A DNA stretch of 64,000 nt, taken from assembly GCA_028554795.2 (NCBI GenBank), contig CM068827.1:73426809-73490808 (forward strand), given 5' to 3'. The notes beneath the pieces were generated by a model. That model saw nothing but the letters and a program-made list of their open reading frames with translations. It had not been told where the DNA came from and made no database searches. The translations under genes and the position numbers were made by a program. The DNA is from Sinohyriopsis cumingii (Eukaryota; Mollusca; Bivalvia; Unionida; Unionidae). Below are positions 1 to 64,000 of this stretch, piece by piece (position 1 is the stretch's first letter; every line of letters starts with the position of its first letter).

Positions 1-200
1 CTCTTGAACCAATTTATTATTATTAATTGGTTTGATAATGGTAAGAATTACAATAAATAAAAGTAAAATCTCCTGTAAGATTATGTCTTTTGTCTCTGAT
101 TATTTCCAATTTTAGAGACAAAAGTCTTATAGAAGGCAAACCAGTTTTAAGGCTGTTTGTTTATTTTGTATTTTTAAAAAATACATTTAAAGGTTGGGGC
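1..200. other. Host flank left of the Polinton
   Basis: AT-rich sequence with no coding signal. It holds a short inverted repeat (CTTTTGTCTCT near 89 and AGAGACAAAAG near 116) that could fold into a hairpin. Nothing else is visible. Confidence 0.6.
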
Positions 201-206
201 TCTGTA
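201..206. repeat. Left target-site duplication of the Polinton
   Basis: TCTGTA directly before the AGTAGTAAG end. The same six bases follow the right end, as expected for Polinton integration. Confidence 0.93.
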
Positions 207-267
207 AGTAGTAAGTAGGGGCACATTACGTACAATGGGAATTAGCATTACAGACCCCCCCCCCCCC

Positions 268-402
268 GGGTCAGATTACGTACAATGGAAATTTAACATG
301 GCGAAAAATCGTGGGTCAGATTACGTACAATGGAAATTTAATATGGCGAAAAATTGTGGGTCACTTTACGTACAAGGGGAATTTAACATGGGGAATAGAG
401 TT
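268..402. repeat. 45-bp tandem repeats inside the left TIR
   Basis: Units begin at about 268, 313 and 358 (GGGTCAGATTACGTACAATG and so on), with a diverged partial unit at about 221. Each has the palindromic core TACGTA. The period is a multiple of three, so an apparent reading frame crosses them, but it is not a gene. Mirror copies lie in the right TIR. They could bind a terminal protein or integrase; that is inference. Confidence 0.85.
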
Positions 403-493
403 TGGGCTTGTTTAGGGACAAGGGGAATTGAATATGGGATTTTTTTTTAAAAAAATTTTTTTTTTTAAAAAAGGGGTAGGCAATTGAAAGGCT

Positions 494-532
494 ATCTCTT
501 TTCGAGAAATATGCGTGGCCCTGAAAAGGGCC
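494..532 (-). terminator. Histone-type 3' end 1 (in left TIR)
   Basis: On the minus strand the sequence reads GGCCCTTTTCAGGGCC (532 to 517). This is a 6-bp stem with a 4-nt TTTC loop and fits the metazoan replication-dependent histone stem-loop. After about 12 nt comes CGAAAAGAGA, like the purine-rich histone downstream element that pairs with U7 snRNA. The stem-loop starts 18 nt after the stop codon of the gene at 551-817. Confidence 0.8.
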
Positions 533-550
533 TTTGGTTTTCTTCTTCTT

Positions 551-817
551 CTAATTTCTTCTATTTCTCCACCAGCTTCTTATTTTCTGTCCTACACTTT
601 TTCTCTTCTTTTCTTTCTTTCTTTTCTCCTCCTCCTCTTCTTTCTTCTTCTTCTCCTCCTCTTCTTTCTTCCTCTTCTCATTTTCTTCTTCTTTTTCAAT
701 TTTTTCGTTCCATGCTCTCATCCTTATCCTTTCCTCTTCATCCTCCTTATCCTCCTTTATTTCTTTCAACAGATCACTGATGATTACCTTCATTTTTCTT
801 AAGTTGTTTATCTCCAT
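551..817 (-). CDS. Polinton accessory coiled-coil protein, cassette 1
   Basis: 88 codons if it starts at the ATG at 817; the ATG at 793 is an alternative. The open frame extends to 967, but the conserved upstream motifs shared with the neighbouring cassettes (829-853, 897-923) lie in that extension, so the start is placed after them. The protein is almost all Lys, Glu and Arg after residue 25 and should form a charged coiled coil. Its beginning (RKMKVIISDLLKEI) resembles part of the cassette 3 protein (RMLKITEDLIEEL), so the two look paralogous. No known domain is recognised. The stop is followed by a histone-type stem-loop in the TIR. Confidence 0.6.
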   Translation of the reverse strand: MEINNLRKMKVIISDLLKEIKEDKEDEEERIRMRAWNEKIEKEEENEKRKKEEEEKKKKEEEEEKRKKEKKRKSVGQKIRSWWRNRRN

Positions 818-828
818 CTTCACTCGAT

Positions 829-925
829 GAGGACGTGATGGAAAACTTCCCCCTAAGACATAAAAATTGATCTTACCTAGATCATGACCAAACAACGCGC
901 GGACGTGAAGGAAAACATACCCCAC
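829..925 (-). promoter_or_regulatory. Upstream double motif of cassette 1
   Basis: Two copies of a motif reading TGTTTTCCTTCACGTCC or close to it on the minus strand (897-923 and a variant at 829-853). They are separated by about 45 bp that contain TCATGATCTAGGTAAGATCA. The same two-motif block with the same spacer occurs upstream of cassette 2. Confidence 0.6.
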
Positions 926-1113
926 TTTTCTCATTTCATATAATAAAACCCAAACTATACTCTCCACATACGCTAAGAAACAATAAAGAAACTACTATTC
1001 ACACAAACTTTACATAAGCAGTTACAAACACAAACACAAACACTCGCACTATTAATAAAGAGTTAGTGTTTATATTCACACTACTCTACCTACACACATT
1101 GGCAAATTGATAG

Positions 1114-1154
1114 TTATTTCTTTTCTTGAGTAATGTGTAGCTCTGAAAAGGGCT
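1114..1154 (-). terminator. Histone-type 3' end 2
   Basis: Minus strand: AGCCCTTTTCAGAGCT (1154 to 1139), a histone-like stem-loop with one C.A mismatch in the stem and a TTTC loop. It is preceded by an A-rich run and followed by ACACATTACT and then CAAGAAAAGA, very like the classic CAAGAAAGA downstream element of histone genes. It begins 29 nt after the stop codon of the gene at 1184-1531. Confidence 0.75.
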
Positions 1155-1183
1155 GTTTTTTTTTGAACTTCATGGACACCTGG

Positions 1184-1531
1184 TTAATAGTGGCACCTTC
1201 CAGGCCTGGCGCCACATACACATCTCGTTCCCCAGTTACTTTTTACTTTTTTGGGGGAGAGAGCAGAGGCAGGATATGTGGCTTCAGAATCCCAATTTTC
1301 GGTTTCTGGGATTCTGAAATTTCTTCTTCTCTCTTTTTCCTCCTCCTCTTCTTTGTTTCTTCTCTCCTCCTCTTCTTTGTATCTTCTCTCCTCTTCTTTG
1401 TTTCTTCTTTCCTCCTCCTCTCTTATCCTTCCCTCCTCCACAATGGCTTCCGCGGCCAGTTCATTTAATATGCGCCTGGCATATTCCAGATGCACATGAA
1501 GTTCCAACAGTTTAGACAGTCTCGTGTTCAT
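1184..1531 (-). CDS. Polinton accessory coiled-coil protein, cassette 2
   Basis: 115 aa from the ATG at 1531. Residues 1-30 (RLSKLLELHVHLEYARRILN) resemble the start of the cassette 3 protein (KLAKLNEAYVNLHRVRHSL). Residues about 32-70 are a Glu/Arg repeat (RRNKEEE, RRYKEEE) that should be a coiled coil. The tail has several Cys. A TATA-like CTATATATTC lies about 55 nt upstream, directly after the shared promoter motif. A histone-type stem-loop follows the stop codon. No known family is recognised. The repeat may have grown by replication slippage. Confidence 0.6.
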   Translation of the reverse strand: MNTRLSKLLELHVHLEYARRILNELAAEAIVEEGRIREEEERRNKEEERRYKEEEERRNKEEEEEKERRRNFRIPETENWDSEATYPASALSPKKVKSNWGTRCVCGARPGRCHY

Positions 1532-1595
1532 TTTTGGTGTTGATCAATCAACAAGGGTAGCTAGACTGCCGAACGAGTTTGAATATATAGTGAAA

Positions 1596-1690
1596 GCGCG
1601 GACGTGAAGGAAAACATCCCCTAAAAACATAAAATTGATCTTACCTAGATCATGACCAAAAACAACAACGCGCGGACCTAAAAGAAACAC
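1596..1690 (-). promoter_or_regulatory. Upstream double motif and TATA of cassette 2
   Basis: Minus-strand motif TGTTTTCCTTCACGTCC followed by GCGC (1622 to 1596), with a weaker second copy at about 1690-1669 and the same TCATGATCTAGGTAAGATCA spacer as cassette 1. CTATATATTC at 1591-1582 lies just downstream and fits a TATA box for the gene starting at 1531. Confidence 0.6.
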
Positions 1691-1839
1691 TCACTCACTT
1701 TTTTATGCTACCCATCACTATTTTAAAATTTTTTATAAATCACTTCAATAGACTATTTACATACTCAAAGCAATCCAATCTAACCCCAAATCTACACCTC
1801 AAACACCAAAAAAACATTATTTTAATCTACTATCCACAC

Positions 1840-1980
1840 CAACTTACGTGAGCACTTACAAACACAAACACACAAACACATACCCTCACATTTTTTTAAA
1901 AAAGAGTTAGTGTTTATTTTCACACTACTCTACCTACACACATTGGCAAATTGATGGTTATTTCTTTTCTAGAGTATTGG
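1840..1980. repeat. Duplicated cassette spacer (copy of 1000-1135)
   Basis: About 130 bp are shared with 1000-1135: the AACACAAACAC run, AAGAGTTAGTGTTTAT, then CACACTACTCTACCTACAC and ATTGGCAAATTGAT. This shows that cassettes 1 to 3 arose by tandem duplication of a whole gene unit, including its 3' processing region. The ATTGGCAAATTGA part recurs at 18908 and, shortened, in both TIRs. Confidence 0.8.
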
Positions 1981-1999
1981 GGTAGCCCTGAAAAGGGCT
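1958..1999 (-). terminator. Histone-type 3' end 3
   Basis: Minus strand: AGCCCTTTTCAGGGCT (1999 to 1984), a perfect 6-bp stem with TTTC loop. It is followed by ACCCCAATACT and the purine-rich TAGAAAAGAAAT. The open frame of cassette 3 runs through this stem-loop, unlike at the other four sites. Confidence 0.75.
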
Positions 2000-2388
2000 G
2001 TTTTTTTTTGTCTTTTTTTGTTTGCTATGGCAATCTTTTTATAGTTTCTAAGAATGCGATGTCCTCTGAGGATAGACTTTCTGGCGATAGGTCTGCTTCT
2101 TCGGAAAGAGAAGAAGAACTCTTTGGTGTCGATACGACAATCGACAAAGCCTCTGTCAGGTTCAGGTTGCTGCTGCTGCTGCTGTTGCTGCTGTCTCTGA
2201 AGTCTGTACTTCTCTGTCCATTCTTCTTTTTCCCTGTTCATTTCTTCTCTGAAGAGCTCTTCTATCAGGTCTTCAGTGATTTTTAACATTCTCACATTCT
2301 CTATTTCTTCTGGCTTCGGTATCAGACTGTGTCTGACCCTATGCAAATTCACATAGGCTTCGTTGAGCTTAGCTAGTTTGGAGCACAT
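1969..2388 (-). CDS. Polinton accessory coiled-coil protein, cassette 3
   Basis: 139 aa from the first ATG of the frame at 2388; the open frame extends to 2412 without an ATG. It has an N-terminal conserved block shared with cassette 2, a middle helical block (LKITEDLIEEL) shared with cassette 1, a run of nine Gln at about residue 75, and a basic C-terminal third. A TTTAAGAA element and the shared CACGTCC motif (2455-2480) lie 50-90 nt upstream. The frame overlaps the histone-type stem-loop, so the true end may differ. Function unknown. Confidence 0.5.
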   Translation of the reverse strand: MCSKLAKLNEAYVNLHRVRHSLIPKPEEIENVRMLKITEDLIEELFREEMNREKEEWTEKYRLQRQQQQQQQQQPEPDRGFVDCRIDTKEFFFSFRRSRPIARKSILRGHRILRNYKKIAIANKKRQKKTALFRATPIL

Positions 2389-2454
2389 CTTCTTAGGAGG
2401 ATGAGTCGACAATGGATGGTTAGACTGGAAACAACCCCGGTTCTTAAAGTCAAA

Positions 2455-2480
2455 GCGCGGACGTGAAGGAAAACATCCCC
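2455..2480 (-). promoter_or_regulatory. Upstream motif of cassette 3
   Basis: Minus-strand copy of the shared motif, TGTTTTCCTTCACGTCC followed by GCGC. It stands 67 nt before the ATG at 2388 and about 10 nt upstream of a TTTAAGAA TATA-like element. Confidence 0.55.
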
Positions 2481-2608
2481 CACACGGTTTTCGAGCCGTA
2501 ACGTTCAGTGAGTGTCATGAGAGGGATAGTAAGAAATGAAAGAGCATCAATCCAACATTCTTATGGCTAAACAAAAGACAAAGGCATTTTTTTCAAAACA
2601 CAACATTT

Positions 2609-2614
2609 TTTATT
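2609..2614 (-). terminator. Polyadenylation signal of the minus-strand core gene cluster
   Basis: AATAAA on the minus strand, about 110 nt after the stop codon of the protease gene. It contrasts with the histone-type ends of the neighbouring cassette genes. Confidence 0.6.
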
Positions 2615-2725
2615 CAATAATCACTTAACACTAAACAACAACTCTAACATTTTTAACAATAATCCAACATGATAACATCAAACAGTTTTTTTCAAATCAC
2701 AAACATTTTTTTCTCAATTTACAGT

Positions 2726-3286
2726 CTACTTTAAACAGGGCTGACAACGTTGTGAATGAAATTGTGATTTCCACTGTTGGAAATCATTAGGCCATTGATG
2801 GACACTACGTTTCCTAGCTTGAGACAAAAGATAAGCATAATGGTCACAAAACGATCGATCTACTTTCACATCGTTTCTAGTAGAAGAACGAGGATCAAAA
2901 TGAGTCACTAAATGTTCTAAGGAATAGCCCAGGCTGCGATGATGCAGAAAATACACACAGTACTGTCCACACACCAAGGAATCTGTGCCTTGTAATTTCA
3001 CATTATTGAATCGGGTGGTTTGAGCATTTCTTCTCATAAAGTCGATGATATCGTCTTCCAAAGGGGGTAATCCGTACGAATCGAAATATTCCACACATCC
3101 TTCTTGAGGAAAGTAAACGGCTACCCAGTGGGTTCCTGGGAGATGACTGTCGTCCGTGTTGATCACGTAAGCTTGATGGTCTTTAGGTTTGCGATGAGGG
3201 AGTTCATCTTCAGCACAGACGACAGGATTCCAAGAAGCCGTATACGAACTGTGGTTCAAAAGGTAATAAAGTTCCCAGGTATCCAT
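2726..3286 (-). CDS. Polinton adenovirus-type cysteine protease (PRO)
   Basis: 186 aa from the ATG at 3286. It belongs to the adenain/Ulp1-like cysteine proteases that mature capsid proteins in Polintons and adenoviruses. The catalytic residues are visible in order: His in GTHWVAVYF (about residue 52), Asp in EYFDSYG (about 70) and Cys in SLVCGQYCVYFL (about 107), with the oxyanion Gln in LQGTD. Length and order fit the family and the copy looks whole. It is the last core gene of the minus-strand cluster, 15 bp after the Cys-rich gene at 3302-3787. Confidence 0.93.
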   Translation of the reverse strand: MDTWELYYLLNHSSYTASWNPVVCAEDELPHRKPKDHQAYVINTDDSHLPGTHWVAVYFPQEGCVEYFDSYGLPPLEDDIIDFMRRNAQTTRFNNVKLQGTDSLVCGQYCVYFLHHRSLGYSLEHLVTHFDPRSSTRNDVKVDRSFCDHYAYLLSQARKRSVHQWPNDFQQWKSQFHSQRCQPCLK

Positions 3287-3301
3287 TTGTGTGTTTTTTC
3301 T

Positions 3302-3787
3302 TCACAGGTAATAATAAGTCGTCAATTCGATCCTGACTTTTTGCTTGAAAATGTCTGACAAGTAACCGTTTCTTCGTTTCGTCTCCTCACTCTGATTCAG
3401 GAGAGCTTCGATACGATGGATCTCTTGAGTGGTTACTGGTGGACAAGAATGTTCACGCAAGTCTTTATACCACTGGTGCAACACGTCTTTGTCCGAGATG
3501 AGACTCCAAGCTTCGTCCAGATACTCGTCCAATTTTTCTTCTTGACTTAACATTAGGCATTTATCGTGTTGAATTTGACTGGGATGATCGTTTTGACATC
3601 CATGGCAATTTTTCTTGATCAATTCCGTCATTTTTTCGACCAAGTGTTTGGCAAAACAGGAGACTAAATGGGCTTCTTGTTCTGGCCATCTCGACTTCAT
3701 CATGATCACTTCTTCTTTTTCCACGGTCTCCTTACATTTCATCTCCAAAGTTTCTCCACTAGGTAAAGAGGGATAACAGTCTTCCAT
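3302..3787 (-). CDS. Conserved small Polinton protein with CxxC...H...C motif
   Basis: 161 aa. The middle holds CHGCQNDHPSQIQHDKC, a likely zinc-binding signature that I recall from uncharacterised proteins next to capsid genes in animal Polintons. The rest is helical with charged residues. It lies between the protease and the major capsid gene, 5 bp from the latter, suggesting a virion or assembly role, but the function is not known. Confidence 0.75.
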   Translation of the reverse strand: MEDCYPSLPSGETLEMKCKETVEKEEVIMMKSRWPEQEAHLVSCFAKHLVEKMTELIKKNCHGCQNDHPSQIQHDKCLMLSQEEKLDEYLDEAWSLISDKDVLHQWYKDLREHSCPPVTTQEIHRIEALLNQSEETKRRNGYLSDIFKQKVRIELTTYYYL

Positions 3788-3792
3788 GGTTT

Positions 3793-5109
3793 CTAGTAAT
3801 CTAGGATGACTTCTCTCAAACTGTTGATTTCTATCGTATTATCGAATTCTGCATACAGGATGACGTTCACCGTTTCATCAGGGATTCGGTCTTTAAACTG
3901 AATTTCCACACGAATCTGGCCGGATTTTATAGGGTGGAAATGTCCCTCGTCGCTACCTTGGTCAGGAGTGAAATCGAAAGCCCACAAAGCGTAGCCTCCA
4001 GCATAATCCTCGTACGTAATGCCGTGACTGGTATTGGTTCCTAACTGTCCGGTGGCTTCGTACAGGGACAAGTACGATCTCAAGTAATTCTTCTTGTCAA
4101 AGTCGGGTTCGAAAGGTCGGGTACACAAGGTTTTGCCATCGCGACTGACTTCGATCTTGGACACGCCAAAGTGTTGAAAGTAGAAAGGATTTTTACCCAA
4201 ATCTCCGTTGAAGGCTGTATTCTCGACGATACCAACGATCAAACGTTTGGGTAACTGTCCTTGGAACAGATGATCTTCGATCATGGATCGCTGTCCCTTG
4301 GGAATGGTGAAGGTTTTCACTTCCACGCGTCGGATCGGATACTTAGCGGTCGTTCTGCTCAACGTTTGACTGATGTCGTTTCCCACTTTAGGTAACACTT
4401 CCACGCGTCGTACGTAGAGCCTGGCTTCCTCGATGACAGTTTTGCAAGCGGTACTACCTATCAAATGGAAAGCGGCACTCCTACGATTCAGTCTCAGGCG
4501 AACATTCACCCCGTTCAGCAAATATTTCTCTTGCAACCACATGTCCAAATGCAAACGATCCATTAGTTCTAAACTCTGTCCATCTTTGATTCTGTTTCTT
4601 CGTTCTACAAATCCATCATTGTTTGGTGTTTTGCTTGCATCAGTTTCGAATCTTTCAAACTGCTCTGCTTCGTCAGCTTCAGATAGCACACAGGCATTGA
4701 GATGAGTGTTCTTGGCGTCTATTCCGTACGTCAAGAGATTTTCCAGGTACGCTCGATAAGGGTAAGTATCCATGCTGCTGCTGACCAGTTTGTTGTTCAA
4801 GTACAAGTCCACTCCGCTAAACAAGGAATGCATGAAATTGTTGACGGGAGCTATTACCTCATCGCCATCTAGGGTTGAATTGTCCTCATCGACAAGTTTG
4901 ACTTTCAAGTACAAGTAACTGCTATTCAAATCGATGTAATCTTCGGGCTGTCCTTTGATTTCAAACTCGATGGGAGCTGAGGCTGTCAATGAGGAGACGG
5001 GGTGAAATTCCACCCACTGGGATTCTTGCATGGTCATCATGGTGGGGGGGGGCATGGCAAACAGATCCAGTTCCGTCTTGGAACAAGCGCAAGACTCTCG
5101 GTGCATCAT
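3793..5109 (-). CDS. Polinton major capsid protein (double jelly-roll)
   Basis: 438 aa from the ATG at 5109. It matches the animal proteins annotated F54H12.2-like, which are Polinton major capsid proteins: LFAMPPPTMMTM, WVEFHPVSSLTASAPIEFEI, YIDLNSSYLYLKVKLV, NNFMHSLFSGVDLYLNNKLV and DTYPYRAYLENLLTYG in the first 130 residues are family hallmarks. The length is typical and the frame is intact. It is predicted to form pseudo-hexameric capsomers of an icosahedral shell. Confidence 0.92.
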   Translation of the reverse strand: MMHRESCACSKTELDLFAMPPPTMMTMQESQWVEFHPVSSLTASAPIEFEIKGQPEDYIDLNSSYLYLKVKLVDEDNSTLDGDEVIAPVNNFMHSLFSGVDLYLNNKLVSSSMDTYPYRAYLENLLTYGIDAKNTHLNACVLSEADEAEQFERFETDASKTPNNDGFVERRNRIKDGQSLELMDRLHLDMWLQEKYLLNGVNVRLRLNRRSAAFHLIGSTACKTVIEEARLYVRRVEVLPKVGNDISQTLSRTTAKYPIRRVEVKTFTIPKGQRSMIEDHLFQGQLPKRLIVGIVENTAFNGDLGKNPFYFQHFGVSKIEVSRDGKTLCTRPFEPDFDKKNYLRSYLSLYEATGQLGTNTSHGITYEDYAGGYALWAFDFTPDQGSDEGHFHPIKSGQIRVEIQFKDRIPDETVNVILYAEFDNTIEINSLREVILDY

Positions 5110-5125
5110 TTTTTTTGTCTCTTTC

Positions 5126-5488
5126 TCAATAATCGAAAACGTCTAAGTCTCGAACGGTTCTTCTTTTCTTGGCCTTTCTAACATGAAGTCTGGTGAAAGG
5201 GTGTTTTCTTCGTCGTCTCTTTCTGCCTTGTCCTTGCTGAATGCCTGACTCGGTAGCGTGTAGGGCATTTATAGGTGTGTTTCGTCGGCCTAAAATGTCT
5301 TTGCCCGTTTGCAGCAAGACATTTTTGCCTGCCCTCATGAAGGCTTCTTTAGGGTTTTGTTTGTCGATGATGACATTTTGGAGAAATTCTTTGCCTTGCG
5401 TCAGTGCCGCATCTTTCAAGGCGTGCAATCCGCGTGTCACCATCGGTTTCAACACCGGAGCCACCGAACGAAAGGCCGATTTTAACAT
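5126..5488 (-). pseudogene. Polinton core/pX-like basic protein, looks broken
   Basis: The open frame is 120 aa: a hydrophobic/helical N-terminal part (LKSAFRSVAPVLKPMVTRG), then a very basic stretch (GRKRRRRKHPF) and a C-terminus KKRRTVRDLDVFDY. It resembles the small adenovirus-pVI/pX-like proteins encoded between the two capsid genes in Polintons. The copy seems to have about one break. It lies 16 bp from the major capsid gene and is probably a DNA-binding or membrane-active virion component. Confidence 0.65.
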
Positions 5489-5545
5489 ATCTCCTAAACC
5501 GTGTCCTCGCTGTCAAGCAACCCCTCGGTACACTGGATACATGAC

Positions 5546-6469
5546 TTACGAGTCGTGAGAGAACCGTTTTCGAAAATGGACTTTCACCGTGACTTTTCCT
5601 TTGGTGAATGGAATATTTTGCCCCAAATCTCCTTTTATAGTAATGTTGACCGTGTCCAAATACGAATTGCTGACAGGCAAATAGTGAGGATGGACAAATT
5701 CGCGGTGGACGTGGTAAGTGTTTCCACCTTCCTCGTCAGCGTTCGCGGCAGAATCCACTTTGAAAGGAATGACACGCAGTAACGGCACAGAGGTGTGTCC
5801 CACTACGTTGTACTCCACCACATCGGAATACACGAACATCAAATTCAGTCCTTGATTCAGTTCTACTGGGGTACGAAATAACTTGCTAAAAGACTCGTTG
5901 TCGCAAACGATGGGTAATTCGTTTTTCTTCATCATGGCCATTCTCATGTTCATGTCTCCGCCCAACATGTCATACAATTCAGGACAAAATAAAATGGACA
6001 TGATTTTACTTCGTTCAAATTTCATCGAGAAGCGACGAGCTGCTTTGTGGTACTCCATGGCGACACTTTTGTTGACATGCTCCAAAGCTTTCAGAAACAC
6101 GCCATTAAACCTGGTGGCTATGGTGCTGACCAAATGTTGACCACTAAAATAATAGCCTGGGGGAATGAACAAGTGATAGATGATGTACTTTTGTGTACGG
6201 GTTTTCTTGTCATATTTGACATTGCCATCCATCCACTGTTGCATTTGCTCGTCATGAACTTCCACATCAAAAAAATTTTGATTGGGAAGGACATTGAGGA
6301 CTTGGGTCGGGTGAATGATTTCTACTAAAGCCACTTCCCAATGGGCTTCGTGATCTAAGGGGATGCCCTGAGGTAATTTAGCCGTGTAACAGCACAACGT
6401 GTTGTGGGGAAACACCTCCATGGAACTGTCACTGGGTAAGGTTAAGTAAAATTGGTTTTGGTGACTCAT
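5546..6469 (-). CDS. Polinton minor capsid (penton-like) protein
   Basis: 307 aa from the ATG at 6469. The start FYLTLPSDSSMEVFPHNTL, followed by CYTAKLPQGIPLDHEAHWEV and ALVEIIHPT, is typical of the Polinton minor capsid protein, a single jelly-roll expected at the five-fold vertices. The C-terminal half includes YNVVGHTSVPLLRVIPF and VNITIKGDLGQNIPF, also conserved. The frame is intact. Its start overlaps the stop of the upstream membrane-protein gene by 4 bp. Confidence 0.88.
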   Translation of the reverse strand: MSHQNQFYLTLPSDSSMEVFPHNTLCCYTAKLPQGIPLDHEAHWEVALVEIIHPTQVLNVLPNQNFFDVEVHDEQMQQWMDGNVKYDKKTRTQKYIIYHLFIPPGYYFSGQHLVSTIATRFNGVFLKALEHVNKSVAMEYHKAARRFSMKFERSKIMSILFCPELYDMLGGDMNMRMAMMKKNELPIVCDNESFSKLFRTPVELNQGLNLMFVYSDVVEYNVVGHTSVPLLRVIPFKVDSAANADEEGGNTYHVHREFVHPHYLPVSNSYLDTVNITIKGDLGQNIPFTKGKVTVKVHFRKRFSHDS

Positions 6470-6882
6470 AATTCCAGAGTTCTGTGGCTGTCCGAGGGGT
6501 TACTGGACGGCAGAGGCGTGACTCCTCCCAAAATGGGGTTCTGGTTATGGTTGGAGTGGTGACTGACACTGGCACTGGACACAAGGTTCCCGTGGTTCCC
6601 GTTCGAGAAGAATTTCAGGGAGGGATTGGGAAGCAGGTAACCGATGCAACTGCTCAATAAAATGGTCCACAATTGTTTGTCTCCTTGTTGCAAACTCAAA
6701 TTGGCAATGGCTGTCCCGATGACACAATACACCACGAAGATTTGGCAGAAAAAGACGATTTGCGTTTTAGGCACACGTTCTCCACACCACACCCACAAGG
6801 GTTGTTTTTGTAAATCTTGCACAGAAGAACTAGGTGAAGAAGGAGTGGTCGACGTAGCTGCGTCTGCTGTGTGAAAGGGCAT
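6466..6882 (-). CDS. Polinton two-helix membrane protein
   Basis: 138 aa from the ATG at 6882. Two hydrophobic segments are seen: IVFFCQIFVVYCVIGTAIA (about 43-62) and LWTILLSSCIGYLLPNPSL (about 71-90). The spacing and the GYLLPNPSLK end match an uncharacterised membrane protein common beside the minor capsid gene in animal Polintons. The tail is Ser/Asn-rich. It is possibly a virion membrane or entry factor. A TATAAAAAG box lies only about 12 nt upstream of the ATG. Confidence 0.7.
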   Translation of the reverse strand: MPFHTADAATSTTPSSPSSSVQDLQKQPLWVWCGERVPKTQIVFFCQIFVVYCVIGTAIANLSLQQGDKQLWTILLSSCIGYLLPNPSLKFFSNGNHGNLVSSASVSHHSNHNQNPILGGVTPLPSSNPSDSHRTLEL

Positions 6883-6887
6883 GATGG

Positions 6888-7997
6888 TCACTTCTTTTTA
6901 TAGTCGATGACTTGCGAAGCGTCGATCCAAGAATCAAAACTGGGTGGATATCCTTTCCAACGTACTTTGACTTCTTTGACACGTCGTTTGCCCACTTTAC
7001 GGGTTCTGCGTTCGAGAATGCTTTCGATGTCGTACACGTCGTCTTCTTTTTTGGTGACACGTTGTACCTCGGGCAAATAAAACGTTCCTTTGAGCACTTC
7101 TCCGTTCATGTCTTCCAATTTATAGACGGCAGGATGACGGCCATACACTCGTCCAGTGACACGAAACAATTCGGTCGTCCAGTTGGGTAAGTAACCTTTG
7201 TCGAAAGTGCGTTTGGTTTTGCCAATGCGCACCCAATCTCCTACGGCCAACATTCCACTTTTCTTGGGGACAGCCCTCGTCGGGGACGTACCAAACAGAC
7301 GCTCAAACACCAGCACTTCGTTGTCGGGAGTCACGTCTTGCGGGGCACGTCCGATGCTTCGATGGTAAGATTGGTTGTACGCTTGCACCAGGTGCGGTAA
7401 GATGTCGATGTACTTCAGAGTGTGGTGATGCGTAAAATATTTCCACATGCGTTCTTTCAAAGTGCGTTGAAAACGTTCCATTATTGTTGCTTTGGTTTCG
7501 GGATTATCGGTGGTAAAAAAATGAATGTCACGTTTCTTTAATTCTTTTTGGTAAGCTTGGTTCAGAAATTCGGTGCCTTTGTCCGTTTGCCATCGAAGAG
7601 GGTGACGACCACTTTGTTTCAACACCCGTTGCAGGGCTCGCACTAACTCGCTGCTCGATTTGGAAGTCAAGGGCACGACCCAGGCAAATTTGGAAAAGAC
7701 GTCGATGACACAAAACAAATATTTGTAGCCACGATTGTAGCTGGCCAAATGAGAGACATCGGCTAAATCGGCTTGCCATTGATGATCGATGCCTTCCACT
7801 CGGGTGCGACTTCTGGCAAACTTGCGTCGAATGGGTTTGTGTAAAGTGTAGGTAGCTTGTTCTTGTAACCATCGTTGCACTTGAGGTAAACGGAGACTTT
7901 TCAGTCGAGTTTTGGCAGCACGATACAATTTTTGAACTCCTGCGTAACCTGCAGGATGGGAGGGATCGTAGTAAATGCTGGCTAAGACTTTTTCCAT
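6888..7997 (-). CDS. Polinton retroviral-type integrase with chromodomain (INT)
   Basis: 369 aa from the ATG at 7997; the open frame runs on to 8114 but the extension overlaps the next gene. The DDE triad is visible: Asp in WQADLADV, Asp in WQTDKGTEF and Glu in KATIMERFQRTLKERM. The first 60 residues (YYDPSHPAGYAGVQKLYRAA) are the usual Polinton N-terminus. The last 60 residues form a chromodomain (YDIESILERR, VRWKGYPPSFDSWID) that may bind modified histones and steer integration. The frame looks whole. Confidence 0.93.
   Translation of the reverse strand: MEKVLASIYYDPSHPAGYAGVQKLYRAAKTRLKSLRLPQVQRWLQEQATYTLHKPIRRKFARSRTRVEGIDHQWQADLADVSHLASYNRGYKYLFCVIDVFSKFAWVVPLTSKSSSELVRALQRVLKQSGRHPLRWQTDKGTEFLNQAYQKELKKRDIHFFTTDNPETKATIMERFQRTLKERMWKYFTHHHTLKYIDILPHLVQAYNQSYHRSIGRAPQDVTPDNEVLVFERLFGTSPTRAVPKKSGMLAVGDWVRIGKTKRTFDKGYLPNWTTELFRVTGRVYGRHPAVYKLEDMNGEVLKGTFYLPEVQRVTKKEDDVYDIESILERRTRKVGKRRVKEVKVRWKGYPPSFDSWIDASQVIDYKKK
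6895..6902 (-). promoter_or_regulatory. TATAAAAA element before the membrane-protein gene
   Basis: Minus strand, overlapping the stop region of the integrase gene and only about 12 nt before the ATG at 6882. The short distance leaves little room for a leader, so it may be fortuitous or drive a leaderless message. Confidence 0.35.
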
Positions 7998-8025
7998 TTT
8001 TTTTATTTTTGTGTTGGTTGATGTG

Positions 8026-8652
8026 TTAATAAGGCACCCACTCTTGGAAGAGGCTACTCTTTTTCTCTTGGGGTACTTTCTTGGATTGCAATGCTTTGCG
8101 TGTGCGACCGGCAATAGGTGTTGAAGAGGAGGATATCTGAGCGGGGGATATCGGTTCTTGTTTCACTTCTGTCTTCACTTCTGTCTTCACTTTCTTTTTC
8201 TCTTGTGATGAAGGGGTGGCCATCATCTTTTTAATCCATCCAATTCTGGAGGTAGGTGGTGTTGTTAACTTGCGTACTTTTTCTGGTGGAGTTTGAAACC
8301 CTTCTTCTTCTTCTTCTCCTTTTTCTGTCTTGGTCACTGGTACTCTTACTGGTACTGGTGATGGTGCTGGACTTTTCATCATGGTCTTAAAATCTTTCAG
8401 AGTGGGTAGAGCTGTTTCGTCTAATGCCTTCTGGTGAAAGAGTTGCAGTCGTTGCAAGAGTTGACCGTACTTTTGCGATTTTTCTGTTTCGGACAAATCT
8501 TGGCGATCCATCAAGGACTGCAATTCGTGTTGTAACTGGGACATTTCGCTCAAATTGGGATTGGGAGGTAAATGCGGGGTGCGTTGTTCTTGCCACCGAT
8601 GGTATTCCATCCATCGTTTGTAAGGCACTAAAGCTAGTTTTCGTCCTTCCAT
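8026..8652 (-). CDS. Conserved Polinton protein, PC-like
   Basis: 208 aa. The N-terminus (GRKLALVPYKRWMEYHRWQEQ) and the helical block LQSLMDRQDLSETEKSQKYGQLLQRLQ recall a conserved but uncharacterised protein of animal Polintons. The C-terminal half is Ser/Pro/Lys-rich and probably disordered (KKVKTEVKTEVKQEP). A GATAAAAAG element lies about 45 nt upstream. Role unknown, perhaps virion core. Confidence 0.65.
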   Translation of the reverse strand: MEGRKLALVPYKRWMEYHRWQEQRTPHLPPNPNLSEMSQLQHELQSLMDRQDLSETEKSQKYGQLLQRLQLFHQKALDETALPTLKDFKTMMKSPAPSPVPVRVPVTKTEKGEEEEEGFQTPPEKVRKLTTPPTSRIGWIKKMMATPSSQEKKKVKTEVKTEVKQEPISPAQISSSSTPIAGRTRKALQSKKVPQEKKSSLFQEWVPY

Positions 8653-8701
8653 GGGGTTGTCAGGGGTCGATTCTGAGATCTTGGGACTTCCGAAGGCCTT
8701 T

Positions 8702-9088
8702 TTATCTTGCTCCCACCAGTCCTCCCAACATGGTTCCCAAGACTCCTTTCAGTATGGGGCCTAACAAGAGAGGCAAAATGCCTCCACGTTGGACCAACAT
8801 CTTCTTTTTTTGACGAATGGGAATTTTCTTTCGAACCATTTGGCGAAGAACGTGACGATGTTTGCTTAAGCATTGTTTCTGGTGTTTGGACAAAGGGATC
8901 GTGCCTTTCAAAACGTTCAAACAACATTCGCACACGGTATCGATGACCTCTTTGGAGTTCGATTGAATGAGTTTTTTTCGTAGAGGTGGAGAAGCTTTGG
9001 ACAGGACAGATAACATGACCCCATGTTTGGCTAAACGTGGTGGCAGTCCTTTCCTTTTCTTTCCTTGGGGTTTTCTGGAGGGTGACAT
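8702..9088 (-). CDS. Polinton basic protein with hydrophobic C-terminus
   Basis: 128 aa from the ATG at 9088. This start is preferred because a TATAAAAAA box at 9144-9152 stands about 60 nt upstream; the open frame extends to 9169. The middle (VCECCLNVLKGTIPLSKHQKQ, then a basic KKIPIRQKKKMLVQ) and the end GGILPLLLGPILKGVLGTML form a pattern I associate with small Polinton proteins. The C-terminal helix could insert in membrane, like adenovirus pVI. It is distantly similar to the N-terminal third of the next gene. Confidence 0.65.
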   Translation of the reverse strand: MSPSRKPQGKKRKGLPPRLAKHGVMLSVLSKASPPLRKKLIQSNSKEVIDTVCECCLNVLKGTIPLSKHQKQCLSKHRHVLRQMVRKKIPIRQKKKMLVQRGGILPLLLGPILKGVLGTMLGGLVGAR

Positions 9089-9143
9089 CTTTGAGTCTTC
9101 AGGAGCACCAAAAAAACACTGATACCCTACTTGGTCACAGGCC

Positions 9144-9152
9144 TTTTTTATA
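9144..9152 (-). promoter_or_regulatory. TATAAAAAA box for the gene at 8702-9088
   Basis: Minus strand, about 56 nt upstream of the ATG at 9088. It overlaps the stop codon of the upstream core-like gene. Confidence 0.6.
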
Positions 9153-10098
9153 CTGGAACGCGTCGCCACTGATTGTCTTTACGTCGTACCAGTTTGAGGA
9201 CAGGCATGACACGTCGTGCAGGGGTACGTAACGGACTAAATCGAGCCAGTTCTTGCTTGGACAAATCCAGTAAACTTTGTAACATGCCCGATCTTTCTTG
9301 GACTTTGATTTTGGGAGAAGGTACTTTGTGAGCAGCAGCCACTGCCACTAAATTGGAGGGTCCTGCCACTGGGGAAGTTCTTTTGGGGGTCATCAACGGA
9401 GAAGTTCTTGGTGTGATCAACGTCTCCAAGTACTCTTCAGTTCTTGGTGTCATCAACGGAGAAGTGGATAAACGTGAGGCTGCAGGAGACGCAGTCACCG
9501 CCGTGGCAGGTCGTGGTTTGCGAGTGTAAGGTTGCGTCCTGGCCGAAGTGCCTCTCTTGCGACTAGTTTTCTTCTGTGGACTTTTCTTTTTCTGGGGACT
9601 TTTTCTCTGTTTCTTTTTCTGGGGGCTTCTTTTCTTTTTCCGGGGTGGTGGTGTCTGATCAGAGGAGGGTCCTGCCACTGGAGAAGTTCTCCTTGGGGAC
9701 CTGGTCTTTTTCTTCTTCTTGGGGCTTCGTTGGACTTTTTTCTTGGGTATAACTTTGGGGGCATTAGGATCCCATCTTAAGAGAGAGCGAATGATGACCC
9801 CTCCTAGAGTACCGCTCCCTCCAGGTCTCAAAATGATTTGTTTTTTGGTTTGAGTGTCGATGCGGGGATCGGCCAGTTGGACGAAAGCGACTTTGTTTCG
9901 ATCGAAAAAGCGTTTGGTTTGATGAGGAATCTGAATGATTCCTTGGAGTATTTGACGTGCCGTCACCGTGAACCATCGTAAGACTTCTTTGAGACTAGCT
10001 TCTAAGACACGAGCTCGTGTTTGTGGATTTTTTTCTCGACTGATGCCATACAAGGCACGAATCAATTTGACGGGAAGATGCGACTGAAGGGACGTCAT
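9148..10098 (-). CDS. Polinton lysine/serine/proline-rich core-like protein
   Basis: 316 aa. Residues 1-110 form a conserved region (ARQILQGIIQIPHQTKRFFD, FVQLADPRIDTQTKKQIILR, GGSGTLGGVIIRSL) related to the protein at 8702-9088. Residues about 115-180 are SPKKKK/SPQKKK repeats typical of DNA-condensing core or histone-H1-like tails. Duplicated blocks RTSPVAGPS and SPLMTP follow. It probably compacts the element's DNA; this is inferred from composition. A TATAAAAAC box lies 38 nt upstream. Confidence 0.65.
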   Translation of the reverse strand: MTSLQSHLPVKLIRALYGISREKNPQTRARVLEASLKEVLRWFTVTARQILQGIIQIPHQTKRFFDRNKVAFVQLADPRIDTQTKKQIILRPGGSGTLGGVIIRSLLRWDPNAPKVIPKKKVQRSPKKKKKTRSPRRTSPVAGPSSDQTPPPRKKKRSPQKKKQRKSPQKKKSPQKKTSRKRGTSARTQPYTRKPRPATAVTASPAASRLSTSPLMTPRTEEYLETLITPRTSPLMTPKRTSPVAGPSNLVAVAAAHKVPSPKIKVQERSGMLQSLLDLSKQELARFSPLRTPARRVMPVLKLVRRKDNQWRRVPV

Positions 10099-10135
10099 GT
10101 TGACGTTGTGTTAGACAGACGAAAAAGGGTCTGAG

Positions 10136-10144
10136 GTTTTTATA
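10136..10144 (-). promoter_or_regulatory. TATAAAAAC box for the core-like gene
   Basis: Minus strand, 38 nt upstream of the ATG at 10098, in the short gap after the ATPase gene. Confidence 0.6.
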
Positions 10145-10151
10145 GATTTTT

Positions 10152-10895
10152 TTATGGGGAGTGAAATGAAGTCGAGGACGGAGACGTGTACAGGACAGGC
10201 CCTCCGTCTCGGCACCAGTGGTGAAACAAGTGGGTACGAAATCGCAAATCCTCGGGAGTCGTAGGTTTCAAATCGACGAGTAAATAGGCGTGTGGTGTTT
10301 GAGTGGCATCGTCGTACGCCTGAGTCAGCCAAGACGTTCCTAACTGTTTGGCTAAGACTTGCACTTGCGATTTATCTCGAGGGCTTTTAAACAAGACCAC
10401 GTAATGCGCATTGAGACTGATGGTACGATGGGCTTTACTTTGTTGAAACAAATTTTGGGTGATGTAAACGACACTGGCATTACGGTGATGCCCTTTGCGC
10501 GTGAACCACAGTTTAATTTCTTCTTCGTCTTCTCCTAACATGTCGTCGAAAATGACCAAATAGGTTTGACGGGAGTCAGAGACGATGCTGTCGTCTTCTT
10601 TAGGAATGCCTTCCACAAACACGATGGAATCGCCTTGACTTTCTCGCAAGAGGTTGTACGCCGATTGCCACTCTTTGTAACACCACACGATCCGTTGAGG
10701 TGGCCGATCGATCAAATGATGTTTATGTTCGATCAAACGTTTGACGAATTCGGTTTTGCCTGAACCGCTAGGTCAAGCAATGAGCATGTTAAAGGAATGG
10801 CGAAGATACAAAGCCTCCCAACTGGCACGATCTAAGTGTTCGTCGATGACTTTGACAGTAGAGGAAGAGGGAGCAGAGACAGCAGAGGTAGCCAT
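10152..10895 (-). pseudogene. Polinton genome-packaging ATPase (ATP), looks broken
   Basis: An FtsK/HerA-type ATPase of the family that pumps DNA into capsids. The Walker A core GSGKTEF is seen, and Walker B (YLVIFDDMLGE) with a following hydrophobic strand (ASVVYITQNLFQQ), then LNAHYVVLFKSPRDKSQV, all hallmarks of the Polinton/adenovirus IVa2-like branch. The start at the ATG 10895 is supported by a GTATATAAAC box 46 nt upstream. The copy seems to have about one break. Length and order are otherwise typical. Confidence 0.88.
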
Positions 10896-10940
10896 TGTGT
10901 GAGAAATGTCACTTGTGACACGAAAACAAACAAGACAAGA

Positions 10941-10950
10941 GTTTATATAC
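10941..10950 (-). promoter_or_regulatory. TATA box of the ATPase gene
   Basis: GTATATAAAC on the minus strand, 46 nt before the ATG at 10895. Confidence 0.6.
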
Positions 10951-10964
10951 TTTTTCAGAACACG

Positions 10965-10970
10965 TTTATT
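10965..10970 (-). terminator. Polyadenylation signal upstream of the ATPase gene
   Basis: AATAAA on the minus strand, 13 nt after the stop codon of the gene at 10983. It probably serves the accessory transcripts from 11700 to 10983. Confidence 0.55.
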
Positions 10971-10982
10971 GAATGTTTTTTT

Positions 10983-11276
10983 TTAAACATGAATACGAAA
11001 GACAAAAATACATAAAAGCCAAAGGCTTAAGTACAAGAATAAAAGGCACATGATAACCATTAACGTGGAATAAAAACAAGTGTCTGTACAACAACAACAT
11101 GTTTTGGGTAATGTTCTAACCAGTTCTATAGTAGGGGGTAAGGTCACACAAGTGTCCTCCCGAAAGGGTCTTTCAGGCCTGTCCACGACAGTCCCGTCCT
11201 GGGTGACGGGTTCTTCTGGCACCGTCACTAACACGGGTTGAAAAGTAGCTTTTTTCCTTGAACAACTCTCGTGCAT
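10983..11276 (-). CDS. Polinton accessory protein with C-terminal membrane anchor
   Basis: 97 aa from the ATG at 11276; an ATG at 11333 is an alternative. The N-terminal half is acidic and proline-rich. A run of four Cys (KTCCCCTDTC) precedes a strong hydrophobic segment (LMVIMCLLFLYLSLWLLCIF) at the end, so a tail-anchored or single-pass membrane protein is likely. It overlaps the frame at 11173-11496, as is common in compact viral genomes. No homologue is recognised. Confidence 0.5.
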   Translation of the reverse strand: MHESCSRKKATFQPVLVTVPEEPVTQDGTVVDRPERPFREDTCVTLPPTIELVRTLPKTCCCCTDTCFYSTLMVIMCLLFLYLSLWLLCIFVFRIHV

Positions 11277-11496
11277 ACTGGGCCACTTCATGGGTCCAAG
11301 CCTCAAAACCCCATTCTTTCCAGGCACGGACATCTGTCCAATGGGGATGTAAATCACAAGCTACACACACATCGTCATACACGTCTTGGGTAGCTAAAAG
11401 TTGACGAATCTTTTTTTCCTGTTGAGGTCGAGAAGTATCCAGATGAAAACGCAAGGCTTTGAGCAAAAGGAGTTTTTCGTGACCATTTAAGGCCAT
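11173..11496 (-). CDS. Polinton accessory ORF, unknown
   Basis: 107 aa from the ATG at 11496. It is helical (EKLLLLKALRFHLD, KKIRQLLATQD) with VCVACDLHPHWTDVRAWKEW in the middle, and overlaps both neighbouring frames. The two Cys followed by His could bind zinc. No known family is recognised, and the overlap with 10983-11276 means one of the two may not be translated. Confidence 0.4.
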   Translation of the reverse strand: MALNGHEKLLLLKALRFHLDTSRPQQEKKIRQLLATQDVYDDVCVACDLHPHWTDVRAWKEWGFEAWTHEVAQYARELFKEKSYFSTRVSDGARRTRHPGRDCRGQA

Positions 11497-11699
11497 TGAG
11501 GTGGTAAGTACTGATCGTAAAGAGTCCACAAAGAATCGGCTGGTAAACGAAATCCCAGAAAACAAGTCACTAAGACACACACCACTTGTCGTCCCAAATT
11601 GAATGGATACAGTTCTTGTAATAATCGATGGTAATGATCCACGGTTTGAATATGGTCATTGAGTTTCTTCCACGGAATCTGTTCAATAATATATGACAT
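11487..11699 (-). CDS. Polinton accessory small ORF, unknown
   Basis: 70 aa from the ATG at 11699 (an ATG at 11711 is in frame). It has hydrophobic helices (QVVCVLVTCFLGFRL). Its stop overlaps the start of the gene at 11173-11496 by 10 bp, and a TATAAAA box lies 22 nt upstream. Not recognised. Confidence 0.4.
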   Translation of the reverse strand: MSYIIEQIPWKKLNDHIQTVDHYHRLLQELYPFNLGRQVVCVLVTCFLGFRLPADSLWTLYDQYLPPQWP

Positions 11700-12180
11700 A
11701 ATCCGTGGCATGGCAACTTGATTTTATAGTGTCTTTGTTTCGGAAGCAATAAAGGTAATTTCTAACCAAACATGTTCGTTCTCCAGTAGGGAATTTAAAT
11801 GTTACATACTGTAACTGAAACGTCAGAGTTTGTCTAGATGTTTCGTCTTTTTCTAAGCAGATTCCATGTAACAAATGTTGGTAATCCTTTAACTCGTCTT
11901 CCTCAATACGTTACAGTAAGTGAATCTCGAAGTAACCAAAATTGCGAACGTCTAGTCCATCATCATCCCCAAACTGAAAGTGTTCAACAAGGTCTGACCA
12001 CTGAAAAAATTTCTGACGAATCAGTCCTCTTATACGATTCAGGTACCAGTGGTTAAAGATCTGGTGACGTAACGGATGCAATTGTTCTTTACGTTTCACT
12101 TGTATTTTCACCAGCTCTCGGTAAATCCTTTCTCTCAACTCCTCAGGCAAGCCCAAAATGTTCTCTTGTAAAGTATCCAT
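11683..12180 (-). pseudogene. F-box-like family copy A, looks broken
   Basis: It starts at the ATG 12180. The first 60 residues (ENILGLPEELRERIYRELVK, then KRKEQLHPLRH) are nearly the same as in copies B and C, and its C-terminal region resembles that of copy C (TGERTCLVRNYLYCFR versus DTEVKPCLCKQYISC). It seems to have about one break. The LPxELRxxIYREL core resembles an F-box or F-box-like motif, which would recruit SKP1/cullin ubiquitin ligase; the match is by eye only. Confidence 0.55.
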
Positions 12181-12415
12181 AAGTATATACACTGTTTTTG
12201 GAATCGTTGGGTGGTGGCCAATAGTCTCGTTTAACTTTGTGCCTAATGTAATATCCACTCATAATCAGTCTTCTTGTACTTTGGAACAGAGCATAATTTA
12301 AAAACGGATGAATCACTTTGAGTTTGCGTTTCACTTGTATTTTGATCAGTTCTCGGTAAATGCGTTCTCTTAACTCCACAGGCAAAGCACGAATGTTCTC
12401 TAGCAAAGTATCCAT
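12143..12415 (-). CDS. F-box-like family copy B
   Basis: 90 aa from the ATG at 12415. Residues 1-31 (ENIRALPVELRERIYRELIK, IQVKRK) match copies A and C; the rest is shorter and diverged. It may be a truncated paralogue. It overlaps the start of copy A by 38 bp. Confidence 0.5.
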   Translation of the reverse strand: MDTLLENIRALPVELRERIYRELIKIQVKRKLKVIHPFLNYALFQSTRRLIMSGYYIRHKVKRDYWPPPNDSKNSVYTYGYFTREHFGLA

Positions 12416-12427
12416 GAATAGGTCAAA

Positions 12428-12883
12428 CTAAATCCTCTTTGGTCTGACACAAGATATGTACTGTTTGCACAAACATGGTTTTACTTCAGTGTCGAATTTA
12501 AATCCTTTAGTCACTAATTTGCACATTACAATTCGTTCAGAAGTTTCCTCTTTCACTAAGTTGACATTGTGTTCAAGATGTTGGTAATTCGTTAACTCTT
12601 CCTCTGGAATTCGATGCAGTAAGTTTACAATGATGTAGGTAGAATCGTCCATAACAAACCAATCCTTTTTAAAACTAGAGGATCGTTCATCAATGTCTCT
12701 CCGATGGAACACTTTCAATTGAATCAATCCTTGTATAGCCTTCAGGTACCAGTGGTTCAAACACCGGTGACGTAACGGATGCAATTGTTCTTTACGTTTC
12801 ACTTGTATTTTGACCAGCTCTCGGTAAATGCGTTCTCTCAACTCCACAGGCAAAGCACGAATGTTCTCTTGTAAAGAATCCAT
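12428..12883 (-). CDS. F-box-like family copy C
   Basis: 151 aa from the ATG at 12883, the longest copy. It has an N-terminal F-box-like helix pair (ENIRALPVELRERIYRELVK), a basic linker (KRKEQLHPLRHRCLNHWYLK), and a C-terminal part ending with several Cys (KPCLCKQYISCVRPKRI). Because all copies keep the same N-terminus and vary downstream, the family looks like a partner-recruiting module with variable target binding. A viral F-box protein would redirect host protein degradation; that is inference. Confidence 0.55.
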   Translation of the reverse strand: MDSLQENIRALPVELRERIYRELVKIQVKRKEQLHPLRHRCLNHWYLKAIQGLIQLKVFHRRDIDERSSSFKKDWFVMDDSTYIIVNLLHRIPEEELTNYQHLEHNVNLVKEETSERIVMCKLVTKGFKFDTEVKPCLCKQYISCVRPKRI

Positions 12884-12905
12884 GAACAGATTATGGTAAG
12901 TTACT

Positions 12906-13163
12906 TCAATGTCTCGGTCCCACTAAGGGTAAGTAAAGACAATTCGGTGACCATCGAGCATGTTCTACGTAGGCCGAATCTTGCGGTTCCCAGTGGTGAA
13001 GTGACACACCGCAACTGAAGCACTTGACTTTATCTCCTTCGTCCAAGTAGAAAAATCCGGCTCTGGCTAATTCTTCGGGGGTCGGTCCTCCCAGATACTT
13101 AGGCCATTTTCCTTTGAACGATTGAAGACGATTTTCAAAGTCGCAGTATTCCGACAAACGCAC
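12906..13163 (-). CDS. BIR domain (IAP-like) fragment, copy 2
   Basis: 85 codons of clear baculoviral IAP repeat: RLQSFKGKWP, then ARAGFFYLDEGDKVKCFSCG, WEPQDSAYVEHARWSPNCLYL, with the CxxC-His-Cys zinc ligands. It is similar to the BIR gene at 13597-14055 and looks partial or broken. BIR proteins block caspases and death signalling. No RING domain follows. Confidence 0.75.
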   Translation of the reverse strand: MRLSEYCDFENRLQSFKGKWPKYLGGPTPEELARAGFFYLDEGDKVKCFSCGVSLHHWEPQDSAYVEHARWSPNCLYLPLVGPRH

Positions 13164-13175
13164 AGGAAACGAATA

Positions 13176-13538
13176 TTAGTCTTTCACAGGTTCGTTTCGA
13201 TGAGGGTTGAGTGACATGGGCAGGAGTTTGCTCAGGGCTGGATGATATCCGTAGGGGGGTAGACGTGAAGGTGAACATTCCCCTTTAAACCCAGTAAAGT
13301 TTCCAAGAGGACGAGCGGCATCACTTTCGCATCCCACAGGTTTGACACGCACAGCATCCCTTTCCATGATAGGGGTAGTGACACTAAAGTTCCCATGATG
13401 CTTTACGGCATCGCTCAGGTCACAGCGTACAGCATCGTACCCATCGCAAGGCTCACAATCGCATTCCACTTCCGAAGCCTCACACTTGAATTGTGCCTTT
13501 CTAAACAACTTGTTCTGTGTTTCTCTGAAAGTATTCAT
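13176..13538 (-). CDS. Polinton accessory Cys-containing protein, unknown
   Basis: 120 aa from the ATG at 13538. The first half has eight Cys (CEASEVECDCEPC among them) and could bind metal. A TATAAAAAGGGG box at 13593-13601 stands about 55 nt upstream, supporting this start. It directly precedes the BIR fragment. No homologue is recognised. Confidence 0.45.
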   Translation of the reverse strand: MNTFRETQNKLFRKAQFKCEASEVECDCEPCDGYDAVRCDLSDAVKHHGNFSVTTPIMERDAVRVKPVGCESDAARPLGNFTGFKGECSPSRLPPYGYHPALSKLLPMSLNPHRNEPVKD

Positions 13539-13593
13539 CTTGTTCGCTCGGTCTTGGTAGTCACAATGAACTATCGATCTTGACCATAGCCCC

Positions 13594-13601
13594 TTTTTAT
13601 A
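13594..13601 (-). promoter_or_regulatory. TATAAAAA box for the gene at 13176-13538
   Basis: TATAAAAA followed by GGGG on the minus strand, 55 nt upstream of the ATG at 13538. It overlaps the end of the upstream BIR gene. Confidence 0.6.
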
Positions 13602-14055
13602 CTAGTCGCAATGCAGTCTCCAGCTTGTACATCTTTCCTTTTTTACGTTTTCTATGTCCTGTTCTGGAAGGTACCGTCTCTAAGGTACCGTCAACATTGT
13701 ACCGTAGTGTGATGGGTGGAAAGGCCATAGAAAGGTAAGGGCAGTGCGGAGACCATCGAGTATGTTCCAGAATAGCTGAATCTTTATAGATACATAGATC
13801 CATTCGTAACTTCAGTCCGCAAGCGAAACACTGTACCTCGTATCCCAATCCTGACTCAGGTCCCAAGTAGACAAATCCTGTTCTAGCTAAAACATGCGAA
13901 GAAGGTAATCCTTCCCTATCCGTAGGCCATTTCTGAAACGTGTCCAATCGACGGGCACAATCACAATAGTCAGGTAAGAAGACTGGAAAATGGTAGGGTT
14001 TGAACTTGGAGTTCTCATCGGGTTTCTCACTCGATTCTTGCTGTGGCGAAGTCAT
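13597..14055 (-). CDS. BIR domain (IAP-like) protein, copy 1
   Basis: 152 aa from the ATG at 14055. One BIR domain is seen: DYCDCARRLDTFQKWP (about 29-44), LARTGFVYLGPESG (about 56-69), VQCFACGLKLRMD (about 74-86) and AILEHTRWSPHCPYL (about 94-108), with all zinc ligands (CxxC, His, Cys) present. The C-terminus is basic, without RING or CARD. Single-BIR proteins of DNA viruses can inhibit apoptosis of infected cells. A TATAAAA box lies about 36 nt upstream. The frame looks whole. Confidence 0.85.
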   Translation of the reverse strand: MTSPQQESSEKPDENSKFKPYHFPVFLPDYCDCARRLDTFQKWPTDREGLPSSHVLARTGFVYLGPESGLGYEVQCFACGLKLRMDLCIYKDSAILEHTRWSPHCPYLSMAFPPITLRYNVDGTLETVPSRTGHRKRKKGKMYKLETALRLV

Positions 14056-14078
14056 CTTTCTGGTGGGTAATTATCCTC

Positions 14079-17000
14079 TTACAACCAATGTTTTATACCA
14101 ACGTGTCCATACGGTAAGGTGAAATGATTGGGAAGTCGCACTCGCTTCTGGTACACGATTTGATAGACTTTTTCCAAGGGTCGACTGACGATGTGGTGAG
14201 TGGGTAAACGTACAATCTTGTTCGGTTGATAGGTGGTCACTTTAAAGTTTCCATCCTCTCCCGATTGCAAGGCTTCTTTCAATACCCCAAAGTTGACCAC
14301 ACGACTGGTACGATGATTCAGAGTCAGTCCTTTCACTTTGCACGTCGTGTGCACTTCTCCTTGTTCGTCCCGGTATTCGTAGCCGTAATTTTTGGGGCCG
14401 CCACTGACGAAACTTAGAATCTTGTCGTCGGGATGCTCGTCTGTCCAGGCTCCTAAACGGTCTCCTTCGATGTCAGGGTGCTGTTGACTCGGGTGATGAA
14501 TGTAAATGCAACTGTCGGTGTCAAAGTACAGGCATGAGCTGTCACGTAAGCCGCAATGATGACATTTCCAAAAGGGTCGTCTTGTACAAAGTCCAGATCT
14601 TCTTCGTAATTGACCAAGATCAAATCCTCGCGAACGACGTCCACGTGTTTCATGTATTTGGTTTTGTCGTGAATCATCTGGAAGTAGCGGGAAGGTTCTG
14701 TCAAATATTCCGTCTTGGGTAAACACGGTCGTTGTGCCATTTTACCCCACAAGCAATTTAACATCACTTTCGCAAACGATCGCCTGCCTTCGTTTTTCTC
14801 GATGTGGTCTAAAGAGATGCCTTCTTGTTCATAGTATTTCTCTTTGAATTGTATTTGGTCTTCGGGAGTGTGACACCAGGAAGGATAGCCGCTGGCTTCT
14901 TGTTTCAGTTTCAAAAAGGCATCCACGTAGTCAGCGAAAATGCCTTTCTGACTGGGATCACCCTTGTGGTACTGTTGTGTCATAGGAAAGTGGCAAATTT
15001 CGTACACTTCTAACAGTTGGTATCCCATGTCCAGAGCTTTGAACAATTCTACGCTGACCCAGGTTCCCATCAAGGCACGTTCTTCCTGGCTGTGATGGCA
15101 AGGTTGGTCCTGGTTGCACGTTTCGGCACAAGTACGGCACAAGGGAAACATCAGTTTGCCTTGACAATGGTGAGGTAAGACGGGATGGTATAGGTTCGTG
15201 GGAGGCAAAACTTTGCACTTGATCAAGCCTTCGTATTGTCGAATGTTTTTCAGGTCGATGTGTTCCGTCAACAATTGCGGGTGCCCTACAGGAAAGCGAC
15301 AATATTTGCACACGTAGGGATACAGCGAACACACGTCCAAGTATTTGATTTCTTCTCCTTTCTCTTCGTCGGCTTGGTACAACAAACAGGTGGCATTGGT
15401 CCTTCCTCCGTACAAACTATCCCTCGGGTTCAACGGGTCCATGAACTGGTAACTTTCCACGAGGCGTTTAAACTCGGGATCGGTTTTCATACGGTGATCG
15501 TACTCGTGTTCACACATTTCCACCACTTGGTATCCTTGCTGTTCTAACTTTAGGCGCCGCTGACAAGTGTCCTGGTACAAGTCTTCCATGGTCCGTTGCA
15601 AAAACTGATTTTTAGTGCTACGATCAGGGTAACAGACGGGACATCCGTAAAATAAGCAACCGTTAAACTCGTACACGATCTTGGGGTTTTCTAAGTCCCA
15701 GCCATCTACCGAATACGTTCCGATGGTCTTTTCACCCCCTCCGTTCCGGGCATGCTGAATCCATTTGTCTTCCTTGTCGCACAAGTAATGTAACCAACGT
15801 AGGGCTTTGACCGAGTATTGACGTTTGACAAAGTTGGTCGTTTGAGGGCTAATGACAGCCACGGTGTTTTCAGGCATGAATCGTTGTCGATACACTAAGG
15901 AACACGCTTTGGCAATGGTACAAGCTTCTTTCAAAGGATCGACCCCTCCGTGTTCCATGAACAGTTCTCGAAATTTTCCACAGCAACGCCGTAAAATGTC
16001 CACGTCGGAACGACAATACTTTAGCATTTCTTCCTGAAAGTCGAAAGGGTCAGAGGCGTGAGTCTGGTACCAAGCGTAGAAAGCTTCTCGTTGTTCGGTA
16101 CGCATGTTGTCGAGGTCGTAATAGTGAGCCTCAGGAAAATGGGGTAGAACGGCGTGTTGATTGGCTTCCGTATTGAAAAAGTGAGGAAAATAACCTTTAG
16201 CCATTTCTGTCATTCCAAAAGTTTTAGGCATTCGACTCAAAGGCATGGCCAAGTAACTCATCGAATCTTTAAACTGCACTTGTCCCACTTGCATGAAAAT
16301 GATTTTGGCTCCGTTCAAAGTGACTTTAGGACGTTCGGTGCCATGTTCTGTATAGTACCTCAAAAGAAACTGTCCATCGTATCCGGAGAAATTGTGAGCC
16401 ATCACTGTGGCATGACGATGACAATCTCCGTAATGTTCGATGTCCTCTTGGCTCCACGTCTTGTCGATGGGGTCTAAGACCCATTGGGCAAAATCGGCTA
16501 ACGTGTTCGGTCCCCGAAAGATTTTTTCACGCCCTCCAGGAATCTTGCTGCAATGAGGGCAATGACTGAAGATAGGTTCTTGAATGCACTTCTCGCACGC
16601 TCGATGAGCCACGCAGAAATTAGGGATGTGAATGCCGGTCTCTTGCATGCATTCGAAATCGAAAAAGATGAAATTGCCTTTCTTCTTGTAACTGTCCTCT
16701 TTCTCTGGTGGGGGTTGGTATTTTTGCACATAACATTGATGTTCCAAGTCCACGATGTGGTGACAAAAGTGACATTTTTTCTTTCCTCGACATACGTGTG
16801 CCTTGGCAGTATTGGTACATATGCCTTGTCCACAGGTAGGGCACAATCTCAGCAGTTGACAAGCACATTTCTTCTGTGAACCTTGCGTTTTCAAATGTTG
16901 TTGGTAACAGGTAGGGCTGAAAAACGTGCGCAGACAAGTTGAACAAGGCACTGGTTCTTCGCTCAGACAGGGTGGAGAGGCCAAACATCCTGGGCATTTC

Positions 17001-18070
17001 ATTCCACAATGCTTGTGTTGCTCTCGATTGTTATAACCATAATCACATTTCTCACAATAATAACTGTATCCCAGGAATCCGGTGATACTGGTAATGGTAT
17101 CGAAATGGTCATCGTGATAATAAACATGAATGTATTTTCCGTCCTTAAAATCTTGGCCTCGAAACAACAGAGGCCCGCGCATTTCTTGAGGGTGCACTTT
17201 CAAGGTGTATCGTGGAGCTAGGGCATCTTGCAATTTTTGCATCTCAGGAATGCCACAGGGTGTGTCTTTGGACAGTCCGGCTTGTTGTAACAGGAGTTCT
17301 GCTTCGTTTCGTTGTTTGGCTCGATAGGAACGTTGAATAGTGTTCCAGGCTCTTTTCCATTCTGCCGTGTCGTTCTTGTTGGCATAGGTTCGTCCCACCA
17401 CGATGGCTCGGGCTAAGCACATCTGGTCTTGAGGGTTGTTAATTCGGACGAGACTCTTTTTGGTGCTGCGAAGATCGTCCACCAATAACATCCTTTTGCG
17501 TCCAGTCCCTTGAGGAGGAGAGACGTGGGCCATTTTCAGTGTGGCTTTACCATCGGTGATGTCAAACTGGTCATTAGATTGTTGTACGTGTTGAATCTTG
17601 TCCATGACTTTGGAAGGGGTTAGTTCTGCGGGTCTGCTAAACTCGATCCAAACAGGGGATTTCAAGCTGTCGTGATCTATGGATAGTGTCAAGCGATCGT
17701 CTTCTTTGGCTTGACATTGTCGCTTGAGTGAGGTGAGCAAAGAATCCCACATCTCGGTGATAAACCCTTCTGCTTTCTCCAATGGTACGTCAGCCTTGAA
17801 ATCTTTAAAATTCACTGTGTAGGTGTAAGCCGTGGTTCTAAATTTTCTAGAGGAGCGCTTTTCCGTCTCTCGAATGGAATAGTATTTTTCAGGGTTGACT
17901 AAGGGTGACGAACTTGGTTTAGAGGGTTCGGATTCTGGTTCACTCATGTCCTCTTCAAAATCACTGGCATGAATTTGTGCCAAGATTTCAGCCCTGGTTC
18001 GAGGCGATAGATCACGTTTCTGCCTCTTACTTTCTTCTTCTTTCTTCTCAAATGAATAGGATCGTTTCAT
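14079..18070 (-). pseudogene. Polinton protein-primed DNA polymerase B (POLB), looks broken
   Basis: About 1,330 codons including a long N-terminal extension. A Cys/His-rich zinc region (CEKCDYGYNN, CPTCGQGICT, CHFCHHIVDLEHQC) precedes the 3'-5' exonuclease motifs FFDFECMQETG, AHNFSGYDGQFLLRYY and YCRSDVDILRRC. Polymerase motifs follow: YLDVCSLYPYVC (motif A), KVMLNCLWGKM (motif B) and FDTDSCIYI (motif C). This is the family B, protein-primed type of Polintons and adenoviruses. It appears to have about one break. The promoter (TATAAATT at 18117-18124) is back to back with that of the zinc-knuckle gene. Confidence 0.95.
14091..14097 (-). promoter_or_regulatory. TATAAAA box for the BIR gene
   Basis: TATAAAA on the minus strand, 36 nt before the ATG at 14055, between POLB and the BIR gene. 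Confidence 0.55.
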
Positions 18071-18116
18071 CTTGAGTGCAAAACGTCAAATGACTCAAGT
18101 TTAAACACCATAGACT

Positions 18117-18150
18117 AATTTATAGTCATGGCAGACCAGCGTATATAAAA
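18117..18150. promoter_or_regulatory. Divergent TATA pair: POLB (-) and zinc-knuckle gene (+)
   Basis: TATAAATT on the minus strand at 18124-18117 faces POLB (ATG at 18070). TATATAAAA on the plus strand at 18142-18150 faces the gene starting at 18205. The two start codons are 134 bp apart, so replication and zinc-knuckle genes may be co-regulated as early genes. Confidence 0.7.
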
Positions 18151-18204
18151 GGGTGTGTGTCTTGTCCTTTCACTATTCATTTCACTCTCAAGCCGAGCAC
18201 AACG

Positions 18205-18700
18205 ATGGAAGAGACTAACCAAATCGAACGTTTCGTCAGAGCTTTGCGAGGGGTCATTAGAAAATTCTCTTCAGATCAGCCCACGGACTACTCTCCTTCC
18301 TTTCGAGATAAAAGTCAAGATACTTGCTATATCTGTCAGAAGAAAGGGCATTGGTCTTCAGAGTGTCCAGACCGTCAAAAAAGAAAAAAAAACAGGGGCT
18401 AAAAAAGACAAAAGTAAAGATACCTGTTATTATTGTAAAGAAAAAGGACATTGGTCTCCAGATTGCCCAAAAAAGAAACAAGAGGATTCAGAAGAAAAGA
18501 GGAATTCTTCAGAAGAAGAGAGGGATTCTTCAGAGGAAGAGAGGGATTCTTCAGAGGAAGAGAGGGATTCTTCTGAGGAAGAAAGAAGACAGGTGAAGAA
18601 AAAGAAACAGGAGAAAAAGAGAAGAAGGGAAGAAAGCGAGGAGGAAGAAGAAGAGGAAAAGAGTGTGACGGTGAAGAAATTCAAAAAACAGAGAGACTAA
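18205..18700 (+). pseudogene. CCHC zinc-knuckle protein with Ser/Glu repeats, looks interrupted
   Basis: The ATG at 18205 is 55 nt after a TATATAAAA box. Two zinc knuckles are visible, CYICQKKGHWSSEC and CYYCKEKGHWSPDC (CX2CX4HX4C), typical of nucleic-acid-binding proteins. After them come four copies of a 7-residue DSSEEER unit (21-bp DNA repeat, 18520-18580), then a Lys/Arg/Glu-rich end. It seems to have about one break. A role in binding single-stranded nucleic acid during replication or packaging is plausible. AATAAA at 18786 follows. Confidence 0.7.
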
Positions 18701-18785
18701 ACAAGGAGAAAGAAGAAGTCAATGAACTTTTAATTAAAGTGTTCTGTTGTGAATTGTGAATTGGATTGTAAAAAATGGAGAAAAG

Positions 18786-18791
18786 AATAAA
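18786..18791 (+). terminator. Polyadenylation signal of the zinc-knuckle gene
   Basis: AATAAA about 85 nt after the stop codon on the plus strand. No histone-type stem-loop accompanies this gene. Confidence 0.6.
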
Positions 18792-18928
18792 TTAATTATA
18801 CAAGGTAAGTGTCTTTGAGTTTTGATTTTAAAATAAGAAGCTACACTCACGCACTCATACACAGACACGTACTACAGGGGTAAAATGGGTTGTTTTTTTC
18901 ATTTGAGTTATTGGCAAATTGAAATTAT

Positions 18929-18967
18929 ATTTCTTTTCGAGAAATGTGGGTGGCCCTGAAAAGGGCC
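18929..18967 (-). terminator. Histone-type 3' end 4
   Basis: Minus strand: GGCCCTTTTCAGGGCC (18967 to 18952) followed by ACCCAC, the usual histone stem-loop flank, then ATTTCTCGAAAAGAAAT as the downstream element. It starts 25 nt after the stop codon of the gene at 18993. This is the copy closest to the textbook histone consensus. Confidence 0.82.
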
Positions 18968-18992
18968 TTTTTATTTTGGTGTAGGGGTGAGT

Positions 18993-19412
18993 TTAAGCAA
19001 TCAACTTTAGCTGCCTTAAGCCTTTGCCACGGCCAAGGCCTACTTCTGAACTACGTAATGTTGATGATGATGATGATTGGGTTGAAATCACTAAGGGTGG
19101 TACGGTAGGCTTAGTCACAGGGTTAACGTGTTTAGCTCGGGAAGGTCGTATTCTCTTCGGTCGTAATAAAGAAGTCTGATACATTTGTTTCAGACTTCTT
19201 AACTCCGCTAAAATGTCCAACAGTACCGTGACCGTTTGATTTTCACCCTCTTGTTTCTTTGCTGCTGCTACTTCTTCTTGCTGTTGTTGCTGTTGTTTTT
19301 TTCTTACCTCTTCTTCTTGCTGCTGTTGCTGTAGGAGAAAAGCTTGTTCCGCTTCCTTTTGTTGTATAAATTTCTCCAATTCTTCTTTCTGTCTCTGTCT
19401 AAAATTCTCCAT
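18993..19412 (-). CDS. Polinton accessory Gln/Glu-rich coiled-coil protein
   Basis: 139 aa from the first in-frame ATG at 19412; the open frame reaches 19574 upstream without an ATG, so an upstream exon or non-AUG start is possible. Residues 1-55 are a Gln/Glu coiled coil with two poly-Gln runs, followed by a helix (VTVLLDILAELRSLKQMY) and a basic Ser-rich tail. A TATATAGA box lies at 19621-19628. It resembles the left-end cassette proteins in composition and in having a histone-type 3' end, so it may belong to the same gene group. Confidence 0.5.
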   Translation of the reverse strand: MENFRQRQKEELEKFIQQKEAEQAFLLQQQQQEEEVRKKQQQQQQEEVAAAKKQEGENQTVTVLLDILAELRSLKQMYQTSLLRPKRIRPSRAKHVNPVTKPTVPPLVISTQSSSSSTLRSSEVGLGRGKGLRQLKLIA

Positions 19413-19620
19413 TTGCGGTAATGAAGAAGGTAACGAAGGTTCCGGAACAAATTCTTGCGAGGAGAGAAAATCCACAAAATCCCAATTCACCTCTTCTGAA
19501 AGTAAGTCCTTGTTCCCTTGGGCGGTCTCCCCTGTTGGTGCACCCCAATGTATCGTTTTCTGAATTTCCGTCACGTTGAATCACTGTCGCATAGATTGAC
19601 TGCACACAAGCGCTAGCGAA

Positions 19621-19628
19621 TCTATATA
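19621..19628 (-). promoter_or_regulatory. TATA box of the Gln-rich gene
   Basis: TATATAGA on the minus strand. It is 114 bp from the oppositely oriented TATAAATA at 19742, so the two right-end genes also share a divergent promoter region, which contains a TGACGTCA-like site near 19635. Confidence 0.55.
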
Positions 19629-19741
19629 GACCAACTGACGTCACAGACTACTCTCTTCGGATTGGATGCGCGCTGACTGAATTTTGTAACGCGTGTTCGG
19701 ATTGGTCAACAAACTCAATCCGTTTCAATCCTTCCTCTACC

Positions 19742-19749
19742 TATAAATA
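19742..19749 (+). promoter_or_regulatory. TATA box of the right-end plus-strand gene
   Basis: TATAAATA, 45 nt before the ATG at 19794. It fits a transcription start near 19772. Confidence 0.6.
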
Positions 19750-19793
19750 AGCGCAGTTCACTGCATTGATTCACCTGTTCTCGTCGCTTCAAG

Positions 19794-20027
19794 ATGTGGA
19801 CCGATGTGCAATCTTCTACGCTTGTGTCTTCAATGATGTTCTGGTCGGACATACCCATGTATGTCCGATCCAAGTGGACCGTTGTCCACAGGACAAACAC
19901 CAGTCTGTGGATACGTAGGATCTACGTAGAAAGACAAGGATGCCTCAAAAGAGTCCTGATTTACGGGCCAACAGTGAGACGCAGCCTAAGGACAAGAAGA
20001 AGACCAATGCGGTGCCCTTTATGTTAA
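19794..20027 (+). CDS. Polinton right-end small protein
   Basis: 77 aa from the ATG at 19794, with many Arg and Trp and a C-terminal RRRPMRCPLC. No homologue is recognised. The TATAAATA box upstream and a histone-type stem-loop 25 nt after the stop codon (inside the right TIR) argue that it is expressed. Among the genes with these 3' ends it is the only one on the plus strand. Confidence 0.5.
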   Translation: MWTDVQSSTLVSSMMFWSDIPMYVRSKWTVVHRTNTSLWIRRIYVERQGCLKRVLIYGPTVRRSLRTRRRPMRCPLC

Positions 20028-20046
20028 TGGATACATTAACATAAAC

Positions 20047-20369
20047 CCAAAGGCCCTTTTCAGGGCCCCCATATTTCTCGAAAAGAGAATGACTTTTCAA
20101 TTGCCTACCCCTTTTTTTAAAAAAATTTAAAAAAAAAAAAATCCCATATTCAATTCCCCTTGTCCCTAAACAAGCCCAAACTCTATTCCCCATGTTAAAT
20201 TCCCCTTGTACGTAAAGTGACCCACAATTTTTCGCCATATTAAATTTCCATTGTACGTAATCTGACCCACGATTTTTCGCCATGTTAAATTTCCATTGTA
20301 CGTAATCTGACCCAGGGGGGGTCTGTAATGCTAATTCCCATTGTACGTAATGTGCCCCTACTTACTACT
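20047..20369. repeat. Right terminal inverted repeat of the Polinton
   Basis: Inverted copy of 207-537. It carries the same TACGTA-containing repeats, A/T block and stem-loop. The stem-loop here serves the plus-strand gene at 19794-20027. Confidence 0.95.
20052..20089 (+). terminator. Histone-type 3' end 5 (in right TIR)
   Basis: Plus strand: GGCCCTTTTCAGGGCC (20052-20067), then CCCATATTTCT and CGAAAAGAGAA. It is the TIR mirror of 494-532. It stands 25 nt after the stop codon of the gene at 19794-20027, so the same TIR element ends a gene at both ends of the transposon. Confidence 0.8.
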
Positions 20370-20375
20370 TCTGTA
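20370..20375. repeat. Right target-site duplication of the Polinton
   Basis: TCTGTA directly after CTTACTACT, identical to the copy at 201-206. Confidence 0.93.
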
Positions 20376-23300
20376 CATTAACAGTGCAAATTAATTATAG
20401 GAAAACAATTGTACACTAACTCTAATCTTTCTAATCGCATGTAAACATTTTTATCTTGATACAAACATGATTTTCCAGTTTGATTATTTCGGCTTTTGCG
20501 ACAAAATATGATCCAAAATGAAGATTGTGATAAGAATAAGAAAACCTTTAGGAATGCTTAATTATTTTAATGTCATTTTGCCTATAAACTTTGTTTTTAA
20601 TGTGGTATTTATGTTGCTCTGAAATATATTATTTTCGCCGTAGCTTATGTGCATTAGTATCACAGGAAAAGATAGACGCCTGTGAGGTGCGTCAAAATGG
20701 GTAACGTACAATACGATCCATACAACCAGGGGTCGTCTGATGAAAGCTCGTTAAGAAGAGTACGAGGGAATATATCATTGTCATTTCTGATCCTTACTTG
20801 CTAAAATAACTAATGGTTACAAAGCAATGAGAGATCACTGAGAAGATTTCTTAAACGGTGAAAGCAAATACTTAAGTGCATCAAAACTGAGGTTGAAGAA
20901 GATGGACCACCCTGCTGCGGTGTATGCGATTTTGTTTTTGTACGGCGATATAAGTCACTTAGATCTAGGAGAAAGCACATGGTTTTAGAGAACGATTAAA
21001 CCTTCGTTGCTAACGTATACCTTAAAAAGCGGGACTGAATGACAAAATGAATGCCGTAATGCCCCGTGGGAAACATTAATTATTTCTGGTAACAGAAAAA
21101 CTTTAGAAATTTAGAGGGCCGTCTGTTGTCATAATGCCATGCTAATCTCTTGCATGCCATTATGAAAACAGATGGCGACACGAGTTGGACAACAAAGACG
21201 ATACTGATGAAACTTAGTATTTACATTGTTACAAGGCCAAGTCTGTAGGAAAACATTAGCTGGAATGATATAATTGTAATATGGCAAGTTTATAAACGGA
21301 ATTTCCAAAGTTTGAGGGTGAAAGTGCACAAAAAAACCTTTTCGTTGTTTGGCTCGTGTATTTCTTGTTTTAATATAAGATGCCATGTTATTCTTCTAGA
21401 ATAACCTCTGAAAAGAATTATGGCATGCATATCTTAATGTTCCAGATTTTGCAAATGTCTGATATCAATTTCGTGTGTATTCTCTTATCGAATTGTATAT
21501 GTATTACTGAATTCATTAATTTCTTCAAAGTGTGTATTCAAAATAGTATGGAGAAGAAAAAAAACGGAAACTACGACAAATTATTAACCAGCACACAAAA
21601 CACGTTTATGAATTATCATTTATTGAGAATGAAATCGAAGTTATTGCTTGATGCAGAACAGTATGTAAATCTAAACTGTTGCTGGATAATTTCTTGTGAT
21701 GAACGCTACAAAATGGACAGGGTTTGAGGATATCGATGAAATTTAGAACCTCATTTTTGTCTACGTTACGTGCGTTCGTCTTTATGTAACCCTAGCTAGG
21801 CCACTGATAAATGTGAAAAGAAATGTTACCACTGTAGAATTTGTAAAGGTAAAGGTATGAAATTCACATCTGCCATGGTTGGGTTTACGATGTCGGGGTT
21901 TCTCCTATCTGCCTGTTCAGAGTGTCAACTCGCAGAGACAATACAATAGAATCAGTGAGGGAGACATAAAACCCACTACCGCTGCAATAAAATCCGCGAC
22001 GGACGTACACTGGATTGATTGGATTTAGACTATAATTAGTGGAAAATCCACCAGAGTGGACTTCCACATCACATAGTTGTCACCTAATCCCATGTCACTC
22101 TATCCACGTCCAACGGTTAGAGAGAGCGATCTGTAAAACACGATGTGTGTACTATACATTATATTTTGGGAGCAAACCCTATGGTTGGTGACTTGTAAAT
22201 TCCCGTGGTACAAACCTTTGTCCTGTGGCCATTTTAAATTCTCGCTAGATATGGCTCTTGCCAAATACCGGTAAGAGTCTAAGTGTACGCATGAAAGATC
22301 GGCAAGCTGTAAAATTGTACATTTTAATGAACAGGTGACAACATACCCACATATCTTCCACCAGTAACAGCACAGATTGGGGTGGGTGGGTGATTTATCG
22401 CATTAGCGAGATATTCACGGTCTTACAAGTGCGGGAAGTGTGACGTAGTGTCAGAGAATAATCAATGCTGACGTTTGATTTGTCAATATTTAACTCTTGG
22501 ACAGAGAGCGAGCAGAGACAAATATATTGTACTAAATTTAAAGTAAGAGACCTTTGTATATAGCTCTCCATTGTAATGATTTCTTAGAATTTCGTGATTA
22601 CTTGTTTGATTTTGGGAAGTCAGTGTTGGGAAAATAGTCCTCAGCCCGAATAATTAGCCAGTTGCAAGCGACAAACTTCACGGAGTGCAGTGTTGGTTAG
22701 ATTTCATGATAGCATGGTTTAATTTCGTAGTGGGTTCAAGCCAGAGCCGCATAAGTGGCATCTTCGCTAGCCAACGTTCCAATATGATAAACCTATCACA
22801 CCTAGGCGGATCGGAAAGATATATAGGTGCTTTGTCCTAGCGACATCTATTGGATTTCATCAGTTGCCTTCCTTTTTATGTTATGCCAAGCAACCAATAC
22901 ATCGGCAGAAATGGAGGGGCAATTGACATAAAAAGGATACTTTTTCAAATTTAATATTGAAAATATAACTGTATGCCAGAGAGAAGCCATTACAGGTGTA
23001 TTTGTGTGAAACGTATTTGTGCAAACACAGACATGCATTGGGAAATTGCTTATTTATTAGTCCATTCACGTTCTATGCAACACTTGTCTGGATCATATAG
23101 AAACAGTGTTCAAATTTGGACAACTTAATTTTGATTGCGAGCGGTGGCCTGCCGCCGCATCCTATGAAATTCAGAGACACGAAGCACATAAATATCTGCT
23201 CGATATGCCAAGGTGTAGATAGGGTTATTACATCGGAGCCTTGGCAGGGGAAGATGCGTCCGTGGTCAAGTAATCTCTATTAAAATTTAATTGTGTGGAT

Positions 23301-23811
23301 TGATTATGTGACTCCGTGTGCAGTATTTGTGTCAGGGATGGAATAAGAAAAAGGAAAATTCAGTTAAAGGAAAACGAGTTGGATATAGGAAAGAAACATG
23401 AAATGAAACTGAAGAAATCATGGGTTCATTTGCTATTTAGAAATAAAATCAGGGACAGCCTTAAGTATAAACATACTCTTAAGAATGTTAGATAACACAA
23501 GCATCTATGACAAATGCAGCTCGCAACATGTTGGGTATCCTACATATCAAACACGTAGCGACAAAAACACGTTGGAGCCAGCCTTAGGCCGATTTGGCCA
23601 AATCGAGCCCGCGCGCTTTAGTAATTTTTAAAAATATATCATTAGAGATTAAGTAATTTGAAAGCGATGCAAGAAAATTTTAAGTTCAATATCATATAAA
23701 CAAATTTAAAAGTTTATTTTAAAATACCACACTCATAGCGGACTCCTCAAAATCTGGCCCCGAGTTTGCTAAAGCCTCTACCTGCCAGACGAATCACCGG
23801 ATTTTGATTCT
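20376..23811. other. AT-rich flank between Polinton and hAT element
   Basis: About 3.4 kb without a convincing gene on either strand. Small open frames (for example 21129-21386 minus, 21380-21727 plus) have no recognisable domain and no supporting signals. No clear repeat structure is seen. Confidence 0.5.
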
Positions 23812-23819
23812 ATCTACAC
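23812..23819. repeat. Left 8-bp target duplication of the hAT element
   Basis: ATCTACAC, repeated exactly at 31239-31246. Eight-base duplications are the hAT hallmark. Confidence 0.9.
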
Positions 23820-23915
23820 CACAGGGGCTCGTATCGTTGCTTAAAAGTGACCTGTCATATATGCACTATATAATAACTACATGTTACACATAGCTGCCAA
23901 CCCTCACGAATTTGG
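23820..23915. repeat. Left inverted repeat of the hAT element
   Basis: About 45 bp match the right end well; then, after a short insertion, TAGCTGCCAACC also matches. The right copy lies at 31170-31238. Confidence 0.85.
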
Positions 23916-24303
23916 TGTGAATTTTACGACTTTTTCAGCGATTCACGGATTCACGCCGCAAGCCAAAAATTCACGAATTCTCCAATTCTTAGTTACTTTA
24001 AATCTTTAATAAAATAACCGATTTCGAGTTAAGCGCTGGTCGTGATATTCGCATTTAGCAAAAACGGCCCAGTACTGCTGGTCGCGATATTAGTAGAATT
24101 ACAGCCGAGTAGTACAGTTGGCCTGGTAGCAAGCATTTTGGCCTATTTTAATCTGTATGTTTAAAAGTAGTTTTACAAATGCTTGTATGGGAAACTGGGG
24201 CCTAACCGGAATTTTGCTCAGCGCATGCGTCTCCAACGATTAATTTGAGTTACCTTTCAGCATTGCATGTAAGGTCTTGAAAAAGTTTTTTTATCGTCTG
24301 AAA

Positions 24304-24329
24304 ATGGCAAGGACAAAGCAGACTGAAAA
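24304..24329 (+). pseudogene. N-terminal codons of the hAT transposase
   Basis: ATG followed by codons for ARTKQT, about 25 bp before the LINE insertion point. The frame appears to resume after the LINE at 30428 (KKSSAPRNKKC), off by one base. The first seven residues equal the histone H3 N-terminus, which may be chance. Confidence 0.45.
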
Positions 24330-24695
24330 TTTTTGAAGAGAGGTAGAAAGGGACATTTGTTTTGTTCATACTAACATCTATTTATAATTAAGATTTTTGC
24401 ATTTACCATAACATTTCAATTATTCTGCACCGCTGCATATCATTAATCCCGGCTGGGATTATATGCGACAGCGCAGAGTGAGTTTGAATTCACTTAGTCT
24501 TTGCTGAAAACAGTTTTGTTTGCACTTTATGTTACATGTATTTTGCATTATTGTAGTATCACTATAAGATTTAGAGAAAAAGTAAAAGGGGTTGACCGGC
24601 TCTAAATTACACAATCACATAGAGAAGTTTTTCAATTCGCATTTATAGTATCGTGTAACCCACGCACATAATTCAGAACAAAAAAGGAAAACAAA

Positions 24696-26123
24696 ATGGA
24701 TCCAGATGAAGGTCAAACTGAACCAGTCAGATCCAAGATCAGACAATATTTTCATACTGTGTATGAAGATAATAGGATGATAGTTAACCACCCGGCTGGG
24801 TGTCAGACCATCGATTTCGAAGGCGCCACCAACGCGCCAAGACAAAGTGAAGTTTTGATGGCACTTCACCATATGGGGATAGATACAGGGAAGATTGAAG
24901 CCCTACAAAACGGAGGTCTAAATAAATTTGTGATCTACCCAAAAGGAGGAATACCCTTATTAAAAGAGGAAGAAATAAGCGTAAAGGGGATGACAGCCCA
25001 AGTTTACAAAGCAGCCCCCTTTATAAGAACCATGGAATCACGATTGACGGAAATCAACGTGATGGGACTCCCCATGGAGGTAGATAGCCAAGAATTGGTG
25101 GATAAAATCAAAAAGAAGACAGGAGTGAGCGTTGTCACACACAAAATGGCGACTGTATGGGGTTTCGCCCCCATCAAGTCGGGAAATAGACTCCTATACG
25201 TAAGCAGAGAAGATGCCAAGAAGATCCCGATCTTCTTCTATGTTTTGGGCTTCCGTCTGAAAACATGGTACAGGGGGAGCGAACAAGATCGAGTTTGCCC
25301 CCTGTGCCACCAAAAAGGACACGGACCTAGAGACTGCCAAGGGGGAATGGAGAGACCCAAACAACAAGAGGAAACATATGCCAGTAAAGCGTCAGGACAA
25401 GGACAGAAAACCACACCCCTGCAGCCAAAACAACAACAACAACAACAACTACAAAAGCAACAGGAAGAGATCCTCAATCTGATAAGACAGGTTAGAGAGG
25501 AAAAAGAAAAGGAAAGAGAAGAAGAAATACAAGTTCTACCCGAGCTAGAAATCACAAAAATAGAAGGGCACAAGACATTGGAGTGGGAGAACTACCTGAG
25601 CCCAAACAAAACGTCAAAAGCAGGTGTGCTAAACGAAGAAGAGATAACTACACAACATAGATTTGCCATCCTAGAGAACATACACATAGAAGATAGCCCA
25701 CAGACAGATACCCCCCTGTCATCGACGCCCATGCCCAAGAGAAAGAGGGCGAAAAGAAACTCGGAAGCCATATCACCACAGGAAAAGTCAATACAACGTA
25801 AAAAAAATAAACAGGGAAAGAAAACTGTAGAAGCCGAAATAGAGAAAATTCAAGAAGAAGAAGACTCAGAAATTGAAAGTGAGGGAGAAGATATGGGGCG
25901 AAACGAATCGGAACTGGAAACGGAAAATGACACGGAAATGGAGGAAGATAACGGACAGATAATATCAACAGCAAAATCGATACAAACTTTGAACACAGAG
26001 TCAGAGAGTACAATCCAAACTACAGTGACAAGTGCAGGGGAAACACAAAGTAGTACAATTACATCAGAGGGGGGTGGAGAAACCAGTGCCCCTCCTACAG
26101 ACTGTTCACAAACAAGTCTATAA
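24696..26123 (+). CDS. LINE ORF1 protein, CCHC nucleic-acid-binding
   Basis: 475 aa from the ATG at 24696. Residues about 1-195 look like two compact alpha/beta (RRM-like) units. A zinc knuckle CPLCHQKGHGPRDC is at about 201-214, followed by a Gln-rich stretch, a Glu/Lys coiled-coil segment (about 250-280) and an acidic Ser/Thr-rich tail. This is the usual design of Tx1/L1 ORF1 proteins, which coat the element's RNA. The frame is intact. ORF1 is far more GC-rich and less decayed-looking than the surrounding ORF2. Confidence 0.85.
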   Translation: MDPDEGQTEPVRSKIRQYFHTVYEDNRMIVNHPAGCQTIDFEGATNAPRQSEVLMALHHMGIDTGKIEALQNGGLNKFVIYPKGGIPLLKEEEISVKGMTAQVYKAAPFIRTMESRLTEINVMGLPMEVDSQELVDKIKKKTGVSVVTHKMATVWGFAPIKSGNRLLYVSREDAKKIPIFFYVLGFRLKTWYRGSEQDRVCPLCHQKGHGPRDCQGGMERPKQQEETYASKASGQGQKTTPLQPKQQQQQQLQKQQEEILNLIRQVREEKEKEREEEIQVLPELEITKIEGHKTLEWENYLSPNKTSKAGVLNEEEITTQHRFAILENIHIEDSPQTDTPLSSTPMPKRKRAKRNSEAISPQEKSIQRKKNKQGKKTVEAEIEKIQEEEDSEIESEGEDMGRNESELETENDTEMEEDNGQIISTAKSIQTLNTESESTIQTTVTSAGETQSSTITSEGGGETSAPPTDCSQTSL

Positions 26124-26215
26124 CACAAAAATCAATAATAATTTGTAAAAGAATAGAATAATTTAGAACAATAAAAAAAAAGGAAAAAAAAGCGACACCC
26201 TGGGAAGAGACAAGA

Positions 26216-29200
26216 ATGGAAGGAAAAAACTTACAGTTCTTGTCTATAAATACAAATGGTATAAATAGGGAAAAAATCTTTAAATTCCCTAAAGATCTAA
26301 ACTATGATGTATTGTTAATACAAGAGACGCATAACGGTTTTAAAGACAATATAAAAATAATAATGGAAAGTTACCTAAATGGAATCTTATTAATTAGTGA
26401 TTACGAACACACAGATGTTAAAGGAGGGGTGGCAGTTTTAATCAAAAATAAAAAAGGTTTGACATGGGAAAGAATAGAAGTAGATAAGGTTTTTAACGGT
26501 AGGATGATACATATTACAATAGAGGATGTGCACATAATTAATATATACATGCCAGCAAATAGGGAACATAAAAAATTATTCTTAGAGAATTTAAATAAAT
26601 ATATAGAGAAATATGCAACAGGAAATATAATTATAGGGGGCGATTTTAACTGGGTGGGAGAAAATATAGATAGGGAGGGAGATCTAGCACCAAACGACAT
26701 TAGGATCAAACCGGATATGGACTTTTTTTATCAAAAAATGTAAATTAACGGATGTGTACCGAGTACAGAACTTATTAAGGAAAGAATATACTTATAATTA
26801 TAAAATAAATAAAGGAAGCCGCTTAGACAAATTTTACTGTAACAACTATGATGAAAATGTATACAAAGAAACGAATATCACAGATTTTAAAATATCCGAT
26901 CATAAACTTATTAATATGACTGTAATTTTTAAAAATAGAATAAAATGGGGGCATGGAAGATGGATGATAAATAATTCAATTTTAAAAGATACAGATTTTA
27001 TACAAAGGGTAAAGAAAGAGATAGAAGATTTTAAGAATAGGGAATATGTTGATATAATATTAGAATGGGAAAAACTTAAAGTCAAACTAAAAAAACTAGC
27101 GATTGAACACTGTAATTTAAAAAATAGGAAACTGAAAACAGAAAGAGAAGCGATCAGATACCAACTACAAAAAACAAATGCTAAGGATATAGAGACCAAT
27201 TTAAAAAACAGATTGGAAGAAATAAATAAAATAGAAAGTAGGGGTAGAGAAATTAGGGCAGGGAAATTTACGGGGATATATAAAAAAAGCAGAGGGATTA
27301 TATAAAAGAGAAGAGAAAAGAATGGGGGGAGATAAATTTATGGAGAAGGTCAAAATCAACACAACAACAACAACAATAATGGAAAAACAGGAAGTTATGG
27401 ATCATATTAAAAACTATTATGCAACACTGTATACGTCTCAAAAAATATCAGAGAATGAAATTGATGATTACTTACAAGATATACCATGTGAAAAAATTAA
27501 TGATAATTTTAAACAAATATGTGATGATTTTATATCACAAGAAGAAATTTTAGACAGTATAAATACAATGAATAAGGGAAAATCTCCAGGGGGAGATGGA
27601 CTCTCTGCAGAATTCTATATGACATTTTGCGGAGAGCTGTTGCCCATTCTTGAATGGTTATATAACAATATATTTTTAAGAAATAATGAAATGTCGGAAA
27701 CGATGAAAGAAGGGGTCATCATTTTAATATATAAAGGCAAAGGGGATAGGAAAGAACTAAAAAATTGGAGGCCCATCTCCCTCCTTAATACGGATTACAA
27801 AATATTAAGTAGAATCCTAAGCAATAGGCTAAAAAAGGGGATAGGTGGAATAATAAATGTAAACCAAACGTGTGGGCCCAAAAATAGGGACATACAAAAT
27901 AACATATTAAGTATAACTGCAATTTTAGAACATGTACAAAATAAGGGACAGAAAGTTGCTATGGTACTTTTTGATCAAGAAAAAGCCTTTGATAGAATAG
28001 AGCATAACTATATACAGAAAGTCCTGGAAAAATTTGGCTTCGGAGAACCTTTCCGGAAATGGACAAAAATTTTATATAATAACATAACTTCAAGAGTTCA
28101 AAATAACGGAGCCATGACAGAACAATTTGACATTAAAAGATCGGTGCGGCAAGGATGCCCACTATCAATGCTATTATACGTGATAGCAATTGAAATGCTC
28201 AGTATCAGTGTAAAACTAAATAAAGGAATTAAAGGTATAAATGTTCCAAATATCAAAGAGGAAGTGAAAATGTTACAACATGCAGATGATTGCACTAACT
28301 TTTTAGAGGACCCGAAATCCTTTGAGAACCTTATAAAGGAATATGAAAAATTTGGAAGAGCATCGGGGTCAAAAATAAATCATGATAAAACAGAAATTTT
28401 AGAGATAGGCAACTGGCGCGGTAGGTTTTCCAGCATACCAGCCCATATGTTTAAAGATACTGTTAAAGCACTTGGTGTGTACTTTGGCAAAAATGAAGAA
28501 AAGGAAAACTGTAAAAAAATGGAATGTGAGATAAAAAGAAATATCGATATCTGGGCACTTATGCCGTTATGTTTAATGGAACGGGCACAGGTGGCCAAAA
28601 CATATATGTATACAAACTTGAATTATATTATGAAGTCTACTAACATAAGTAACATAATTTTAAATAATATAGATAAACTTATAATTAAATATACATGGGA
28701 TTTTAAATTACATTATGTTATAAAAGAAACATTATACAAGGCGAAAGAATCAGGGGGAATAGGGTTACCAAGCCCCATAATTTTAAAAGTTACCAATATT
28801 TTAAATAGATTTAAACGACTGAGTGACGAACCTAAATTACCATGGGAGGGGATATATATATATTGGTTTGGTTTCGTTTTGCGGAACAGGGAGGGAATAT
28901 ATAAAATTAACAAATTAATGAAACTTTTAGAAACACCTAGAAAATATAAGAGTTTAAGAGATCTATTAATGAAATATAGGGACACAAAAGAATTTTGGGA
29001 CCAGGACGAAAAACTCTCATATAAATGGATTCGGAATGACATAACCAAAAATATACAAAGTAAAGTTGAACGTGAAAATTTATATGTGAACTGGAAAAAG
29101 GCATGGGGGCACTGGTCACAATTAGGATCTTTAAAAATACAAAGCCTCGCCTTCAAATACATGCATGATGCGTGGTTGACGGGAGAGGTTGCAGCGAGAC

Positions 29201-29451
29201 GGCACATGGTCGGAGTACCGCCTAAATGTCCGCTGTGTAAAATAGGAATGTACAATAAAAAACACGTAATGTTATATTGTAAGGAAACAGAAGTTGATAG
29301 GAAAAAAATAATTGATGAAATTAACTTAAAGAGTAAATTTAAACCACAATGTATATTATATCTTGATGGTGATTTGAGCAAAGCAACTTTATATAAAATT
29401 TCAAGTTTTATTGTTAATAATATTAAGAAATGTGGCCCAATCAAATTTTAA
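26216..29451 (+). pseudogene. LINE ORF2: AP endonuclease and reverse transcriptase, frameshifted twice
   Basis: Three frames in series. At 26216-26743 is the endonuclease start (LQFLSINTNGINR, LLIQETHNG, IIGGDFNWVGE). At 26754-27305 are its end (ITDFKISDHKLINMTV) and a linker. At 27322-29451 is the reverse transcriptase, with KGKSPGGDGLSAEFY, NWRPISLLNTDYKI, MVLFDQEKAFDRI, VRQGCPLSMLLYV and the catalytic block QHADDCTNFL, then a CPLCKIGMYNKKHVMLYC zinc motif. The shifts occur near TTTTTTT (about 26730) and AAAAAAA (about 27285), so either recent decay or sequencing error is possible. His replaces the usual Tyr or Phe of the (Y/F)xDD motif. Confidence 0.85.
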
Positions 29452-30402
29452 CCTAGGGAATACCTCAAGAGGGAAAGTACAGATAATGATGCCATGGGGC
29501 TATGTCACATGGCGCTACGCGAAGTGAACAGGCCCATGGCAGAATCTGGAAAGGAACCCCTCTTGAAAAAATAAATTTTAACTGAATTTCTATCTCTTCT
29601 ATCACTAACAGCAACAAAAAATCTATGTGAATTGAAATTGGATTTTAAACTTAAATTTAAATTTAAAACTAATCTAAAATTTAAAAAAAGGAAATGTATA
29701 AAATCAGAATTTTGGTTTGCAACTCAAATCAATATTAGGGAAAAAATTTTTTTTTTTTTTTTTATAATTTTTTTTTTTTTTTTTAATTTTTTTTTTTTTT
29801 CTCTCTCTACGATTGAACCAATTTTGAGATATTTCTAATTAAAAGATTGACCTGTTCCATGGGGGAGAAGCATAATAATTAAAAAAAATGTGAACCCTTC
29901 AATGAGCTCAGCCTAATCTTATTAAGAAAGGTGATTTAACACATACATAAGAATCAATAAGATTCAAAAAATAAGGGGATATCACCGTTCTTCAAAATTC
30001 AAAACGTATAAAAAGAATTTCCGTTGTATATGAATACGGAATATAATAGGAAAACTTATGCACTACAAGAATTTGATCCAACAAGCTATCCCAACAAAAA
30101 CACATTATAGCATACATAACCCATAGCACAAACATATAACAAACATGGGATGTAGGAGACCCTAGCAAGGTCACAGAGAAAACGAAAAAGAGGAAGTTTA
30201 ACCGAGAGGATAATCTAAATCACTCTCGGAGATACTCCTCTATAGATACACTAGGGATTGAATAAATACCCTAACTCCTAAATTCACGTTACAAAAACGA
30301 TGAAATAATACATTACAACATATCTGGGGAATACGAAAACACATAAATAATTTATGTAATTAGGAAAGGGGGGGGGGCATCTGTCTGGTGCCCCCCCCCC
30401 CC
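29452..30402 (+). other. LINE 3' UTR
   Basis: About 0.95 kb, AT-rich, with long T tracts at 29748-29800 and a poly-C run (30390-30404) just before the A-rich tail. No gene is seen. A faint hairpin (ATGGGGCTATGTCACATGGC, then GGCCCATGGCAGAATC) follows the ORF2 stop. Confidence 0.55.
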
Positions 30403-30427
30403 CCAAAAAAAAAAAATAAAAAAAAAA

Positions 30428-30729
30428 TGAAAAAGTCTTCAGCACCAAGGAATAAGAAATGTATTGCTCAAAAAGTGAGGTTTAATTTGGAATATATCAA
30501 AAACTGGCCGTGCATTCTGCTATTAAACATTGATATACATCATGCTTTTTGCACTCAGTGTGCCACAAATTGTAGTATTGGGCACGGTCGCAAAGACGAT
30601 GTGAGGAAGCACATCGGTTGCAAAAAACAGGTAGAATTTGGGAAAATTAAGAATTCGCAGATTTCAGCTCTGGAATTAAGCCACCGGCGGAAGACCTGCA
30701 AGCTACCAACGCTGAAGCATTATTTGTGA
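30428..30729 (+). pseudogene. hAT transposase N-terminal fragment with BED-like zinc finger
   Basis: The frame encodes KKSSAPRNKKCIAQKVRFNL, then EYIKNWPC and the finger FCTQCATNCSIGHGRKDDVR with KHIGCKKQ. The second expected zinc His is replaced by Gln. A following stretch (LFVSFLVKHNLPLSAGDHAK, FPDLNIASKFSCGRTKS) in another frame at about 30700-30835 is also typical of this hAT group, so the gene is frameshifted. Confidence 0.7.
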
Positions 30730-30855
30730 GTTTTCTTGTCAAACACAATCTACCTTTATCAGCTGGAGACCATGCTAAACAAATGTTCCCGGACTTGAAC
30801 ATCGCTTCCAAATTTTCATGTGGAAGAACCAAAAGTGCTGCAGCTCCTGTATATT

Positions 30856-31016
30856 CCTCACAGCAACAGTGACAGCAAAAGAGTATTTTCTCTAGTGAGG
30901 AAAAATAAGACTTTAGGGCCTCCTTAGCTGCAGAAAATTTGTCAGCAATTTTAGTCGCCAAGATCAAGCAGTTGAGGAAGTTCAAGTCTGCCACATTATC
31001 ATGTCTTGATAAATAA
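30856..31016 (+). pseudogene. hAT transposase C-terminal dimerisation fragment
   Basis: SNSDSKRVFSLVRKNKT, then in a shifted frame SLAAENLSAILVAKIKQL and a stop at 31014. These match the end of hAT transposases (the hATC region). The catalytic middle of the gene is missing between about 30840 and 30856. Confidence 0.7.
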
Positions 31017-31169
31017 ATATTTCTGTATATATGTAGTGTTTTAGTTTTATACTGCGATCTTGATATAGTGTAGTATTGACGGTCAGAGTGGATGGAGTTA
31101 TGGTCATGGTATTTTTCACTAATTCATGTCCAAATTCACGACTTTTATCCCTATTTTTACTAATTGTGA

Positions 31170-31238
31170 GCCTGGAAGGTTGGCAGCTATGCATCATGTA
31201 TGACAGGTCAATTTTAAGCAACGATTCGAGCGCCTGTG
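31170..31238. repeat. Right inverted repeat of the hAT element
   Basis: Reverse complement of the left end with a few mismatches, ending GCGCCTGTG before the duplication ATCTACAC (31239-31246). Confidence 0.85.
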
Positions 31239-31246
31239 ATCTACAC

Positions 31247-31718
31247 CACGTCCACGTCCGATACATTCCATGCTAATGCTATGATACAACAGGTGGCTGA
31301 TGCAACGTAAATATTGAGGGAAATAAAGTCTATAGGGGCACAAAATCCTAACAAATGACATAAGTTCCTCATATTACTCCTAAATAAGTTCAAATCACTC
31401 ACTTCCACGAGGGTATGGTGTGGAAAGTAGTACTCTGAATTAGTGTCTTGTATAGAATAATGGACAGGGCCCGGTGTCAGAACGGATCGTACGAGTAACG
31501 TAAAGGAACTTTTGCCACTATATTTTTCTCTCTTTCGGGCTATAAATTTGTTTCAACATTCTGCGTGCTCTAGCCATCTGTGCACTGTACTGTAATCAAA
31601 TACGTGTTGTTTAATTTGTACTCTAGACACTTCGACTGCTGATTCGTCGACGAGCATGCTCTACATAGTTTGATATATATATAGATTATTTTTTTTAGGA
31701 TCATCACATGATTTCAAG
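31247..31718 (+). promoter_or_regulatory. Upstream region of GALK2
   Basis: About 470 bp between the hAT element and the GALK2 start codon. A TATAAAT stands at 31541-31547, and a pyrimidine tract ending TTTTTTTTAG at 31689-31698 could be a splice acceptor, so an upstream non-coding exon is possible. Neither is proven. Confidence 0.35.
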
Positions 31719-62167
<30,449 letters not shown>

Positions 62168-64000
62168 AGCTTGATGTAGCTTATTTAAATATTACTCATT
62201 TTAAAAATTGTAAGGTAGTAACTTTCTGAGGAAGTGGTGCTGGTGCCGAGCAAAGATACTATTCTGTTATCAATTATATCAATTATATTTTAGTTTCAAT
62301 AAAATTTTACATAGTAGGTATCACATTTTAGAAATAACTTTTGGGCAGAATCAAAGCCTGTGACCTTACAATTACTGGTTTTCACATTATTCCTGCACAT
62401 GAATTAATAAGCATGCACCCCTACTTTGTGTCTGAATTCATGACAAAAATATCCATGTCTAGGTAAACCCATCATGGTTTCCGGTAGAGTAGCAGCTGCT
62501 GAAGCCTGCTTAGAATATGGTGAGTTGTTGTATCCATGTGCACATCCCTCCATTTGTACTTCATACACACCCTAGATTGATCTCAGTGTTGCACTCAGTA
62601 TTAGTTTTAGAGCAACCTCATTGTTACAGTTTTAGAATAACCTCAGTGTCAAAGTATTTGACTATGCTGAATGAAAGGAAGACTCAGAATAAAGAGGGTC
62701 TTTTGTCTTGAAACTTAGATCAGGCACACTTGGTGTTTATTACTACCTACTTTTGTTAGATAATTGCGTCAAGAACAGATTTTATGTGCATTTTATTCAA
62801 TGTGACCATAATTGGAGTGAGAATGCATCTTTAAAGTGGCAAGTCTAAGGGAGTTAACTCTTCTAGGTTGGGCATTCATGTGATGCGGGCATTGTTAATC
62901 ATGTTCTGAGTTTGTACTTATTCTTAGAGGCATTAGCCTGACAGAATTTACTGAAATAACAATTTATTAAGCTTGCAGTGCAGGTACTAATATGTTGAAC
63001 AGGGTGTTTTGAAAATGGTACCATTTCTAATATTGTAATTTTATAACAAATAAAGTTCAAAATTATATGACAAGTCTAGTCAGTGCAATAGAATCTTGAA
63101 TAGAGACTATTTTTGAAAAACAATGTGTTTATGTGCTTAGTTTTTAAATTAAAATGCCTGCTTTCATTATTGAACTTGGTTTTTGTATTAGATGTGATAT
63201 TGAACAGTTCCAGAATCAGTAAATATGGTGGAACATTTTGAGGAATTTTACACACACGCCAAAAAAAACATTTTGCTTTTTTTTAAATGTTTGCTATTGT
63301 GAAACAATGTATGTTAGTCATTATAAGGTATATTGGTGATGGATTTTGCTGTTGTTATTTTTATAAAGTTACTTGTTCAGGATATGGTATATTTTGACAG
63401 TATCATTGTTTAATAATGTTATAGAATGGTATTTACTTTAGATGTGGCAAACATAATATTGCAAATTTTTTCAGACCTATGTGTAACACACTGTTAGCTT
63501 GACACATTATTATGCAACATACATTACATTCAGATGCATGTTTTTGGACAGCCTGATGTTTTATTACTACTCTTTTCACTTGAATACAAAACTCTAAACC
63601 AATGCTTTTCACTTCTGTTTTATTATCATCATAGCAAATTATTTCTAGTAGCCTGGATACTTAACAGAAAAAAGCTTGTTGTTTAAATAATGTTGTCATT
63701 TGCACAGGAGAGTTCATAAAACAAGAAAACTGAAATGTCCGTTCGCGTAAATGTACATATTATACTGTATATACACCCATATAAGTTGAGTTCTGCCATT
63801 GCATAATATGCTGGCAGTTCAGGGTCTGTGCTGTTAGTTCTACTGCTTACTAAGAAACTGCATAGACCCAGAGATGCTGGTGCATTGTGTGATATTTGCC
63901 CTTTTGATGTAGACTACTGAATATGCAACAAAGATGTTTACACAAACGAAAATAGTTCCTCAACAGTTGCAAAACTTTGACTTAAATGTCCAACAGTTTC
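62168..64000 (+). other. GALK2 3' UTR and downstream flank
   Basis: AT-rich, with no convincing exon. A diverged piece of the TACCATATA MITE family is at about 63765-63905 (GTTCTGCCATTGCATAATAT, ATAGACCCAGAG). An open frame at 62517-62711 is not supported. Confidence 0.55.
62298..62303 (+). terminator. GALK2 polyadenylation signal
   Basis: AATAAA 131 nt after the stop codon, the first good candidate. Confidence 0.6.

Follow-up and report, generated by a model that had tools for sequence, protein, structure and literature searches.

Can a virus-like transposon end its mRNAs in the manner of animal histone genes? This question is raised by five 16-nt hairpins, sites A to E, which an earlier note reported behind small genes of a Polinton in the 64-kb stretch of DNA analysed here (the window). 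The host of the element is an animal, in all likelihood a clam or a relative of clams. The SLBP/U7 pathway is regarded as serving replication-dependent histone mRNAs. In our preferred reading, which we consider fairly probable, the Polinton uses sites A–E as functional histone-type signals for 3′ processing of small terminal genes, themselves probably early or regulatory. The histone-type ends claimed in the earlier note are in part supported: by covariance-model matches, by recurrence in a second Polinton (L003) and by the conservation of two of the genes.

Hairpins at Gene Ends

The five reported 16-nt sites are exact in position and strand (Table 1), and they are the sole matches to the hairpin pattern in the window when up to 3 mismatches are allowed. 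The Rfam covariance model RF00032 (Histone3; gathering score 34), used with a reporting limit of E ≤ 10, returns five matches in the 64-kb window that coincide exactly with sites A–E, and none elsewhere in it. As a check on the proposed histone likeness, the model is satisfied in full at two of the five sites: D and A reach the gathering score (E-values of 1.4e-9 and 7.8e-8 for the two), but B, C and E score below it. The six-pair stem is complete at four of the five sites; site B retains 5 of 6 pairs, with a C·A mismatch.

All five hairpins also point the right way for the preceding gene. The short distance from stop codon to hairpin holds for A (18 nt), B (29 nt), D (25 nt) and E (24 nt), but not for site C, which lies inside its ORF. 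The purine-rich downstream element is present at five of five sites as a run of 9–11 nt that begins at position 12–14 past the hairpin. These features resemble those of metazoan replication-dependent histone mRNA 3′ ends (RF00032; SLBP/U7 snRNP): a 16-nt hairpin with a 6-bp stem and a TTTT or TTAT loop, an A-rich 5′ flank, an ACCCA-like 3′ flank, proximity to the stop codon and a purine-rich element shortly after. Excerpts from a study of the bivalve Lucina likewise place the stem-loop of histone mRNAs close to the stop codon (PMC6210712). At none of six sites did the 5′ end of human U7, which may differ from that of the host, pair better than with shuffled sequences (fractions 0.11–0.81); a duplex of about 15 nt would be expected between U7 and its target (PMC7614891).

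Table 1. Features of the Polinton and of Its Hairpin Genes in the Window
Feature	Position	Strand	Remark
TSD TCTGTA, left copy	201..206	.	edges read by eye
Left TIR	207..541	+	hairpin of site A, with its purine element, is the innermost feature
Purine-rich element, site A	495..503	-	GAAAAGAGA
Histone-type stem-loop, site A	517..532	-	Histone3 38.8 bits, above gathering
Gene A ORF	551..934	-	at most 127 aa, charged, start uncertain
19-nt upstream motif, near gene A	897..915	-	
Purine-rich element, site B	1117..1127	-	AAGAAAAGAAA
Stem-loop, site B	1139..1154	-	Histone3 21.6 bits; one broken pair
Gene B ORF	1184..1531	-	115 aa
19-nt upstream motif, gene B	1596..1614	-	
Purine-rich element, site C	1961..1970	-	AGAAAAGAAA
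Gene C ORF	1969..2388	-	conserved family; runs through the stem-loop of site C
Stem-loop, site C	1984..1999	-	Histone3 29.3 bits
19-nt upstream motif, gene C	2455..2473	-	
Adenain-like protease	2726..3286	-	PF00770 at 16.2 bits, a weak match under the Pfam cut-off of 21.3
Major capsid protein homolog	3793..5109	-	791 homologs in protein search
rve integrase with chromodomain	6888..7997	-	Pfam match (PF00665, PF00385)
PolB	14453..18070	-	Pfam match (PF03175)
Purine-rich element, site D	18930..18938	-	GAAAAGAAA
Stem-loop, site D	18952..18967	-	Histone3 43.4 bits, above gathering
Gene D ORF	18993..19412	-	conserved family
Interval between divergent genes D and E	19413..19793	.	TATA-like boxes on both sides, ATTGG boxes
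Gene E ORF	19794..20027	+	77 aa
Right TIR	20042..20369	-	
Stem-loop, site E	20052..20067	+	Histone3 32.2 bits; right-TIR mirror of site A
Purine-rich element, site E	20080..20089	+	GAAAAGAGAA
TSD TCTGTA, right copy	20370..20375	.	edges read by eye

The hairpin and the purine element are part of a longer 3′ module that continues into a further TTTGCCAA-like block and is kept in five copies with mostly divergent upstream sequence. On the evidence of this common downstream sequence, sites A–E are copies of one module. A and E are TIR mirror copies, because the TIR homology stops at the 5′ flank of the hairpin. We can therefore eliminate five independent origins, and only two elements, the window Polinton and L003, provide separate evidence.

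The Carrier Element

The carrier of the sites is a complete Polinton (positions 207–20369) with TIRs of about 330 bp and a 6-bp TCTGTA duplication that flanks both ends. Its PolB, chromodomain rve integrase, capsid homolog and weak match to an adenain-like protease, like the TIR and the 6-bp duplication, are those of Polintons (Mavericks) and adintoviruses. The capsid ORF has no Pfam match; among its best 120 of 791 homologs, the animal-named ones are bivalve “F54H12.2-like” proteins. We take this ORF to be a putative double jelly-roll capsid gene. A Pfam search of the window ORFs for a packaging ATPase gave nothing above cut-off; a candidate ORF may be this enzyme, by resemblance. A number of the genes appear degraded in this copy of the element, and the PolB ORF appears to stop short of a C-terminal region that is present in L003.

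Genes That Precede the Hairpins

Homolog searches on hairpin genes C and D place both in conserved protein families. Gene C has nine homologs, known as proteins only, seven of which end at a common point. This common end would fall about 40 nt before the place of a hairpin. Since seven of the nine homologs end earlier, the stop at that point has apparently been lost from the window copy of gene C. Gene D has 19 homologs, also known as proteins only and mostly of about 200 aa; its frame is open upstream of the ATG, with no Met where the relatives start. BLASTP of A and B against one C homolog gave best E-values of 0.02 and 4.8, which does not establish either as a protein paralog of gene C. The Pfam matches of the tested ORFs include no histone domain, which rules out a displaced host histone cluster.

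A 19-nt motif occurs upstream in three exact copies (Table 1) and in none of 100 shuffles. The only TGACGTCA of the window stands at position 19636, between genes D and E; L003 has four copies, three of them before its zinc-finger gene. CCAAT/ATTGG boxes are frequent (47 in the first 20.4 kb) and lend little support by themselves.

The contrast drawn in the earlier note, that core genes have AATAAA, is weak. This signal lies within 300 nt in 5 of 22 non-hairpin gene rows, namely the protease (112 nt downstream of the ORF), the 208-aa, 116-aa and 107-aa rows and the zinc-knuckle region. An AATAAA closely precedes the hairpin of gene D and another lies beyond that of gene C, and ATTAAA follows 143–259 nt past the stop at genes A, C, D and E, so that polyadenylation of the hairpin genes is possible.

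Recurrence in a Second Polinton

L003 is a second Polinton with an rve integrase (35% identity to that of the window), PolB (41% BLASTP identity over a stretch) and capsid (31% identical). It contains a Histone3 match of 35.8 bits, above the gathering score (E 6.9e-7). This hairpin, with a TTAT loop and 6 of 6 pairs, lies 28 nt beyond the stop codon of a gene that faces outward and encodes a two-finger C2H2 protein, and the purine-rich element AAAAAAGAGA follows after 12 nt. It is placed just inside a terminal stretch that holds 10 copies of ACAATGG, a motif found nowhere else in L003 but three times in each TIR of the window, in the matching orientation. The position matches that in the window: the end of the outermost outward-facing gene. 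L003 also encodes a TATA-binding protein.

Among the three capsid-bearing relatives (L001, L002 and L003), Histone3 matches are absent from two. L001 begins in PolB without a recognised terminus and L002 is represented by 21 of 31.9 kb, with short ORFs; these two are incompletely seen and count as weak negatives. A model built from six sites (five from the window and that of L003) scores its own training sites at 65–73 bits, and its best other match reaches 20.4 bits in 377,665 bases from 30 sources. A loose hairpin regular expression (at least 5 of 6 pairs) gave five further matches, in L002, L013, L022 and L024. L024–L029 have no full hairpin at the place of the pattern and score at most 17.4 bits with the six-site model; L030 has no Histone3 match.

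In the viral_contigs collection, capsid searches yielded no confirmed relatives and integrase searches none among 103 stretches. PolB found 20 weak relatives (22–31% identity), which were scanned with the six-site model and the hairpin expression. Four hairpin patterns gave 0, 0, 6 and 1 matches in this collection, which we regard as chance. PolB matches in the phage collection were limited to four, from archaeal viruses.

A Proposed Mechanism and Its Alternatives

How might these ends be formed? The hairpin genes would make up a set that consists of the consecutive genes A, B and C on the left side and the divergent pair D and E on the right. The stem-loop-binding protein of the host would bind the hairpin and the U7 snRNP would engage the purine-rich element; CPSF73 would then cleave a few bases past the hairpin and leave short mRNAs without a poly(A) tail. 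Such mRNAs would be made, exported and translated mainly at high SLBP levels, that is in S phase, and expression of the genes may be early. According to passages of a published account, SLBP levels increase ahead of S phase, and the protein enhances processing and export as well as translation and stability (PMC7614891).

It is also conceivable, although we think it rather unlikely, that genuine histone-type signals were captured from a host histone gene merely as a compact terminator that dispenses with poly(A) machinery, with expression independent of S phase, as might occur in SLBP-rich eggs or embryos. All sequence evidence for processing fits this explanation equally well, and a signal in the TIR would keep transcription from exiting the element. 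However, the hairpin genes look like a distinct group at the ends of the element with upstream motifs in common, which hints at a regulatory role and not just at economy of space.

The palindrome could instead act at the DNA level, as a target of integrase, terminal protein or replication or transcription factors or as a cruciform, with an incidental likeness to the histone hairpin. Sites of this kind are expected in TIRs, and two copies do lie there. We consider this explanation improbable, as the orientation always follows the preceding gene and three of the five sites lie outside the TIRs. Moreover, a DNA palindrome needs neither the loop nor the ACCCA-like 3′ flank nor the near-fixed purine element, yet these are Histone3-like and are found again in L003.

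The common ancestry of the five copies and the partial decay of the element would suit a non-functional remnant, a host histone gene end that entered an ancestral element and spread by duplication. This we judge very improbable: the loop, most of the stem and the purine element are conserved among the five sites while the upstream flanks have diverged, and the distant Polinton L003 has the hairpin at the equivalent position. Finally, we can dismiss chance or composition, despite a mean of 1.79 matches at up to 3 mismatches in shuffled windows (at least five in 1 of 100 shuffles) and the five loose matches elsewhere, given the exact sites (0.00014 expected in 64 kb under an order-1 model), the Rfam E-values including that of L003, the few pattern matches in viral_contigs and, as scanned, the lack of full-hairpin, model or Histone3 support in L024–L030.

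Relation to Known Systems and Significance

In contrast to metazoan histone mRNAs, the hairpin genes described here are non-histone genes of a virus-like transposon, with putative use of SLBP and U7. We found no account of histone-type 3′ ends in Polintons or adintoviruses among the listed matches from the open-access literature. To our knowledge, the hairpin of Mimivirus is not a histone hairpin. Mimivirus is nevertheless a DNA virus in which, according to parts of a published study, hairpins set the mRNA 3′ ends, as proposed here; it differs in that a viral enzyme cuts the hairpin, after which polyadenylation follows (PMC4402537). The hairpin gene of L003, a C2H2 zinc-finger gene of small size carried by a Polinton, is similar in type to the “Ziftr” genes of adintoviruses; the sections of the “Ziftr” account that we consulted contain nothing on 3′ ends (PMC11071296).

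With one hairpin copy at the inner end of each TIR, each new insertion would carry outward terminators at both ends. It is possible, and we suggest it only tentatively, that animal Polintons and adintoviruses have long had histone-type 3′ ends as an integral feature. As outward terminators at the inner ends of the TIRs, they may allow early regulatory genes with CRE-type promoters, coupled to S phase and lacking poly(A) tails, to be switched apart from polyadenylated late capsid genes, perhaps aided by an own TATA-binding protein as in L003.

If our preferred reading of working histone-type signals is true, a DNA-replicating virus-like transposon would make non-histone use of the SLBP/U7 pathway and would benefit by expression during host DNA synthesis. 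This use would explain how terminal genes that end within the TIR can do without poly(A) signals. Early Polinton and adintovirus genes might then escape poly(A)-selected RNA-seq, and the timing of Polinton replication would become testable through a known cell-cycle pathway.

Histone-Type Hairpins Form a 3′ Module of the Polinton

The earlier note proposed that five gene ends of this Polinton carry histone-type 3′ processing signals. The five sites (A–E) are indeed exact matches to the hairpin pattern, and they are the only matches in the window at up to three mismatches. With the same tolerance a shuffled window contains 1.79 matches on average; the number of exact matches expected by chance is 0.00014 (order-1 model). 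The Rfam covariance model Histone3 (RF00032) also matches all five sites, with scores of 43.4, 38.8, 32.2, 29.3, and 21.6 bits, so that two reach the gathering score of 34 and three stay below it. No further Histone3 match occurs across the window at E ≤ 10. All six stem pairs are intact in four sites, and site B contains a C·A mismatch. These sequences, read in the direction of the paired ORFs (genes A–E; A–C at the left end, divergent D and E at the right), point to a histone-type 3′ end.

Purine runs start at position 12–14 past each hairpin. The hairpin, the purine element, and a further block resembling TTTGCCAA are common to all five sites, and upstream sequences mostly differ from site to site; the sites are copies of a single 3′ module, each behind a different gene. 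Homology between the terminal inverted repeats (TIRs) ends at about 541/20042, which is the 5′ flank of the hairpin. The module is thus the innermost portion of both TIRs, making sites A and E mirror copies.

Features of the window and of contig L003, which carries a second, distant Polinton
Feature	Position	Strand	Remarks
Complete Polinton	207-20369		TIRs; TCTGTA on either flank
Site A	517-532	-	
Site B	1139-1154	-	
Site C	1984-1999	-	
Site D	18952-18967	-	
Site E	20052-20067	+	
Exact 19-nt motif TTTTCCTTCACGTCCGCGC	897-915, 1596-1614, 2455-2473	-	genes A, B, C
PolB			in window Polinton; PF03175
rve integrase + chromodomain			in window Polinton
Three tandem alike ORFs	11911-12883	-	in window Polinton; 89, 90, 151 aa
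BIR (inhibitor of apoptosis) domain protein	13597-14055	-	in window Polinton
Zinc-knuckle ORF	18205-18700	+	PF00098
Non-LTR retrotransposon	24696-29451	+	reverse transcriptase PF00078
Long AT dinucleotide palindrome	44236-44337		
TATA-binding protein (TBP) homolog	L003:1189-1695	+	168-aa ORF; PF00352, E=1.2e-27

The carrier is a Polinton with TIRs of ~330 bp, beginning with AG and ending with CT. Its putative capsid protein has 791 homologs; among the 120 listed, those with animal names are bivalve. An adenain-like protease gave a weak match. The tandem ORFs begin with MDTLQENI, MDTLLENI, and MDSLQENI and found no match in Pfam. Downstream of the zinc-knuckle ORF lies an acidic, repeat-rich stretch that includes 21-nt tandem repeats. 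In the flank of the element, the retrotransposon includes ORF1-like and endonuclease-like pieces (by eye), and microRNA matches of the AT palindrome (Rfam, under the gathering score) are probably spurious.

Hairpin Genes and Their Flanks

Homolog searches covered genes C and D, two of the five hairpin genes, and the homologs are known as proteins. For gene C all nine candidates were homologs and could be aligned; seven share a common end point, and the window copy reads through. For gene D, 19 of 27 candidates were homologs, mostly of about 200 aa (one alignment contained 13 sequences, another 16). The gene D frame is open 5′ of the window ATG, with no Met where the relatives start. An acidic/aromatic stretch near the N-terminus, a Q-rich middle, a leucine-rich stretch, and a basic KR-rich stretch suggest a nuclear regulator; a Pfam search lent this reading no support.

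The motif TTTTCCTTCACGTCCGCGC, with three exact copies in the window versus none in 100 shuffles, lies upstream of or near the starts of genes A–C, and the gene B copy directly precedes a TATA-like box. Between genes D and E, TATA-like boxes lie on both sides, and this region holds the sole TGACGTCA of the window. Adenovirus early promoters carry ATF sites. A CRE/ATF site in hairpin-gene promoters fits their proposed expression as early genes.

The idea that core genes have AATAAA instead holds for 5 of 22 non-hairpin rows within 300 nt and fails for the remainder. AATAAA is absent near genes A, B, and E, and occurs just 5′ of the hairpin in gene D and past it in gene C. ATTAAA lies 143–259 nt past the stops of genes A, C, D, and E.

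A Second Polinton with the Same Layout

A search of genome contigs, using an alignment of the window capsid and 24 of its 120 listed homologs, found a capsid relative on three contigs, all of them within bacterial MAGs. One of these, L003 (8.9 kb), also encodes an integrase and PolB, both distant from their window counterparts. L003 contains a Histone3 match (35.8 bits, above the gathering score), 28 nt past the stop of an outward-pointing 89-aa C2H2 zinc-finger ORF and followed by AAAAAAGAGA. The end past this hairpin holds 10 copies of ACAATGG, with none in the remaining contig; each window TIR has three in matching orientation. L003 thus repeats the layout in which a terminal repeat is followed by the purine element, the hairpin, and then an outward gene. 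Three of four TGACGTCA copies in L003 fall within 346 bp before the zinc-finger gene. The TBP ORF, located between this gene and the integrase, also matches PDB chains of TBP, with E-values down to 7.1e-20, and L003 appears to be a Polinton with a TBP of its own. The portions covered of the other two contigs, neither of them whole, gave no Histone3 match. Independent evidence amounts to two elements, one with five related copies.

Proposed Mechanism

In the histone pathway as described in PMC7614891, the hairpin is the binding site of SLBP, the downstream element pairs with U7 snRNP, and cleavage is by CPSF73; SLBP levels increase ahead of S phase, and the protein favors processing, export, translation, and stability. 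Pairing of the sites with a human U7 5′ end was no better than with shuffles, a result of little bearing on the U7 of the host. Histone mRNAs of Lucina pectinata, according to PMC6210712, have the hairpin close to the stop codon, with nearby purine-rich elements in only four genes and at unusual positions. Among the matches listed from the open-access literature, none described histone-type ends for Polintons, adintoviruses, or any other transposon, and none of five terms searched for occurs in PMC11071308. What is new is the combination of a 3′ end that is histone-type by sequence with a Polinton carrier. The sequence analysis establishes the sites with their spacing and orientation, two of the gene families, and the L003 case. 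Beyond this, transcripts may be processed at the hairpins into poly(A)-less mRNAs, timed to S phase and expressed early. The Polinton would then exploit the SLBP/U7 pathway for a group of terminal, probably early regulatory genes.
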